From Chelativorans salis (lineage in GTDB: Bacteria > Pseudomonadota > Alphaproteobacteria > Rhizobiales > Rhizobiaceae): a stretch of 64,000 nt of DNA. The DNA is taken from the NCBI RefSeq assembly GCF_025336525.1, contig NZ_JAOCZP010000007.1, positions 124,001-188,000 on the forward strand, written 5' to 3'. The position numbers and the translations under genes are program-made. Positions 1 through 64,000 of the stretch are shown here, piece by piece. The notes beneath the pieces were generated by a model. That model did no database searches. It was not told where the DNA came from and was given only the letters and a program-made list of their open reading frames with translations. The stretch's first letter is position 1, and each line of letters opens with the position of its first letter.

Positions 1-1528
1 TGTTGGAGGAGGGGATGCGCGGCATGACTGAGGCATCGCACACGCGCAGGCCTTCTATACCACGCACTTTCAGCTCAGGCGTCACCACGGCGGTTTCGCC
101 GGTGCCCATTCGACAGGTGCCGACGGGATGGTGGTCGGTCTTGGCCGTGCGGCAGGCGTAGTCGAAGAGTGCCTCGTCGCTGTCGGCGCCGGGGCCAGGC
201 AGCACCTCGCGGGCAACGAAGCGCTCCAGCGCCTTCTGCCGCATGATGTCCCGCGCAAGCCGCAATCCGCGGAAGGCCATCTCGCGGTCGTAGGGATCGC
301 TCCAATAGTTTGGATCGATCAGCGGTGTGTCGGCGGGATCGGCGCTCTTCAGGCGCACCGTGCCGCGCGAGCGGGGGCGCAGGAAGGCGGAGTTGAGTGT
401 GACGCCGGGGTTTTTCAGCTTCTCCACACCTGCCTCAATGCCGGAGCCCAGGCCCAGATGGAACTGGATATCGGGGTGGGCGGCGGTCGGGTCGGCGTAC
501 CAGAAACCGCCGGTCTCGAAGAGGCTGGAGGCGGCGGGGCCCTTCTTGAGAAGGATGTATTGCAGACCCGCCCACATGGTCCGGTGCAGCCTGGCGTAGT
601 TGTCGTAGGTATGGTCTCCGGTGCACTCGGCGATAACGAACAGGTCGAGATGGTCCTGCAGGTTGGCACCGACGCCCGGCAAGTCGTGCACGGACGCGAC
701 GCCGACGGACTTCAGGTTGTCGGCCGGGCCGATGCCGGTTTGCATCAAGAGCTTCGGCGAGCCGATTGCCCCGGCCGAGACGATCACCTCGCGCTCGGCC
801 CTCAGGACGATGGGTGCCGCGCCCGGCCTCTCGACCAGTTCGACGCCTGTCGCGCGGCCGTTTTCGATGACGACACGCGTCACCATCGCAGCGGTTTTCA
901 CCGCCAGGTTCGGCCGGTTGCGGACGGGCTTCAGATAGGCGACGGCGGCGGAGGAGCGGCGGGCGTCGCGCTGGGTAAGCTGGTAGTAGCCGACGCCTTC
1001 CTGGCGTGCGCCGTTGAAATCCGGATTGAAGGGGATGCCGAGTTCCTGCGCGGCGCGGAAGTAGGCCTCGCAGATGGGAAGGGGCGCTATCGGGTTGGAG
1101 ACACCCAGAGGGCCATCCTCGCCGTGATAGTCGTTGGCGAAGCGTTCGTTGGCCTCGGCCCGCTTGAAATAGGGCAGCACCTCGCGATAGCTCCAGCCGG
1201 CGCAACCATCCTCGCTTGCCCAGGCATCGTAGTCGCGCGAGTTGCCGCGGGTGTAGATCTGCGCGTTGATGGAGGAGCCGCCGCCGATCACCTTGGCCTG
1301 CGTGTAGCGCAGCACGCGCGCCCCCAGATGCTTCTGCGGCACGGTGGACCAGCCCCAACTGGCGATGCCCTTGGTCATCTTTGCAAAGCCGGCCGGCATG
1401 TGGATCAGCGGATGCCAATCGCTCCCGCCCGCCTCAATCAGGAGCACGGAGTTCGCCGGATCCTCGCTCAGTCTGTTGGCGAGCACGCAACCCGCGGAGC
1501 CGGCGCCAACGATGATGAAATCCGTCAT
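1..1528 (-). CDS. GMC-family FAD oxidoreductase (choline/alcohol dehydrogenase-like), 3' end cut by window
   Basis: Flavoprotein of the glucose-methanol-choline family, which oxidises an alcohol to an aldehyde or ketone with FAD. The N-terminus MTDFIIVGAGSAGC holds the dinucleotide-binding GxGxxG motif. The GGGSSINAQIYTRG segment is the family signature, and HPVGTCRMG near the end carries the active-site His. The reading frame is open to position 1, so roughly the last 25 residues, including the second catalytic His/Asn region, lie outside the window. The ATG at 1528 follows the SDR gene by 16 bp, so this is a distal gene of the operon that begins at 12518. The substrate is unknown; a sugar or polyol is likely from the linked ABC importer. 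Confidence 0.93.
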   Translation of the reverse strand, partial: MTDFIIVGAGSAGCVLANRLSEDPANSVLLIEAGGSDWHPLIHMPAGFAKMTKGIASWGWSTVPQKHLGARVLRYTQAKVIGGGSSINAQIYTRGNSRDYDAWASEDGCAGWSYREVLPYFKRAEANERFANDYHGEDGPLGVSNPIAPLPICEAYFRAAQELGIPFNPDFNGARQEGVGYYQLTQRDARRSSAAVAYLKPVRNRPNLAVKTAAMVTRVVIENGRATGVELVERPGAAPIVLRAEREVIVSAGAIGSPKLLMQTGIGPADNLKSVGVASVHDLPGVGANLQDHLDLFVIAECTGDHTYDNYARLHRTMWAGLQYILLKKGPAASSLFETGGFWYADPTAAHPDIQFHLGLGSGIEAGVEKLKNPGVTLNSAFLRPRSRGTVRLKSADPADTPLIDPNYWSDPYDREMAFRGLRLARDIMRQKALERFVAREVLPGPGADSDEALFDYACRTAKTDHHPVGTCRMGTGETAVVTPELKVRGIEGLRVCDASVMPRIPSSN

Positions 1529-1544
1529 TCCTTCCTCGCTCGCT

Positions 1545-2306
1545 CTAAAGCCGCGGCACGCTGAGCGCCCCGTCCAGATTGACGACTGTGCCGGTTGCAA
1601 AGCCAAAACGGCCGGTCGCCAGCCCCGCCACCGCCCGGCCCACATCCTCCGGCTCTCCCCAGCGCCGCGCCGGCACGAGGCCCTCGGCGATCAGCCGGTC
1701 GTATTTCTCGGCAACGCCGGCGGTCATCTCGGTGCGGATGATCCCCGGGCGCACCTCGAACACAGCGATGTTCTCATCCGCGAGGCGCAGCGCCAGGTTC
1801 CTGGTCCACATGGCAAGCCCCGCCTTCGACATGCAGTAGTCGGCGCGCTCCGGCGAGGCCATTTCGGCACTGACGGAGGTGATGTTGACGATGCTTCGCG
1901 GGTGCCCGGCAGACCTCTTCAGCATCGCCTTGACGACGGCCTGGGTGAGAAAGACCGTGCCACGCAGATTGACCGCCATCACCCGATCGAAGTTTTCCGG
2001 CTTCAGATCGAGCAGGTCCCCCCGCGCCGGCGATGCGATGCCGGCGTTGTTGACGAGGCAGTCGATGCGGCCGAAGGCGCCGAGAGCGGCCTCGACCAGC
2101 TTCGGATGGTCAGCCAGATCGGAGATGTCGGCTTGATGGAACGCGAAACCGGCACCGCAGGCTTCTACCGCCGCGCGCACCTCGGCAACGCCTTTCTCGC
2201 GCACGTCCGTCACCGTGAGGTCGAAGCCCTCGGCGGCGAGCGCCTCCGCGATGACACGGCCGATCCCGCGCAGGCCGCCGGTGACGATGGCTGCGGGGCG
2301 GCTCAT
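1545..2306 (-). CDS. SDR-family NAD(P)-dependent dehydrogenase/reductase
   Basis: Classical short-chain dehydrogenase of 253 residues. The Rossmann motif TGGLRGIG is at about residues 9-16, the structural NNAG at about 86, and the catalytic Ser (NITSVS) and YxxxK (YCMSK) sit in the middle. The C-terminal TGTVVNLDGA segment is also typical. Annotation pipelines often name this type 3-ketoacyl-ACP reductase, but the context points to oxidation or reduction of a sugar-derived carbonyl. The start overlaps the stop of the upstream GMC gene in an ATGA, so the two are translationally coupled. Confidence 0.93.
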   Translation of the reverse strand: MSRPAAIVTGGLRGIGRVIAEALAAEGFDLTVTDVREKGVAEVRAAVEACGAGFAFHQADISDLADHPKLVEAALGAFGRIDCLVNNAGIASPARGDLLDLKPENFDRVMAVNLRGTVFLTQAVVKAMLKRSAGHPRSIVNITSVSAEMASPERADYCMSKAGLAMWTRNLALRLADENIAVFEVRPGIIRTEMTAGVAEKYDRLIAEGLVPARRWGEPEDVGRAVAGLATGRFGFATGTVVNLDGALSVPRL

Positions 2307-3799
2307 GCGTGTGCCTCACGGCGGATGTGATCGGCCACACGTAGCGCCTGCGCGGCGACGGTGAGCGCCGGGTTGACGGCGGCGGAGGTGGGCAGGAAGC
2401 TGGCATCCACCACGAATAGATTGCGATGGTCCCAGGAGCGGCAGAAGGGGTCGAGCGGGGCCGTCGCCGGATCCTTGCCCATGCGGACGGTGCCGCACTG
2501 ATGCGACAGCGTACGCTTGTCGAAGGGGCGCGAGAGCACGATTGGATAGCCGGAAGCGCGGCAGATCTCGCGCATCCGCTTCGTCAGCCGCTTCAGGGAC
2601 TCCAGGTTCGTGCGCTGCCACTGAAGAACGATGTCGCCGCCGTCCACCAAGACGCGGCTTTCCGGGTCCGGCAGGTCCTCCGTCATCAGATACCAGTCGA
2701 CCGAGCGGCCTGCGATGAAGTCGGCGGCGAGGCCGGGGAGGAAGCGCACGTTGGGGCGCAGGATGTCGCCCGAGATCTTGCCGAGGAGTTGCACGTTACC
2801 GAGCGGCCTGCCGCCGTTGCCGTCCTCCAGGTAGAAATCGTTGAAGCCGAGGGTCTTCTGATAGACTGCGTCGTTCTTCCGCCGTGGGTCGATGGCCAGC
2901 ATGGCGGCGCTGTTGTGGTTCATAAAGTTGCGGCCCACCTGGCCGGAGGTGTTGGCGAGCCCGCCATTCTCGCCCGAGCGCAGAAGAAGCGCCGCGGAGT
3001 TCACTGCGCCGGCCGACAGGATCACCAGCTTCGGGCTCACGCTCTTTAGCTCGTCGCCTTGGCGATAGTGCACCCGGCCGATGCGTCTGCCGTCGGGTGC
3101 CGCCTCCAGTCGTTCCACCCGCGCTTCCGTCTCCAGCCGGACGTCGGTGTCTTCGAGTGCGGCGGCCAGAGCGCAAGTCTCCGCGTCCATCTTGCCGCGC
3201 CCGGCGTTGGGGAAGGCGTCCCACGGCGTGCCGGCGCGGCTGAGCCAGGCTTCGTGATCGACGCCGAGCGGCAGGGAGGCGGGGTGGAGGCCTTGCGCCT
3301 TGAGTTTCTCGCGCACGCGGGCGATGGCCGGCTCGTCGGGTACCGGCGGGAAGGGGTAGGGGGCGGAGTGAAAGGGCTCGGTCGGGTCCTCGCCGAGCGC
3401 GCCGCGCACCTTAAAGAGCACTTCGGCCTTGGTGTACCAGGGTTCCAATTCTTCGTATGGGAAGGGCCAGGCGGCCGAGACGCCGCCGAAATGCTCGATC
3501 TCGGAGAAATCCTCGCGCCGGAAACGGATCAGGACGGCGCCGTAGAACTTCGAGTTGCCGCCGACATAGTAGTAGTTGCCGGGGTTGAAGGGCGCGCGCC
3601 CGGCCTCGTGCCACATCTCGTCGGGACGATAGTGGCCGGCGCCGAAGATCGCTTTCGCGTCGATGCATTCGGGCGTGTCGGCAAGCCGTTTGCCGCGCTC
3701 CAGGATGAGGATCGAAGCGCCGGAATGGGCGAGGCCCGCGGCCACCGTGGCGCCACCGATGCCTGAGCCGATGATGACGATGTCGGGACTTTTCGGCAT
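2303..3799 (-). CDS. GMC-family FAD oxidoreductase
   Basis: Second GMC oxidoreductase of the operon, 498 residues. It has an N-terminal FAD-binding motif (IVIIGSGIGGATVA), a GGNSKFYGAVL segment in place of the usual GGGS motif, and a C-terminal SHQCGTVRMG followed by NPALTVAAQALRVAD, which is the family's substrate-binding end. It is not a close copy of the GMC protein at 1-1528 and looks nearer to the gluconate/sorbose dehydrogenase-like branch. It starts 4 bp after the ABC ATPase stop. A role in periplasmic or cytoplasmic oxidation of the imported carbohydrate is inferred from position only; no signal peptide is seen. Confidence 0.92.
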   Translation of the reverse strand: MPKSPDIVIIGSGIGGATVAAGLAHSGASILILERGKRLADTPECIDAKAIFGAGHYRPDEMWHEAGRAPFNPGNYYYVGGNSKFYGAVLIRFRREDFSEIEHFGGVSAAWPFPYEELEPWYTKAEVLFKVRGALGEDPTEPFHSAPYPFPPVPDEPAIARVREKLKAQGLHPASLPLGVDHEAWLSRAGTPWDAFPNAGRGKMDAETCALAAALEDTDVRLETEARVERLEAAPDGRRIGRVHYRQGDELKSVSPKLVILSAGAVNSAALLLRSGENGGLANTSGQVGRNFMNHNSAAMLAIDPRRKNDAVYQKTLGFNDFYLEDGNGGRPLGNVQLLGKISGDILRPNVRFLPGLAADFIAGRSVDWYLMTEDLPDPESRVLVDGGDIVLQWQRTNLESLKRLTKRMREICRASGYPIVLSRPFDKRTLSHQCGTVRMGKDPATAPLDPFCRSWDHRNLFVVDASFLPTSAAVNPALTVAAQALRVADHIRREAHA

Positions 3800-3803
3800 T
3801 AGG

Positions 3804-4919
3804 TCACAGGATCCGGCTCTCCGTCTCCGGGTCGAAGAAGACGCTCTTGGAGAGATTGAAGGCGAGCGGCGCCGTCGTGCCGGGCGCGATGTTGGCGTCG
3901 GCGCGCAGGCGGGCGATCACGCCCTTGCCGCCCAGATGTGTCACGGCGAAGGTGTCGGAGCCGGCCGGCTCGACCACTTCGATGAAGCAGTCGGCCTGCG
4001 CAAGGCTCGCCGCATTGCGGTCGGCGCCTTCGGGGTCGGTTAAGGCTTCCGGCCGCACGCCGAAGATCACGTCGCGCCCTTTATAGGCCGTAAGGCCCGC
4101 CGGCGGGTTGGCGAGGGGCAAGCTGATCGGGGGTGCGGCGCTGCGCTCCAGGTCGAGCGCCAGGCCGGCCGAGCCGTTGGTGATGCGCGCGGGGATGAGG
4201 TTCATTGCCGGCGAACCCATGAAGTCGGCGACGAAGGTGTTGACCGGATTGTTGTAGATCTCGGCCGGCGTGCCGAACTGCTGCAGCACGCCGTCCTTGA
4301 GCACGGCGATCTTGGAGGCGAGCGTCATTGCCTCGATCTGGTCGTGCGTGACGTAGACGATGGTGGTGCCCATGCGCTGGTGCAGACGCTTGATCTCCGT
4401 GCGCATGTCGACGCGCAGCTTTGCGTCGAGGTTGGAAAGCGGCTCGTCGAACAGGAAGACCTGCGGATCCCGCACCAGCGCCCGGCCCATGGCGACGCGC
4501 TGGCGCTGGCCCCCCGAAAGCTGGCTCGGCTTGCGGCTGAGCAGCGGGTCGATCTGCAGCATCTCCGCTACGCGGGCGATCGCCGCTTCGCGCTCGGGCT
4601 TCGGTACCCCGCGGATTTCCATGCCGAAGCCGATGTTCTGCGCCACCGTCATGTTGGGGTAGAGGGCGTAGGACTGGAACACCATGGCAATGTCGCGCTT
4701 GGAAGGATGCAGCTCGTTGACACGCCGTCCGCCGATGCGGATTTCGCCGCCGGTGATCGGCTCCAGCCCGGCGATCGTGTTGAGCAGGGTAGACTTGCCG
4801 CAGCCCGATGGCCCGACGAGCACGAGAAAACCACCTTCGTCGATCTCGAGGTTGATACGCTTCAGCACTTCGACATTGCCGAAGGACTTATCGAGGTCGA
4901 TGATCTGAAGAAAGGACAT
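3804..4919 (-). CDS. Sugar ABC transporter ATP-binding protein (MalK/UgpC type)
   Basis: ATPase subunit of a CUT1-type carbohydrate importer, 371 residues. Walker A GPSGCGKST is at residues 36-44, the signature LSGGQRQR starts at 134, and Walker B FLFDEP is at about 156-161, followed by the switch His in VTHDQ. The C-terminal 130 residues form the TOBE/OB regulatory domain usual for MalK-like proteins (FGVRPEAL). It would energise uptake together with the two permeases and the binding protein encoded just upstream in the operon. It begins 3 bp after the permease stop. Confidence 0.96.
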   Translation of the reverse strand: MSFLQIIDLDKSFGNVEVLKRINLEIDEGGFLVLVGPSGCGKSTLLNTIAGLEPITGGEIRIGGRRVNELHPSKRDIAMVFQSYALYPNMTVAQNIGFGMEIRGVPKPEREAAIARVAEMLQIDPLLSRKPSQLSGGQRQRVAMGRALVRDPQVFLFDEPLSNLDAKLRVDMRTEIKRLHQRMGTTIVYVTHDQIEAMTLASKIAVLKDGVLQQFGTPAEIYNNPVNTFVADFMGSPAMNLIPARITNGSAGLALDLERSAAPPISLPLANPPAGLTAYKGRDVIFGVRPEALTDPEGADRNAASLAQADCFIEVVEPAGSDTFAVTHLGGKGVIARLRADANIAPGTTAPLAFNLSKSVFFDPETESRIL

Positions 4920-4922
4920 GGC

Positions 4923-5831
4923 CTACCCCTTGACCGCGCCGGCCATCAGCCCGCGCACGAAATAGCGGCCGGAGACGATGTAGACGATCAGCGTCGGCAG
5001 TGCCGCCATGATCGCGCCGGCGAAGTGGACGTTGTACTCCTTCACTCCGGTGGAGGAGGAGACGAGGTTGTTGAGCGCCACCGTCATGGGAATTGAGTCG
5101 ACGCCGGCGAAGGAGGCGCCGAACAGGAAATCGTTCCAGATGTTGGTGAACTGCCAGATGACGGTGACGACGATGATCGGCCCCGATGAGGGCAGGAGGA
5201 TGCGGCGGAAGATCTGGAAGAAGCTTGCGCCGTCGATCTGCGCCGCGCGCACGAGCTCGTTCGGGAAGGCTGCGTAGTAGTTGCGGAAAAAGAGCGTTGT
5301 GAAGCCGAGGCCGTAGACGACGTGCACAAGAACGAGGCCTGGAATGGTGCCGGCCAGGCCAAGCAAGCCCAGCATGCGTGCCATGGGGATGAGCACGATC
5401 TGGAACGGAATGAAGCAGGCGAGCAGCATCAGGCCGAAGACGACACCGGCGCCGCGGAAGGTCCACTTGGTCAGCACATAGCCGTTCAGCGCGCCAAGCA
5501 CAGTGGAGATGAACACGGCCGGCACCACCATCAGAATCGAGTTCATGAAATAAGGCTTGAGCCCGGTCGGCTGCACGCCGATCTGCGCTGTCGACCAGGC
5601 GCTGAGCCAAGGCTGGATCGTGGCCTCCGTCGGCAAGGACAGCATGTCGCCTTGGCGTATCTCGGGGAGAGGTTTGAGCGAGTTGACCAGCATCACGTAG
5701 AGCGGCAGCAGATAGTAGACCGCAAACAGGATGAGCGCCGCATAGATGAGCGCGCGGGCGAGCCGGTTCGGCGCAACCATGGACGGCGCGCGTGTGGGGG
5801 CAAGCGGCGTTTCGGTGGCTGCCGTACTCAT
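4923..5831 (-). CDS. Carbohydrate ABC transporter permease (MalG type)
   Basis: Inner-membrane permease of 302 residues with six predicted membrane segments. The cytoplasmic EAA loop reads NELVRAAQIDGASFFQIFRR, the site that docks on the ATPase. The start was placed at the ATG at 5831 because it overlaps the stop of the preceding permease in an ATGA and gives the normal family length; a longer open frame upstream overlaps the neighbouring gene and is not used. The N-terminal 25 residues are polar and Ala/Pro-rich before the first membrane helix. Confidence 0.95.
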   Translation of the reverse strand: MSTAATETPLAPTRAPSMVAPNRLARALIYAALILFAVYYLLPLYVMLVNSLKPLPEIRQGDMLSLPTEATIQPWLSAWSTAQIGVQPTGLKPYFMNSILMVVPAVFISTVLGALNGYVLTKWTFRGAGVVFGLMLLACFIPFQIVLIPMARMLGLLGLAGTIPGLVLVHVVYGLGFTTLFFRNYYAAFPNELVRAAQIDGASFFQIFRRILLPSSGPIIVVTVIWQFTNIWNDFLFGASFAGVDSIPMTVALNNLVSSSTGVKEYNVHFAGAIMAALPTLIVYIVSGRYFVRGLMAGAVKG

Positions 5832-6703
5832 CGCCGTGCCCCCGCGCGCAGTTCGGAATAGAGATAGGGAATGATGATCGAGAAGATCATGATCATCATG
5901 ATGATGGCCGACGAGGCGCCGATGCCCATGAGATTGCGTGTGAAGGTGTAGGAATACATGAAGGTGGCCGGCAATTCGGTCGCCTGGCCCGGCCCGCCGC
6001 CTGTCAGCGCGACGACGAGGTCGTAGGCTTTGATGGCGAGGTGGGCGAGCACGACGAAGGCCGACAGGAAGACCGGTCGCATCAGGGGAATGACGATGCG
6101 GCGGTAGGTGGTGAAGGTCGAAGCGCCGTCGATCTGCGCGGCCTTGATGATATCGGGGTCGACGCCGCGCAGGCCGGCCAGGAACATGGCCATCACGAAG
6201 CCGGAGGACTGCCACACGGCGGCGATGACCACCGTATAGATCGCCATCTGGCGGTCCTTGATCCAGTCGAAGGCGAAGCTCTCCCAGCCCCATTGGTGCA
6301 TGGTGTGCTCGATGCCGATGCCGGGATCGAGGAACCACTTCCACGCCGTGCCGGTAACGATGAAGGACAGCGCCATCGGATAGAGATAGATCGGCCGCAG
6401 GAAGCCCTCAGCGCGGATCTTCTGGTCAAGCAGGATGGCCACCAGCAGGCCGAGTACGGTGCAGATGACGATGTAGAGCGTGCCAAAGATCGCCAGGTTG
6501 GTGATGGCCCGCCACCAGTGCGGCAGCTTCCACAGGCGTTCGTAGTTGCTGAAGCCGACCCAGTTGTAGGAGGGCAGGATGCGCGAATCGGTAAAGGAGA
6601 GATAGCCCGTGTAAGCGATGAAGCCATACACGAACAGAAGGATGAGGAAGAAGCTGGGGCTCAAGACCAGCTTGGGGACGTAGTCCTGCAGGCGTTCCTT
6701 CAC
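5828..6703 (-). CDS. Sugar ABC transporter permease (MalF type)
   Basis: First permease of the importer, 291 residues and about six membrane segments, with the EAA loop DPDIIKAAQIDGASTFTTYR. It lies between the binding protein (62 bp upstream) and the second permease (4-bp overlap), the usual order for CUT1 sugar importers. The two permeases have different sequences and are expected to form a heterodimeric channel. Confidence 0.95.
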   Translation of the reverse strand: MKERLQDYVPKLVLSPSFFLILLFVYGFIAYTGYLSFTDSRILPSYNWVGFSNYERLWKLPHWWRAITNLAIFGTLYIVICTVLGLLVAILLDQKIRAEGFLRPIYLYPMALSFIVTGTAWKWFLDPGIGIEHTMHQWGWESFAFDWIKDRQMAIYTVVIAAVWQSSGFVMAMFLAGLRGVDPDIIKAAQIDGASTFTTYRRIVIPLMRPVFLSAFVVLAHLAIKAYDLVVALTGGGPGQATELPATFMYSYTFTRNLMGIGASSAIIMMIMIFSIIIPYLYSELRAGARR

Positions 6704-6765
6704 GGGCCGCTCCTTGGCTTGGCGGTGGCTCCCGGCGGCCGAGCCGCCGGGATGAACGCAAGCGC

Positions 6766-8013
6766 CTACTTCACGGCCTCGACGGCCGCTGCCAGCTCGG
6801 CCGGCGCGTCGTCGGTAGAGATCTCGCCGTTGAAGTGCTGGGTGATGACGTCATACATGGCGTTCTTCACCGCGGCGGGATTGGCATGGCCATGAGCCAT
6901 GGAGCCGTAGAGCGTGCCGTTGGAGTTGGCCTCCGCCAGGTCCGCCATGCCCTTCTTGCCGCAATCGTCGAACTCCTCGTTGGAGACGTCGGTGCGCGCC
7001 GGGACAGAGCCCTTGACCGTATTGAAGGCGATCTGGAAGCCGGGGTCCATGATCGCCGAGGCCATCATGAGCTGCGCCTCGCGCTGCTCTTCGCCCACCT
7101 TGAACATGACGAACTGGTCCGAGTTGAAGGTGACCGATCCTTGCGTGCCGGGGAAGCGGATGCAGACGAAGTCTTCGCCCGGCGTCTGGTCGGCGTTGAG
7201 GAATTCGCCCTTGGCCCAGTCGCCCATTATCTGCATGCCGGCCTCACCCTCGATCACCATCGAGGATGCAAGGTTCCAGTCGCGGCCGGAGAAGTTGTCG
7301 TCGACATAGGAGCGCAGCTTCTCCATGCGGGCGAAGGCTTCGCGCATCTTCTCACCGCCTAGCGCTTCGGAATCGAGGTCGATCATCGATGCCTTGTAGA
7401 AGTCCGTCCCGAGCGAGAGCACGACGGAGTCGAAGATGGTGGCGTCCTGCCAGGCCTGGCCGCCATGGCCAATAGGAGTGATGCCGTTCTCCTTCATCTT
7501 GTCGAGGACCGCGATTAGCTCGTCCCAAGTCTCCGGCGCCTTGCCGCCGGCGGCATCCAGCGCTTCCTTGTTGATCCACACCCAGTTGGTGGAGTGGACG
7601 TTCACGGGGGCGGCGATCCAGGTCCCCTCGTATTTTGAGAACTGCTTCAGGGCGTCGGGGACGACCTCTTCCCAGCCCTCCTCGTTTGCGATCTGGTTGA
7701 GGTCCGCAACCACGCCCTGCTGCGCCCAGTCGAGAATGTCGAAGCCGAGCATCTGCACAGCCGTCGGCGCGTTACCGGCCGTGACGCGGGCGCGCAGCGC
7801 CGTCATCGCCTGCTCCCCGCCGCCGCCGGCAACCGGCATGTCGGCCCAGGTGACACCCTTGGATTCCAGATCCTTCTTGAGCACGTCGAGAGCGGCAGCC
7901 TCGCCACCCGAAGTCCACCAGTGCAGAACCTCGACACGGCCGACATCCTGGGCGTACGCCACAACGCCGACGCTCGACGCAAGCATTGTTCCTATCAGAA
8001 GTTTGCGCAACAT
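6766..8013 (-). CDS. Carbohydrate ABC transporter substrate-binding protein, glucose-binding (GtsA-like) type
   Basis: Periplasmic solute-binding protein of 415 residues with a Sec signal peptide (about residues 1-21, ending AYA). The mature start [13 protein letters not shown], the NVHSTNWVW block and the FSGRDWNLA block are characteristic, from memory of the family, of the glucose/mannose-binding GtsA-like proteins of proteobacteria. The start codon has a strong ribosome-binding site (AGGGAGGAAA). A 102-bp gap separates it from the enoyl-CoA hydratase gene, so it may also have its own promoter or an RNA-processing site that boosts the binding protein. The exact ligand is not proven. Confidence 0.94.
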
Positions 8014-8115
8014 ATCGTTTCCTCCCTAGTTGCAGCATGCTCCGGCGCGGTGCACCGGAAATTCCCTTTGGTCTGTTTCTCCTTCGTGCAGCCGTCCTCC
8101 TACGCGACCCTGTCC

Positions 8116-8881
8116 TCACTTCCGACTGAAGGCGGGCGCCCGCTTTTCGCGGAAGGCATCCACGCCGGCACGCAGATCGCCCGTCATGGCGACGAAGCCG
8201 CTGGCGAGCACGTCCGCCGCGGCATCGTCTTCGCCTTCGGCAATGGCTATCATCATCTTCGCCGCCTCCGTGGCCAGTGGCCCGCGCGCAGCGATGACAG
8301 CCGCCCAGGCACGTGCCTCCTCCAGTCCCTGTCCGGTCTCGGCCAGCCGGTCGACGATGCCCAACGCGAATGCGGTTTCCGCCGTCAGCACCTCGCCGCC
8401 GATGGCCATGCGACGCACTGCCTGTGCGCCGAAGCGGCGCACCGCGCGCTGTGTGCCCGACCATCCCGGCACCACGCCGATCCCCGTTTCAGGGAAGCCG
8501 ATCTTGGCATGCTTCTCGGCCACCCGGAAGTCTGCCGCCGCGGCAAGTTCCAGTCCGCCGCCCAGTGCGTGGCCGGAAAGGACGGCGATGGTGGGCTGGC
8601 GCAGGCGCGCCAGGCGGTCGAAGACGCGGTGACCGAGGCGGATCCATTTCGTCTGGAAGTCGGTCGCGCTCAAGGCGGACCAGGCATCGACGTCGCCGCC
8701 TGCGCAAAAGCCCTTGCCCTCGCCGCAGATAAACACCACGCGAACCTCCTCGGCCGCCTCAACCTCGTCCAGGCGGCGGGCGAGCGCTTTGAGCGTCGGG
8801 ATATCGAGTGCGTTGAACTTCTCCGGCCGGCAAAGCGTCACGATGCCGAGATGGCCGTCGGTCTCCAGCCGCACGAGCGCG

Positions 8882-8889
<8 letters not shown>
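8116..8889 (-). CDS. Enoyl-CoA hydratase/isomerase family protein
   Basis: Crotonase-fold protein of 257 residues. The oxyanion-hole segments are GEGKGFCAGGDVDAW and SGHALGGGLELAAA, followed by FPETGIGVVPGWSG, where the catalytic Glu region of hydratases is expected. The GTG at 8889 was chosen because it overlaps the stop of the CoA-transferase gene (GTGTCTGA) and gives normal family length; an upstream in-frame extension would lie inside the neighbouring gene. With the CoA-transferase it implies that an acyl-CoA intermediate is made and processed in this pathway, which is unusual inside a sugar-importer operon. Confidence 0.92.
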
Positions 8890-12518
<3,629 letters not shown>

Positions 12519-12547
12519 GATCCTCCCCGGGGCAGTGCTTGCGATGT

Positions 12548-12561
12548 TTGGAACGTTCTAA
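12548..12561. promoter_or_regulatory. Candidate LacI-family operator
   Basis: TTGGAACGTTCTAA has a perfect 8-bp palindromic core (GAACGTTC) with near-symmetric AT flanks, the usual size and symmetry of LacI-family operators with a central CG. It lies 30 bp upstream of the lacI-type start, where binding would block transcription of the operon. It is a candidate only: one copy was found and no second half-site was seen before the ABC genes. Confidence 0.5.
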
Positions 12562-12771
12562 TGCATAAGAAGTCATCGCGCAACCGGCTGTGCGTCGTGC
12601 GTTTCCAGTTACTGAGCGCTTGAGCCTAGTCAGATTGTCGTGCGAAGGCTGCGAAAATGGGGAAAGGCGTACTAACAGCGTTGGAAGGAGTCAGTACTGC
12701 TCAGATACGTCCGATGCAAAGGCAAGATGGGATCGTTCCAAATAGAGGCATCATCTACCTCGGACCCCACC

Positions 12772-13785
12772 CTATTCCCCGTGCAGTCGGAATTCCAGAT
12801 AGAGATTGCGCTGCAGGATCGAGTGGTTGTCGTCGGACAGGAGCGAGATCATGAGGGCGCCGTCAGCGCGGCGCCAGACATCCAGCGCTTCCATGTTGTC
12901 GATCTGGTAGCCCATGTCGGCTTCAATCAGCACCGGGCCGTCGGCCACGTTGCCGGGGCGGACGCTCTCGGCGGAAATGCGCCGCAGGCGCATGGCGACG
13001 CCCGACGCCATGGAAAAACGCCGCTCCAAGAGAAGCAGGGCGCCATCGGGCAGGAAAGCGCCGTCGGTGATGTCGTAGTTGTCGCTGCGGGCGACGGTGA
13101 AGACACCTTTCAGCGGACCTTCGAGGATGGCGGCGAAGACATTGCCGCGCGTGTCGATGCTGCGCTCGGCAACGGCCACGCGAGCGCCGGCCAGGGCGCT
13201 GTCCTCGGGCGCATAAGCGACTGTCTCCAACCCGCGGTTCATGCGCAGTTCGTGGGCGGGAATAAGGAAGTCCAACTCGCCGGTAGCCGCGCCCATACCC
13301 TCGGGCGCGAGGCGGAATTCGGCGATGCGGTGGGCGCGCTCGAAGCCGACGGTCACACGGTCGCCTTTGACGGCGATGGCCTCGGCATCGGTGGTCCATT
13401 TTTCCCCGCTGACGTTGCCTTCGAGGTCCTGGATAAGCTCCATGGTGAAGGTGTCTATACCGTCCGGGCGGCCTTGGGCATCATGCGAGAGTGCACCGAA
13501 GAACCAGAAGCCGGTGTCGGCGACGCCGACGAACCGCCTGCCTGCATCCAGGAAGCGGAAGGATGAGAGGCCACCGAAGGGGTGGCTGCGCGACGTCATC
13601 TCCAGCCCGCCGATGAATTCCAGTGGACCGAAACGGATCTCGCTGGAGCCTATGCGGAACTCGGCGATGGGGCGGGCGGTGATCTTATATGCTTGAGATG
13701 CCTCCTCGGCCCGCGTGCTGGAAAGGCCGATAGTGGCAAAAGAAAGAAGAAGCGTGCAAAGCCCGGAAAGAAGGCGCCGGCGCAC
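12772..13785 (-). CDS. Esterase-like activity of phytase family protein (phytase-like beta-propeller), secreted
   Basis: 337-residue protein with a Sec signal peptide (about residues 1-26, cleavage near TRA/EEA). The body matches the phytase-like domain seen in many rhizobial proteins: LEFIGGLEM, a DAEAIAV segment, the NRGLETVAYAPE block, and NMEALDVW near the end. These conserved Glu/Asp-rich repeats suggest a calcium-binding beta-propeller. The substrate is unknown. It starts 6 bp after cobT and may be read from the cob operon. Confidence 0.85.
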   Translation of the reverse strand: MRRRLLSGLCTLLLSFATIGLSSTRAEEASQAYKITARPIAEFRIGSSEIRFGPLEFIGGLEMTSRSHPFGGLSSFRFLDAGRRFVGVADTGFWFFGALSHDAQGRPDGIDTFTMELIQDLEGNVSGEKWTTDAEAIAVKGDRVTVGFERAHRIAEFRLAPEGMGAATGELDFLIPAHELRMNRGLETVAYAPEDSALAGARVAVAERSIDTRGNVFAAILEGPLKGVFTVARSDNYDITDGAFLPDGALLLLERRFSMASGVAMRLRRISAESVRPGNVADGPVLIEADMGYQIDNMEALDVWRRADGALMISLLSDDNHSILQRNLYLEFRLHGE

Positions 13786-13791
13786 GGAGCG

Positions 13792-15717
13792 TCAGCCCGC
13801 GCGCCGCATGCGGCCGGTCTGGCTGCGGCGAAAGCTTTCCTCCTCGAAGAGGGAGGCGAGTTGCTCCGTCATGGCGCCGGCAAGCTCTTCGGCATCGACG
13901 ATGGTGACGGCACGGCGGTAGTAGCGCGTGACGTCGTGGCCGATACCGATGGCAAGCAGTTCCACCGGCGAGCGCGTCTCGATGAGGTCGATGATGCCGC
14001 GCAGGTGGCGTTCCAGATAGTTGCCGGGATTGACGGACAGCGTGGAGTCGTCGACCGGGGCGCCGTCGGAGATCATCATCAGGATTCGGCGCTGTTCGGG
14101 GCGGGCGATCAGGCGCTGATGCGCCCACAAAAGCGCCTCGCCGTCGATATTCTCCTTCAAGAGCCCCTCGCGCATCATCAGGCCAAGGTTGCGCCGGGCG
14201 CGGCGCCATGGCGTGTCCGCGCTCTTGTAGATGATGTGGCGCAAGTCGTTGAGGCGGCCCGGATTGGCGGGCTTACCCTCCTTCAGCCACTTCTCGCGCG
14301 CCTGCCCACCCTTCCAGGCCCGGGTGGTGAAGCCCAGGATCTCCACACGCACGCCGCAGCGCTCCAGCGTGCGGGCGAGGATGTCGGCACATGTGGCGGC
14401 CACCGAGATCGGCCGTCCGCGCATGGAGCCGGAGTTGTCGAGCACGAGCGTCACCACCGTGTCACGGAAATTGGTGTCGCGCTCCTGCTTGAAGGAGAGC
14501 GGCTGCATGGGGTCGATGATGAGGCGGGGGAGGCGGGCCGTGTCGAGCACACCTTCCTCCAGGTCGAAGTCCCAGGAGCGGTTCTGCTGCGCCATGAGGC
14601 GCCGCTGCAGACGGTTCGCCAGCCGCCCGACGACGCCCTGCAGGTTGGCAAGCTGCTTGTCGAGGAAGGCGCGCAGGCGGTCCAGCTCCTCCTCGTCGCA
14701 CAGGTCCTCGGCGTTCACCACCTCGTCGAACTCGGTGGTGTAGAGGCGGTAGTCGATCTCGCTTGCCGCCTGATCGAAGGGGCTTTCGGGCCGACGCGCC
14801 TCGCCCGGCGTCTCCGCGTCCAGATCCTCCTGCTCCGAAACGTCTTCCGCCGTGGTCGCCGCGGCGTCGCTCTCGCCAGCCTCGTTCTCGTCGCCGGCGG
14901 CGTCGGCTTCTTCCGCCTGGCTGCGGTCGCCTTCGGATTCGTCTTCGCCGCCTTCTTCGGAGGATTCCTCGCCCTTGGGCTGGTCGTCGTCCTCCTCGCT
15001 TTCCTCGCCTTGCTTGTCCTCCTGCAGATCCTCGCCCATGTCCATGGCGCCGAGGAGGTCGCGCACGGTGCGGGCGAAGGCATCCTGGTCCTCGATGTTG
15101 GGCAGGAGGGCATTGAGGTCGGTGCTTGCCTTCTCCTCCACCCAGTCGCGCCACAGCTCGACGACCCGCTCTCCGCTCTTGGGTGCGGCACGGCCCGTCA
15201 GCTTCTCGCGCACCATCAGCGCGATGGCTTCCTCAAGTGGCGCATCGGCCCTCTCACGCACGTCTGCGAGGTTGGCGCGGGCGAACTTCTCCTCCAGCAT
15301 GGCGGCGATGTTGTCAGACACGCCCCGCATGGAGCGCGCGCCGATGGCCTCCACGCGCGCTTGCTCCACAGCGTCGAAGATCGCGCGTGCCTGCTGGCCC
15401 TGCGGTGCCAGGCGGTTGTGCAGGCGAACGTCGTGACAAGCATGGCGCAGAGCCATGGAATCGCCCAGGCCGCGGGTGACGTGCAGTGCTTCGGGCGTCG
15501 GCTTCTTCGGCGGCTCAGGCAGGCGGATATGATTGCCGGCGATGCCGGGCCTGTCCTTCGTAAAACCCACCTCCAACTCGTGATCACCGGCGATCGCGCG
15601 CACACAGGACGTCACGGCGCGCTTGAACGGGTCGAGCGGCGCTTCTTTGGGCTGGCCTGGCTTGCGGTTCGATTGGCTCAAGGATGTATTCTCCGACCAC
15701 TCAGCGGGAGCGGCCAT
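13792..15717 (-). CDS. cobT: Aerobic cobaltochelatase subunit CobT
   Basis: Large subunit of the ATP-dependent cobaltochelatase (CobN-CobS-CobT) that inserts cobalt into hydrogenobyrinic acid a,c-diamide in aerobic vitamin B12 synthesis. The 641 residues show the conserved N-terminal helical part ([13 protein letters not shown]), a long acidic Glu/Asp-rich middle (about residues 225-320) and a C-terminal von Willebrand A domain with the MIDAS motif DNSGSM and a late ISDGAP. The chosen ATG overlaps the end of the GFA-family gene by 17 bp; a start a few codons downstream is possible. cobN is not in the window. Confidence 0.95.
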
Positions 15718-16048
15718 CCACCTGTTTGATGTCCAAGGCGTCGAGGTCTACGCCTTCAAGGCAGCGCACGTTGACCGCCGCCATCTTTGTGCCATCCGGC
15801 ATGGCTCCACGGGCAAACGACTCCATGCCGCAGACCGAGCAGAAGAGGTGTTGGATCTTCTCGGTGTTGAAGCGGTACTCAGTCAGGCGGTCTTCACCAC
15901 TTTCGAGCGTGAAGTTATCGGCCGGCGTGAAAGCCAGGATGCTGCCGCGCTGCGTGCAGTAGGAGCAATTGCAGGTGATGGGGCTCGACAGGTCAACGTC
16001 GACATTGAAGCGTACCGAACCGCAGTGACACCCACCTTCGTACTGCAT
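15701..16048 (-). CDS. GFA-family (glutathione-dependent formaldehyde-activating enzyme/CENP-V fold) protein
   Basis: 115-residue zinc protein with the family's cysteine pattern: CHCGS at residues 8-12, CNCSYC at about 27-32, and FCSVCG in the middle. These bind structural and catalytic-type zinc ions. Despite the family name, most members have no proven formaldehyde activity. The gene sits between cobS (9 bp upstream) and cobT (17-bp overlap), so it is co-transcribed with the cobaltochelatase genes. Confidence 0.92.
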
Positions 16049-16057
16049 GATCGTCTC

Positions 16058-17047
16058 CTAGCTCAGCACCACATTGGCCGCCGATTCGGCCAATTCCTCG
16101 CCGAAGGCACGCTGGTAGAATTCGGCCACGACCGCACGCTCCAACTCGTCGCACTTGTTGAGGAAGGTGAGCCGGAAGGCGAAGCCGACATCGCCGAAGA
16201 TCTCCGCATTCTCCGCCCACATGATCACCGTGCGCGGGCTCATGACGGTCGAAAGATCGCCGTTCATGAAGGCCGAGCGCGTCATGTCGGCCACGCGCAC
16301 CATGCGGCCGACGATCTCGCGGCCCTTCTCGTTCTGATAGTGCTTGGCCTTGGCCTGGACGATGGCGACCTCATCGTCATGCGGCAGGTAGTTGAGCGTG
16401 GTGACGATGGACCAGCGATCCATCTGCGCCTGGTTGATCTGCTGCGTGCCGTGGTAGAGGCCGGTCGTGTCGCCGAGGCCGACAGTGTTGGCCGTCGAGA
16501 ACAGGCGGAAGGCCGGGTGCGGACGGATGACGCGGCTCTGGTCGAGAAGCGTCAGCCGGCCCGAGGATTCAAGTACGCGCTGGATGACGAACATGACGTC
16601 CGGACGGCCGGCATCGTACTCGTCGAAGACCAGGGCAACGTTGTGCTGGTAGGCCCAGGGCAGGATGCCGTCGCGGAACTCGGTGACCTGCATGCCTTCC
16701 TTGACGACGATGGCGTCCTTGCCGACGAGGTCGATACGGCTGACGTGGCTATCAAGGTTGATGCGCACGCAGGGCCAGTTGAGGCGCGCGGCCACCTGCT
16801 CGATATGCGTCGACTTGCCGGTGCCGTGGTAGCCCGCCACCATGACGCGGCGGTTAAAGGCAAAGCCGGCAAGGATGGCGAGCGTCGTCTGCTTGTCGAA
16901 CAGATAGTCGGGGTCGATGTCCGGCACGTGGGAATCCGCCACGGAATAGGCGGGCACCACCATATCGGATTCGAAACCAAAGCTCTCCTTCACCGAGGCA
17001 GTCGTGTCGGGCAGGTTGGCGATATCGCGGTCGATCTTGTTCATCAT
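16058..17047 (-). CDS. cobS: Aerobic cobaltochelatase subunit CobS (AAA+ ATPase)
   Basis: 329-residue AAA+ ATPase that partners CobT and drives cobalt insertion by CobN. Walker [10 protein letters not shown] is at residues 72-80, Walker [10 protein letters not shown] at about 139-147, and sensor motifs follow ([11 protein letters not shown]). The N-terminal 50 residues carry the CobS-specific region ending DPDYLFD. It is the first of cobS, the GFA-family gene and cobT on the minus strand. Confidence 0.97.
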
Positions 17048-17119
17048 ACCTCCAGCGTGCAGCGGACCCTGTCCGCGCCGCTTGTCGTTTAAACCGTGGC
17101 CTCTTAGCAGAGACCGGGG

Positions 17120-17740
17120 TTAACAGAAACCCGCTTGCTTCAGGAGCCTGTAGGCCTGAAGGACGTCGCGCAGGCGGGCCTCGGAACCCCTGTCGCCCCC
17201 ATTCGCATCGGGATGGTGGCGCTTCACCAGAGTTTTATAGCGTGCCTTAATGTCGGCGCCAGTCGCTTTGGCGTCCAGGCCCAGTGTTTCCAGCGCTTTG
17301 GCCTCAAGAGGCTTAAGGCGCTTTTCAACCGGCTTGCGCGCTTCGGCCTGCGCGTCGCCGAACAGATTGAACGGGTCGCCCAGGCGCCGATAGTAGGCCG
17401 CGTGGCCGGAGCGGAAAGGGGCGAAATCGGGGGCCGCTTGGCCATTGCCGACGGAGCCGACCTTCCAGGTGGGCCGATGGCCGGTCATCGCCTCCTTCTG
17501 GAAACGGGCGATTTCGCTGTCCTTGAGGCCAGAAAAATAGTTGTAGCTCTTGTTGTACTGCCGCACATGCTCGAAGCAGAAGCGGAAATATTCACCCTCC
17601 TTGTGCCGCCCCACGGGTGCACGGTGCAGACCGGGCTGATCGCAATCGTCCCACTGGCAACGCGGCGCATGCGCGTCAGCCTCCGCCTTGTTGTCGGGGC
17701 GGATGCGTATTTTCTCGAAATATTTCGAGTTCAGTTTCAT
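17120..17740 (-). CDS. DnaJ-like (J-domain) molecular chaperone protein
   Basis: 206-residue protein with a J-domain at its C-terminus rather than its N-terminus: ETLGLDAKATGADIKARYK precedes KRHHPDANGG, which contains the HPD motif that stimulates DnaK. The N-terminal part has the rhizobial extension with CQWDDC and CFEHVRQYNK, a possible Cys/His metal site. This J-protein type sits next to cobS in many Hyphomicrobiales. It is divergent from bolA across about 136 bp. Confidence 0.92.
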   Translation of the reverse strand: MKLNSKYFEKIRIRPDNKAEADAHAPRCQWDDCDQPGLHRAPVGRHKEGEYFRFCFEHVRQYNKSYNYFSGLKDSEIARFQKEAMTGHRPTWKVGSVGNGQAAPDFAPFRSGHAAYYRRLGDPFNLFGDAQAEARKPVEKRLKPLEAKALETLGLDAKATGADIKARYKTLVKRHHPDANGGDRGSEARLRDVLQAYRLLKQAGFC

Positions 17741-17876
17741 ACCTGACCTGAAGACAGCAAATCAGTAGGGATTATGGCGGATGGCCACCACGAAACAAGA
17801 ATTGACATTTCCCAGGGAATGGACCTAGGCCAAAGACTCGTGCCGGGGGACACGCCCCATATGGTGTCAGGAGACC

Positions 17877-18182
17877 GTGTTGTCCATACAATCCGCCATC
17901 GAAACCAAGCTCGTAGAAGCCTTTTCGCCCGAGCGGCTGGCCGTCATCAACGAAAGCCACCTGCATGCTGGCCACCACCATACGGCGGGTGGTCATGACG
18001 AGACCTTCGACGGTTCGGGCGAGACGCATTTCCGCGTGCGCATCGTCAGCGCTGCGTTTGCGGGCATGAGCCGCGTCGAACGGCACCGGGCAGTGAATGA
18101 GGCGCTGGCTGAGGAACTTAAGGGCGGTGTACACGCACTCGCGATCGAGCCCGCCGCGCCGGGGGAGGCAACGCGGTGGTGA
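17877..18182 (+). CDS. bolA: BolA-family protein
   Basis: 101-residue BolA-like protein, a stress-linked family that binds [2Fe-2S] with monothiol glutaredoxins. Conserved features are the LAVINESHLHAGH segment with its invariant His, THFRVRIVS, and the C-terminal GVHALAIEP. It is a single-gene unit divergent from the J-domain gene. The C-terminal conserved His of the class is in VHALAI. Confidence 0.94.
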   Translation: MLSIQSAIETKLVEAFSPERLAVINESHLHAGHHHTAGGHDETFDGSGETHFRVRIVSAAFAGMSRVERHRAVNEALAEELKGGVHALAIEPAAPGEATRW

Positions 18183-18244
18183 GTGCTTACACCGTGGGGT
18201 ACTAATCGAGGTTTCAATCAGCCTCGCTTGCCGGGCCGATGGGG

Positions 18245-19540
18245 CTATCCTCCCTTACCCGCCGCAGCCGTCTCCTCCACCGCCGGCCTGATCCTCAGCC
18301 GCGTGATGCGGTTTTTTTCCCGCTTCATGACGATGAAGCGCTTGCCGAAGAAGGTGAAGGCCTGCTTTTCCTCGGGAATGGACTGGGTCTCGTGGATGAC
18401 GAGGCCGGCGATCGTAGTCGCCTCCTCGTCCGGCAGGTTCCAGTCGAGCGCGCGGTTCAGGTCACGGATGGGCACGGAACCTTCCACGACGATGGAGCCG
18501 TCGGCCTCCTGCTTGACGCCCTGCATCTCGACGTCATGCTCGTCGGCGATGTCGCCGACGATTTCCTCGATGATATCCTCAAGCGTCACCAGTCCTTCGA
18601 CCTCGCCATATTCGTCGACGACGATAGCGATATGCGCCTTGCGGCGCAGGAAGGCGTTGAGCTGGTCCTGCAGCGTCGTCGTGTCGGGCACGAACCACGG
18701 CTTCGAGGCGATCTTCATCACGTCGATCGTGCTGGCGTCGCTGTCGGCATCGTGGAGGGCGCGCAGGAGATCCTTGGCGTGCACCACGCCGACGATGTTT
18801 TCCGTCGTGCCGCGCCAGAGCGGCAGGCGCGTATAAGGGCTCTTCAGGATTTCGCTCACCACGGTTTCCGGCGGGTCGTCGGCGTTGATGGAGCGCATAT
18901 TGGTGCGATGGATCATGACATCGGAGACTTCCAGCTCGTGCAAGTCGAGCAGGCCGCCGACGCGGTCGCGGTCCTGCTTCACGACCGCGCCCTCGCGATG
19001 CAGCACCTCGACTGTGCCGCGCAGCTCCTCATGGGCCGACAGTGCGAAGGTGTCGCGTGAAAGATTGATGCCGAAGATGGAGAGCAGGAGCCGCACGAAG
19101 GCGTTTGCCGCGGAAGAAAGCATTCCGAAAAAGAAGACTGCTACGCGCGCAAAGGGCGAGACGAAGAGAGCAAACTGCTCGGGCCTCGCCAGCGCCCAGG
19201 ATTTCGGCAGGATTTCGGCGAAAATAACCAGCATCACCGTCATGACGAGGGTGGCGTAGAAGACGCCTGCCTCGCCGAACAGCGTCAGGAACAGGCTGGT
19301 CGCCAGCGCAGAGGCGAAGATGTTGACGAGATTGTTGCCGATGAGCAGAGCGCCGACCAGGCGGTTGCGCCGCTCGATGAGCCGACTGACAAGGCCGGCG
19401 CGTTTGTCACCAGTGCGCTCCAGCGTATGCAGCCGGGCGCGCGAGACGGCGGTCATGCCGGTTTCGGTACCGGAAAACAGGAAGGACAGAAAGATCAGCG
19501 CCAGGATGACGCCGCCGGTGATAAATATCTCGGTCGTCAT
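18245..19540 (-). CDS. Hemolysin C/CorC (CNNM)-family membrane protein with CBS domains
   Basis: 431-residue protein with an N-terminal DUF21/CNNM membrane domain (about four helices, residues 5-190), a pair of CBS domains ([12 protein letters not shown] ... [29 protein letters not shown]) and a C-terminal CorC/HlyC domain ([11 protein letters not shown]). The family is implicated in Mg2+/Co2+ efflux or homeostasis, not in haemolysis. The ATG at 19540 was chosen over a GTG at 19552 because it overlaps the aroB stop in an ATGA. Confidence 0.94.
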
Positions 19541-20664
19541 TGCGTTTGACACTCCCTCAGGAATGCGAGCACCTCCGATGCCGGCACGTCCTCGGCGATG
19601 AAGGACCGGCCGATACCGTGGGTAAGGATGAAGGTCAGCGCGCCGCGCGAGACCTTCTTGTCCTGCGCGATATAGGAAAGCAGCGCTTCCGCGTCAGGAA
19701 GGGCGCCGGGAATATGCTCCAGCCGTGTCGGCAGGCCCACTGCGCGCAAATGCGCCTCCACGCGATCGGCGTCGTCGGGGCTTGCCAGGTTCACGCGCGC
19801 CGAGAAGCGGTGTGCCAGCACCATGCCGATGGCCACGCCTTCTCCGTGCACTAGGCGCGCACTGTCGTAGCCGGTGGCCGCTTCTAGGGCATGGCCGAAG
19901 GTGTGGCCGAGATTGAGCAGCGCACGCTCGCCGCTCTCGCGCTCATCGCGCTCGACGATTTCGGCCTTGGCTCGGCAGGACCTGGCGATGGCCTCGGTAC
20001 AAGCCGTGCCCCCGGAAAAGACATCGCGCCAGTTGTTCTCCAGCCAGGCAAAGAAATCCGGGCGGTCGATCAGCCCGTATTTCGCCACCTCGGCGTAGCC
20101 GGCGCGGAACTCGCGTTCCGGCAGCGTGCCGAGGGCGGCGGTGTCGGCGAGTACCAGCCTCGGCTGGTGAAAGACGCCGATAAGGTTTTTCCCGTGGCCC
20201 GTGTTTATGCCGGTCTTGCCGCCGACGGACGAATCCACCTGTGCCAGCAGAGATGTCGGCACCTGCACGAAGTTCATGCCGCGGCGCACGATGCCGGCGG
20301 CGAAGCCCGCCAGATCGCCCACCACGCCGCCGCCCAGCGCGATCACGAAATCCCGCCGCTCCAGCCGGGCGCCGAGAATACCATCCACCGTCTCCTCAAG
20401 GGCGCCGAAGCTTTTGCTGCGTTCGCCAGGAGGAAGGGTGATGGCGGTGCTTCCGATGCCTGCCGCCCCCAATCCCTCCTGCAGCGGCCTGAGGTGCAGG
20501 GCGGCGACGTTCTCGTCCGTCACGACCGCCGCTCGAGCGCCGGGCAGGCGGGCAGCGATCTCTGCGCCGGCGCGAGCGAGGAGACCGGCGCCGATGAGGA
20601 TGTCGTAAGCGCGCTCGCCAAGGCCGACGGAAACGGTGACTGTATCTTCGGTGCTCTGGTTCAT
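19537..20664 (-). CDS. aroB: 3-dehydroquinate synthase
   Basis: Second enzyme of the shikimate pathway, converting DAHP to 3-dehydroquinate with NAD+ and a divalent metal. The 375 residues show the NAD-binding [19 protein letters not shown], the SVGGKTGIN loop, and the metal ligands in [20 protein letters not shown] and [10 protein letters not shown]. It is translationally coupled to aroK (ATGA) and to the CorC-type gene. The aroK-aroB-CorC order is typical of Hyphomicrobiales. Confidence 0.97.
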
Positions 20665-21290
20665 CGTGCAGGTTTCCTCACCTCTCGCCCGTCCGCCAGG
20701 AAACGGGCGAGGCTGGTCATCACTTCCGCGGCTATCACCTCCTTCGGCTCGTCGCGCGAGCGCACGGTGACGTTCGCCTTTTCATAGACCGGATAGCGAA
20801 CTTCCATAAGACGCTGCATGACGGCGCGCGGGTCGTCGGCCTGAAGAAGCGGCCGGTTCTGGCGCTTGACCACCCGCTGCATCAGTGTCTCGAGATCGGC
20901 CTTCAGCCACACGGAAACGCCGTGGCGGGCAACCGCCTGCCGTGTTGCGGCGCTCATAAAGGCACCGCCGCCGGTGGACAGCACCTGCGGGCCCTCCTTC
21001 AGGAGGCGCGCGATCACCCGGCGCTCCAGCGCTCGGAACTCCTCCTCGCCGTAAGCGGCAAAGAGGTCGGGGATCGTCATGCGCGAAACCTCCTCGATTT
21101 CGTGGTCGCTGTCGACGAAAGGCAAGCCCAGCGTTGCCGCTACCTTGCGCCCGATCACGGTCTTGCCGGCACCCATCAGCCCGACGAAGACGACCGTGCG
21201 CCGTCCAAGCCGGTTGAGCACAGCCGGGATGTTCTCCACGTCTATCTTGTCGGTCGCCGTCATGCCGCAGGTTTCGACATCAAAAGGCAT
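20661..21290 (-). CDS. aroK: Shikimate kinase
   Basis: Phosphorylates shikimate at O3 with ATP. The P-loop [11 protein letters not shown], the shikimate-binding Asp in FVDSDHEIE, the GGGAF motif, and the lid Arg in QNRPLL are all present. Two starts are possible: 21290 (209 residues) or the ATG at 21263 (200 residues); neither has a clear ribosome-binding site. The stop overlaps the aroB start. Confidence 0.95.
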
Positions 21291-21382
21291 ATCGCGTCAA
21301 GCGTTTACGATGTCGGTGGCGGCTTGCCATGTCCGACCGCGCGTTCCATAACCTGAGGAATCAATGCCTCGACGGGAGCGAC

Positions 21383-21529
21383 ATGCCAACCCTTTTCCGG
21401 CTCTTGACGGTAATCACCATCCTCGCCGGTCTCTTCTACGGCGCCATGTTCGCTCTCGCCACACTGGTGGAGCCGAATAGAGTCGAGATGACGGTAGATG
21501 TCCCCGCCGAGCGACTCGTCCCGCGTTAG
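21383..21529 (+). CDS. Small single-pass membrane protein, conserved upstream of xerD
   Basis: 48-residue protein with one membrane helix (about residues 8-27, LLTVITILAGLFYGAMFALA) and a short periplasmic tail with VEPNRVEM. A GGGAG ribosome-binding site lies 5-8 bp before the ATG. Small proteins of this look occur between aroK and xerD in many rhizobia; no function is known. Its stop overlaps the stop of the decayed vapC end on the other strand. Confidence 0.7.
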   Translation: MPTLFRLLTVITILAGLFYGAMFALATLVEPNRVEMTVDVPAERLVPR

Positions 21530-21830
21530 AAATCCCAGGGAGAGATGAGCGTCAGCCCTGTCGTGCTAAAGTGGCTCATATTGCGCGTCGCCAGACGGCC
21601 TGCATTGATCTGCGCAATCGCGGTGCGGGCTCGAGGTCTACATCGGTGCCATACTTCGTCGAAAGGTGCATATAGAAGCTGGATGCTGGCTCGCGGCCAG
21701 CTTCCCGAATTTCATACCCTTCCAGCGCACGCTCAACGATATCGGCGATCGAGCGCTTTTCGCGGCGCGCGAGCCTGTAAGCAAGCTCCCGCGCTTTGGC
21801 GCTGCGGACGGAAAGTTGCGGCTCGGCCAT
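21526..21830 (-). pseudogene. Decayed VapBC toxin-antitoxin pair, internal deletion
   Basis: The N-terminal 67 residues read as a typical VapB-type antitoxin (MAEPQLSVRSAKARELAYRL ... STKYGTDVDLE). The frame then loses its normal end and stops 17 residues later. In another frame, the sequence from about 21526 to 21610 reads as the last ~30 residues of a VapC PIN toxin (RLATRNMSHF, TGLTLISPWDF, stop). The end of vapB and most of vapC, including the first PIN acidic residues, are therefore missing, so no active toxin can be made. A truncated antitoxin may still be translated. Confidence 0.75.
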
Positions 21831-21974
21831 TCCAGCCCCCTGTCGATTGCAAATTTAGCCTCCCATTAAGATGGCTTGATGGCACAAATATTCTCCCCTT
21901 ATGCCTGATGCTTCACTTCGAATTAGGCATTGGCCGCCAGAATCCGCGCTCCTTTAGAAGCTCACTCAAGGAAC

Positions 21975-22922
21975 ATGCGGGACCGGATCCGGACGATGGC
22001 GAGCGGCGCGAAGATTGAGGCATTCCTGGAGATGATGGCCGCCGAGCGCGGGGCGAGCGACAACACGCTCGCCTCCTACCGGCGTGACCTGGAGGACGCG
22101 GACGCCTTTCTAACGGCGGCGGAGAGGGGGCTTGCAGGGGCCAGCCCGGCAGGCATCCGCTCCTATCTCGGTGACATGGCCGGGCGCGGCTTTGCCGCCA
22201 CGACCCAGGCGCGCAAGCTCTCGGCACTGCGCCAGTTCTTCAAGTTCCTCTATGCCGAAGGCCTGCGCGGCGACGACCCGACCGGGGTGCTCGATAGCCC
22301 GAAGAAGGGCCGGCCGCTACCGAAGACACTGAACGAGGCAGAAACGGGGCTGCTTCTGGAGCGCGCGGGGGAAGAAGCACGGGCAGCGGCCGAAGGCTCG
22401 CCGGAGCGTATCGCCGCGCAACGCCTGTCAACGCTCCTGGAGATGCTCTACGCGTCGGGCCTGCGTGTCTCTGAGCTTGTCAGCCTGCCGGTCACGGTGG
22501 CGCTGCGCGACGAGCGCTTCTTCATCGTACGCGGCAAGGGCGGCAAGGAGCGTATCGTGCCGCTCTCGGGCAAGGCGCGGGCTGCGGTGGCGCTATGGCT
22601 TGCCGAGCGCGCCAGACACCCGGCACTTGCGGAGAGTCCCTGGTTATTTCCGGCGGCTTCGGAGCGCGGCTATCTGCCCCGGCAGGTGTTCGCGCGCGAA
22701 CTCAAAGGTCTTGCCGCACGCGCCGGCATCGCCAGCGCCAAGATATCGCCGCACGTGCTGCGGCACGCCTTCGCCAGCCATCTCCTGCAGAACGGAGCAG
22801 ACTTGAGGGCGGTGCAGCAGCTTCTCGGGCATTCGGATATTTCAACGACGCAAATCTACACGCATGTGCTGGAAAAGCGGCTGCAGGAACTGGTACAAAA
22901 GCACCACCCGCTTGCCGACTAG
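21975..22922 (+). CDS. xerD: Site-specific tyrosine recombinase XerD
   Basis: Tyrosine recombinase that resolves chromosome dimers with XerC at dif. From the ATG at 21975 it has 315 residues: an N-terminal SAM-like core-binding domain and a catalytic domain with all active-site residues (Arg in SGLRVSEL, Lys in GKGGKER, HxxR in [12 protein letters not shown], His in [15 protein letters not shown], and the final Tyr in that block). An ATG 7 codons later is an alternative start. Its position between aroK and accA is the conserved chromosomal one, so this is the housekeeping enzyme and not an island integrase. Confidence 0.95.
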
Positions 22923-23012
22923 GCTTATGGTCGCTATGTGAAGCCATCATCACGGGCCCTTTTTCCCTTTCAGTGCCCTGAACCGCGTGTCTCGTGTCGA
23001 TTTGGCGGGTTA

Positions 23013-23963
23013 ATGTATAACTATCTTGATTTCGAAAAGCCGGTCGCCGATCTCGAAGGCAAAATCCTTGAACTGAAGACGTTGAGTGAAAACGGCGAGG
23101 CCGTCGACGTTGCCGAGGAGATTGCACGGCTGGAGAAGCGCTCGAAGGATGCCCTGCGCGACATCTACAAGGCGCTGACACCGTGGCAGAAGGCGCAGGT
23201 CGCTCGCCATCCCGACCGGCCGCATTGCATGGACTATGTGCGCACGCTGTTCACCGATTTCACGCCTCTGGCCGGTGACCGCGCCTTTGGCGAGGATCAG
23301 GCGATTGTCACCGGCTTCGCCCGCTTCAAGGGCGAGGCGATCGCCCTCATCGGTCAGGAAAAGGGCGACGATACGCAAAGCCGGCTCAAGCACAATTTCG
23401 GCATGGCCAGGCCCGAGGGATACCGCAAGGCGGTGCGTGTGATGGATCTGGCCGACCGTTTCGGCATCCCCGTCGTTACACTGGTGGATACGGCGGGGGC
23501 CTATCCGGGCATCGGTGCCGAGGAGCGGGGGCAGGCCGAGGCGATCGCCCGTTCCACCTCCAAATGCCTCGGCCTCCAGGTGCCGAACCTTTCCATCATC
23601 ATCGGCGAGGGGGGGTCGGGCGGAGCCATCGCCATCGCCACGGCCAACCAAGTCTACATGCTGGAGCACTCCATCTATTCGGTGATCTCGCCGGAGGGGG
23701 CGGCGTCGATCCTGTGGCACGATTCCACGCGTGCCAAGGACGCGGCGACAAACATGAAGATCACCGCCCAGGACCTCCTGCAGCTCAAGATCATCGACGG
23801 CATCGTGCCTGAACCCGTGGGCGGGGCGCACCGGGCGCCGGAGACGGTAATCGCGGCGGCTGGCGAGACTATCGAGAAGGGTTTCAAGGATCTCGCCGAG
23901 AGCGGCTCCGACTATCGCGAGCACCGCAGGGAAAAGTTCCTCGCCATCGGCCGCAGCCTGTGA
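23013..23963 (+). CDS. accA: Acetyl-CoA carboxylase carboxyltransferase subunit alpha
   Basis: 316-residue alpha subunit that, with AccD, transfers the carboxyl group from biotin to acetyl-CoA in the committed step of fatty-acid synthesis. Family blocks are YNYLDFEKPVADLE at the N-terminus, VTLVDTAGAYPGIGAEERGQ, and IIGEGGSGGAIAI, where the two glycine pairs form the oxyanion holes. The ATG at 23013 gives family length. Confidence 0.97.
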   Translation: MYNYLDFEKPVADLEGKILELKTLSENGEAVDVAEEIARLEKRSKDALRDIYKALTPWQKAQVARHPDRPHCMDYVRTLFTDFTPLAGDRAFGEDQAIVTGFARFKGEAIALIGQEKGDDTQSRLKHNFGMARPEGYRKAVRVMDLADRFGIPVVTLVDTAGAYPGIGAEERGQAEAIARSTSKCLGLQVPNLSIIIGEGGSGGAIAIATANQVYMLEHSIYSVISPEGAASILWHDSTRAKDAATNMKITAQDLLQLKIIDGIVPEPVGGAHRAPETVIAAAGETIEKGFKDLAESGSDYREHRREKFLAIGRSL

Positions 23964-24131
23964 CCGCCGCAGGACTGCCATAATCTTGCCTTGCGGTCGG
24001 CTTCAATGGTAAGCGATAAAACCAATTCGCATGTTGCCGGTAATGATTTGTCAAGCCTAACGGGTTTTAGTTGTGGGGTAGAGCCCGCTCCTGCCGCCTG
24101 GAGGGGGATTGGCAGTCAAATAGAGACGTTG

Positions 24132-25337
24132 ATGAAGAGCCGCATCGCACGCGCTGCCCTGCTGACCGCCGCCATTGCGCTTGTGGGGTGCAGTGGCGAA
24201 TCGCTTGAAGACATCGCGCCCAAGGCTGAGCGTCAGCTCCCGACGGCGATCGTTCAGACCATGAAGGCGAAGGGGATAAGCAAGGACGCCCCGATCATGA
24301 TGCGCATCTTCAAGGAAGAAGGTGTGCTTGAGGTCTGGAAGCAGAAGCAGAGCGGTCGCTACGACCTCGTCACCAGCTACGACATCTGCAAATGGTCGGG
24401 CAAGCTGGGGCCGAAATACACCGAGGGTGACCGGCAGGCGCCGGAGGGCTTCTATGGTGTGCGCCCCCAGCAGATGAACCCGAGATCGAGCTATCACCTG
24501 TCCTTCAACATCGGCTTCCCCAACATCTATGACCGTGCCAACGGCCGCACGGGACAGCACCTGATGGTGCACGGCGCCTGCTCGTCCGCCGGCTGTTATT
24601 CGATGACCGACGAGCAGGTGGAAGAGATCTATGCCTTCGCGCGCGATGCTTTTCGCGGCGGCCAGCAGGCCTTCCAACTCCAGGCCTTTCCCTTCCGCAT
24701 GACGCCCCAGAACATGGCGCGCTACCGCGATGATCCGAATTATCCGTTCTGGACCATGCTGAAGGAAGGCTACGACCACTTCGAGATCACCAAGCAGCCG
24801 CCGCGGGTGGATGTGTGCGAGAGGCGCTATGTTTTCAATCGCATCCCCGCGGAAGGCGAAAGCTTCGTGGCTACCGAGGCTTGTCCACCCTCGACGCAGC
24901 CCGGCACGCTGATGGCCGCCTACAAGAAATACAAGGCGCAGCAGGACCTCGCTTTCGCCGAAGCGGTGAAGAAGAAGGCCAGGCCCGACCCGAACTCTTC
25001 GATCCTCGGGCATCAGGAAGCGCTTCTTGTGGCTGATTGGTCCCGGCGCCGGGCCAGGGGCGAAAAGGTCTCGCCGGAGCCGCCGTCGCTGGCGTCGGTA
25101 GATGTTGCTGCGAATGAAAAGCCGGAGAACAATGCCTCGGCGCCCGTGTCCGCCTTTGCCGCCGCCTCCACTAGCGCACAGGAAGCGCAGACCGAGGTAG
25201 GCGCACCGCCGCTGACCACCGGCTCGGTGCCCGCGCCGACGCCGAACCCGAAAAGGACGTCCGTGCAGGCAGGCAAGATGGAATCTTCGCCGCAGTCCTC
25301 ACGTACGAGCCGGTTCTGGAATATCTTCAGCAACTGA
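24132..25337 (+). CDS. L,D-transpeptidase (YkuD)-domain lipoprotein
   Basis: 401-residue predicted lipoprotein: residues 1-20 form a lipoprotein signal with lipobox LVGC. The catalytic YkuD motif is HGACSSAGCYSM (His, and Cys at GCYSM), as in murein L,D-transpeptidases that crosslink peptidoglycan or attach proteins to it. The C-terminal 120 residues are Ala/Pro/Ser-rich and low in complexity, likely an unstructured wall-spanning tail. The start was set at the ATG just before the signal peptide; an upstream open extension has no signal. Confidence 0.9.
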   Translation: MKSRIARAALLTAAIALVGCSGESLEDIAPKAERQLPTAIVQTMKAKGISKDAPIMMRIFKEEGVLEVWKQKQSGRYDLVTSYDICKWSGKLGPKYTEGDRQAPEGFYGVRPQQMNPRSSYHLSFNIGFPNIYDRANGRTGQHLMVHGACSSAGCYSMTDEQVEEIYAFARDAFRGGQQAFQLQAFPFRMTPQNMARYRDDPNYPFWTMLKEGYDHFEITKQPPRVDVCERRYVFNRIPAEGESFVATEACPPSTQPGTLMAAYKKYKAQQDLAFAEAVKKKARPDPNSSILGHQEALLVADWSRRRARGEKVSPEPPSLASVDVAANEKPENNASAPVSAFAAASTSAQEAQTEVGAPPLTTGSVPAPTPNPKRTSVQAGKMESSPQSSRTSRFWNIFSN

Positions 25338-25577
25338 TACCATGATGGCACGGTCGAGGTTTACGATCTCAAGGGGCTCAACTGCCCCCTGCCGGTCCTG
25401 AAGGCGCGCAAGCGGCTTTCCGGTATGCAGCCGGGCGCGTGCATCTGGCTGGAGACGACGGATCCGCTGGCGGCGATCGACATCCCCGCCTTCTGCGCCG
25501 AGCACAAGCATCGCCTCGTGGAAACGCAAGCCGTGCCTGGCGGCTATCGCTTCCTCATCGAGCGCGGCGCCGGTTAG
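25338..25577 (+). pseudogene. TusA/SirA-family sulfur carrier-like gene with no usable start codon
   Basis: The frame encodes VEVYDLKGLNCPLPVLKARK and ends in YRFLIERGAG, a clear TusA-family protein with the CPxP motif whose Cys carries sulfur. In that frame the codons between the preceding stop (25335-25337) and the first conserved residues include no ATG, GTG or TTG. An ATGATG at 25342 is in the +2 frame. A one-base loss near 25345-25352 would restore an M-x-G-T-V start. It is either a pseudogene or carries a sequencing error. It directly follows the YkuD gene. Confidence 0.7.
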
Positions 25578-25597
25578 GGAGAGGCCTGACTTGCCGC

Positions 25598-25626
25598 TTG
25601 ACCTCAACTTCGGTTGAGGTTGTAAG
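25598..25626 (+). promoter_or_regulatory. MerR-family-type promoter/operator
   Basis: A perfect inverted repeat ACCTCAAC-TTCG-GTTGAGGT (25601-25620) lies between a -35 TTGACC (25598-25603) and a -10-like TGTAAG/TAAGCA. This dyad inside a long spacer is the layout used by MerR-type activators (SoxR and related), which untwist the promoter. It lies about 130 bp before the MFS transporter start. No merR gene is next to it. Confidence 0.65.
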
Positions 25627-25756
25627 CAAGCCGCTCCCTGTCCCGAAACCGAGGAGCGATATCCCATATGCCAGTCATAATTCTGGTGCCGGTTGGCTTT
25701 TGCCGGACGGTGCGGCGTTCTCTTTTGTGCATAGGCAGTCGGCGGGGGACTGCCGG

Positions 25757-26963
25757 ATGAGGACGCCCGTCAACGATCTTCCGCCTGCCTTCGCCGCGCG
25801 GCCGGCGGCCACATTCGCACGCAATGCCACTATCCTGTCTCTGACAGCGCTCACCATCATGGCCGGCGCGACGATCTCGCCCGCCTTGCCGGCCATCGAG
25901 GCATATTTCTCCGGCAGCGCGCATGCGGCCATCCTCACGCGCCTCATCCTCACCATGCCGGCGCTCTTCATAGCCCTGTGCGCGCCGCTCGCGGGCGTCT
26001 TGGCCGACCGCTACGGAAGGCGGCCCGTGGCGATCGCCGCTGTGGTGTTCTACGGTTTTTCCGGCTTGTCCGGGATCGTTGCCGACAGCCTGCCCGCTCC
26101 TCGGTATCGCGGTTGCCGGCGTGATGACTGTGGCCACGACACTTGTCGGCGATTTCTTCTCCGGGGCGGCGCGCGACCGCTTCATGGGGCTTCAGGCGGC
26201 GTCCATCGGAGTCAGCGGCCTGTTCTTCCTCACCGGCGGCGGGCTTTTGGCCGAGTTCCACTGGCGGGCGCCGTTTCTGATCTACGCCATCGCCTTCGTG
26301 GTGCTGCCGGCGATCCTGATCTTCGTTCCCGAGCCCACGCGCTCCTCGAAGGCGGAAGCGGCATCTTCCGGGAAGGCACCCGCAGTGCCCGTTCTCACCC
26401 TGCCGCTGGCGGCTGTCCTGTCGGCAGCGGTGCTCAACAGCGTCGTCTTCTATCTGATGCCCACGCAGCTTCCCTTCCACCTGCTCAGTCTCGCCGCCGC
26501 CGCGCCTATATTCGCCGGTGTCGCGCTGGGCGCAACGACGCTCGCTTCGGCCGTCGTGTCCCTCCAGTATGGCCGGGTCCGCGGGCGGATCGGCGTCGCC
26601 GGCGTCTTCGCATTCGGTTTCGCCCTCTTGGCGGCCGGCTTCGGTCTCGTCGCCGCTGCGGAAAGTTATGCCGCCATCCTGCCGGCTGCGGTGATCGTGG
26701 GGTTCGGCCTTGGCATGGTCATGCCCAATCTCGGGTCGGCGGCGATGGGGCTGGCACCCGAGAGCCATCGCGGCCGGGTCGCCGGCATGCTGACGGCATG
26801 CATCTTCCTCGGCCAGTTCGTCTCGCCGCTGATCAGCCAGCCGCTTGCCGCACAAGTCGGTTATGCCGCCGCCTTCGCAACGGGTTCGCTCGCCATCCTC
26901 GTCGCGGCGCTGGTGGCGCTCGCGGTTGCCATCGGGGCAAGTCGCCGGCGCCGGATCGCCTGA
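25757..26963 (+). pseudogene. MFS transporter (multidrug efflux type), disrupted by a frameshift
   Basis: The N-terminal ~115 residues (RPAATFARNATILSL, then LADRYGRRPVAI, the MFS motif A) are in one frame, and from about 26088 the protein continues in the next frame (GIAVAGVMTVATTLVGDFF to the end at 26963). The joint is at a CCC run, 26093-26095. Removing one C gives a continuous 12-helix drug/H+ antiporter-like protein of about 400 residues. As read, translation would leave the MFS frame after the third helix. It is either a real pseudogene or a base-call error. Confidence 0.8.
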
Positions 26964-26972
26964 GTTCAGGCG
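26957..26972. terminator. Perfect inverted repeat formed by two convergent stop codons
   Basis: CGCCTGAGTTCAGGCG is a perfect palindrome whose arms hold the TGA stop of the MFS gene and, on the other strand, the TGA stop of the CobW gene. It could act as a small bidirectional transcription barrier. No T-run follows, so it is not a classic intrinsic terminator. Confidence 0.35.
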
Positions 26973-28009
26973 CGGAAGCCGGGGATCGCCAAGGGATTGT
27001 GCTCTAGGGCCGTACGGTCGGGTGTGTCGACCGCCGCCTGCCCGGCGAAGGCGGAGAAGATGCGGCGGACATAGTCCTCATCCAGCGCCTGTCCGATGAC
27101 GACGATACGCGTGCCGCGCTCGCCGTCAGGCCAGCGGGAGAGCCTTTCCGGCGCGTGCAGAAGCCTTTGCGCGCCCTGTACGAGGAGCGGGCGCGAAGGC
27201 TCCTCCACCGTTTCCACCAATCCCTTGATGCGCAGGATGTGTTCGCCCTGCTGGGTGGTGAGCAGATCGAGGAAATTCTCGACTGCCGCCAGCGGCATCG
27301 GGCGGTCGTGAGTGAGCGACACGGACTGGAAGCGCTCTTCGTGGTGTCCATGATCGTGCGCGTGGTCATGGTCGTGATGTGCGGCCGGCGGCGGTGCTGC
27401 GCGAGTGCCCGTACCAGTCTCGAACATGGCCGCCGATCCGGCCTCGGGCGCGCGAGCATCGAGGATCTCCGCTTTCGGGTTGAGTGTGGCCATGCGGCGG
27501 ATGAGCACCTGTCGGTCCTCTTCGGGCCCAAGATCGCCTTTGGTAAGGATTAGGCGGTCGGCGACGGCGACTTGGCTCAGCGCTTCGTCATGGGCGTCGA
27601 GGGTGGCCGCGCCATTCACCGCGTCCACCACCGTCACCACGCTTTCGATGCGATAGATCCGTGACAGTTCGGGGTGAGCCATAACCGCCTGCAGCACAGG
27701 TACGGGATCGGCAAGACCGGTCGTCTCCACCACCACACGGCGAAGTTTTTGCGCGCGCCCGGCAAGCGCTGCCAGCGTGTCGACAAGCGCGCCGCGCACT
27801 GTGCAGCACAGGCAGCCGTCGCCAAGCTCGATGACGCCGTCGGAGGCCTGCTCGACAAGCAGGTGATCGATTGAAACCACGCCGAACTCGTTGATGATCA
27901 CGGCGGTATCGGCGAGTGTGGGGTCCTTCAACAGCCTGTTGATGAGCGTCGTCTTGCCGGCGCCGAGGAAGCCGGTGACGATGTCGAGGGCTATCGGTGT
28001 GCTTTCCAT
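26966..28009 (-). CDS. CobW/COG0523-family GTP-binding metallochaperone
   Basis: 347-residue G3E P-loop GTPase: Walker A GFLGAGKTT, metal-binding CLCC motif (GDGCLCCTV, about residues 65-73), Walker B region VVVETTGLADP, and TKGD for guanine. A His/Asp-rich stretch (HHDHDHAHDHGHH, about residues 213-225) before the C-terminal CobW domain fits binding of zinc or cobalt. Such proteins deliver Zn or Co to client enzymes. The nearby cobS/cobT make cobalt plausible, but zinc chaperones of this form are more common. Confidence 0.92.
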   Translation of the reverse strand: MESTPIALDIVTGFLGAGKTTLINRLLKDPTLADTAVIINEFGVVSIDHLLVEQASDGVIELGDGCLCCTVRGALVDTLAALAGRAQKLRRVVVETTGLADPVPVLQAVMAHPELSRIYRIESVVTVVDAVNGAATLDAHDEALSQVAVADRLILTKGDLGPEEDRQVLIRRMATLNPKAEILDARAPEAGSAAMFETGTGTRAAPPPAAHHDHDHAHDHGHHEERFQSVSLTHDRPMPLAAVENFLDLLTTQQGEHILRIKGLVETVEEPSRPLLVQGAQRLLHAPERLSRWPDGERGTRIVVIGQALDEDYVRRIFSAFAGQAAVDTPDRTALEHNPLAIPGFRA

Positions 28010-28011
28010 GC

Positions 28012-29139
28012 TCAGTCGCCCTGGCCCGCAACAGCCGACTGCGGCGGATAGGCGGGACGCGGGGTCGGTATCGGCACATTGGCGTAGCGCGGCGCCTTCG
28101 ATTCCGGCCCGTCGGCGCCGCCGAGGCTGATGGCGACAAGCCGAGGCTCACGGGTCATTTCCCGTACATAGGGCGAATTGACGATGAGACGGCCTTCGTC
28201 GTCCCGCATTTTCACGCGCTTTGCCACCGCCTCCTGCGAGCAGATTTCGGGCCGCATGTCGGTGGCCGTACTGCTGTCGGATGTGGAGGGACGCAGGCTC
28301 GCCAGCGCCGGCGCGGCAAAACCCTGTGCCTTGAAGCCTTGCGCCAAGAGCTCCGCCGCCTTCTTCGCCCGATCCACCTGCGACTGCGCACCCAGCACGA
28401 TGGCGGCGAGCGTGCGCCGGTCCCGCGTGGCCGTGGCGACAAGGTTGAAGCCGGAGGCGCAGACGTAGCCCGTCTTCATGCCGTCGGCGCCTTCGAAGCG
28501 GCCGATCAGGAAGTTGTAGTTGCGCATGACCTTCTCGCCGTCGCGTAGGCCCTCAATGGAGAAGTAGGCCGCATACTGTGGGAACTCGGTGCGGATTGCC
28601 CGCACCAGCAGGGCCAGGTCGCGCGCTGTCGTATATTGCTGCGTGGAATGCAGCCCATGGGCGTTGACGAAATGCGTGCCGCTCATGCCCAGGCGCTGCG
28701 CCTCCGCGTTCATGCGGGCGGCGAAGGTCTGCTCCGACCCGCCGACATTTTCGGCGATTGCCGTTGCCACATCGTTGGCCGACTTGACTATGATGATCTT
28801 GAGCGCGTTGTCGAGGGTGAGAACGGAGCCCGGCGGGTAGCCCATCTTGCTGGGCGGCTCCTTTGCCGCGCTCTGCGACATGCGTACGGGCGAATCGAAC
28901 TGTATTTCACCGGCTTCGACCGCGCGGAAAGCCACATAGGCCGTCATCAGCTTGGTAAGCGAGGCCGGGTACCAACGCTTGAAAGCGTCTTCCGCGGCCA
29001 GTACGCGCCCGCTGTCCACATCCATGAGAACATGGGGCCCGGCGAGGGCCACCGCGCCTGGCAGGGACAGGAGGATTGCCGCTGCCACTGTGAGCGCTCT
29101 GCCGCTGCGCCAAGACCGTATTGCGTATCCCGATTTCAT
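28012..29139 (-). CDS. D-alanyl-D-alanine carboxypeptidase (penicillin-binding protein 5/6 type)
   Basis: Periplasmic serine peptidase S11 that trims the terminal D-Ala of peptidoglycan stem peptides. It has a signal peptide (residues 1-33), active-site SLTK, the SAN triad motif and the KTG box in DGMKTGYV. The C-terminus after about residue 270 is long, Ser/Pro-rich and lacks an obvious amphipathic membrane anchor. The ATG at 29139 gives 375 residues and places the signal peptide at the start. Confidence 0.93.
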   Translation of the reverse strand: MKSGYAIRSWRSGRALTVAAAILLSLPGAVALAGPHVLMDVDSGRVLAAEDAFKRWYPASLTKLMTAYVAFRAVEAGEIQFDSPVRMSQSAAKEPPSKMGYPPGSVLTLDNALKIIIVKSANDVATAIAENVGGSEQTFAARMNAEAQRLGMSGTHFVNAHGLHSTQQYTTARDLALLVRAIRTEFPQYAAYFSIEGLRDGEKVMRNYNFLIGRFEGADGMKTGYVCASGFNLVATATRDRRTLAAIVLGAQSQVDRAKKAAELLAQGFKAQGFAAPALASLRPSTSDSSTATDMRPEICSQEAVAKRVKMRDDEGRLIVNSPYVREMTREPRLVAISLGGADGPESKAPRYANVPIPTPRPAYPPQSAVAGQGD

Positions 29140-29299
29140 GTATTGCCTGTGTACTGCCGATATCCGTAAGATGGCCGGGCCAAGCCTGCCTTGCCCGCCC
29201 CTTTCAAGCTCGCGGCCGCTGCCATATTTAACGCACATGTCGCCACGATGGCAAAGGGCTGGTCGCGGCGTTGTCCCGCAAGCGAAGGAATGTACTTTA

Positions 29300-30463
29300 A
29301 TGCCCATCGTGAATCGTTCAGCCGAACTTCATGACGAGATCACGGCGTGGCGCCGCGAATTGCACAGAAAGCCGGAAATTCTGTTCGACGTTCACGAAAC
29401 GGCGTCCTTCGTGCGCACGAAGCTGGAGGATTTCGGCTGCGACGAGGTGGTCACGGGCCTGGGACGGACCGGGGTAGTGGGGATCATCCGCGGCAATCGC
29501 GGCGCCGGACCCGCAATCGGGCTACGCGCCGACATGGACGCGCTGCCCATCGAGGAGGAGAGCGGCGCCCCTTATCGCTCGATGGTGCCGGGCCGGATGC
29601 ATGCCTGCGGCCACGACGGGCATACCTCCATGCTCCTGGGCGCGGCCAAATATCTCGCCGAGACGCGCAATTTTGCGGGCACCGTGGCTGTCATCTTTCA
29701 GCCGGCCGAGGAGGGCGGCGGCGGCGGCCGCGAGATGGTGAAGGACGGTATGATGGAGCGCTTCGGGATCGAGCGCGTGTTCGGCATGCACAACTTGCCT
29801 GGCCTGCCGGTGGGGCACTTCGCCATCCGCCCCGGCCCCATCATGGCGGCGACGGCGGAATTCGTCATCGAGGTGCAGGGCAAGGGCGGGCACGCGGCGA
29901 TGCCGCACAAGACGGTGGATTCCATCGTCGTCGCCGGGCAGATGATCGGCGCGCTGCAGACGATTGCCGCGCGATCCGCCGATCCGCTGGAATCGGTCGT
30001 CGTTTCGGTCACCAAGATCCACGGCGGCGATTCCCACAACATCATCCCCGACAGGGTGCGGATGGAGGGCACGGTGCGCACCTTGAAGAAGGAGATGAAT
30101 ACGCTCGCCGAGGAGCGCCTGCGCGCCCTCTGCACCGGCATAGCCGAGGCGCACGGCGCCAGCGTCACGGTCGCCTATCAGTCGAACTACCCGGTCACCT
30201 TCAACCACGCCGAGGAGACGGAATTCGCCGCTGGTGTCGCGCGCGAGGTAGCGGGCGACACCAACGTGGACACCGCCATCGCGCCTCTGATGGGCGGCGA
30301 GGACTTTTCCTACATGCTGGAAGCGCGCCCCGGCGCCTTCATCTTCCTTGGCAACGGCGACAGCGCCTATCTGCACAACCCGCGCTACGACTTCAACGAC
30401 GAGGCCATCCCGCACGGCGTAAGCTATTGGGTGCGGCTGGCCGAAGCGGCACTGCCGAGCTGA
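29300..30463 (+). CDS. M20-family amidohydrolase (hippurate hydrolase/N-acyl-amino acid hydrolase type)
   Basis: 387-residue metal-dependent amidohydrolase. Metal ligands are in HACGHDGHTSM, QPAEEGGGGG, and the late PLMGGEDFSYM with HNPRYDFND. The lid domain contains the GGHAAMPH and NIIPD motifs typical of the subfamily. It is divergent from the carboxypeptidase gene. The substrate is not defined; N-acyl amino acids are usual. Confidence 0.94.
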   Translation: MPIVNRSAELHDEITAWRRELHRKPEILFDVHETASFVRTKLEDFGCDEVVTGLGRTGVVGIIRGNRGAGPAIGLRADMDALPIEEESGAPYRSMVPGRMHACGHDGHTSMLLGAAKYLAETRNFAGTVAVIFQPAEEGGGGGREMVKDGMMERFGIERVFGMHNLPGLPVGHFAIRPGPIMAATAEFVIEVQGKGGHAAMPHKTVDSIVVAGQMIGALQTIAARSADPLESVVVSVTKIHGGDSHNIIPDRVRMEGTVRTLKKEMNTLAEERLRALCTGIAEAHGASVTVAYQSNYPVTFNHAEETEFAAGVAREVAGDTNVDTAIAPLMGGEDFSYMLEARPGAFIFLGNGDSAYLHNPRYDFNDEAIPHGVSYWVRLAEAALPS

Positions 30464-30516
30464 GCCCATTTCAGCTTGGCGAAGCCGCCGCAACGCGTTA
30501 TGAGTGTGCCGTTTCC

Positions 30517-30593
30517 GGTCCCGTAGCTCAGCAGGATAGAGCATCAGATTCCTAATCTGAGGGTCGCAGGTTCGAATCCTGCCGGGATCGCCA
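30517..30593 (+). tRNA. tRNA-Arg (anticodon CCU)
   Basis: 77-nt tRNA with encoded CCA end. Acceptor arms GGTCCCG and CGGGATC pair over 7 bp with one G-T. The anticodon stem TCAGA/TCTGA closes the 7-base loop TTCCTAA, anticodon CCT, so it reads AGG arginine codons. The T-arm has GGTTCGAATCC. The 3' half of such tRNAs is a common integration site for islands, and unusual genes begin directly downstream. Confidence 0.97.
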
Positions 30594-30822
30594 TAGAACT
30601 TGAAAGGAAAGAGAAAATCAGAACGGCGGAAGCGCCGGAACAGCCTCACCTGTCAACAGAATCCTGTTTCTACCGAGTTTCTACCGACTTTGCCTGCGAA
30701 TCCTTTTTTCCAATGCCCGCACGGCATCCCAAATCGCCTCAATTTGAGTTTGTAACCCATCGGTGTCATCGCTCCGGGTGATTTGGTATTCTCCACGGGC
30801 AACACATGGGTTGGAGGGCAAA

Positions 30823-30987
30823 ATGCCATACGAACAGGGAATGAACGTTCAATACGATAAGATCGCTCAAACGGTGACTGTTCACTTTAGAGGCGAGAAA
30901 GTGACCCTGCCATCAAAGTACCCGACCATGGAGGCGGGTATGAAAGCGGGTGAGGATTATTGCCGCAAACATGGGTGGCAGGGCTGA
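30823..30987 (+). CDS. Small hypothetical protein
   Basis: 54-residue protein, not recognised. It has short alternating strands (VQYDKIAQTVTVHFRGEKV) and a Cys near the end (YCRKHGWQG). The ribosome-binding region GGAGGG lies 5-10 bp before the ATG, which supports translation. It is the first of four plus-strand genes downstream of the tRNA, with fewer G/C third positions than the housekeeping genes. Confidence 0.55.
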   Translation: MPYEQGMNVQYDKIAQTVTVHFRGEKVTLPSKYPTMEAGMKAGEDYCRKHGWQG

Positions 30988-30999
30988 GAAGTATCATTC

Positions 31000-31458
31000 A
31001 TGGCGTTGAAGCAACCGACGCCCGTTTCTCTTTTCAAAGCGGTCAAGCTTTGCTTTCTGGCGCTATTCTCGCCCGGATTGTTCGACGCGATCGAGCAGGA
31101 GGACATGAAGGCACTGGAGACGCAGCCGGATGCCTTGGAGCCATACCGGATAAATGCTGTCCGGAAAGCTTTGGGGGGTGCCTTCCTTTGGGGGGCGACA
31201 GCGGCGCTTGTCGGCCTGGTCACGGGCTGGTTAGCCGCTCGACTTGTTGGACCGTCTGACACAGTCGTAACTGTATTTGCTGTCACCGGTGCTGCAATTC
31301 TGCTTTGGGCCACGCTCGCCACCAAGGGGTGGGAAATCCAGACGTTCAGCAATGTCACCCTGACCGAGCGTGTCAACCGTTGGATTTTCCGAGGTCTTTA
31401 TTCGATCGGAACAGCCCTGCTTGTCGTAGCGGCGAGTTGGGGTTTCTTTGTCGCCTAA
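31000..31458 (+). CDS. Hypothetical membrane protein
   Basis: 152-residue protein with about three hydrophobic segments (residues 58-80, 86-106 and 132-151) after a short amphipathic N-terminus. It follows the 54-residue gene by 12 bp and is probably co-transcribed. No family was recognised. Confidence 0.7.
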   Translation: MALKQPTPVSLFKAVKLCFLALFSPGLFDAIEQEDMKALETQPDALEPYRINAVRKALGGAFLWGATAALVGLVTGWLAARLVGPSDTVVTVFAVTGAAILLWATLATKGWEIQTFSNVTLTERVNRWIFRGLYSIGTALLVVAASWGFFVA

Positions 31459-31609
31459 AGACATCAAACCCCGTTTTCGCATAGCCTCCGCACGTCACTA
31501 CAGCGCCGTTTGATTGCGCGTTCCGGGCTGCGACTGCTCCGCTGCGCTCCGGCCCTTATGGCTGGAGAACGGGCATCAAATTGCTTTTCCTTACGCTCAA
31601 TGTCATTCG

Positions 31610-32611
31610 ATGGTGAAGCTTGGAGGGGAGCACCACGTGAGGCCCGAGGAATACGACCGTCTTGAAGCTGCATGCCAAGCCACGGCAAAGCGCTATCCTG
31701 GTCTTCAGCGGAGGCAGAACGAGTCGTCGGCGGAGAGTGCCGAATCCATCAAAGAGGAACTTTCGGACTTCCTCGGTGCGGTATGGGAGGACCGTAAGAG
31801 AAGCCGCGATGCTGCCGAGGAAAGACTTCAGCCGCTCTTGTTGCTGTTCGATATCGCGCTTCTGCACGTCTGCGATATGTCGGTCTTTGGACTCAAGAAC
31901 ACCGACCATCCGAGAAGGGTAATTTGGCCCGATTTGCTTTTGCCGGACCGTCCATCGCCCAACGCTGTGTTCTATGTTCTGGCTTCGAATTTAGCGCAGT
32001 CGATGCAGGCTTTCCGGCTCCTTGTCGCTCACGGCTTTGAAAGCCAGGCACGCGCGGCCTTCCGGGGTGTTGTCGAAATCGTTGACCTGATGATTACGGT
32101 GGTGGCGAACGAGGCTACTTACCGCGAATTCATAAAGTCCTTCGAGGATGCCGGAGACGCTTATCGGCACTGGAAGCGCCACTTGTCTCCGGCTGTCGTC
32201 AGGGCCTCGCTGGCAAAGCTCGAAACAGCGGAACCTATAAATATCCCCGTGGACATGACGCCGGACGAAATCCGGAAGGACACGTATGCGTGGCTTTCCA
32301 GGTTCGTGCACATCGATTTCGCCGCCCACATCGTGGCGGCGCATCCTCCCGGCTGGGACGGGAAATCTCAGCGAACAGCCATGCTAGGAAACGTCGGCGA
32401 AATGTCGAAGGCGACTCTCGCCCATGGTCTCATGTACCTTTGGATTAGCCTTTTGAGGCTCGAAAACTTGCTTTTGGAAAAGCATGGCTGGGGGCGCTTC
32501 CGTGGACATCGCTCCCGTCATTGGTTTCGTTATCGCTCCCGTGCCTTGGACAGCCTTTTCCGGTCCTATCTGCCGACCTTTTGGGAAGAAAATCTACCAG
32601 CGGACTCCTGA
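31610..32611 (+). CDS. Hypothetical protein, mostly helical, faintly like DUF5677
   Basis: 333-residue soluble, helix-rich protein. The central SQARAAFRGVVEIVDLMITV block resembles the helix of DUF5677-type proteins, in which long-lived helical bundles recur next to abortive-infection genes; this is a weak resemblance from memory. The ATG at 31610 was preferred over one 32 codons upstream because the extra residues look like non-coding translation. It lies in the atypical block beside tRNA-Arg. Confidence 0.6.
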   Translation: MVKLGGEHHVRPEEYDRLEAACQATAKRYPGLQRRQNESSAESAESIKEELSDFLGAVWEDRKRSRDAAEERLQPLLLLFDIALLHVCDMSVFGLKNTDHPRRVIWPDLLLPDRPSPNAVFYVLASNLAQSMQAFRLLVAHGFESQARAAFRGVVEIVDLMITVVANEATYREFIKSFEDAGDAYRHWKRHLSPAVVRASLAKLETAEPINIPVDMTPDEIRKDTYAWLSRFVHIDFAAHIVAAHPPGWDGKSQRTAMLGNVGEMSKATLAHGLMYLWISLLRLENLLLEKHGWGRFRGHRSRHWFRYRSRALDSLFRSYLPTFWEENLPADS

Positions 32612-32826
32612 GGGCATAATGTCCCCTCGGCGGAGTCAGTTGGTCCCATGTCGCGTCTATCGCCGCCGCTATGCGGACACTCCTATGGCTGCCGTTGTTA
32701 ACCGGGATCGGGGTCGCGAATTGGCTCCGGTGAAGCCCTCCGCTTTATGCGCTACCTTTTTCTCTTGTCGTGGAGACGTGCTGAAAGGATTGTTGGTCCT
32801 GTGCAACTCCGGTCGAGGTGGGCCAC

Positions 32827-33375
32827 ATGAATCGCCAGGTCTTTCAGCAACGGCAACGCCTGCGCCTCCTGTATTCGCTGGGTGACTTTCAACTCGCTCT
32901 TAGCGCAGCGGCTTTCCTGTCGGAATGTGACCCTGATGAAAAATACTCAAAAGTCGAGCTTCGTCGTTTCCGTTGCTACGAAACTGCGATGATCATGGGC
33001 TACACCCGACCGTTCTCGGAAGCAAAGGGAGAAATACCGCGCCTTACATTAAAAATGGCCGGGGTGAAGTTCACCGATGAGCAACAGAGCCTGCACCGGA
33101 AATTTATAAGGTTGCGAAACAAGGTTATTGCCCATTCAGATGCCGAGATGATGCGCGTTGTCTCAAAGGCGCATTCCATGAAGTTTGACGATCGCTCTGA
33201 TTTCATATTCTTCGAAACCGTCTTCGATGAAGGTTTGACTTTTATCGGTCACGATCTCATCTGGGCAAACGAGCTTCTTCATATTGTTTCCGGCGCTGTC
33301 TACACGAAGTTGATCAAAGAGGCGCAACGTCAGCCAGCAGATTTTGATCTGCGAAGGGACTACCTAGATCCCTAA
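32827..33375 (+). CDS. Hypothetical protein with HEPN-like RNxxxxH motif (AbiU2-like?)
   Basis: 182-residue helical protein. The segment HRKFIRLRNKVIAHSD contains the pattern R-N-x4-H expected of HEPN domains (catalytic R-x4-6-H of many RNases), and 'LRNKxIAH' is close to AbiU2-type HEPN proteins. This suggests an RNase-type defence or toxin role, inferred from the motif alone. A GTG three codons upstream is an alternative start. Base composition is more AT-rich than in neighbouring core genes. Confidence 0.65.
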   Translation: MNRQVFQQRQRLRLLYSLGDFQLALSAAAFLSECDPDEKYSKVELRRFRCYETAMIMGYTRPFSEAKGEIPRLTLKMAGVKFTDEQQSLHRKFIRLRNKVIAHSDAEMMRVVSKAHSMKFDDRSDFIFFETVFDEGLTFIGHDLIWANELLHIVSGAVYTKLIKEAQRQPADFDLRRDYLDP

Positions 33376-33779
33376 TTTCTCGTGACCCTATACCCACAGC
33401 GACCCAAAAACTCTGCTCTATGACCCCTTTACGGAGCTTCTAGAATCGGAGAATCGGCCTAAAGGTGCCATTTTCAGGAAATTAGCGGTGCCGGCCGTGA
33501 AGCTGCGCGGTGCCTTAGAAACGTCTGAGTGGAATTTAAGTCCTTCTGCAACTTGCCGCCAAGCGCGCCGACGCGCCGGCTTGCCCTGGATCTGCACAAA
33601 GCCTGCATAAATCTCCTCGGAACCTGCACGTAAACGACGCAGAGCCTGCAATTCCAGCAGCTATAGCCTTCCCATGCGCAACAGTTGGCCCGGCAATCTT
33701 CCGTATCGTCTCCTGAACGACGGCTGGTGGCTGGTCGGCGATGCCGATGCGCCTTTTTCAATAATGGATAGTCGACCAG
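33376..33779. other. 404-bp interval with no supported gene
   Basis: Short open frames on both strands here show no recognisable protein pattern or ribosome-binding site. The stretch marks the end of the atypical block beside tRNA-Arg and should hold the promoter of the DUF4173/two-component operon. No repeat of the tRNA 3' end (att site) was seen. Confidence 0.5.
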
Positions 33780-35318
33780 ATGCACACGACGTCTTTTGCG
33801 AAAAGCCTTTCCACGCGGCTCCAGACATCCGGCGACGGCGCGACCAGTGTCGCCCTCGCCCTTGCCCTTATTGTGATATCGGACGCTTTGTTCTACGGGC
33901 ATCCGGTCGGCATTTCGCTCTCCGCCTTTCTGGTGCTGCTGGCCGTTGCGGCGGTGCCTGCCAACCGCCTGCGGGCGATCAGGCGCGAGTGGGTGCTTGC
34001 CGGAGCGAACCTCGTTTTCTCGCTCCTTCCGGCCGTGGAGACCATCGGCCCGCTGTCGATGTTTTTCGGCTTTGCCGGCGCGGCCGCCTTTGCGCTCGTG
34101 GTGACGGGGAATGCCCGTGCGGCGTGGCCGGTGCTCCTGCGCAGGATAGCGGTCCTTCTGACGGCTGATCTGTGCAGGATCGGGCGGCGTTATACTCGGT
34201 GGCGCAGATCGCATCGTGCGGGTGCCCTGGCAGGCGTTGTTGCCGCCGCGGCCACCTGGCTTGTTCCGCTGGCGCTCGGCATGGTGTTCGTGGTGCTTTT
34301 CTCCCTGGCTAACCCCGTATTCTGGTCCTGGGTAAGCCTGCTCGATCTCTGGAGCCTGCTTGCCGCGCTGGAGCCCTTGCGCCTCCTTTTCTGGTTGTTG
34401 GTAGGCGCTTTCGTGACGACCTTCATTCGTGTGCCGGCCTTTGCGCGACCGGGCGGGAGAGGTGGAGATATCGAGATCTTGCCGCAAGGCTGGCGTATGG
34501 GAACCGGCCTCATCATCCGCTCGCTGATTGTCTTCAACGCCATCTTCGCTCTGCAGACGGTGCTGGACGCGATCTACCTTTGGGGCGGTGCCGAACTGCC
34601 CGAAGGCGTGAGCCCGGCGGCAAATGCCCAAAAGGCCGCCTATCTTCTGGTTGTTTCGGCCCTGCTTGCCGCCGCCTTCGTTCTGGCTGCCGTCCGCGAC
34701 ACGGACGATACGCACTCGCAGCGCCTCGTGCGCTGGCTCGTCTACCTGTGGATCGCCCAGAACGTCGTGCTGGTCCTGTCGGCGATCCTACGGCTCGATC
34801 TCTATATCGAGGTCTATTCCCTGACGCGTCTCAGACTTGCGGCCTTTGTCTGGATGGGGCTCGTCGTCGCGGGGCTGGTCCTCATCGTGTTGCGCATCGT
34901 TACGTCCAAATCGAACGGCTGGCTGATCAAGGCGAACCTTGTTGTGCTCGGCATCATGCTCTACGGCTGCAGCGTCATCGATCTAAACGCCGTCATCGCG
35001 AGCTACAATGTCGGGCACAGCCGTGAGATATCGGGGCAGGGAGTGGCACTCGACCGGCGCTACCTCTGCGAGCTCGGACCGTCGGCGCTTCCCGCCATCG
35101 ACACGTTCATGGATATGCGGGCAGCGGCGCGACGGGGCAACCTCTCCGAGCCTATCCTGAGTGACTGCGCAGTCGACCTTCGTAACGCGCTGATGCACAG
35201 ATCCCGCGATTGGAGAGCATGGACACTTCGCGAACACAGATTGCGGCTTTATTTAGCGAAGCATTCCGAAGCACGCGGGGGAAGAGGTGATGCAATTGAA
35301 GATACTGATCGCCGATGA
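33780..35318 (+). CDS. DUF4173-family multipass membrane protein
   Basis: 512-residue inner-membrane protein with about ten hydrophobic segments. The block FNAIFALQTVLDAIYLWGG followed by ELPEGVSPA is the conserved core of the DUF4173 family. A soluble C-terminal tail (about residues 410-512) is rich in Arg and carries YNVGHSREI. Its 3' end overlaps the response-regulator gene, so the three genes form one unit. It may be a sensor partner or a target of that two-component pair; function unknown. Confidence 0.85.
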   Translation: MHTTSFAKSLSTRLQTSGDGATSVALALALIVISDALFYGHPVGISLSAFLVLLAVAAVPANRLRAIRREWVLAGANLVFSLLPAVETIGPLSMFFGFAGAAAFALVVTGNARAAWPVLLRRIAVLLTADLCRIGRRYTRWRRSHRAGALAGVVAAAATWLVPLALGMVFVVLFSLANPVFWSWVSLLDLWSLLAALEPLRLLFWLLVGAFVTTFIRVPAFARPGGRGGDIEILPQGWRMGTGLIIRSLIVFNAIFALQTVLDAIYLWGGAELPEGVSPAANAQKAAYLLVVSALLAAAFVLAAVRDTDDTHSQRLVRWLVYLWIAQNVVLVLSAILRLDLYIEVYSLTRLRLAAFVWMGLVVAGLVLIVLRIVTSKSNGWLIKANLVVLGIMLYGCSVIDLNAVIASYNVGHSREISGQGVALDRRYLCELGPSALPAIDTFMDMRAAARRGNLSEPILSDCAVDLRNALMHRSRDWRAWTLREHRLRLYLAKHSEARGGRGDAIEDTDRR

Positions 35319-36039
35319 CGACCCGCATATACGCGAGGTGCTCGATTTCGCGCTGCGCAAGAACGGGCACGAGACAATCATGGCGAAAGATGGAGAGGAG
35401 GCACTGCGGCTTTTCGGCGAGAAGGCGCCTGACATCGTCGTACTCGACGTCGGCATGCCGGAGCGCGACGGGCTGGAGGTTTGCAGGTCCATCCGGCGCG
35501 ATTCGGACGTGCCGGTATTGTTCCTGTCGGCGCGGGACGAGGAGATCGATCGCATCCTCGGCCTGGAGATCGGCGGCGACGACTATCTGACCAAGCCGTT
35601 CAGCCCGCGCGAATTAGTGACCCGGATCGGCGTGATCATGCGCCGGGCGGCGCGGGCCTCGAAGGAGATGGACGCCGCGGCGGCCGCCGAACTGTCGCAG
35701 GGCGACCTTCGGCTCGACCGGCACCAGCATGCCGTCACGCTCGCGGGAACCCCGGTTTTTCTGACGTCGACCGAGTTCGCGATCGTCGCGGCGCTGCTGG
35801 AGCGTCCGGGGCAGATATTCGACCGCAGCCGGCTGATGGCACGCGTCTATCGCGGCAACATCCATGTGTCCGACCGTACCATCGACAGCCATATCCGCAA
35901 CGTAAGGGCGAAATTCGCGGCGGCGGGCTGCACCGGTGTCATCGACACGCTGCACCGGATCGGCTTCCGGCTTGGCCGCTGCGTAAGGCAATCCGACCCG
36001 TCGGCGCAGGCCGACGCCGAGGCATCATGGAAAGCCTGA
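35290..36039 (+). CDS. OmpR/PhoB-family response regulator
   Basis: 249-residue regulator. The receiver domain has acidic pocket ADDD, phospho-acceptor Asp53 in VVLDVGMP, switch Ser in LFLSARD and Lys in YLTKPFSP. The winged-helix output domain (about residues 140-235) has SDRTIDSHIRNVRAKF. A GTG one codon upstream could also start it. It overlaps the DUF4173 gene and the kinase gene, so stoichiometry is probably coupled. Confidence 0.93.
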   Translation: MQLKILIADDDPHIREVLDFALRKNGHETIMAKDGEEALRLFGEKAPDIVVLDVGMPERDGLEVCRSIRRDSDVPVLFLSARDEEIDRILGLEIGGDDYLTKPFSPRELVTRIGVIMRRAARASKEMDAAAAAELSQGDLRLDRHQHAVTLAGTPVFLTSTEFAIVAALLERPGQIFDRSRLMARVYRGNIHVSDRTIDSHIRNVRAKFAAAGCTGVIDTLHRIGFRLGRCVRQSDPSAQADAEASWKA

Positions 36040-37058
36040 AAGACGCCCTGCCCGACATTCAGGAGAAGTGGCGGCCCTCGCTCGCTATGGTAATCGGTGC
36101 GGTGCTGACGATTGTGCTCACCTTGCCGCTGGCGGGCATGGCCGCCGTCGTTGCCCTATCCCGCTCGCCCGAAACCCTGCTCGACAGCCTCTCCAACAAT
36201 ACCGGTCGTATCCTGGCCGCTGGTTTCGTCGTCGTCGCCGTGACCGCGGTGGTGGGTTTCCTGTTCTGGCGGCTTGTCACTCGTCCGGTGCAGGATCTCG
36301 TGCGTTGGACAGAGGCCGTCACGCTGGGTTCCACGGCGCCGGCAGTTCGTGAGGCGCACTACGGCACGCAGGAGCTTGCCCGGCTGGCCGCCGGCTTCTC
36401 CAAAATGGTTGCCCGGCTGCGCGAGCGTTCCGACTATATCTCGACCTTCACCGCTCATGTCTCGCACGAGCTGAAATCGCCGCTCACATCGATCGCGGGC
36501 GCAGCCGAGCTGATGCGCGATGCTGGCGACGAGATGGGTCCCGAGGCCCGGGCTCGGTTCTTGGAGAACATCGAAACGGATGCGGTCAGGCTGTCGGCTC
36601 TTGTGGCCAGGATGCGCGATCTCGCACGGGCGGAGAACGTACGTTTGGGCGAGTCCTCACATCTGCCGGACATCCTCGCCCGGCTTCAGGAGCGCTTCCC
36701 GTCGCTCAGCATCTTTGCGGCCGGCGCGGCGCCGCTTCTGCCCATGCCGTTCGAGGATGCCCTGGTCGTCTTTTCCCATCTTGCCGACAATGCCATAGCC
36801 CACGGTGCGGGCGAGCTGACCATCCGGGTCGCCACCAGGCATGGCCGCGCAGTCATCGAGATCGCAAATGATGGCGATCCGATCTCGGTCGGCAACCGGG
36901 GCAGAATCTTCGAGCCTTTCTACACGACGCGGCGGGAAAGCGGTGGGACGGGTATGGGCCTTGTCATCGTCCAGGCGATGCTGAAGGCGCATGGCTGCGA
37001 CATCGCGCTCAGTGACGCAGAGACCGGCGCCGGTTTCCGTATAACTTTACCCGCCTAA
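36027..37058 (+). CDS. Sensor histidine kinase (HAMP, HisKA, HATPase)
   Basis: 343-residue membrane kinase. Two membrane helices (about 20-44 and 61-83) enclose only a very short periplasmic loop, so it probably senses something within the membrane or through a partner such as the DUF4173 protein. A HAMP linker follows, then the phospho-acceptor His147 in SHELKSPLTS, N-box HLADNAIAHG, and G-boxes GRIFEPF and GTGMGL. It overlaps the regulator gene by 13 bp. Confidence 0.93.
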   Translation: MESLKDALPDIQEKWRPSLAMVIGAVLTIVLTLPLAGMAAVVALSRSPETLLDSLSNNTGRILAAGFVVVAVTAVVGFLFWRLVTRPVQDLVRWTEAVTLGSTAPAVREAHYGTQELARLAAGFSKMVARLRERSDYISTFTAHVSHELKSPLTSIAGAAELMRDAGDEMGPEARARFLENIETDAVRLSALVARMRDLARAENVRLGESSHLPDILARLQERFPSLSIFAAGAAPLLPMPFEDALVVFSHLADNAIAHGAGELTIRVATRHGRAVIEIANDGDPISVGNRGRIFEPFYTTRRESGGTGMGLVIVQAMLKAHGCDIALSDAETGAGFRITLPA

Positions 37059-37125
37059 ACGCCGTGCGTCCGTTCGGGCGCACGATTGCCGTTGAAACCT
37101 AACCACAGCGCCGACCGGACAAGAA

Positions 37126-37905
37126 CTATGCGCCCTGTCCCATCGCCATCGTGAGCCCGCCGTCGAGGGTGAAGGTCTGGCCATTGGCGTAGTCGGCATC
37201 ATCGGAGGCGAGATAGAGCGCCAGATGGGCGATCTCCCACGGTTCGGCGGCGCGCTTCCAGGGGATGACTGAGACCTGCTCATCGTAGATCTTGCGATCT
37301 TCGACTGCCGGCTGGTTCATGGGGGTCATCACCATGCCCGGGGCGATGTTGTTGACGTTGATGCGGTCCGGCGCCAGCTCCAGACACAGCGTGCGGGTGA
37401 GATTGCGCAGCCCGCCCTTCGCGCAGTCGTAACCGGCCGAGCCGACACGCGGTATATCCTCGTGCACGGAGGTGACGTTGATGATCCTGCCCTTGCCGCC
37501 GGCCGCGCGGCGCGCGCGAATGAACTGCTGGCAGCAGTAGAAGGGGCCGTAGAGATTGGTCTTGATCTCCTTGTCCCAATCCTCCAGCGGCATGTCGGCG
37601 ACCTGCTTGCCGGTGGAGTCGATGCCGGCGTTGTTGACCAGGATGTAGGGCGTGCCGAGCTTTTCCTCGGTTTCCCGGAAAACGCGGTCCACCTGGGCCG
37701 GATCGCGCTGGTCGCATTGGACGACGATGGCACGGCGGCCGGCAGCTTCAACCAGCTTGCGCGTCTCGTCGGCGCCTTTCTCGTCATTAAAATATGTGAT
37801 CGTCACGTCCGCGCCTGATTCCGCAAAGGCCTTCGCCGTGGCCTGGCCGATGCCGGAATCGGAACCGGTGATGATGGCGATCTTGTCTTTCAGCTTTTCC
37901 GTCAT
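37126..37905 (-). CDS. SDR-family oxidoreductase (glucose 1-dehydrogenase-like)
   Basis: 259-residue classical SDR: TGSDSGIGQA cofactor motif, NNAG, catalytic Ser in NVTSVH, YDCAK (YxxxK), and a C-terminal GQTFTLDGGLTM, which is usual for glucose 1-dehydrogenase-like proteins. The ATG at 37905 was chosen over a frame extension of 20 residues lacking family similarity. It lies 75 bp downstream of the DUF427 gene and probably shares its stress promoter. Confidence 0.92.
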   Translation of the reverse strand: MTEKLKDKIAIITGSDSGIGQATAKAFAESGADVTITYFNDEKGADETRKLVEAAGRRAIVVQCDQRDPAQVDRVFRETEEKLGTPYILVNNAGIDSTGKQVADMPLEDWDKEIKTNLYGPFYCCQQFIRARRAAGGKGRIINVTSVHEDIPRVGSAGYDCAKGGLRNLTRTLCLELAPDRINVNNIAPGMVMTPMNQPAVEDRKIYDEQVSVIPWKRAAEPWEIAHLALYLASDDADYANGQTFTLDGGLTMAMGQGA

Positions 37906-37980
37906 GGTCTGCTCCAGAACTGTTGGGTTCTCGATGGGCGCTGCTCGATCACCGCGCCAGTGCATCCCGCACCGAAACGC

Positions 37981-38724
37981 CTATGCTGCCGACGGTTTCT
38001 CTCCCTCGACGGAGATCTCGTCGACCTTCTCCGGCTGGAAGCAGAAACAGCCCTTGATCCGCGGGTATTCCGGCAGCGGGTCCTCGTATGCCCAAACGGC
38101 CTCCTTCGACACTTGTTCGCCGACCTTCAGCGACCAATACGAGGCAGTTCCCTTGTAGGCGCAGATGGTGGTCTTCTTCATTCGCTCGAGAAAGTCGGTC
38201 CGCACGTCCTCAGGCGGTATGTAGTACCGCGTGGGCAACCCGGTCTCGAACAGGAAAAGGCTGCGCCCTGTCTTGGCGATCGTCTCGCCACCAAACATCA
38301 CCTTCATGGTGCGCTCGCTCAGCCGGAGGTCGATGCGGTGGTAGGGATCGTGAGGATGGCCGATGACCTCCTCGTCCTCCTCCAGCCAATGGCCCATCTT
38401 GTCCCAATAGAAGGCGATGTAACCTTCTATGGGGCGGGATTCGGGGATCGGTTCCTCATAGCCCCACGCTGCGTTCTCGATGAAACTGTCACCAGCCTTG
38501 GCATGCCAGTACGAGGCGTCGCCTTTATGAGGGCAGTGAGTGCTATGGCCGCTCCGTTCAAGGAGGTCGAGACGGACGTCATCGCGCGGGAAATAGTAGA
38601 CCGGCAAGTGGCCCTTCTCGAGCAGGAGGACGGCTTTGAGCGAGTCCGCAATGGTCTCGCCGTCGATAATGGCGCGGATGCGTTTCGGACTGGGCTCGAA
38701 TCTAATGGGCTGGTTGTGGCTCAT
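37981..38724 (-). CDS. Protein with two tandem DUF427 domains
   Basis: 247-residue protein. The sequence is an internal duplication: YYFPRDDVRLDLLERSGHST followed by CPHKGDASYWHAK in the first half matches YYIPPEDVRTDFLERMKKTT followed by CAYKGTASYWSLK in the second, each followed by WGYEEPIPE or WAYEDPLPE. DUF427 domains are beta-rich and of unknown function, often in stress-related loci. A GGAAC-type stress promoter lies 52 bp upstream. Confidence 0.93.
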   Translation of the reverse strand: MSHNQPIRFEPSPKRIRAIIDGETIADSLKAVLLLEKGHLPVYYFPRDDVRLDLLERSGHSTHCPHKGDASYWHAKAGDSFIENAAWGYEEPIPESRPIEGYIAFYWDKMGHWLEEDEEVIGHPHDPYHRIDLRLSERTMKVMFGGETIAKTGRSLFLFETGLPTRYYIPPEDVRTDFLERMKKTTICAYKGTASYWSLKVGEQVSKEAVWAYEDPLPEYPRIKGCFCFQPEKVDEISVEGEKPSAA

Positions 38725-38755
38725 GGCGCCGCATCGTCTCGGATACTGGCATCTA

Positions 38756-38780
38756 AAGGTCCGAGCGAGGGAACCGTTCC
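38756..38780 (-). promoter_or_regulatory. Candidate EcfG/RpoE2-type stress promoter (for DUF427 gene)
   Basis: On the minus strand GGAAC (38780-38776), 16-bp spacer, CCTT then TA. It matches GGAAC-N18-TT and differs from GGAAC-N16-CGTT by one base. The -35 box lies 52 bp upstream of the ATG at 38724. It shares the palindrome 38769-38781 with the divergent promoter. Confidence 0.6.
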
Positions 38781-38794
38781 CTGATCACTCCATT
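38770..38794 (+). promoter_or_regulatory. Candidate EcfG/RpoE2-type stress promoter (for SDR gene)
   Basis: GGAAC (38770-38774), 16-bp spacer, CATT followed by TT. One base off the CGTT consensus, 112 bp upstream of the ATG at 38882. Its -35 is one arm of GGGAACCGTTCCC, whose other arm is the -35 of the divergent promoter, so two polymerases could not bind at once. Confidence 0.6.
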
Positions 38795-38881
38795 TTGATC
38801 GTGAGAGGCGGCGGTCGGTTCGGCGATCGTGCCGCGAAGGTGTCATGCCGGAAACGAAGGAACAATCGAGAGGAGAGAAGG

Positions 38882-39856
38882 ATGCCGCATAGGGAACGGA
38901 CAGCCCGCGCGGAAGCCGATGTCCAGCGGAAAGTGCAGCGGGAAGTCGATGCCGCCGACGAGGCCCGCAAGGCGAAGGGAAACGGCGGTGCGGTGCAGAC
39001 AGGGGCGCGTGAATATCCGGTCCCGCCCTTTCCGAAACAGCATCTGCCGAAGCCGGGAGACGAGCTAAGAGTCGACCCGCCGCCGATGTATGACGCGCCC
39101 TACTACCGCGGCTCGCAAAAACTGGAGGGGAAGGCCGCCCTCATAACCGGCGGCGACTCCGGCATCGGTCGCGCCGTCGCCGTGCTTTTTGCGCGCGAAG
39201 GCGCCGACGTGGCGATTTCCTATCTCACGGAACAGCGGGATGCGGAGGAAACCAAGGATGCGGTGATGCGTGAGGGCAGGCGATGTCTGCTGCTTCCCGG
39301 CGATGTCAGCCGGAAGGATGTCTGCGATGAGATCGTTGCCAAGGTGATCGCTGAATTCGGTTCGCTTGACGTGCTCGTCAACAACGCGGCTTTTCAGTAC
39401 CATGCGCTCGAGTTTGAAGACATCAGCCCGCAGCATCTCGACACGACGCTCAAGACCAATCTGTACGGCTACTTCTATATGGCGCAGGCAGCGGCACCGC
39501 ATATGAAACCTGGTTCCGCCATCGTCAACAGCGGCTCGGTCACCGGCATCGAGGGCAGCGGGGCACTTCTCGACTACTCGATGACGAAGGGCGGCATCCA
39601 TGCCTTCACGCGCGCCCTTGCCTCAAACCTGATCTCGCGGGGAATCCGGGTCAATGCTGTGGCGCCGGGACCCGTCTGGACACCGCTCAACCCGTCAGAC
39701 CGCCCGGCGGAACAGGTTTCTAAATTTGGCGCCAACACGCCGATGAAGCGACCGGCCCAGCCCGAGGAGATCGCGCCGGCTTACGTCTTTCTGGCCTCTC
39801 CCCACTGCTCAAGCTACATCACGGGAGAGATCCTGCCGATCATTGGAGGCTACTGA
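38882..39856 (+). CDS. SDR-family oxidoreductase with N-terminal extension (YghA-like)
   Basis: 324-residue SDR: about 80 residues of charged N-terminal extension with PPFPKQHLPKPGDE precede the Rossmann core (ITGGDSGIGRAV). Then come NNAAF, catalytic SGSVTG, and YSMTK (YxxxK). The long N-terminus with Pro/Lys motifs is usual for YghA-type dehydrogenases that appear in general-stress regulons. Substrate unknown. Confidence 0.92.
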   Translation: MPHRERTARAEADVQRKVQREVDAADEARKAKGNGGAVQTGAREYPVPPFPKQHLPKPGDELRVDPPPMYDAPYYRGSQKLEGKAALITGGDSGIGRAVAVLFAREGADVAISYLTEQRDAEETKDAVMREGRRCLLLPGDVSRKDVCDEIVAKVIAEFGSLDVLVNNAAFQYHALEFEDISPQHLDTTLKTNLYGYFYMAQAAAPHMKPGSAIVNSGSVTGIEGSGALLDYSMTKGGIHAFTRALASNLISRGIRVNAVAPGPVWTPLNPSDRPAEQVSKFGANTPMKRPAQPEEIAPAYVFLASPHCSSYITGEILPIIGGY

Positions 39857-39901
39857 CTGCTTCGGTCGGCCGCCGACCAATCCTTGGCTGCCGCAGTCAG
39901 T
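39852..39901. terminator. Nested inverted repeat between convergent genes, likely bidirectional terminator
   Basis: ACTGACTGC (39852-39860) pairs perfectly with GCAGTCAGT (39893-39901), and inside lies a second hairpin, GGTCGG-CCG-CCGACC (39864-39878). The outer arms contain the stop codons of both convergent genes. The structure is symmetric and could stop transcription from either side. There is no T-run, so Rho may be needed. Confidence 0.5.
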
Positions 39902-40670
39902 CCCAACGGCCCTCAAAGAGCGGCTTTACAGGATGCCGTGATTTCACCATGTGCAACCGCCGTATCGCATCGGCATCCTTATACTCTTCATGCTCGGCCT
40001 CGAGGTCGACGCCGTAGGCCTTCTCCGGGTCGGTGCGCGCGCCCACAAGGAGGAATTCGGCGCCCTCATAATCGAGCAGTTCCACGTCTTCCCGGTCGAA
40101 GCGTCGACCGCGAAACTCCTCTTGCAGCGTGTCGGGGTAGTCAGGCTGATCCTGCTCCCGCAGGCCCGCATAGACCGGACTTCCTTTCTCCGGATTCTTG
40201 ACGGAAAGGACGTAGCTCGCCTGCGGCAGAATGCGAAGCTCCTTTTGCACATCCCCACGGCGCTCCGGCAACTCGAGCTCGTAGGACAGATGCATCTGGC
40301 CGTCCTCCAGCGTGATGGCATAAACGCCTTCACCAGCGGGACGTGCGGCCGGCACCGTGCGTTGGCCGCGGGTTTTTGTTTCATAGGTGCCGCCGCGCAA
40401 ATCCTCCTCGATGTCTTTTGCCGAGTCGGCAATTTCATCGACGAAGCCCCAATGCCGCTCGTGCTCTTCCGCTTCTGGCAGCCGTTTTCGACCGACGATC
40501 ATCAGCCGAACCTTCTCTCCGCCATGCGGGCGCAACACCATGCCGAAGCGTTGGATATCGCCGCGGCCTTTTGGATCTTCTTCCTCTACGCGCGGGCGAT
40601 AAAAGAAGAAGATGTCTCCTTCCTCCACCAGTTCCGTGTCCCTGTCGTTTTGTGGATCCGCCATCGTCAT
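39897..40670 (-). CDS. Hypothetical protein, acidic, conserved-looking
   Basis: 257-residue soluble, charge-rich protein with no signal peptide and no family recognised. It contains GDIFFFYRPRVEEEDPKGRG early, then a beta-rich middle (VYAITLEDGQMHLSYELELP) and PLFEGRWD at the end. The ATG at 40670 has a GGGAC ribosome-binding sequence; longer in-frame upstream sequence overlaps the small membrane-protein gene. It is read with that gene from a perfect stress-type promoter, so a stress role is likely but unspecified. Confidence 0.75.
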   Translation of the reverse strand: MTMADPQNDRDTELVEEGDIFFFYRPRVEEEDPKGRGDIQRFGMVLRPHGGEKVRLMIVGRKRLPEAEEHERHWGFVDEIADSAKDIEEDLRGGTYETKTRGQRTVPAARPAGEGVYAITLEDGQMHLSYELELPERRGDVQKELRILPQASYVLSVKNPEKGSPVYAGLREQDQPDYPDTLQEEFRGRRFDREDVELLDYEGAEFLLVGARTDPEKAYGVDLEAEHEEYKDADAIRRLHMVKSRHPVKPLFEGRWD

Positions 40671-40695
40671 GTCCCTTCGTTCGGACTGCGAAGTC

Positions 40696-40893
40696 TCATG
40701 GCTGGTGTATATCTCCAGTCTCGCTCGGGACCGGCCTCTGGACGTCCTCAGGCGCCTCTTCCTCAAGCGCATGGTAGTCCGGCGCGACGTTGCCCGCCGT
40801 TGGCCAGCCGCCATTGATCACGAAGAATCCGACAAGCAGGAGCGCGACCACAACGGCTGTCACGACGAGGACATAGAGATCCTTTCTGCGCAT
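40696..40893 (-). CDS. Small single-pass membrane protein
   Basis: 65 residues: a short basic N-terminus (MRRKDLY), one membrane helix (about residues 7-26, rich in Val/Ala/Leu) and an acidic C-terminal tail (HALEEEAPEDVQRP). It starts 42 bp downstream of the -35 of a perfect GGAAC-N16-CGTT promoter and precedes the 257-residue gene by 25 bp. No function recognised. Confidence 0.65.
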   Translation of the reverse strand: MRRKDLYVLVVTAVVVALLLVGFFVINGGWPTAGNVAPDYHALEEEAPEDVQRPVPSETGDIHQP

Positions 40894-40914
40894 AGCCTTT
40901 CCCGTTTTCCTCCA

Positions 40915-40939
40915 AACGCCGCACCCGTATTCGTGTTCC
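40915..40939 (-). promoter_or_regulatory. Candidate EcfG/RpoE2-type stress promoter, perfect consensus
   Basis: On the minus strand GGAAC (40939-40935), exactly 16 bp, CGTT (40918-40915). It reads toward the small membrane protein starting at 40893 and the 257-residue gene behind it. Confidence 0.75.
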
Positions 40940-40988
40940 GGCGCTCGCGGTCGCCGTGCATGCTGCTGCGTATTCCCGCCGCCCTAAC

Positions 40989-41013
40989 CGAACAATTCTC
41001 GGCGTGAGCGGTT
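40989..41013 (+). promoter_or_regulatory. Weak candidate stress promoter upstream of sodC
   Basis: CGAAC (one base off GGAAC), 16-bp spacer, GGTT, then TT. It lies 59 bp upstream of the sodC ATG, the right position and strand, but the -35 mismatch makes it uncertain. Confidence 0.4.
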
Positions 41014-41047
41014 TTGCGGGCGAGATGCAAAGGAAGGAGAACTGGCC

Positions 41048-41578
41048 ATGACGCACGCCAGCAAGGCGGTGCAGTGTACCGTTCTTTCAGCTGCGGTTTT
41101 CTGTGCCGGTATCGGAGCGGCACATGCTGAAACGGCACATGCGTCGCTGCAAGGAAACGACATATCGGGGATCGTGACCTTTACCGAAACGCCGTCCGGT
41201 ATCATTCGCGTGCTGGTGGAAGCCGACAATGTTCCGCCGCGCGGTCATGGCCTGCATATTCACGAAATCGGCGAGTGCGATGCCGGTACGGACTTTGAAT
41301 CCGCGGGAGGTCACATCGCAAAAGGTCTTACACACGGCACCGAGTCCGCTCGCGCCCCGCATCCGGGCGACCTGCCGAATGTCTACGCACAGGACGATGG
41401 CATCGTGCGCGCCGAGTTCTTTCTGCGCGGCTTGACCTTACAGGAAGGCGTCGAGCGCCTTTTAGATGATGACGGATCGGCCGTCGTCCTGCATGCCGCC
41501 CCTGACGATTACAGTACGGATTCCGAGGGCGGTTCGGGCGCACGTATTGCATGCGGTGTCCTCGAATTGGTGAGATAG
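41048..41578 (+). CDS. sodC: Periplasmic Cu,Zn superoxide dismutase
   Basis: 176-residue enzyme that dismutates superoxide in the periplasm. Signal peptide about residues 1-27 (ending AHA). Copper ligands His70 and His72 (GLHIHEIG), bridging His89, zinc ligands His96/His105/Asp108 (HPGDLPN), and copper ligand His149 are all present. Cys77 and Cys169 can form the conserved disulfide. The electrostatic loop is shorter than in eukaryotic enzymes, as usual for bacterial SodC. Confidence 0.95.
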   Translation: MTHASKAVQCTVLSAAVFCAGIGAAHAETAHASLQGNDISGIVTFTETPSGIIRVLVEADNVPPRGHGLHIHEIGECDAGTDFESAGGHIAKGLTHGTESARAPHPGDLPNVYAQDDGIVRAEFFLRGLTLQEGVERLLDDDGSAVVLHAAPDDYSTDSEGGSGARIACGVLELVR

Positions 41579-41599
41579 GTATCCGCTCCCGGCAGTTCG

Positions 41600-41624
41600 G
41601 GAACAAACAGCCTCGCGATGGGTT
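41600..41624 (+). promoter_or_regulatory. Candidate EcfG/RpoE2-type stress promoter (CBS-domain gene)
   Basis: GGAAC (41600-41604), 16-bp spacer, GGTT. It lies 151 bp upstream of the CBS gene start. It is enclosed by a 9-bp inverted repeat, TCCGCTCCC (41582-41590) and GGGAGCGGA (41651-41659). Confidence 0.65.
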
Positions 41625-41750
41625 CGAGTGGCAGGGAAATCTTGTCACCTGGGAGCGGAGTAAAAGGAGGCGGCCTCTGCGTTCATGAGGACGAGCCGCT
41701 ACTTTTCACGAGCACCGGGACCAGAGCACTGGCAAGAAGGAGAACGTGTG

Positions 41751-42197
41751 ATGAAAGTAAGCGAAGCGATGACGCGGAATGTGCGCACCGTGAGCCCTGA
41801 CCAATCCATCCGCGAGGCGGCGAAGATCATGGCCGAGATCGATGCCGGCGTCGTGCCGGTTGGCCAGGACGATCGCTTGGTCGGCATGTTGACCGACCGG
41901 GATCTGGCGATACGGGCAGTAGCGCAGGGGCGCGATCCAGATACGCAGGTCCGCGAAGTGATGACACCCGATATCAAATACTGCTTCGAGGATGAGGATA
42001 CGGACCACGTTGCGCACAATATGGGCGACCAGCAGATCAGGCGCATTCCGGTCGTGAATCGGGATAAGCGTCTGGTCGGTATCCTTTCACTCGGCGACCT
42101 TGCATTCAAGGAAGGGCCGGAACCAGCCGGCGAGGCGCTCCAGGGCGTAGCGCGTCCGGGCGGCATTCATCGCCAATCGGGCGATGCGCAAGCCTGA
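41751..42197 (+). CDS. CBS-domain protein
   Basis: 148-residue protein made of two CBS domains (VSEAMTRNVRTVSPDQSIRE ... VPVGQDDRLVGMLTDRDLAI; VREVMTPDIKYC ... RIPVVNRDKRLVGILSLGDLA). Pairs of this kind bind adenosine nucleotides and sense energy status or redox state. It is followed 3 bp later by a nucleotide-sugar-type dehydrogenase-like protein. An AAGGAG ribosome-binding site precedes the ATG. Confidence 0.92.
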   Translation: MKVSEAMTRNVRTVSPDQSIREAAKIMAEIDAGVVPVGQDDRLVGMLTDRDLAIRAVAQGRDPDTQVREVMTPDIKYCFEDEDTDHVAHNMGDQQIRRIPVVNRDKRLVGILSLGDLAFKEGPEPAGEALQGVARPGGIHRQSGDAQA

Positions 42198-42200
42198 GGC

Positions 42201-43127
42201 ATGGCCCGCACCAAGAGGGAAGCCCGTTCCGCGGTTGTACTAGGCGGGACAGGATTTCTCGGCCGCCGCATTGTTCGTCATCTGCTCGAGTGCGGTTTCA
42301 AAGTCCGTTCAGGGTCCCGCCATCCTGAACGGGCGCACAGCATCTTCGGAGAGGCGGCGGTCGAGGCTGTCCGTGCCGATGTAACGGATGAGCTCTCGCT
42401 TAATGCCGCCCTTGCGCGTTGCGCCAATGTCGTCAACGCCGTTAGTCTTTATGTCGAGCACGGCGAGCTGACCTTCGATGCGATACACGTCAGGGCCGCC
42501 GCTCGTGTTGCACGGGTGGCGCGCGACGTCGGCATAAGCCAACTTGTTCATATATCGGGGATTGGTTCCGATCCGCTTTCCAATTCCGACTATATCAGCG
42601 CTCGGGGCAGAGGCGAAAACGCTGTCAGGGAAGCTTTTCCCGGGGTGACGATCATCCGCCCTGCGGTCATGGTCGGGCCGGACGATGCGTTTCTGACAAC
42701 CGTCGCTCGGCTAGCGCGGCTGTCGCCTGTCTACCCGTTGTTCGGCAGCGGAAAGACACGGCTGCAGCCGGTCCATGTGGAGGACGTGGCCGAGGCGGTT
42801 GCGCGCGTGCTCGATAGGCGGGACAGCGCCCCCTGTTATGAACTGGGCGGGCCGCGCGTCTATCTCTATCGCGAACTCGTCAAAACCATTGCACGGCAGT
42901 CTTCTGCGCATACCCTCCCGGTGCCTATGCCTTTCGTCGTGTGGAGCGTGATGGCGCGGCTGGCGGAACAGATGCCGAGCGTGCCTCTCACGCGAAACCA
43001 GGTCGAGCTTATGCGGCACGACAATGTCGCTGCCGCTGATTTTCCCGGATTTGAGCAGCTCGGGATCGAACCTGCGGCGGTCGAAGACGTTGTCCAAAAA
43101 CTGCGCGACCGAGAAACGGAGAGATAA
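42201..43127 (+). CDS. NAD(P)-binding atypical SDR (NDUFA9-like)
   Basis: 308-residue atypical short-chain dehydrogenase with the nucleotide-binding GGTGFLGRRIVRHL at residues 15-28. The segment HISGIGSDPLSNSDYISARGRGE and the IIRPAVMVGPDD block are typical of the complex-I-subunit-like (NDUFA9) group. It lacks the full S-Y-K set (YxxxR in YISAR), so catalysis is doubtful; it may be a regulatory or redox-sensing protein. Co-transcribed with the CBS gene. Confidence 0.88.
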   Translation: MARTKREARSAVVLGGTGFLGRRIVRHLLECGFKVRSGSRHPERAHSIFGEAAVEAVRADVTDELSLNAALARCANVVNAVSLYVEHGELTFDAIHVRAAARVARVARDVGISQLVHISGIGSDPLSNSDYISARGRGENAVREAFPGVTIIRPAVMVGPDDAFLTTVARLARLSPVYPLFGSGKTRLQPVHVEDVAEAVARVLDRRDSAPCYELGGPRVYLYRELVKTIARQSSAHTLPVPMPFVVWSVMARLAEQMPSVPLTRNQVELMRHDNVAAADFPGFEQLGIEPAAVEDVVQKLRDRETER

Positions 43128-43200
43128 GCCGGGCACGCTGTGCGTCTGGTTCGTCTGTAGCTGCCGATACCCTCATCGTTCCTCATCTTCAATGTCTATG

Positions 43201-43225
43201 GGAACATCGGCAACCGGCTGTGGTT
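43201..43225 (+). promoter_or_regulatory. Candidate EcfG/RpoE2-type stress promoter (UDP-glucose dehydrogenase)
   Basis: GGAAC (43201-43205), 16-bp spacer, GGTT (43222-43225). The -35 is 61 bp upstream of the ATG at 43262, the distance expected for a promoter with a short leader. Confidence 0.7.
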
Positions 43226-43261
43226 AGGAGCGGCAGAAGCTAAACCGAGCGGGAGCCGCTT

Positions 43262-44647
43262 ATGCATATCGCAATGATCGGCGCAGGCTATGTGGGCCTC
43301 ACGACGGCAACGTGTTTTGCCGAGATGGGTCACGACGTCGCCTGCCATGACACGGATAGTGAACGTATCAGCCAGCTTGAAGCGGGTGAACTGCCTATTT
43401 ATGAACCCCGCCTGGAGGAGGCCATGCAGCGTATGGTAGCCTCCGGTAAATTGCGCTTTTCACGTTCAGGCGCCAATTGCGTAGGCGGTGCCGACATCGC
43501 GTTTCTGGCTGTCGGTACACCCGCCACGCCCGATGGACGTATAGACTTGTCGCAAGTGGAAGCTGCGGCACGGCTCGTCAGCCGATGGCTGAAGCCGGGT
43601 GCAGTGGTCGTGATCAAATCCACCGTCGTTGCCGGGACATGCCGTCGTGTTCGCGAGATCATGGCAGAGGAGCGCAAGTCGCTCGATTTCAGCGTGGCTG
43701 CCAATCCCGAATTCCTGCGCGAAGGATCGGCGATGGAGGATTTCCTGTGTCCTGACAGGATCGTCATCGGGTGCGATGACCGCAGGTCCGCCTTGTTACT
43801 GTCCGAAGTCTATCGACCACTGACGGAGCGCGGCACGCCGAAAGTTCTGACGAGCACCACAAATGCCGAACTGATCAAGTACGCGGCAAATGCCTTCCTG
43901 GCTCTCAAGATCGGCTTCATAAACGAGGTGGCCGACCTGTGCGCGGAAACAGGCGCGGATGTCGGTCCCGTCGCTGAAGGTATCGGCCTCGACCGGCGCA
44001 TCGGCCCGAGCTTTCTACGACCTGGGCCGGGCTATGGCGGGTCGTGTTTTCCGAAAGACACGTGCGCTTTCGCAGCCACCGGCCGCGACCATGGCGCGCG
44101 GCAGTTTCTGATCGAGACGCTGATCGAAAGAAACGAGAAGCGCAAGGCAGCACTGGCAAGGCGGATCATTGCGCAAGGCGAGTTACGCAAAGGCTCTGTC
44201 GTTGCGGTGCTGGGCTTGGCCTTCAAAGCGAACACCGACGACATCCGAGAGGCTGCTGCGCTGAGGATCATCCCCATCCTGCAGAAGGCAGGGCTTAGGG
44301 TGAAGGCACACGACCCGAAGGCTGCGACAAATGCGCGGCAATGGCTGCGCGACGTCGAATGGACGGATACCGCCTATGAGGCGGCACACGGTGCCGACGC
44401 GGTTGTCATTCTGACCGAATGGGAAGAGTACAAGAATCTCGACCTTGGCCGGCTCGCCTGCACGATGTCCCGACGTGTCGTCTTCGACTACCGGAACGTG
44501 CTTAATCCACGAGCGGTCGCGGCACATGGGCTGACCTATCTCAGCCTTGGTCGCCCTCCCGTTTCTCCGACCAGGAAAACCACGAGAGGGCGTGTGTCGG
44601 CGCTGACCGGTTCAGACCAGCGCGTAGCGGCGCCGGCCCGTGACTAG
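43262..44647 (+). CDS. UDP-glucose 6-dehydrogenase
   Basis: 461-residue enzyme oxidising UDP-glucose to UDP-glucuronate with two NAD+. N-terminal GAGYVG (residues 7-12), catalytic Cys262 in PGYGGSCFPKDT, the conserved Lys in LIKYAANAF, and the C-terminal UDP-binding domain (LGLAFKANTDDIREA) are all present. It is longer than the usual ~440 by a basic Ser/Arg-rich tail. It feeds the neighbouring UXS-like enzyme (52745) and the glycan operon, and its promoter is of the stress type. Confidence 0.95.
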   Translation: MHIAMIGAGYVGLTTATCFAEMGHDVACHDTDSERISQLEAGELPIYEPRLEEAMQRMVASGKLRFSRSGANCVGGADIAFLAVGTPATPDGRIDLSQVEAAARLVSRWLKPGAVVVIKSTVVAGTCRRVREIMAEERKSLDFSVAANPEFLREGSAMEDFLCPDRIVIGCDDRRSALLLSEVYRPLTERGTPKVLTSTTNAELIKYAANAFLALKIGFINEVADLCAETGADVGPVAEGIGLDRRIGPSFLRPGPGYGGSCFPKDTCAFAATGRDHGARQFLIETLIERNEKRKAALARRIIAQGELRKGSVVAVLGLAFKANTDDIREAAALRIIPILQKAGLRVKAHDPKAATNARQWLRDVEWTDTAYEAAHGADAVVILTEWEEYKNLDLGRLACTMSRRVVFDYRNVLNPRAVAAHGLTYLSLGRPPVSPTRKTTRGRVSALTGSDQRVAAPARD

Positions 44648-44694
44648 TTCATCAGGTCTGGGCCCGGGGCGAGGTGTCCTTGGCCCAGATCGCC

Positions 44695-44958
44695 TTAGTC
44701 GCGCTCCACCAGTTTATTGAAACGGCTGATACGGTCGTCGTCCGTGCGCTCCTGATAGAGGAATGCCAGGTTGTTCTCATCGAATATACGGAAGAAATCG
44801 GCCCAGGTAATTGGTTCCAGTTCCTCTTCGGGTTCGCCGAAGTCGATCCTCAATATTCCGCCGGGCCTGGTCACCTTCACTCGAGCCGGCCGGCCGCCCC
44901 TTGCCTCGGCCCATTTCCTGATCTCCTCGTGGTCTGTTGTGGTTACTGCCGCGCTCAT
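44695..44958 (-). CDS. Small hypothetical protein
   Basis: 87-residue soluble protein beginning MSAAVTTTDHEEIRKWAEAR, with a conserved-looking middle (ITWADFFRIFDENNLAFLYQ). Proteins of this form are known from rhizobial stress loci, but no function is recognised. A GGAG ribosome-binding site precedes the ATG, and a GGAAC-type promoter lies 53 bp upstream. Confidence 0.75.
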   Translation of the reverse strand: MSAAVTTTDHEEIRKWAEARGGRPARVKVTRPGGILRIDFGEPEEELEPITWADFFRIFDENNLAFLYQERTDDDRISRFNKLVERD

Positions 44959-44990
44959 TCGTCTTCTCCTGCATGTGGTTTGGGCCGCCA

Positions 44991-45015
44991 AACACGCGAG
45001 AAGGCCTTCTGTTCC
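44991..45015 (-). promoter_or_regulatory. Candidate EcfG/RpoE2-type stress promoter (87-residue protein)
   Basis: On the minus strand GGAAC (45015-45011), 16-bp spacer, TGTT. Divergent from the promoter at 45035, 19 bp apart. Confidence 0.65.
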
Positions 45016-45034
45016 ACATGGTCGCACGCCGATA

Positions 45035-45059
45035 GGAACAAAAGCTTCCTGCTGCGGTT
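45035..45059 (+). promoter_or_regulatory. Candidate EcfG/RpoE2-type stress promoter for the glycan operon
   Basis: GGAAC (45035-45039), 16-bp spacer, GGTT (45056-45059). The -35 lies 78 bp upstream of the GTG start of the first gene of the eight-gene operon 45113-54511. Confidence 0.7.
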
Positions 45060-45112
45060 GGAAGACTTCGAAGCCACTGAAGAGCCTGTCGTCAACATAA
45101 ACAGGAGCAACT

Positions 45113-46222
45113 GTGAAAGATATCGTGCTGATCACAGGAGGCGGCGGATTTATCGGTCGCCATGTTGCAAGCGAGCTGCTGGACAATGGCTTTGAAGTGC
45201 GCGTTTTCGACAGCCTTGTCGATCAGGTGCATGGGGGCCAGCCCGCCGTTCTGCCTGACGGAGTCGCGTTCACGCGCGGCGACATCCGCGATCCCGATGC
45301 AGTGCGGCGTGCGCTGAATGGGGTGAGCCTGGTGGTGCACTTGGCGGCAGAAGTCGGTGTCGGTCAATCCATGTATGAGATCGAGCGCTATGTCGGCGCC
45401 AACGACTACGGCACGGCCGTCCTGCTTCAGGAGATCGCGGCTCAGCCAGTCCGGCGTATCGTCGTCGCTTCGTCCATGAGCGTTTATGGCGAGGGGCTCT
45501 ACCGGAATGCGGCCGGCCGTGTCTACGACGATGTGCGAAGGGAACGATCGCGCATAGAGGCCAGATTGTGGGATCCTGCCACCCCTGACGGCGAGCCGCT
45601 CCTGCCTATCGCCACGACCGAAGATAAGCCGGTCGAGCTCGCATCGATCTATGCGCTGACTAAATTTGCGCAGGAGCGTGCCGTTCTCATCTTCGCCGAG
45701 GCCTACGGCATCGATGCGGTGGCGCTGAGGCTGTTTAATGTCTTCGGGCCGGGCCAGGCACTGTCGAACCCCTATACGGGGGTGCTTGCCAACTTCGCTG
45801 CGCGCCTGATCAACGGCGAGCCGCCGCTCATCTTCGAGGACGGTGCGCAGCGGCGCGACTTCGTGCATGTGCAAGATGTCGCGCGCGCCTTCAGTTTGGC
45901 TCTGCGCAAGCCGGAGGCGCGCGGCAACGTCATCAACATAGGCAGCGGCCGTGCCTACACGATCAGCAGCGTGGCGCGGTTGCTGGCCGAGGCGATGGAC
46001 ATGCCGGATGTCGAGCCTGAGATTCTCGGCAAGGCACGCGCGGGCGACATCCGCCATTGCTTTGCCGATATCTCGCGCGCACGCGCTTTGCTCGACTTCG
46101 AGCCTGCGTACCTGCTCGAGGATTCGCTGGTGGAACTGGCCGAATGGGTGCGGCGATCGGGCGCCGTCGATCGAGGTGCGGAGATGAAACGTCACCTCGA
46201 GGAAAGGGGGCTCGTATCATGA
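45113..46222 (+). CDS. NAD-dependent nucleotide-sugar epimerase/dehydratase
   Basis: 369-residue extended SDR: GGGGFIGRH at the N-terminus, catalytic Ser in SSMSVYG, YALTK (YxxxK), and the sugar-binding LRLFNVFGPGQA with a late RRDFVHVQDVA. It resembles dTDP-L-rhamnose 4-epimerase-like and UDP-sugar epimerases, so it likely changes the C4 configuration of a nucleotide sugar; the substrate is not fixed by sequence. Start GTG with AGGAG 6 bp before it. The stop overlaps the next gene (ATGA). Confidence 0.9.
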   Translation: MKDIVLITGGGGFIGRHVASELLDNGFEVRVFDSLVDQVHGGQPAVLPDGVAFTRGDIRDPDAVRRALNGVSLVVHLAAEVGVGQSMYEIERYVGANDYGTAVLLQEIAAQPVRRIVVASSMSVYGEGLYRNAAGRVYDDVRRERSRIEARLWDPATPDGEPLLPIATTEDKPVELASIYALTKFAQERAVLIFAEAYGIDAVALRLFNVFGPGQALSNPYTGVLANFAARLINGEPPLIFEDGAQRRDFVHVQDVARAFSLALRKPEARGNVINIGSGRAYTISSVARLLAEAMDMPDVEPEILGKARAGDIRHCFADISRARALLDFEPAYLLEDSLVELAEWVRRSGAVDRGAEMKRHLEERGLVS

Positions 46223-48249
46223 CCGTCACAGAACGTCCTTCTCATAGCGAGCGCAAATTCGGGTTCGTCGAGTGGTTCCGCCCCGGCGAGTACGAGCGTA
46301 CGGAGACGGTGCTTCCCGAAATTGTCGCTTCCGGCGCCTCCTATCTGCGCACGCACCTGTCTTGGGCAGAGTATTTCGCGCCGGGCGGGCCGGAGTGGTT
46401 CGACTGGCTCTTGCCAAGGCTTGCCGAGAAGCTGGATGTGTTGCCGTGCATCCACTACACCCCGCCCTCCATTTCGCGCACGGGCAAGACCTCAGGCGCG
46501 CCGCGCCGCCTCCGCGACTATGCTGACTTCGTGGATCACGTGCTGACGCGGTATGGGCACCACTTCCGCCACATCGAACTGTGGAACGAGCCGAACAACC
46601 TTCTCGACTGGGACTGGCGCGAAGACACGGATTTCCAGCTCTTCTGCGAGATGATCGGCGATGCCGCCCATTGGGCACGGGAACGCGGCTGGCATCCGGT
46701 GCTCGGAGGACCGTCGCCTTTCGATCCCTACTGGCTCGATCTGATGGGCGAGCGGGGCATTCTGGATTGCGTCAGCGCCATCGGGTTCCATGGGTTCCCC
46801 GGTACGTGGGACAGCGAGAAGGGAAGCTGGGGCGGTTGGGACCTGCATATCGGCGAGATGCGACGCATCGTCGACCGCTACAACAAGGCGGCTGGGATCT
46901 GGATCACCGAGACCGGCTATTCGACCTGGCGCAATGACGAGGTTGAGCAGGCGCGGCGCTTCATCAGCGCGCTCGATGTGCCGGCCGACCGCATGTACTG
47001 GTACAGCTGGCGCGACGTGCCGCACGACGTGGCGGTGCAGGAAGGTCTGTGGTTCGACGTCCGCCATTATCATCTGGGCGCTGTCGACAATTCCGGCCGT
47101 CTGAAGTTGTTGGCGCGGCTCTTGACCGATGACGGCGTCGACAAGGTGGCGGAGATCGCAAGCCTCGCCGCTCCCTCCATCGGCAGCAAAACCGAACCCG
47201 TGCTGATCACGGGTGGCAGCGGTTTTATCGGCGCCAATCTCGCGGACAGCCTGCTCAAGGACGGCGAGGAGGTCATCGTCCTCGACAATCTGAGCCGCCC
47301 TGGCGTCGATGAGAATCTTGGCTGGCTGAAGGAGAGGCACGGCGATCGCGTGCATCCGTTCCTAGCCGACGTGCGCGACTATATGACCATCTATCCCGCC
47401 GTCTCTGACGCCGGAGCGATCTTTCACCTGGCAGCTCAGACAGCCGTAACGAGCAGTCTCGTGCAGCCCTTTGACGACTTCGAGGTCAACGGCCGCGGAA
47501 CGCTGAACGTGCTGGAGGCGGCCCGCCAGTCGGGGCGGTCCATACCGATCGTCTTCGCCAGCACGAACAAAGTCTACGGGTCGCTCGACGACCTGGAGAT
47601 GATCGAACTGGAAGATCGCTACATGCCGGCCGACCGGCAGGTGCGCAAATACGGCATTAGCGAAGATCGCGGCCTTCAGTTCTGCACGCCCTACGGCTGC
47701 TCAAAGGGGGTGGCGGATCAATATGTGCTCGACTACGCCACCTCCTATGGCCTGCCGGTGGCGGTCCTGCGCATGAGCTGCATCTACGGTCCCCGCCAGT
47801 TCGGCACGGAGGACCAGGGCTGGATCGCCCATTTCCTCATCCGTGCGCTGGAGAACAAGCCGATCACCGTCTTCGGCGACGGCAAGCAGGTTCGCGATGT
47901 GCTGCACGTGAGCGATGCCGTGGCTGCCTATCGGCTGGTGCTGCGCAATATCGAGGAGCTTAGCGGCCAAGCCTTCAACCTTGGTGGTGGCCCAGCCAAC
48001 GCGGTCAGCTTGCAGGTCGTCCTGCAGAAGATCGCACATCTGAAGGGCAGAAAGCCGCAGGTCAGGCGCAAGGACTGGCGGGTCGGCGACCAGCTCTACT
48101 TCGTGGCCGACACACGTCGCCTGAAGCGTATCGGCTGGAGCCCCAAAGTGCCTTGGAGCGATGGCCTGGAGGATCTTACAGCCTGGTTGCGTGCAGAAAG
48201 GGTCTCAGTGCCCGAGGTGCGCGCCACTACAAGAACGATTGCGCGATGA
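46219..48249 (+). CDS. Fusion protein: glycoside hydrolase-like TIM barrel plus nucleotide-sugar epimerase
   Basis: 676 residues with two enzymes in one chain. Residues 1-310 resemble a clan-A glycosidase (GH39/GH5-like): proton donor Glu124 in LWNEPN and nucleophile Glu231 in IWITETGYS, the two glutamates expected for a retaining enzyme. There is no signal peptide, so this half works in the cytoplasm. Residues 325-676 form an extended SDR (GGSGFIGANL; STNKVYGS; YGCSKG, giving YxxxK), similar to CDP-paratose 2-epimerase-like enzymes. The frame is continuous. It is coupled to both neighbours by ATGA overlaps. Confidence 0.9.
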   Translation: MTVTERPSHSERKFGFVEWFRPGEYERTETVLPEIVASGASYLRTHLSWAEYFAPGGPEWFDWLLPRLAEKLDVLPCIHYTPPSISRTGKTSGAPRRLRDYADFVDHVLTRYGHHFRHIELWNEPNNLLDWDWREDTDFQLFCEMIGDAAHWARERGWHPVLGGPSPFDPYWLDLMGERGILDCVSAIGFHGFPGTWDSEKGSWGGWDLHIGEMRRIVDRYNKAAGIWITETGYSTWRNDEVEQARRFISALDVPADRMYWYSWRDVPHDVAVQEGLWFDVRHYHLGAVDNSGRLKLLARLLTDDGVDKVAEIASLAAPSIGSKTEPVLITGGSGFIGANLADSLLKDGEEVIVLDNLSRPGVDENLGWLKERHGDRVHPFLADVRDYMTIYPAVSDAGAIFHLAAQTAVTSSLVQPFDDFEVNGRGTLNVLEAARQSGRSIPIVFASTNKVYGSLDDLEMIELEDRYMPADRQVRKYGISEDRGLQFCTPYGCSKGVADQYVLDYATSYGLPVAVLRMSCIYGPRQFGTEDQGWIAHFLIRALENKPITVFGDGKQVRDVLHVSDAVAAYRLVLRNIEELSGQAFNLGGGPANAVSLQVVLQKIAHLKGRKPQVRRKDWRVGDQLYFVADTRRLKRIGWSPKVPWSDGLEDLTAWLRAERVSVPEVRATTRTIAR

Positions 48250-49391
48250 TGCAGGAATTTTCCGCAACATCGACGCGCCGGCATCCGCAGCCGCATGCAC
48301 CCATGCGCCTGCTGATGACTGTGGATGCCGTGGGCGGGGTGTGGCGCTACGCGATGGGTTTGGCGCGCGCGCTCGCGCCCTATGGGGTCTCCATCGTCTT
48401 CGTCGGCCTCGGACCAGCCCCGACTGCGGAGCAGCGTGCCGAAGCGCAGGTGCTCGGCGAGCTCGTCTGGCTCGATGTGCCGCTCGACTGGACATGCAGG
48501 CAAGAGGCCGAACTGGACGTCCTGCCCGAGTTGCTGCGGCATCTGGCGGACGAACACCAGATCGATCTCGTTCACCTCAATCTTCCCTCCCAGGCCTGCG
48601 ATCTGAAGATCGACGTCCCGACCCTTGTGGTTTCCCATTCCTGCCTCCCGACCTGGTGGCGGACGATGCGCCGAGCGCCGCTGCCGGACGAGTGGCAATG
48701 GCACTTGGCGCGCAACAAGTCCGGTTTCGAGCGCGCGGACGGCATAGTGGCGCCGAGCCGCAGCCACGCCAGATCTCTTGAAAAGTGTTATGGCGAGTTG
48801 CCGGGCCTTGCCGTGGTCCCGAATGCGCTCGCGGTTGCTCCGGAACCGGGGCCAAAGGAGGAGTTCGCATTCGCCGCAGCGCGCTGGTGGGACGAGAGCA
48901 AGAACGGCGAAATCCTCGACATTGCAGCGCGGCAGGAATCCTGGCCGCTTCTCATGGCAGGCCCTCTCTCAAGTCCCGATGGCCAACACTTCATGCCCGA
49001 ACACGCCTACTACTGCGGCGAGTTGAGCAACCGCGAGGTTCTCGAGCACATGCAACGCGCCGCCGTTGTCGTCTCGCCCTCGCTTTACGAGCCCTTTGGC
49101 CTGGTGGCGCTCGAGGCCGCGCATGCAGGCTGCGCGCTCGTTCTTTCCGACATCCCCACCTACCGCGAGCTGTGGGCGGACGCCGCGCTTTTCTTCGACC
49201 CGAACGACGCCGCAAGCCTTGCCGCCGCACTTGAGCGTTTGGCTGCCGATAAGGCGCTGCAGCGGGACCTGGCTATGCAGGCTTCAGAGCGCGCAGGGCA
49301 TTTCACCCCAAAGGCGCAGGCGGAGGCAATGATGGCGCTCTACCGCTCAATGTTCGCCGCCAGCCGCCAGCACAGCGCCGCGGGAGCGTGA
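48246..49391 (+). CDS. Glycosyltransferase family 4 protein
   Basis: 381-residue GT-B glycosyltransferase. The C-terminal donor-binding site reads SPSLYEPFGLVALEA, the E-x7-E motif of retaining GT4 enzymes; the N-terminal acceptor domain begins MRLLMTVDAVGGVWRYA after a 19-residue leader. Start at ATGATG overlapping the previous stop. Donor sugar not known; UDP-xylose or UDP-glucuronate are made by genes in the same region. Confidence 0.9.
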   Translation: MMQEFSATSTRRHPQPHAPMRLLMTVDAVGGVWRYAMGLARALAPYGVSIVFVGLGPAPTAEQRAEAQVLGELVWLDVPLDWTCRQEAELDVLPELLRHLADEHQIDLVHLNLPSQACDLKIDVPTLVVSHSCLPTWWRTMRRAPLPDEWQWHLARNKSGFERADGIVAPSRSHARSLEKCYGELPGLAVVPNALAVAPEPGPKEEFAFAAARWWDESKNGEILDIAARQESWPLLMAGPLSSPDGQHFMPEHAYYCGELSNREVLEHMQRAAVVVSPSLYEPFGLVALEAAHAGCALVLSDIPTYRELWADAALFFDPNDAASLAAALERLAADKALQRDLAMQASERAGHFTPKAQAEAMMALYRSMFAASRQHSAAGA

Positions 49392-50521
49392 CCATGCGCA
49401 TTCTTTTCTACACCCACTCGCTCACGTCCGACTGGAACCATGGCAACGCACACTTCCTGCGCGGCGTGATGCGCGAGCTCACGACACTCGGGCATGAGGT
49501 GCTTGCGCTCGAGCCCGCCAATGGCTGGAGCCGCAAGAACCTGAAGGCCGACCAGGGTTCTGCCGCCGTCGATCGCTTCGCGCGTGACTTCCCCGGCTTG
49601 CGCTCGGTCGCGTACGGTTCCGGCTTCCTCCATGAGGAGGTGCTGCAGAGCGCCGACGTTGTAATCGTCCACGAGTGGACGGAGCGCTCGCTGGTCGAGC
49701 GTATCGGCCGGGCGCGCCAGGAGAGTGGCCGCTTCACGCTCCTTTTTCACGATACGCACCATCGTGCCGTCTCGGCGCATCGGGATATCGAGGCACTTCA
49801 CCTTGAAGAGTATGACGGCGTCTTGGCATTCGGGGAATCTCTGCGCCAGCGTTATCTGGGGGCTGGATGGGGCCGCAGCGTGTTCACCTGGCACGAGGCA
49901 GCCGACACCGCTCTATTCAAGCCCATATCGCATGAAGGCGACTGCCGCGATTTGATCTGGATCGGCAATTGGGGTGACAATGAACGCAGCGCCGAGCTGC
50001 GCGAATTCCTGATTGAGCCGGCGGCAAGGCTTGGCCTTTCAGGCACCGTGCGCGGCGTGCGCTATCCGCGTCGCGCGTTGGACGCACTTGCCGAAGCGGG
50101 GCTCGACTATGGCGGCTGGATCGCCAATGCAGATGTACCGGCCGCATTCGCATGCCACCGCGCAACCATGCACATCCCGCGTCGCCCGTATGTCAAGGCA
50201 CTGCCGGGTATTCCGACGATCCGTGTCTTTGAGGCTCTTGCTTGCGGCATCCCTCTGATCTCGGCGCCCTGGAACGATACGGAAAATCTCTTCCGGCCCG
50301 GCGAGGATTTCCTCTTTGCACGCAACGGCGCCGAGATGTCTGCGTTTCTGCGAGAGATCCTGGCTGATCGGGAGCGCTCGGAAGCCCTCGCGGCCTCCGG
50401 TCTGGAGACAATCCGAGCGAGGCACACCTGCCGTCACAGGGCACGCGAACTCCTGTCGATCGTTTCGATCCTGGACAGAGCAGGGACGGAAAGCTCAATG
50501 CGGAAGGAGGCAGCCGAATGA
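49388..50521 (+). CDS. CgeB-like glycosyltransferase, paralogue 1
   Basis: 377-residue GT-B protein of the CgeB/DUF3880 type. N-terminal YTHSLTSDWNHGNAHFLRG and C-terminal IPTIRVFEALACGIPLIS match the two following proteins, so the three genes are tandem duplicates. Start is GTG overlapping the previous stop (GTGA); an ATG two codons later is possible. CgeB proteins glycosylate surface structures in spore formers; a surface or small-molecule role here is inferred. Confidence 0.85.
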   Translation: MTMRILFYTHSLTSDWNHGNAHFLRGVMRELTTLGHEVLALEPANGWSRKNLKADQGSAAVDRFARDFPGLRSVAYGSGFLHEEVLQSADVVIVHEWTERSLVERIGRARQESGRFTLLFHDTHHRAVSAHRDIEALHLEEYDGVLAFGESLRQRYLGAGWGRSVFTWHEAADTALFKPISHEGDCRDLIWIGNWGDNERSAELREFLIEPAARLGLSGTVRGVRYPRRALDALAEAGLDYGGWIANADVPAAFACHRATMHIPRRPYVKALPGIPTIRVFEALACGIPLISAPWNDTENLFRPGEDFLFARNGAEMSAFLREILADRERSEALAASGLETIRARHTCRHRARELLSIVSILDRAGTESSMRKEAAE

Positions 50522-51612
50522 AGATCGCGTTCTATGGATCAAGTCTCCTTTCCTCCTATTGGAACGGAGCAGCGACATACTATCGCGGCCTGCTGCAGGC
50601 GCTGTCCAAGCTCGGCTACGACATCACCTTCTATGAGCCCAACATCCGCGAGCGGCAGCAAAATCGGGACATGGAGCCACCCGACTGGTGCCGCGTCGTC
50701 GTCTATGATTGTGATAGCGCGTCGATGAAGCATGCAACAGAGCAGGCGGCGGACGCCGATGTGGTCGTCAAGGCAAGCGGCGTCGGCTTCGAGGATAGCG
50801 AGCTGCTGCAGTTGGTCCTGAATGCTGCCCGGCCGGAAACACTTACGATCTTCTGGGATGTCGATGCACCTGCCACTCTCGCCGAAATCGACCGTGATCG
50901 CGAACATCCGTTGCTCCGCGAGCTTTCACGGATCGATCTCGTCCTGACCTATGGCGGCGGCGATCCGGTGGTCTACGGATACCGTGCACGCGGCGCGCTG
51001 CATTGTATCCCCGTATACAACGCGCTCGACCCTCTCACCCATCACCCCGTCGCTGCCGATCCCCGCTTTGCAGCCGACCTCGCCTTCCTGGGTAACCGCC
51101 TGCCGGATCGCGAGGAAAGGGTAGAGACGTTTTTCTTCGGCGCGGCGTCACTCCTTCCCGATCAGACGTTTGTTCTAGGCGGTTCCGGCTGGTCCAGCCG
51201 GTCTCTGCCGGACAACGTGCGCTATCACGGCCACGTGCCGACGCGCGATCACAACGCCTTCAACGCCTCGCCCAAGGCCGTGCTAAACGTCAACCGACAG
51301 AGCATGGCTAGCAACGGCTACTCGCCGGCCACCCGCGTCTTCGAGGCTGCAGGCGCCGGCGCATGCCTGATTACCGACAGTTGGGCCGGGCTCGACCTTT
51401 TCCTTGCCGAGGGCAGTGAAGTGCTGGTGGCGCGTGATGGGAAAGATGTCGCCGACATACTGAACCGGCTGACGCCGGCTGAAGCCGCGAAGATTGGAGA
51501 GGCGGCACGGCAGCGCGTGACGCGCGAGCACACCTACGCCCATCGGGCCGAGCAGGTGCATCAGATCCTCTCCGGCTTCCTGCCCAAGCAGCACACGGAG
51601 GCTGCCGAATGA
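50518..51612 (+). CDS. CgeB-like glycosyltransferase, paralogue 2
   Basis: 364-residue paralogue. N-terminal YGSSLLSSYWNGAATYYRG and C-terminal YSPATRVFEAAGAGACLIT align with paralogues 1 and 3, followed by GLDLFLAEGSEVLVARD, the donor-site end of the family. ATGA overlaps at both ends. It differs enough from its neighbours to suggest a different acceptor or linkage. Confidence 0.87.
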   Translation: MKIAFYGSSLLSSYWNGAATYYRGLLQALSKLGYDITFYEPNIRERQQNRDMEPPDWCRVVVYDCDSASMKHATEQAADADVVVKASGVGFEDSELLQLVLNAARPETLTIFWDVDAPATLAEIDRDREHPLLRELSRIDLVLTYGGGDPVVYGYRARGALHCIPVYNALDPLTHHPVAADPRFAADLAFLGNRLPDREERVETFFFGAASLLPDQTFVLGGSGWSSRSLPDNVRYHGHVPTRDHNAFNASPKAVLNVNRQSMASNGYSPATRVFEAAGAGACLITDSWAGLDLFLAEGSEVLVARDGKDVADILNRLTPAEAAKIGEAARQRVTREHTYAHRAEQVHQILSGFLPKQHTEAAE

Positions 51613-52748
51613 ACCGCCAGCTCAACATCGTCGTCGTTGGCCTTTCCCTGTCGTCGTCCTGGGGCAACGGCCATGCCACCACGTATCGGTCGTTACTCAG
51701 GGGCCTGCACGGCAATGGCCACGACGTCCTCTTCCTGGAGCGCGACGTGCCGTGGTACGCCGATCACCGCGATCTGGCCACACCGGATTTCTGCCGCCTC
51801 GAATACTACCGCAGCCTTGAGGAGCTCGATGCGTTCTTGCCGGAAATCTCCGGAGCTGACGCAGTCATCATCGGCTCGTTTGTTCCGGAGGGGCGTGCCG
51901 TGATCGAGCGCATCCGCGCGATGAACCCGTCGCTTCTCGGTTTCTACGATATCGACACGCCGGTCACGGTCGCGCGGCTCGAAGCGGGCGAGGAAGACTA
52001 TCTGGCACGCCATCAGGTGCCGTATTTCGACCTCTACCTCTCCTTTGCAGGCGGCCGCATGCTCGAGCTTCTTGAAAACCGCTATGGCGCCAAACGGTCC
52101 GAAGCGCTCTTTTGCTCGGTCGATTCCGGTCTCTATATCCCTACCGGCGAGGACATGCGCTGGGATCTCGGCTATCTGGGTACCTACAGCCCGGACCGGC
52201 AACCGGCGCTCGAACAGCTCCTCATAGAACCCGCCAGGCGACTGCCGGAAAAGCGCTTCGCGGTCGCCGGCCCGCAATATCCTGCGGACATCGACTGGCC
52301 GACAAATGTCGAGCGGATCGATCACCTGCCACCTTCCGCGCATGCGTCTTTCTACAGCAGATGCCGCTTCACGCTGAATATAACCCGCGCCGATATGGTC
52401 GCTGCCGGTTTCTCACCAAGCGTGCGTATCTTCGAGGCCGCTGCCTGCGCAACGCCCATCATCAGCGATCGCTGGCCGGGGCTGGACGTGCTCCTGCCTG
52501 AGAGCGAGGCCATCTTCATAGCTGACGCGACGGACGACGTCGTGCGCGTGCTGACGGAGATCCCCGAGGAAATACGCCGCGGCGTGGCCGAAAATGCGCG
52601 TGCGCGTGTTCTGGCAAGCCATACGGCAGCTGCGCGTGCGGGCGAACTCACCAGCTACATCGAAACGCTGAACAAGCCCCCGGTACGCGGCGAGTGCGCC
52701 CCGAGGCAGCACGCTCCCGAGATCAGAAGCGAAGGTCAGCCGCAATGA
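51609..52748 (+). CDS. CgeB-like glycosyltransferase, paralogue 3
   Basis: 379-residue paralogue. N-terminal GLSLSSSWGNGHATTYRSLL and C-terminal FSPSVRIFEAAACATPIIS match the other two, with GLDVLLPESEAIFIAD after it. The C-terminal 30 residues are charged and unlike the paralogues. ATGA overlaps at both ends place it firmly in the operon. Confidence 0.88.
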   Translation: MNRQLNIVVVGLSLSSSWGNGHATTYRSLLRGLHGNGHDVLFLERDVPWYADHRDLATPDFCRLEYYRSLEELDAFLPEISGADAVIIGSFVPEGRAVIERIRAMNPSLLGFYDIDTPVTVARLEAGEEDYLARHQVPYFDLYLSFAGGRMLELLENRYGAKRSEALFCSVDSGLYIPTGEDMRWDLGYLGTYSPDRQPALEQLLIEPARRLPEKRFAVAGPQYPADIDWPTNVERIDHLPPSAHASFYSRCRFTLNITRADMVAAGFSPSVRIFEAAACATPIISDRWPGLDVLLPESEAIFIADATDDVVRVLTEIPEEIRRGVAENARARVLASHTAAARAGELTSYIETLNKPPVRGECAPRQHAPEIRSEGQPQ

Positions 52749-53731
52749 AGACGGTACTAATTGCCGGTGGCGCAGGCTTTCTCGGCTCTCACCTTTGCGA
52801 AGCGATCCTGCGGGAGGGAAACCGCGTAATCTGCGTCGACAGCTTTCTTACGGGCGCGCGCGCCAACGTTGTGCCCTGGCGCGCCAATGACCGGTTCAGG
52901 CTGGTCGAGAAAGATATTTGCACGCCCATCGAAATTGGCGAAAGGATCGACGAGATCTATAATCTCGCCTGCGCCGCCTCGCCTCCACGCTACCGTGCTG
53001 ATCCTGTCCACACCATGATGTCCAGCGTTCTGGGCACGCATAATCTGCTCCGGCTGGCCGAGCGCAAGGGTGCTACCTTTCTCCAGGCATCGACAAGCGA
53101 GGTGTATGGCGATCCTCGAGAACACCCGCAGCACGAGGATTATTGCGGAAACGTCAACTGTACCGGCCCACGCGCCTGCTACGACGAGGGCAAGCGCGCG
53201 GCGGAAGCGCTCTGCTTTGATTTCCTGCGCTTGAACCGCGCCAATGTCCGTGTTGCGCGTATCTTCAACACCTACGGACCGCGCATGCAGCCGGATGACG
53301 GACGCATCGTATCCACCTTCATCTGTCAGGCGCTGTCGGGCGCCCAGATCACCATTCACGGGACCGGCGAGCAAACGCGCTCCTTCTGCTACGTCTCCGA
53401 CCTTGTGCACGGCCTCATCCTCCTGATGCGCAAGCCGCAAAATCCCGGCCGGCCGATCAATCTCGGCAACCCGAGCGAACTCACGGTGAACGAGTTCATT
53501 CACCTTCTGGCACGGCAGATCGGCGTCATGCCCGAAGTCGTGCGACTGCCCATGTCGGAAGACGATCCGCAGCGGCGCCGGCCGGATATCCGCCGCGCAC
53601 AAGCTACCCTGGGCTGGCAGCCGCGCGTGCCGCTCGAAGAAGGCCTGCGCAGAACCATCAAGTGGTTCCAGCTCACGACGCAGCAGCGCGGCGGGCGCCG
53701 GCCGGCCACGCAGCATGCAACGAGCCTCTGA
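52745..53731 (+). CDS. UDP-glucuronate decarboxylase-like (UDP-xylose synthase) SDR
   Basis: 328-residue extended SDR. GGAGFLGSHL binds NAD; NLACAASPPRYRADP, STSEVYGDPREHPQ and TGPRACYDEGKRAAE (YxxxK) are the hallmark blocks of UDP-xylose synthase, which decarboxylates UDP-glucuronate to UDP-xylose. With the UDP-glucose dehydrogenase at 43262 it completes UDP-glucose to UDP-glucuronate to UDP-xylose within one region. Substrate assignment rests on motif memory. Confidence 0.9.
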   Translation: MKTVLIAGGAGFLGSHLCEAILREGNRVICVDSFLTGARANVVPWRANDRFRLVEKDICTPIEIGERIDEIYNLACAASPPRYRADPVHTMMSSVLGTHNLLRLAERKGATFLQASTSEVYGDPREHPQHEDYCGNVNCTGPRACYDEGKRAAEALCFDFLRLNRANVRVARIFNTYGPRMQPDDGRIVSTFICQALSGAQITIHGTGEQTRSFCYVSDLVHGLILLMRKPQNPGRPINLGNPSELTVNEFIHLLARQIGVMPEVVRLPMSEDDPQRRRPDIRRAQATLGWQPRVPLEEGLRRTIKWFQLTTQQRGGRRPATQHATSL

Positions 53732-53755
53732 TCTCATGTTTCGAGGGAGAGCCGA

Positions 53756-54511
53756 ATGAATGTGGACGCCCATCCCAGCCGGCAGTCGTCAATCCGCCGA
53801 CGCATCGAGGAACTGGCGCCATGGTTCCACAACATGACCATCGGCGGCGTGCCGACCGCTCCCAACCATTTCCTTGGCGATTATCCGCGCTGCAAGTGGG
53901 AGAAGTTCGCGCATGTCCTTCCGCAGGATATTGCAGGCCGCACCGTGCTCGATATCGGGTGCAATGCCGGTTTTTACGCGATCGAGATGAAGCGGCGCGG
54001 CGCTGGACTCGTCGTCGGCGTGGATTCCGATCCGCGCTATCTGGCGCAGGCGGAGTTCGCCGCGACGCAGGCTGGCGTAGACCTCGATCTGCATCAGATG
54101 TCGGTCTACGACGTCGGCAGGTTGGGTCGGAAGTTCGATATCGTTCTCTTTCTGGGCGTGCTCTACCATCTGCGCCACCCGCTGCTGGCGCTTGATCTCA
54201 TCTATGAGCATGTGGCGGGGGACATGCTTCTCATGCAGTCTCTGCAGCGTGGTCGGGACGCGGTGCCGGAGGTCTGCGCCGACTATCCGTTCTCGGAGTG
54301 GCAGGTTTTCGAGCAGGCGGATTTTCCGCGCCTCCACTTTGTCGAGCATTGCTATGCTGCTGACCCGACGAACTGGTTCATTCCCAATCGTGCGGCCGTG
54401 GAAGCCATGTTGCGCAGCGCCGGCTTCCGCATCGAGAAGCACCCGGAGCGCGAGGTCTATCTGTGCCGGCGCGACAGGAGACCGGAGATGGTCGAGCCGC
54501 CGCCGCTTTGA
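53756..54511 (+). CDS. SAM-dependent methyltransferase, TIGR04290-like
   Basis: 251-residue class I methyltransferase. The N-terminus holds NMTIGGVPTAPNHFLGDYPR, a block I associate with the TIGR04290 (Rta_06860) family; SAM binding uses VLDIGCNAGFYAIEM; FLGVLYHLRHP follows. The C-terminus has an HPEREVYLC strand. It lies 24 bp after the UXS-like gene as the last operon member. It may O-methylate the glycan or its acceptor. Confidence 0.88.
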   Translation: MNVDAHPSRQSSIRRRIEELAPWFHNMTIGGVPTAPNHFLGDYPRCKWEKFAHVLPQDIAGRTVLDIGCNAGFYAIEMKRRGAGLVVGVDSDPRYLAQAEFAATQAGVDLDLHQMSVYDVGRLGRKFDIVLFLGVLYHLRHPLLALDLIYEHVAGDMLLMQSLQRGRDAVPEVCADYPFSEWQVFEQADFPRLHFVEHCYAADPTNWFIPNRAAVEAMLRSAGFRIEKHPEREVYLCRRDRRPEMVEPPPL

Positions 54512-54527
54512 CGCCTCCGATATTCTT

Positions 54528-54553
54528 GAAACTATCTGCCCCGCTTTCCCGTT
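54528..54553 (+). promoter_or_regulatory. Weak candidate stress promoter
   Basis: GAAAC (54528-54532; one base off GGAAC), 17-bp spacer, CGTT (54550-54553) followed by T. It lies 58 bp upstream of the ATG at 54586. Low support. Confidence 0.35.
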
Positions 54554-54585
54554 TCCGTCCGTAACAGACATAAGGAACAGGGCAA

Positions 54586-54981
54586 ATGCAGTTCAACGAT
54601 GTGCAGGTGCAGCGGCTCGGCGCCGGGGACGGCTATCGGGCGGTGGTGACCTTTCGTGGCACCAGAGGCGAAACGATCGTCGTCAGCCTTCCCCACTCGG
54701 AGGATCAGATTACCGAGGACAGTGGCATGCTTGTCGGCAGCGCCCGGGCGGCTCTGCTCGATGCGGTCTCGGCCACCGAAGGCGAAGATCCGCTGCCATT
54801 GTCAGATGTCGAGGTTGATGCCTCGGGCCGCGCCTTGGAGACGCCGGTCGCGACACCTTCGCTGGAAGAGGAAGACGACAATCCTTATCAGCAACCGGAC
54901 GAAGCACTTCCCGACTCGGAGGAAGAGTCCGACCTTCTGCGCAATCCATCGCAAGAGAAAGGTCGCTTCGGCGAGGGCTAG
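54586..54981 (+). CDS. Hypothetical acidic protein
   Basis: 131-residue protein. The first ~75 residues look folded (VQVQRLGAGDGYRAVVTFRG; SARAALLDAVSATEGEDPL); the rest is very acidic and probably disordered (LEEEDDNPYQQPDEALPDSE). AAGGAAC 8 bp before the ATG serves as ribosome-binding site. No family recognised. Confidence 0.65.
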   Translation: MQFNDVQVQRLGAGDGYRAVVTFRGTRGETIVVSLPHSEDQITEDSGMLVGSARAALLDAVSATEGEDPLPLSDVEVDASGRALETPVATPSLEEEDDNPYQQPDEALPDSEEESDLLRNPSQEKGRFGEG

Positions 54982-55001
54982 CAATTCAACCGCAGGCGCG
55001 G

Positions 55002-55421
55002 TCAGCGGTCATCTTGATGCGCGGCAAGCGCTTTCTCGAGGCGGCGCGCCAGTTCGAGTAGACGCGTGGGGAGCGGTTCCATCATGGTCTCCCTGAGGAG
55101 CAGGCGCAGGGAGGCCGGCATCCTCGGCTCCTCCTCTTCGTACCGCGATAGCTCACACCGCATTGCTTCGGCCACCTGATCGGCGGTCGGCGGATGACCG
55201 CCCGCCTCGTCGTCGGCGCCCAGTGGCGCTGCGGCGGGGTCGGGATATGCGACCTTGTCGCCCGCGCGCCCATGGTCGATGTCGTCGCGAAGCTGCTCGA
55301 CTGTAGGCCGGCCGTTGCTGAGTCGGGACTGCATTCCATCCCAACCGCCAAGCGGCGCAGATTGTTCGGGGAAGAAGTCATATTTTCTGGTGGAGTGGCG
55401 CGTTATGCCGGCCGAAGTCAC
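55002..55421 (-). CDS. NepR-like small protein (possible anti-sigma factor)
   Basis: 139-residue protein. Its C-terminus reads LRLLLRETMMEPLPTRLLEL followed by ARRLEKALAAHQ and aligns with the 60-residue protein at 58994 (LLLTEIEKEPVPERILALAM). The E-P-x-P-x-R-x-L-x-L-A pattern resembles the NepR anti-sigma helix that binds EcfG. The N-terminal 100 residues are low in structure. The GTG overlaps the preceding stop (GTGA). An internal ATG at 55334 is possible. Anti-sigma function is inferred from the motif and the nearby ECF sigma gene. Confidence 0.65.
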   Translation of the reverse strand: MTSAGITRHSTRKYDFFPEQSAPLGGWDGMQSRLSNGRPTVEQLRDDIDHGRAGDKVAYPDPAAAPLGADDEAGGHPPTADQVAEAMRCELSRYEEEEPRMPASLRLLLRETMMEPLPTRLLELARRLEKALAAHQDDR

Positions 55422-56446
55422 CCATCTCGTCCATAAATGCGGTCAAGAATCTCGGCGACGTCTGCCAGCCTTTCGACTGAGGGATTGAAGCGATTGCTCT
55501 CAGCCAATCGCGCCGCCCAGTCGATGGCAGCGCGGCCTCCCCACGCATCCGGCGGCCGGGCAAGCACCTCACGCGCGGTGCCGTGATATCGCTCGGCCGT
55601 GAAATCGTAGAAAGATCCGTCTATGTTCGTTAGCGCGGCGCTGCCTTCTGTCCCATGGAAAGCGGCGGAGATGACGGCATCGCAGCCTGCCGAAAGGTTC
55701 CAGGAACAGGCGAGCCGAACCACCGTGTCTCCTTCGAGATCGATCGTCGCGACTGCATAGTCTTCAACGGTTCCCGAGCCGTCGCGCAAAGGCGCCCCGC
55801 GCGCGTGCAGTCTGCTCGAGACGCCGTGGGCGCGTGGGAAATCCAAAACCCACAGCGCCAGGTCAACCAGATGGACGCCAAGATCCATGACACAGCCGCC
55901 ACCCGAGAGCCTGGCATCATGGAACCAGGCCTTATCCGGCCCGTAGGCATTGTGAAACGTCATTTCCACCGCATGTACACGCCCGATCCCGCCGGAAGTG
56001 ACCACATCGCGAACCTGCCGTGCAGCCTCCGTGAAGCGGTACGACATGTCGACGCCAAGCAATCGGTCGACCATACGTGCGGTGTCGATGACGGAGCCCA
56101 CTTCATGAGCGGTGCGGCCAAGCGGCTTCTGACAGAAAACAGCGGCGCCACGCTTGAGGGCGCGGATCGTCTGCGATGCGTGCAAGGCGCTTGGCGTTGC
56201 GATGACGAGGCCGTCCACGCCGGTATCGAGAATGTCATCGAGCGATTGCGCGATCTCGGCGTCCGGCGCGAGTTCGGCTGCCGTCGCGGCGATTTCCGGC
56301 GTTTGATCGGCAATCGCCACGGCTTCCGCCATCCCGCTTTCGATGATTGCCTGCATCCTGTGCCGCCCGATCCACCCGACGCCGAGGAAGCCGAGGCGCG
56401 GCTTGGCAAGCGTGTGGCGATGGCTCTTTGCTGATGCATCCGTCAC
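55418..56446 (-). CDS. Gfo/Idh/MocA-family oxidoreductase
   Basis: 342-residue NAD(P)-dependent dehydrogenase: GFLGVGWIGRHR nucleotide-binding motif, CQKPLG (Lys of the EKP-type motif) and VMDLGVHLVDLALWV with conserved His. Different from the family member at 10465. It starts with an ATGA overlap after the zinc-type dehydrogenase and ends overlapping the NepR-like gene. A sugar-derivative substrate is likely. Confidence 0.92.
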   Translation of the reverse strand: MTDASAKSHRHTLAKPRLGFLGVGWIGRHRMQAIIESGMAEAVAIADQTPEIAATAAELAPDAEIAQSLDDILDTGVDGLVIATPSALHASQTIRALKRGAAVFCQKPLGRTAHEVGSVIDTARMVDRLLGVDMSYRFTEAARQVRDVVTSGGIGRVHAVEMTFHNAYGPDKAWFHDARLSGGGCVMDLGVHLVDLALWVLDFPRAHGVSSRLHARGAPLRDGSGTVEDYAVATIDLEGDTVVRLACSWNLSAGCDAVISAAFHGTEGSAALTNIDGSFYDFTAERYHGTAREVLARPPDAWGGRAAIDWAARLAESNRFNPSVERLADVAEILDRIYGRDG

Positions 56447-57456
56447 ATGACTACCATGGCTTTGAGGAAGCCGTGCGGCCTATCCCGCGTCGCGTTCAGT
56501 GCCGCATCGAGACGCTCCAGCGGATAGGTGTGCGTGAGCAGCGGTGCGGGATCGAGCCGACCGTCGGCAACTGCCTCCACCGCCGCGCGCATGCCCTGGA
56601 CATAGACTGCGGGGTTGCGTTCGTGGGCATTGACCACATCGAGACCGCGCCAGTTCCAGAGTTGCATGTTGACCTGTCTTGGCCCGTCCTGGTGATAGCC
56701 GGCGATGACGAGACGGCCGCGTTCCCTTGTCAGTTCCGCAGAAAGCTCCAGCGGGCCCGCCAGCCCCGTTGCCTCGATCACACGGTCGCACAGCGTACCG
56801 CCGGTGATCTCCGCAACCCGGTTGATGACGGCAGCCGGATCGTCCGTCGTCATAGTTTCGGATGCACCCATCTCGCGTGCCACTTCCAGTGCGAACGCGC
56901 GTCGCGAGATGGCGATCACGCGAGCGCCGGCTGCCGTCGCGAGTTGGGTGAGCAGCGCGCCGAGGAAGCCGATCCCGACGATCGCCACCGTCTGTCCCGG
57001 CTCGATATCGCTGCGGCGGAAGACGTTCATGGCACAGCCAAGCGGCTCGCCGGGGAAAGGCTGCCCGGCAAAGGCTGGCGGCAACGGCACGACCGAACTT
57101 GCCGGTCCGACATCGAATTCCGCATAGCTGCGGTAGAAGAGGGCGGCCACGCGGTCGCCAGGCCTCAGCCCTTCGACGCCCGGTCCTACTTCATCCACGA
57201 CGCCCCAGCCCTCATGGCCAAGATCGCCGGGTTCCGTGGGAAACTGCATCCACTCGGGACCGGACCACGGCCCAAGATTTGAGGCGCAGACCCCACAGCC
57301 TTCCAGGCGCACGCGCACCTCCCCGGCTGCGGGTTCCGGGATCGGCATCTCTTTGATTGCTATCTCGCCGGGCCCAGTCACGACGGCGCCACGCATCGTT
57401 TGCGCGCCCCGGCGCAAGGACGTTTGGCCAGACAGTGCTGTGGAAGCGGATGCCAT
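56443..57456 (-). CDS. MDR-type (zinc/threonine dehydrogenase-like) alcohol dehydrogenase
   Basis: 337-residue medium-chain dehydrogenase/reductase. CGVCASN (catalytic-zinc Cys), LGHEGWGVV (GHE motif) and the Rossmann VAIVGIGFLGALL are present. The four-cysteine structural zinc loop is missing. The ATG at 57456 was chosen; the family start could also be the ATG at 57396 (MRGAVVTGP). Paired with the Gfo/Idh/MocA gene in one operon, suggesting two successive oxidations of a sugar or polyol. Confidence 0.88.
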   Translation of the reverse strand: MASASTALSGQTSLRRGAQTMRGAVVTGPGEIAIKEMPIPEPAAGEVRVRLEGCGVCASNLGPWSGPEWMQFPTEPGDLGHEGWGVVDEVGPGVEGLRPGDRVAALFYRSYAEFDVGPASSVVPLPPAFAGQPFPGEPLGCAMNVFRRSDIEPGQTVAIVGIGFLGALLTQLATAAGARVIAISRRAFALEVAREMGASETMTTDDPAAVINRVAEITGGTLCDRVIEATGLAGPLELSAELTRERGRLVIAGYHQDGPRQVNMQLWNWRGLDVVNAHERNPAVYVQGMRAAVEAVADGRLDPAPLLTHTYPLERLDAALNATRDRPHGFLKAMVVM

Positions 57457-57532
57457 TTCGTTTGCTCGTTCGCTGATTCTGTTCCAGCCGAACAAGATGC
57501 TGCGGGAAATGTTCCGGGGGCGGAGCAGCGGA

Positions 57533-57557
57533 AAAGCCGAGAACTTTCAAGCGTTCC
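57533..57557 (-). promoter_or_regulatory. Candidate EcfG/RpoE2-type stress promoter (dehydrogenase/NepR-like operon)
   Basis: On the minus strand GGAAC (57557-57553), 16-bp spacer, CTTT. One base off CGTT. The -35 lies 101 bp before the ATG at 57456. Divergent from the sigma-gene promoter 41 bp away. Confidence 0.55.
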
Positions 57558-57598
57558 GCCCCGGCCGCGGTCGAGCTATCACTGTGTGTTACTGCCTC

Positions 57599-57623
57599 GG
57601 AACGCTATTGCTCACAGCGCATT
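57599..57623 (+). promoter_or_regulatory. Candidate EcfG/RpoE2-type stress promoter of the ECF sigma gene
   Basis: GGAAC (57599-57603), 16-bp spacer, CATT (57620-57623). The -35 is 91 bp upstream of the sigma-factor ATG, so the gene may be autoregulated or controlled by another EcfG-type factor. Confidence 0.6.
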
Positions 57624-57689
57624 AATGGGAAGGGGTGACACCGGGGGCCTGAGGTTTGGTTGTTACTCGAACCCACAGGAGATCACGGT

Positions 57690-58289
57690 ATGCTGCCGTC
57701 ACCGCGCCCGCAAATTGGCGTTCCGAAAGATAGTGAACTACCTCAGAAAGACAGTGAACTACTCGATCTTATTCCCGCACTCAGAGCCTTCGCCCGCACC
57801 TTCTACCGTGATCGTTGCGATGCGGACGATCTGGTCCAGGAGACGCTGACCAAGGGGCTGGCGAACATCCATCGGTTTCAAGCCGGCACCAGCATGAAGT
57901 CCTGGCTTTTCACCATCATGCGCAACACGTTCTGCACGCGCGGCAAGATCGCCAAGCGTGAGCTGCCCGGGTTCGAGGACTGTGCTTCCATGCGCCCGGC
58001 GGTCGACCCGGAGCAGGAATGGTCGGTGCGTGGAATCGAAGTGCGTGAAGCCCTCCAGCGACTTCCCGAGCAGCAACGCCAGGTGCTCGTGCTCGTCGGC
58101 GTTCTCGGTGTCAGCTACCAGGAAGCGGCTGAGATTTGCGGCTGTGCGATGGGAACGGTCAAAAGCCGCCTCAACCGCGCCCGCCTGCGGCTTCTCGACG
58201 AGTTGGGCGAGAATGCTTCCCGGTCCACTGTGGAATCAACCAATGAACATCCCGTCGCTTCGATAAAGAACGGTTCTCTCGTGGAGTGA
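57690..58289 (+). CDS. ECF sigma factor, EcfG/RpoE2-like (general stress type)
   Basis: 199-residue sigma factor of the sigma-70 family. Region 2 has DADDLVQETLTKGLANIHRF and SWLFTIMRNTF, which are close to rhizobial RpoE2/EcfG; region 4 has LPEQQRQVLVLVGVLGVSYQ and GTVKSRLNRARLRL. The linker (KRELPGFEDCASM) is short, and there is no extra C-terminal domain. AGGAG lies 8-12 bp before the ATG. The presence of a NepR-like gene 0.7 kb downstream and many GGAAC promoters nearby fits a general-stress sigma. PhyR is not in the window, so this may be one of several EcfG paralogues. Confidence 0.9.
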   Translation: MLPSPRPQIGVPKDSELPQKDSELLDLIPALRAFARTFYRDRCDADDLVQETLTKGLANIHRFQAGTSMKSWLFTIMRNTFCTRGKIAKRELPGFEDCASMRPAVDPEQEWSVRGIEVREALQRLPEQQRQVLVLVGVLGVSYQEAAEICGCAMGTVKSRLNRARLRLLDELGENASRSTVESTNEHPVASIKNGSLVE

Positions 58290-58471
58290 CGGCGCGCTGC
58301 ACCGGGCGCCGCGTCAGTCGGCGCGGCCATATTTCTTGTGCCAATCCAGGATAAACCTTTCAATCGCACGGCGCTTTCTGCGGGACCGGATTTGACGTGC
58401 GGAGAAGGTTTCCGGCAGCAGCCGCCGTTTTCCGTCCACGTCTCTCACCTTGGAGCTACGCTCCGCTGCTA

Positions 58472-58748
58472 TCACGCCGTCATCGGCCGTATATGTCCCG
58501 GGAGCCTCTCGATCGGTTCCCCCTTGACGCTGTCACCATCTTCGCCATCGAGGTTTTTGGCGGCACGGCTGATGAGCCCTCCGAAGGAGCCGATGTCGAT
58601 GTGCTCGCCGCTGGTGAGCGGACCCTGATACCATTGCGGGCGGTGGTCGGTCTTCGCCGAAAGCGGAACGTCCAGATCGCTCAAGGAGCAGACGCCCCAG
58701 CGGCCGCCTTTCCCTTTCGGGGTCGACGTAGAGCGGTTCGGCGCTCAT
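58472..58748 (-). pseudogene. Possible small gene with a one-base frameshift
   Basis: From the ATG at 58748 the first 9 residues (MSAEPLYVD) are in one frame; from the CCCC run next to them the minus strand continues in another frame for ~80 residues (GRWGVCSLSDLDVPLSAKTD and onward to PIERLPGHIRPMTA). Dropping one C would give a single ~91-residue protein. The second part is open from 58684 with a TTG if it starts alone. No family recognised. The rest of 58290-58993 shows no convincing gene. Confidence 0.35.
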
Positions 58749-58993
58749 TTTGGCGATAACGCATCTGGCGCGGGTCGTGTAGCCGGCCCCATGTTTATGA
58801 GTATCTTGGGACGGACGCGATGCGGTAGCTGTTGAGCAGCAACTTGGAAATAAAGCGCCCAGACCATCAGCGTCATCACTGCGGGGAGGGCGCTTGCCGC
58901 GCCACTGTTTTCGTCCAACCAGTTCTACATGCTGAACCAAACCGCACGCGCGCCGATTCGTTCGTCCCAGAGACGGGAGGAGAGCGGCGGATG

Positions 58994-59176
58994 CTATCGG
59001 CGCCTTGCGGCCTCCCGTTGGCGATGTTCTACGAGCGCTGCCTGCAACTCCATGGCCAAGGCCAGAATCCGTTCCGGAACAGGCTCTTTTTCGATCTCGG
59101 TCAGAAGAAGCTGTATGTCCCGCGGGTACGCACCAGGAGGGGTATTCTTGCCGCCGATGGAATCATCCTTGCTCAT
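58994..59176 (-). CDS. NepR-like small protein (possible anti-sigma factor)
   Basis: 60-residue protein. Residues 20-45 (DIQLLLTEIEKEPVPERILA) fit the NepR helix, with the core EPVPERILALAMELQAALVE, and match the C-terminus of the protein at 55002. It lies near the EcfG-like sigma gene, as NepR does in Alphaproteobacteria. A basic tail (HRQREAARRR) follows. No good ribosome-binding site or GGAAC promoter was seen directly upstream. Confidence 0.65.
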   Translation of the reverse strand: MSKDDSIGGKNTPPGAYPRDIQLLLTEIEKEPVPERILALAMELQAALVEHRQREAARRR

Positions 59177-59285
59177 GACGGCATCTTAGGGGATCAGGCG
59201 CCGCGTCCAAACATTTTATGAATACGGCTTGTCGGCGGATGCTTCCGCAGCGCTACCTCTCAAGAGAAGCGGCAAGATCTTGAGC

Positions 59286-59444
59286 CTATTGACGGTAGAG
59301 CTCGCGGGTGGCCTCGTCGCGTTTCTTGCGCTCTTCCCTTTTGAGCCGCCGGCGCTTCAGAAGGGCGTATATAAACGCAGCCGCGAGGATGGCGGGGCCG
59401 CCGGCGACGGCGAAAAGCCACAGGTAGTTCATCAGCGGTTCCAC
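59286..59444 (-). CDS. Small single-pass membrane protein
   Basis: 52 residues from a GTG at 59444 that has an excellent ribosome-binding site (AGGAGG, 5 bp before). One membrane helix (LWLFAVAGGPAILAAAFIYA) is followed by a strongly basic, helical tail (LLKRRRLKREERKKRDEA). An internal ATG at 59432 is less likely. It follows the holin-like gene by 2 bp and should be the last gene of the unit starting at 60266. Confidence 0.75.
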   Translation of the reverse strand: MEPLMNYLWLFAVAGGPAILAAAFIYALLKRRRLKREERKKRDEATRELYRQ

Positions 59445-59446
59445 GG

Positions 59447-59917
59447 TCACCTCCTGTCTCGGTGCACCTCCCGTTCAGTTGCCGCCCCACTGGAAGTTTT
59501 CCTGATGGATCGCGCGAGCGCGTATCCGGCCAACACCATGAACGGCAGAGCGAAAGCTGCAACGCCGCCGGGACGAGCCATAAGCGTCGGTAGCAAGTTC
59601 AGAACGACATTCCCCGCAATCATATCTGCGTTGGCCTTTTGCTGCTGGCGCAGGCGGCGGGTGCGCCGTCTCGCCAAAATTCTCAAGGTCAATATGACTG
59701 CGAGCGACAGGACTGCAAATGCCACGCCAAAGCCAACCGCCGCCGTAACGTTTCCCCAACGTGCCGACGCCACGATATAGGCTGCGAAGACGAGAAAGCC
59801 TGCGCTGACGAGCCCCAGCAATGCCGCCACGGCATAGAATACCGCTGCAAGGCGCAGTCTCTTTACGGCGATCAGGACTTCCCCTGCCGCCATGGACGTG
59901 AGCGATCGCGCTAGCAT
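59447..59917 (-). CDS. Phage-holin-family-like (DUF1469) membrane protein
   Basis: 156 residues with two long hydrophobic hairpins (FYAVAALLGLVSAGFLVFAA; VGFGVAFAVLSLAVILTLRI) and a further helix near the C-terminus (AFALPFMVLAGYALA). Proteins of this form follow DUF883 genes and are called putative actinobacterial holin-X/phage holin family, but they are chromosomal envelope-stress proteins, not lysis genes. Start ambiguous (59917 or a Met 8 residues later). Confidence 0.85.
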   Translation of the reverse strand: MLARSLTSMAAGEVLIAVKRLRLAAVFYAVAALLGLVSAGFLVFAAYIVASARWGNVTAAVGFGVAFAVLSLAVILTLRILARRRTRRLRQQQKANADMIAGNVVLNLLPTLMARPGGVAAFALPFMVLAGYALARSIRKTSSGAATEREVHRDRR

Positions 59918-59927
59918 CGCCGAGCGC

Positions 59928-60266
59928 TTACCGCCTTGTCGCAAGTGCAAGCAGAAAGCCGAGCCCGCCCGCGAGTAAAAGAGAGCTGAAAGGCCGATCG
60001 CGAACCATTTGAGATACCCCTTGCCCCAATTCCTCGGCGCTGCCCTTTACATTCTCCATTGCCGCTTCGCCCTGCGCACGCAGCTGGTCAAGTCCGTCGC
60101 TCGCGGCCCTGCGAGCAGCGGGGCCGGTTTGTCCGCCCATTTCTTTCAGATGGGTCATGAGCTGACCCACATCGGCACGCAGTTGCCGGATATCGTCTTC
60201 GATATCGCTTGTCGATACGCTCATCTTTCCCTCCGTTTTACGGGATTTTCTGGTCGTGGTTGCCAT
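59928..60266 (-). CDS. DUF883 (ElaB/YqjD-like) membrane-anchored protein
   Basis: 112 residues: amphipathic coiled-coil (DIEDDIRQLRADVGQLMTHL ... LDQLRAQGEAAMENVKGS) then a Gly-rich C-terminal membrane helix (SSLLLAGGLGFLLALATRR). This ElaB/YqjD form anchors ribosomes at the membrane in stationary-phase E. coli; its role here is inferred. GGAAG ribosome-binding sequence precedes the ATG. Transcribed from a perfect stress promoter 63 bp upstream. Confidence 0.9.
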   Translation of the reverse strand: MATTTRKSRKTEGKMSVSTSDIEDDIRQLRADVGQLMTHLKEMGGQTGPAARRAASDGLDQLRAQGEAAMENVKGSAEELGQGVSQMVRDRPFSSLLLAGGLGFLLALATRR

Positions 60267-60308
60267 CGGGAAGCTTCCTTTCTTACTGTCAAAGCAACCT
60301 TTCACAGC

Positions 60309-60333
60309 AACGTCGAACCCGGAGCGAAGTTCC
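60309..60333 (-). promoter_or_regulatory. Candidate EcfG/RpoE2-type stress promoter, perfect consensus
   Basis: On the minus strand GGAAC (60333-60329), exactly 16 bp, CGTT (60312-60309). It reads toward DUF883, the holin-like gene and the 52-residue membrane protein. The -35 is 63-67 bp from the ATG at 60266. Confidence 0.8.
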
Positions 60334-60357
60334 CTTTCCGGTATGAACCGTGGCACG

Positions 60358-60383
60358 GGAACATTCGGCCGCGTGATTTTGTT
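60358..60383 (+). promoter_or_regulatory. Candidate EcfG/RpoE2-type stress promoter (60531 gene)
   Basis: GGAAC (60358-60362), 17-bp spacer, TGTT (60380-60383). Divergent from the promoter at 60309, on the strand toward the gene at 60531 and perhaps the 848-residue fusion. Confidence 0.5.
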
Positions 60384-60530
60384 GAGGACTGAAATAGAGC
60401 AGACAATGCTGCCAGAGGACATCCGCCGGCATTGGCGCGAGACGCACAACTGCATGATCCCGCAGCCCCTACCGTAGCGGTTCCCACCGTGCAGGTGTTG
60501 GGAAATCGAAGATCCACGGGAGAGGTTCTG

Positions 60531-60704
60531 ATGCCTAAAAAGGTCCCCAGAAACAAAGCGAGACAGGGCCGCCGCGGTTTCCCGGTTCTCTTCATATTGA
60601 TCGTGGGGCTTCTGCTTGCGGCGCTCGCATGGTGGGGTGCTGAAATCTACGGCGTGGCGATCGCTCCGAACGAGCCCGCTGGTGATCTGCAAACACCCCA
60701 ATAA
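60531..60704 (+). CDS. Small single-pass membrane protein
   Basis: 57 residues: a basic N-terminus (MPKKVPRNKARQGRRG) and one membrane helix (FPVLFILIVGLLLAALAWW), then a short polar tail. GAGAGG before the ATG can act as ribosome-binding site. It is 72 bp upstream of the SDR-SPW-VKOR gene and probably co-transcribed. No function recognised. Confidence 0.65.
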   Translation: MPKKVPRNKARQGRRGFPVLFILIVGLLLAALAWWGAEIYGVAIAPNEPAGDLQTPQ

Positions 60705-60776
60705 TCCCCGTGCTCGCCGCACACACCAGAAAGCTGAAGACGTAGGACGGGCGCATCGCTCGCCAACGGGATACGA

Positions 60777-63323
60777 ATGAATAGCAGGCAGGACGTCGTC
60801 ATTGTCACGGGCAGCAGCGGCTTTATCGGTTCCACGCTGGTTAAGAAGCTGGCGGACCGGTTTGTGCCGGTCGGCCTCGACCTTTTCGTACCGGAGCACA
60901 CCCCGGCAGACGCGGAATACATCCACATCGACCTGACCTCCGACGAGAGCGTCGGCCAGGCGCTGGGGCAAGTGCGGGAGCGCTACGGCGACCGCATCGC
61001 CTCCGTGATCCACCTGGCCGCCTATTTCGACCTGACCGGAGAACCGGACCCGAAGTATGAAGCAGTGACGGTGCGCGGCACGGAGCGGCTGCTCCGGGCG
61101 CTGCAGGATTTCGAGGTCGAGCAATTCGTCTTTTCGAGCACCATGCTGGTCCACGCTCCGGGTAAGAAGGGGCAGCCGATCAACGAGGACTGGCCGCTCG
61201 ATCCCAAGCTTCCCTACCGCGCCTCGAAAATCAGGACGGAAAAGCTGATCCGCGAGCAGCGGGGAAACATTCCGGCCGTCTTGGTGCGGCCGGCCGGCGT
61301 TTATGACGAGATGTGCCGCGCGACCTTTCTCGCGCACCAGATCGCCCGCATCCACGAGCGTCTGCTTGTTAGCCATGTCTATCCGGGCGACTTGGACACG
61401 GGTCAGCCTTTCGTCCATCTCGATGATCTCATGGATGCACTTCTTGCAGTCGTGGAACGCAGGAAAGAGCTGCCGGCGGAACTGCCGCTTCTCATCGGGG
61501 AGACGGAGACGCCGAGCTTTGGTGAACTGCAGAAGGAACTCGGTCGACTGATTCACGGCGAGGAGTGGGAGACACGGCAAATCCCGAAGAGCATCGCGCG
61601 CACCGGATCGTGGGTGCAGGGCAAGGTGCTGGATCAGGATCCCTTCATCCGCCCGTGGATGGTCGACATCTCGGACGACCATTATGAGCTGGACATTTCG
61701 CGGGCCCGAAAGCTCCTGGACTGGGAACCAAAGCATTCTCTACGCCAGACCCTCCCCAGGATGATCGACGCGCTGAAAGCCGATCCTGCGGGATGGTACA
61801 AGGCCAACAAGCTCAATCCGGCCTCAGTGGCGCCGGAGCAGGTCGAGACGGAGGAACGCGAAGAAGAGGAGAAGACGGACCCCGAGCAACATCAGGCTGC
61901 CATGCGCGAACACATGCAGCAGATGCGCATGATGCACTTCGATGTGCTCTGGGTACACTTCTTCAATATGCTGCTCGGACTCTGGCTGGCAACAAGCCCC
62001 TTTGTCTTCGGCACCTTCGGCACCGACACCTTCAGCGACGCGGTCATGCGCGTGACCGAGGAGCGCGGCCTGTGGGATCCTTCGCTCCGCAGTTCGCTCA
62101 CCGCCTGGAGCGACTTGTTAAGCGGCATCCTGATCGTCGCGTTCTCGGCCTTCGCGCTCTCGCCGCGCTTCAGCTGGGCGCCATGGGCCAATACAGCGGT
62201 CGGTATATGGCTTCTCTTCGCGCCGCTCGTCTTCTGGGCGCCGAGCGCGGCCGTCTACGCCAACGACACTTTTGTCGGTGCGCTTGTCATCACCTTTTCC
62301 ATCCTCGTGCCGATGATGCCGGGCATGAGCCACGAGGGCATGATGGACGAATCCGACATGCCGCCCGGATGGACCTACTGCCCCTCCACCTATTTGCAGC
62401 GCCTCCCCATTATCGCGCTCGGCGCCATCGGTTTCGTCATCGCCCGCGCGCTCGCCGCCTATCAACTCGGCCATATCGACTACGTATGGGAGCCTTTCTT
62501 CGCGGGGGAAGGCGACCGCAACGGCACCGAGTTCATCATCACCTCCGACGTGTCAAAGGCCTGGCCCATCGCCGACGGCGGTCTGGGTGCAACCAGCTAC
62601 ATGTTCGAGATCCTGATGGGGGTGATGGGCGGGCGGTCGCGCTGGCGCACCATGCCGTGGATGGTGCTTCTGTTCGGCATCGTCGTGGTGCCGCTCGGCG
62701 TCATATCGATCTACTTCATCATCATCCAGCCGATCATGATCGGCACCTATTGCACGCTGTGCCTTGCGGCGGCGCTCGCCATGCTGATCATGATCCCCTT
62801 CGCTCTCGATGAGCTGGTGGCGATGGGCCAGTTCCAGCTTGCCAACACCCGCCGCGGCCACCCCTTCTGGCGCTCCTTCTTCATGGGCGATGCGCTGCCG
62901 GGCAGCGGCAAGGACACGAAGCGGCCCGGCTTCGACGTGCCAATTGGCGAGCTTGTCCGTTCGGCCGCGCGCGGTGTGACGGTGCCGTGGACACTGGTCG
63001 CGAGCTCAGTGCTCGGCGCCTGGTTGATGTTCAGCCGCCTGGTCTTCGGCACCGAACCGCCGATGGCCGACAGCGATCATCTGGTCGGCGCGCTGATTAT
63101 CACCGTCGCCGTCATGGCCATGGCCGAGGTGGGGCGTCCCCTGCGCTTCATCAACGTCGCCTTCGGCCTCTGGCTGATCGCGGCACCCTGGCTCCTGACC
63201 GGCGGCGGCACGCTAGCCGCGGCGCATGGCGTCGTCACCGGTCTTATACTGATCGCGTTGAGCTTGCCGCGCGGCGCGCGCAGTAAAGAGCACTATGGCA
63301 GCTGGGATCGCTACGTCTTTTAA
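60777..63323 (+). CDS. Fusion protein: atypical SDR, SPW-repeat membrane modules and VKOR-like domain
   Basis: 848 residues. Residues 1-350 form an extended SDR (TGSSGFIGST at 11-20; YRASK, i.e. YxxxK at 147-151). An acidic linker (EREEEEKTD) follows. The rest is membrane: SPW-type hydrophobic repeats (LWLATSPFVFG and LWLIAAPWLL) on both sides of a VKOR-like four-helix core with conserved SDVSKAWPIADGG and redox CTLC (YCTLCLAAAL). VKOR enzymes regenerate disulfide-forming DsbA-type proteins or reduce quinones. The fusion ties an NAD-binding enzyme to a membrane redox domain. The gene is intact. Confidence 0.88.
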   Translation: MNSRQDVVIVTGSSGFIGSTLVKKLADRFVPVGLDLFVPEHTPADAEYIHIDLTSDESVGQALGQVRERYGDRIASVIHLAAYFDLTGEPDPKYEAVTVRGTERLLRALQDFEVEQFVFSSTMLVHAPGKKGQPINEDWPLDPKLPYRASKIRTEKLIREQRGNIPAVLVRPAGVYDEMCRATFLAHQIARIHERLLVSHVYPGDLDTGQPFVHLDDLMDALLAVVERRKELPAELPLLIGETETPSFGELQKELGRLIHGEEWETRQIPKSIARTGSWVQGKVLDQDPFIRPWMVDISDDHYELDISRARKLLDWEPKHSLRQTLPRMIDALKADPAGWYKANKLNPASVAPEQVETEEREEEEKTDPEQHQAAMREHMQQMRMMHFDVLWVHFFNMLLGLWLATSPFVFGTFGTDTFSDAVMRVTEERGLWDPSLRSSLTAWSDLLSGILIVAFSAFALSPRFSWAPWANTAVGIWLLFAPLVFWAPSAAVYANDTFVGALVITFSILVPMMPGMSHEGMMDESDMPPGWTYCPSTYLQRLPIIALGAIGFVIARALAAYQLGHIDYVWEPFFAGEGDRNGTEFIITSDVSKAWPIADGGLGATSYMFEILMGVMGGRSRWRTMPWMVLLFGIVVVPLGVISIYFIIIQPIMIGTYCTLCLAAALAMLIMIPFALDELVAMGQFQLANTRRGHPFWRSFFMGDALPGSGKDTKRPGFDVPIGELVRSAARGVTVPWTLVASSVLGAWLMFSRLVFGTEPPMADSDHLVGALIITVAVMAMAEVGRPLRFINVAFGLWLIAAPWLLTGGGTLAAAHGVVTGLILIALSLPRGARSKEHYGSWDRYVF

Positions 63324-63428
63324 GCAGGGGGCGACCATGTGCGCCATCATGTGCTGGAGCTGACTGTCACAAGCATTCACGGTAACCCCCCCAGCATAGT
63401 TTCCGCTGTTGAAGCAGATCGGCGATAC

Positions 63429-63453
63429 GGAACTTTCCGTGCATGCTGCTGTT
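63429..63453 (+). promoter_or_regulatory. Candidate EcfG/RpoE2-type stress promoter (AI-2E-type permease)
   Basis: GGAAC (63429-63433), 16-bp spacer, TGTT (63450-63453). The -35 is 113 bp upstream of the ATG at 63542. The 63324-63541 interval holds no other supported feature. Confidence 0.65.
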
Positions 63454-63541
63454 TGTGTTCATGCATCCGACGTTTCCCAGGCCCCAGGAACCGACGCTTT
63501 CAGTGGATGGATCATTTGGGCTTTTTCTGGTGTGATCTTGC

Positions 63542-64000
63542 ATGACAGGAAAAAACAGTAGGGATTTCGCGATTGTCCCCTGGCAATTGCTGACTGTTGG
63601 CTTGGTCATAGCTGCCGCATTGGTAGCCTGGAGGCTGCAGGATCTCATTCTCCTTGTCTTTTCTTCAATTCTTGTATCGATCGCACTAACGAGCATGATC
63701 TCCTTCGTTGAAAGACATGCGCGTCTCAACCGAACGGCATCGTTTATAATAGTCACGGTAGCGTTATTCGTTTTATTCATAGTGTTCTTCATCGTCCTGG
63801 GATCTCAGCTCCAGCAACAGCTGGTGCAACTTTGGAACCGGCTGCCGGAACTCATCAGGCCGGTCGAGAGATGGCTGGGTGTGAGCGACACCGAGACCTG
63901 GCTTGCGGAGCGGGCAGAAGCGATGATGTCGCAGACTTTCCTGCTCGGCCGCATTGCGGGACTGTCGTCGGCGGCGGTGGGGCTTCTGGCGAATGTTGTC
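63542..64000 (+). CDS. AI-2E-family permease (PerM-like), 3' end cut by window
   Basis: First 153 residues of a multipass membrane protein of the AI-2E transporter/PerM family. Two N-terminal helices (LLTVGLVIAAALVAW; LILLVFSSILVSIALTSMIS) then FIIVTVALFVLFIVFFIVLG and the QLQQQLVQLWNRLPEL amphipathic region are the usual start of the family. The frame is open to the window end. Ligand not known; family members include Na+/H+ antiporters as well as autoinducer-2 exporters. Confidence 0.85.
   Translation, partial: MTGKNSRDFAIVPWQLLTVGLVIAAALVAWRLQDLILLVFSSILVSIALTSMISFVERHARLNRTASFIIVTVALFVLFIVFFIVLGSQLQQQLVQLWNRLPELIRPVERWLGVSDTETWLAERAEAMMSQTFLLGRIAGLSSAAVGLLANVV

Follow-up and report, generated by a model that had tools for sequence, protein, structure and literature searches.

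Genes and EcfG-type sites of the island

Within the window, a stretch of 64,000 nucleotides of the Chelativorans salis genome on contig C17, the region from 38.7 to 63.5 kb appears to be a stress-type island of protection genes, a putative stress function that is partly supported. Its genes and EcfG-type sites are listed below, with the state of each site in the close relative G003 where noted.

38756..38780, minus: site GGAAC-N16-CCTT upstream of DUF427 and SDR genes, 31 bp from the called start; not alignable in G003
38770..38794, plus: site GGAAC-N16-CATT upstream of the SDR gene at 38882; not alignable in G003
40915..40939, minus: site GGAACA-N15-CGTT upstream of a small ORF and gene 39897-40664; kept in G003
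40989, plus: weak site CGAAC-N16-GGTT upstream of the superoxide dismutase gene; not alignable in G003
41048..41578, plus: Cu/Zn superoxide dismutase gene (Pfam Sod_Cu, E 1.1e-32), preceded by just the weak site 40989+
41600..41624, plus: site GGAACA-N15-GGTT upstream of a CBS-domain gene (41751) and an epimerase-like gene (42201); kept in G003
43201..43225, plus: site GGAACA-N15-GGTT upstream of the UDP-glucose dehydrogenase gene at 43262; kept in G003
44991..45015, minus: site GGAACA-N15-TGTT upstream of the small gene 44695-44958; kept in G003
45035..45059, plus: site GGAACA-N15-GGTT upstream of the sugar/glycosyltransferase operon; kept in G003 as TGTT
45113..54511, plus: eight-gene operon with four glycosyltransferases, three epimerase/dehydratase-type genes and a TIGR04290 methyltransferase
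54528, plus: weak site with GAAAC in place of GGAAC; identical in the relative
57491..57515, minus: candidate promoter GGAACA-N15-TGTT of the 56443-/55418-/55002- unit
57533..57557, minus: site with a GCTT -10, probably not a promoter
57599..57623, plus: promoter-like site of ecfG2, GGAAC-N16-CATT; kept in G003
57690..58289, plus: sigma gene ecfG2, 199 aa from start 57690 (alternative start TTG at 57660)
60309..60333, minus: site GGAAC-N16-CGTT upstream of the weakly DUF883-like gene 59931-60224 and its neighbours; kept in two relatives with AGTT as the -10
60358..60383, plus: site GGAACA-N16-TGTT (spacer 17) upstream of a small ORF and gene 60777; motif retained in G003 despite the loss of one base in the spacer
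60777..63323, plus: 848-aa fusion gene with epimerase, VKOR and SPW domains (Pfam)
63429..63453, plus: site GGAAC-N16-TGTT upstream of a membrane-protein gene at 63542; kept in G003

A motif scan of the window recovered all 12 strong sites named in a first-pass annotation, whose motif gives 19 rows but 15 separate -35 starts, as four sites match both spacers; 100 shuffles of the window gave a mean of 8.4 rows (sd 2.9, largest 15). Within the island (25.5 kb) the same pattern occurs at 13 sites, none lying wholly within a called gene, and for 11 of the 13 a called start on the same strand follows within 250 bp (distances 31 to 250 bp), bearing out the claim that such sites precede the transcription units between 38.7 and 63.5 kb. 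The gene caller that supplied these starts misses many small genes, and genes of this kind follow 60309-, 60358+ and 40915-, the last of which lies 250 bp from the next start that was called. By the same placement rule, 21 of 69 sites in an 800-kb sample of the genome, 9 of 26 on the rest of C17 (222 kb) and 0 of 7 on contig C19 (111 kb) are upstream-placed. Upstream sites per 25 kb number 10.8 in the island against 0.66, 1.0 and 0 in these three sets, and are 10 to 16 times denser in the island than elsewhere in the genome; the density expected by the annotation held against both the rest of the genome and shuffled sequence. With a background rate taken from the 800-kb sample and the rest of C17, C19 being left out, 0.75 upstream sites are expected in the island and the probability of 11 or more is 5e-10, a value that flatters because island and pattern were chosen after the sites had been seen. 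That choice has no bearing on the comparison with every other window sampled, and the densest 20-kb window holds 10 upstream sites in the island and at most 4 outside it. Among the control patterns, a reversed -35 and spacers 12/13 yielded no upstream-placed site in the island and spacers 20/21 yielded one. The first 37 kb of the window, previously described as free of intergenic sites, contain a single loose match at 4676, inside the ORF 3804-4919.

Conservation of the sites points the same way. All 10 alignable good island sites are conserved in G003, with 80 of 80 motif columns conserved compared with 3257 of 3844 flanking columns. Across related loci (the best 80 of 116) there are 269 upstream sites at spacer 16 and 126 at spacer 17, against 6 to 37 at each of the other spacers from 12 to 21; the sites gather around ecfG2 in many genera, and a CATT site stands before the sigma gene in 56 of these 80 loci. 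At two other EcfG2 loci the CBS orthologues have a GGTT site as well, and orthologues of the small gene 44695-44958 at other EcfG2 loci also have sites. The relatives amend the earlier list of sites at one place: both the -35 and the -10 of 57533- are broken in G003, whereas 57491-, which the list lacked, is unchanged in G003, kept in a second relative and likely to be the promoter of the 56443-/55418-/55002- unit.

No integrase match was found within the island and no att repeat of the tRNA-Arg on the contig; an integrase-search match at 22.4 kb of the window is presumably a housekeeping recombinase.

A second, non-canonical EcfG

The ecfG2 product matches the Pfam families Sigma70_r2, Sigma70_r4_2 and PhyR_sigma2, the last above the cut-off, and is 48% identical to the canonical EcfG of the same genome (EcfG1). 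Its best PDB match is 5uxx (E 1.6e-32), a sigma factor of RNA polymerase that we take to be an EcfG, and sequence kinship places the island sigma in ECF15/EcfG. The canonical phyR-nepR-ecfG locus lies on the same contig, ~13 kb left of the window, with the sole NepR match and PhyR at C17:110.9-112.0 kb; no nepR or phyR adjoins ecfG2, the nearest on the contig being ~71 kb away. Because the canonical EcfG with PhyR and NepR sits there, the island sigma is a second, non-canonical EcfG: the missing neighbours speak against calling it canonical, not against calling it an EcfG of the non-canonical kind. The annotation's stress island with an EcfG-like sigma gene was right as to island, sigma and density, while the canonical sigma lies outside the window. 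An EcfG-type site also precedes ecfG2 itself (57599), in the form GGAAC-N16-CATT and not CGTT.

In a tree drawn without 7 of 12 PhyR rows and 22 Mesorhizobium-range rows, the EcfG1 rows form one group (98/95) with the window sigma outside it; the EcfG2-type rows are without a demonstrated single clade, and EcfG2 of R. etli and RpoE5 of S. meliloti sit on long branches. A fourth PF22029 match (C19:165263), above the cut-off, was not taken as an EcfG: its branch is very long and it precedes what looks like an anti-sigma gene.

The first base of the -10 element

The annotation had named GGAAC-N16/17-CGTT as the general-stress consensus. The GGAAC -35 and the 16/17 spacer stand, but CGTT is the -10 in just 2 of the 13 island sites, and the strict motif shows no enrichment across the window (2 matches against 1.16 expected). 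Counted by gene family, the first -10 base at EcfG2 loci including the window is G in 47, C in 39, A in 27 and T in 20, compared with C in 11 of 11 families at canonical loci and in 23 of 39 in the rest of the window's own genome (p 4e-6 and 0.001). The promoters around EcfG2 and its relatives no longer prefer C at this position.

The difference also appears within the genus. At Chelativorans EcfG2 loci (10 loci so titled plus the window) 16 families are non-C and 1 is C, against 0 and 10 at the canonical loci of 15 genomes from the GTDB genus to which the window belongs, a genus that takes in other named genera as well (p 1.3e-6); families were scored by majority, the canonical ones containing 10 non-C among 70 sites, and the caller-based NGTT counts omit both island CGTT sites, whose addition by hand turns 16:1 into at most 16:3. 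Sigma-gene sites were left out of some first-base counts, this one included. No non-C excess was seen (non-C:C) in Rhizobium (7:9), Aquibium (1:4), Paramesorhizobium (3:5) or Prosthecomicrobium (1:2), and the R. tropici locus (2:3) was counted against a relaxed -10.

Non-C promoters tend to carry an A after GGAAC, giving GGAACA-N15-DGTT (D = A, G or T). At EcfG2 loci this A is present in 156 of 241 non-C sites against 39 of 94 C sites (p 1e-4); in the own genome outside the island it is found in 5 of 16 and 8 of 25, respectively. The combined form occurs in 6 of 9 island NGTT sites and 5 of 41 outside (p 0.002), the own-genome tests using hand-added sites (2 C, 7 non-C). DUF892 orthologues show no clear difference in the first base: C leads 4 of 8 NGTT sites where EcfG2 is present and 3 of 5 where it is absent; the A follows GGAAC in 5 of 5 non-C sites with EcfG2 (four DGTT, one GATT) and in 0 of 2 DGTT sites without. 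In orthologues of the island SDR gene, 4 of 4 NGTT sites with EcfG2 are TGTT and the only such site from a genome lacking EcfG2 is GGTT; genomes with intermediate sigmas give a mixed picture. Counts of GGAAC-N16-DGTT over 121 whole genomes of the family were discarded, as chance matches dominate and the control was erratic.

Residue 80 and related systems

EcfG1 and EcfG2 are nearly the same in region 4.2 (23 of 28 consensus positions). At position 80, which lies in sigma region 2.4, all 16 EcfG1 rows carry Glu and all 62 EcfG2-type rows (61 from the best 80 of 116 loci plus the window; rows L140 and L141 were left out of the consensus) carry Thr, Ala or Ser, a replacement that is a likely cause of the proposed relaxation at the first -10 base. 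Canonical EcfG/RpoE2 shares the GGAAC -35 and the 16/17 spacer and differs in its CGTT -10, its Glu80 and its adjacent nepR and phyR.

Two described sigmas resemble the island EcfG2. R. etli EcfG2 (PF00052, p42f) is likewise a second EcfG without adjacent nepR or phyR, has Ser71, Thr80 and Thr83 like the island sigma, and is flanked by GGAAC-N16-NGTT sites (10 of 13 upstream sites non-C), while a scan of its own promoter did not find the GGAAC-N16-CATT form; with ~50% identity and a long branch, it is no more than a possible orthologue. S. meliloti RpoE5 (SMb21484) is an ECF15 paralogue on a second replicon, with Ala80 and Thr83. Its promoter, GGAAC-N16-CATT, is activated by RpoE2 (PMC6180224), and our scan finds the same promoter in strain SM11; unlike at the island, where none was found, a published NepR-like reading frame adjoins RpoE5 (PMC6180224). 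Several EcfG paralogues per genome are also known from Sphingopyxis (EcfG1/EcfG2), Caulobacter (SigT/SigU) and M. extorquens (EcfG1-6); the paralogues of Caulobacter and those of Sphingomonas group more closely than the R. etli pair (PMC3892343).

A possible EcfG1-EcfG2 cascade

The reading we favour, with modest confidence, is an island with its own second sigma in a cascade. Under stress, PhyR would remove NepR from EcfG1, which would transcribe from CGTT promoters and would also transcribe ecfG2 from its conserved CATT promoter; EcfG2 would then transcribe the island promoters, with GGAAC, a 16/17 spacer and no requirement for C at the first -10 base, and would favour GGAACA-N15-DGTT. EcfG2 would be relaxed at this base rather than switched away from C. 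Counting against a cascade, R. etli EcfG1 gave no direct rise of ecfG2 in E. coli (PMC3892343).

That EcfG1 alone drives the island seems unlikely to us. On this account the first -10 base is loose, non-C bases tune promoters to a lower level, and ecfG2 is an extra target that contributes little, the view put forward for SigU of Caulobacter. It is consistent with the consensus C/GGTT common to the M. extorquens paralogues (PMC4814048), with the activity of TGTT, CATT and GGTT promoters in Sphingopyxis, where both paralogues use these in vitro and departures from CGTT, the strongest at each tested promoter, reduce output (PMC7083833), and with the single target seen on RpoE5 overexpression in S. 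meliloti (PMC6180224); the own-genome comparison of C and non-C by itself is also not significant (island 2:7, outside 25:16, CGTT making up 25 of 41 sampled upstream NGTT sites; p 0.06). However, C comes first in 62 of 72 sites at canonical loci, and EcfG1 targets as a whole are therefore not loose; non-C is paired with the A after GGAAC at EcfG2 loci but not elsewhere in the window's own genome; and the sites cluster around ecfG2 across many genera.

Somewhat less probable still is that both sigmas read all promoters alike, the -10 difference reflecting island evolution through shared ancestry, lower GC and drift. The first -10 base at EcfG2 loci does fit plain base composition (p 0.59), and targets are shared elsewhere: in E. 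coli, R. etli EcfG2 was active on the phyR and ReC64 promoters as well (PMC3892343), the Sphingopyxis sigmas have five tested promoters in common (PMC7083833), and the paralogues of Sphingopyxis, Caulobacter and M. extorquens are described as having common targets, unlike the split proposed here. Against this, the family-level counts, with most shared ancestry removed, still differ, the base after GGAAC differs too, and the R. etli paralogues favoured their own promoters in E. coli (PMC3892343). Chance, or the target of another regulator, is very improbable as the origin of the sites given their density, spacer dependence, placement and conservation, even though strict CGTT sites alone lack enrichment.

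Beyond the favoured cascade, we tentatively put forward, as possible rather than probable, a second promoter code in the alphaproteobacterial general stress response. EcfG1 would require C as the first base of the -10, Glu80 helping to read it, and the EcfG2 group, with Glu80 replaced, would read GGAACA-N15-DGTT. Regulators would remain under CGTT, and islands would travel with their own sigma, activated through its CATT promoter, and carry many of the effector genes, such as those for catalase, superoxide dismutase, ferritin-like proteins, trehalose synthase and DNA ligase.

Half of the surveyed completed alphaproteobacterial genomes have at least two EcfG copies, a multiplicity whose purpose lacks a satisfactory explanation (PMC3892343), and a 2021 review called the promoter of non-canonical EcfG "yet to be determined". 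The promoter type of the island suggests which DNA sequence this class may read; new here are the promoter pattern, a candidate residue and natural promoter sets for bench testing. If true, the proposed mechanism would explain how one stress signal is split between core regulators and protective genes with their own sigma.

A second EcfG-type sigma factor within a cluster of EcfG-type sites

EcfG-type promoter-like sites (GGAAC-N16/17-[C/G/T][A/G/T]TT) are concentrated at 38.7-63.5 kb of the window, as the first-pass annotation had claimed: 11 stand upstream of genes in this 25.5-kb island, compared with 0.75 expected from the rate outside (P = 5e-10). In the same 5.66-Mb draft genome the pattern gave 21 upstream sites in an 800-kb sample, 9 in the remaining 222 kb of the contig carrying the window (C17, with the window at C17:124001-188000) and 0 in 111 kb of another contig (C19), and the densest 20-kb window held 10 upstream sites inside the island vs 4 outside. 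Three control patterns produced 0, 0 and 1 upstream sites in the island. A profile search confirmed that the island holds an EcfG-like sigma gene, the second of the genome (EcfG2). The canonical phyR-nepR-ecfG1 cluster lies at C17:110281-112030, placing both EcfG systems within ~72 kb of one contig, and GGAAC-N-CGTT sites precede phyR and the nepR-ecfG1 unit.

C17:111233-112030, PhyR, ~13 kb left of the window
C17:110865-110960, NepR, the one match in the genome, ~13 kb left of the window
C17:110281-110823, EcfG1, ~13 kb left of the window
Window 57690-58289, + strand, EcfG2

Third-position GC drops from ~0.8 to ~0.65 at a tRNA-Arg (CCT) gene at window 30517-30593, the island lying to its right; a tRNA-end repeat and an adjoining integrase were looked for there and neither was found. 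The ~1 kb downstream of the sigma gene (58290-59285) contains no called gene and perhaps represents decayed genes. Right of the window, at C17:188638-193522, are three more genes, one resembling the polymerase part of DNA ligase D and two resembling glucan-synthesis genes, followed by apparent lysA and argH.

Genes under the sites and conservation of the motif

The units under the island sites code for SDR oxidoreductases, a DUF427 and a CBS-domain protein, and UDP-glucose dehydrogenase. One is an operon of eight sugar and glycosyltransferase genes that includes a TIGR04290 methyltransferase, and another pairs a zinc alcohol dehydrogenase with a GFO/IDH/MocA oxidoreductase. The others encode the sigma factor itself, a protein weakly resembling DUF883 (below cut-off) and an epimerase-VKOR-SPW fusion; a Cu/Zn superoxide dismutase has the weak site 40989+ only. 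The fusion is a single 848-aa protein (60777-63323). The 676-aa product of 46219-48249 carries an epimerase domain at its C-terminal end, and its first half is without a Pfam match.

Conservation was analysed in a C. xinjiangense-like genome for 15 sites, namely the 12 strong and 2 weak ones proposed in the first pass and the previously unlisted 57491-, of which 12 were alignable. Ten of these, 57491- included, keep all GGAAC bases and the last three -10 bases (80/80 columns); 57533- is broken, and the weak site 54528+ is the same in the relative but lacks GGAAC. Across the twelve, identity was 92/96 in motif columns, 170/205 in the spacer and first -10 base, and 3257/3844 in the flanks (motif vs flanks, p 0.001; spacer vs flanks, p 0.49). 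Site 60358+ has one spacer base missing in the relative and still forms the motif, and the first -10 base of 60309- is C in the window and A in two relatives.

EcfG2-type loci and the first -10 base

One scan of named genomes for relatives of the window sigma gave 116 loci, of which the best 80 (1.57 Mb) were kept; among these the closest named relatives are from Chelativorans xinjiangense (86% identity) and C. alearense (73 and 77%). The two C. alearense copies lie on separate contigs (L063 10001-10564; L064 4876-5406). Spacer 16 accounted for 269 upstream sites and spacer 17 for 126, where one site may fit both, and every other spacer from 12 to 21 for 6 to 37, indicating that an EcfG2-type sigma tends to sit among EcfG-type promoters. 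Exceptions were two loci without any site and several, mostly Chelativorans, with the sigma's own site only. Among the downstream genes, those for a long catalase, DUF892, trehalose synthase (family 20), DNA ligase, Nramp, a TPP enzyme and Inos-1-P synthase mostly follow sites with a first -10 base other than C (non-C); Ku mostly follows CGTT. Three Stappia loci (L066, L068, L073) have 11 to 13 upstream sites in 20.6 kb around the sigma gene, with GGTT sites before CBS-domain and superoxide-dismutase-like genes, as in the window.

Across the 15 canonical loci from the GTDB genus, the first -10 base is C in 62/72 NGTT sites and 11/11 gene families. At the EcfG2 loci and window the families divide into G 47, C 39, A 27 and T 20, which does not differ from base composition (p 0.59), and C is the leading base in 23/39 families from the sampled remainder of the own genome (vs EcfG2 loci, p 0.001). 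In 10 Chelativorans EcfG2 loci and the window, 16 families are non-C and 1 is C (at most 16:3 if two CGTT sites in front of small genes missed by the gene caller are added), compared with 0:10 at canonical loci (p 1.3e-6). By genus, non-C:C at EcfG2 loci is 121:40 in Mesorhizobium, 24:6 in Stappia, 12:1 in Chelativorans and 11:2 in Aliihoeflea, with no non-C excess in Rhizobium (7:9), Paramesorhizobium (3:5), Aquibium (1:4) and Prosthecomicrobium (1:2). Taken by itself, the first base does not separate the island significantly from the remainder of its genome (7:2 vs 16:25 outside, p 0.06).

The base after GGAAC also differs. At the EcfG2 loci and window it is A in 156/241 non-C vs 39/94 C sites (p 1e-4; family-weighted 59/97 vs 14/44, p 0.002), at canonical loci in 6/62 C sites, and elsewhere in the own genome in 5/16 non-C and 8/25 C sites. 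GGAACA is present in 6/7 window DGTT (D = A/G/T) sites, and upstream GGAACA-N15/16-DGTT sites number 5 called in the island vs 5 in 1.93 Mb outside.

Sigma region 2 and promoter recognition

The EcfG1 and EcfG2 consensus sequences are identical at 23/28 positions in region 4.2 and at 16/30 in regions 2.3-2.4. All 16 EcfG1 have Glu at residue 80, and all 62 EcfG2-type rows have Thr, Ala or Ser there, as do R. etli EcfG2, RpoE5 and a homologue from R. tropici; positions 71 and 83 are different as well. Which of Thr, Ala and Ser stands at residue 80 makes no difference to the non-C share among EcfG2 loci. In the tree the EcfG1 rows form one group (98/95), R. etli EcfG2 and RpoE5 occupy long branches, and the placement of PhyR inside EcfG2 is likely an artefact. 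Residues 437-441 of sigma-70 are the -12 determinant. Published paralogue and structure comparisons were drawn from PMC3892343, PMC7083833, PMC6372665, PMC4814048, PMC6180224, PMC8103513, PMC3616915 and PMC3188799. The flipped '-11' G of the sigma-L complex stacks against Trp68, and '-12' is held too (PMC6372665). If Trp72 of the window sigma corresponds to this Trp68, as we align the two, the C/non-C base would be '-12' and residues 80 and 83 would lie near the sigma-70 segment.

The sigma's own promoter-like site, GGAAC-N16-CATT, accounts for 57/70 sites before sigma-family genes and occurs at 56/80 loci. S. meliloti rpoE5 has a listed promoter of the same form and rises with RpoE2 (PMC6180224), and the gene is reported to depend on RpoE2, its start having been mapped (PMC3616915). 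The shared CATT form and this dependence support a step in which EcfG1 would switch on ecfG2. Against it, R. etli ecfG2 keeps about half of its level when EcfG1 is missing and is not raised by EcfG1 in E. coli (PMC3892343).

Around RHE_RS26680 of R. etli p42f, which we equate with PF00052 from its position and similarity, 30 kb hold 13 upstream NGTT sites at spacers 16/17 vs one across ten other spacers; 10/13 are non-C, and A follows GGAAC in 5 of these 10. Non-C:C is 4:2 near S. meliloti SM11 rpoE5 and 2:3 near the R. tropici gene. Searches within a library of open-licence papers brought up none that gives non-canonical EcfG sigmas a promoter motif. PMC3892343 reports no motif for R. etli EcfG2-dependent genes and the EcfG1 motif in 1/19 units. 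Some published paralogues count against a promoter reading peculiar to EcfG2: R. etli EcfG2 is active on the phyR and ReC64 promoters as well (PMC3892343), EcfG1 and EcfG2 of Sphingopyxis are each active on CGTT, TGTT, CATT and GGTT promoters (PMC7083833), M. extorquens paralogues have a common C/GGTT consensus (PMC4814048), and for RpoE5 one target was detected (PMC6180224). These paralogue data make relaxation at the first -10 base the best description of EcfG2.
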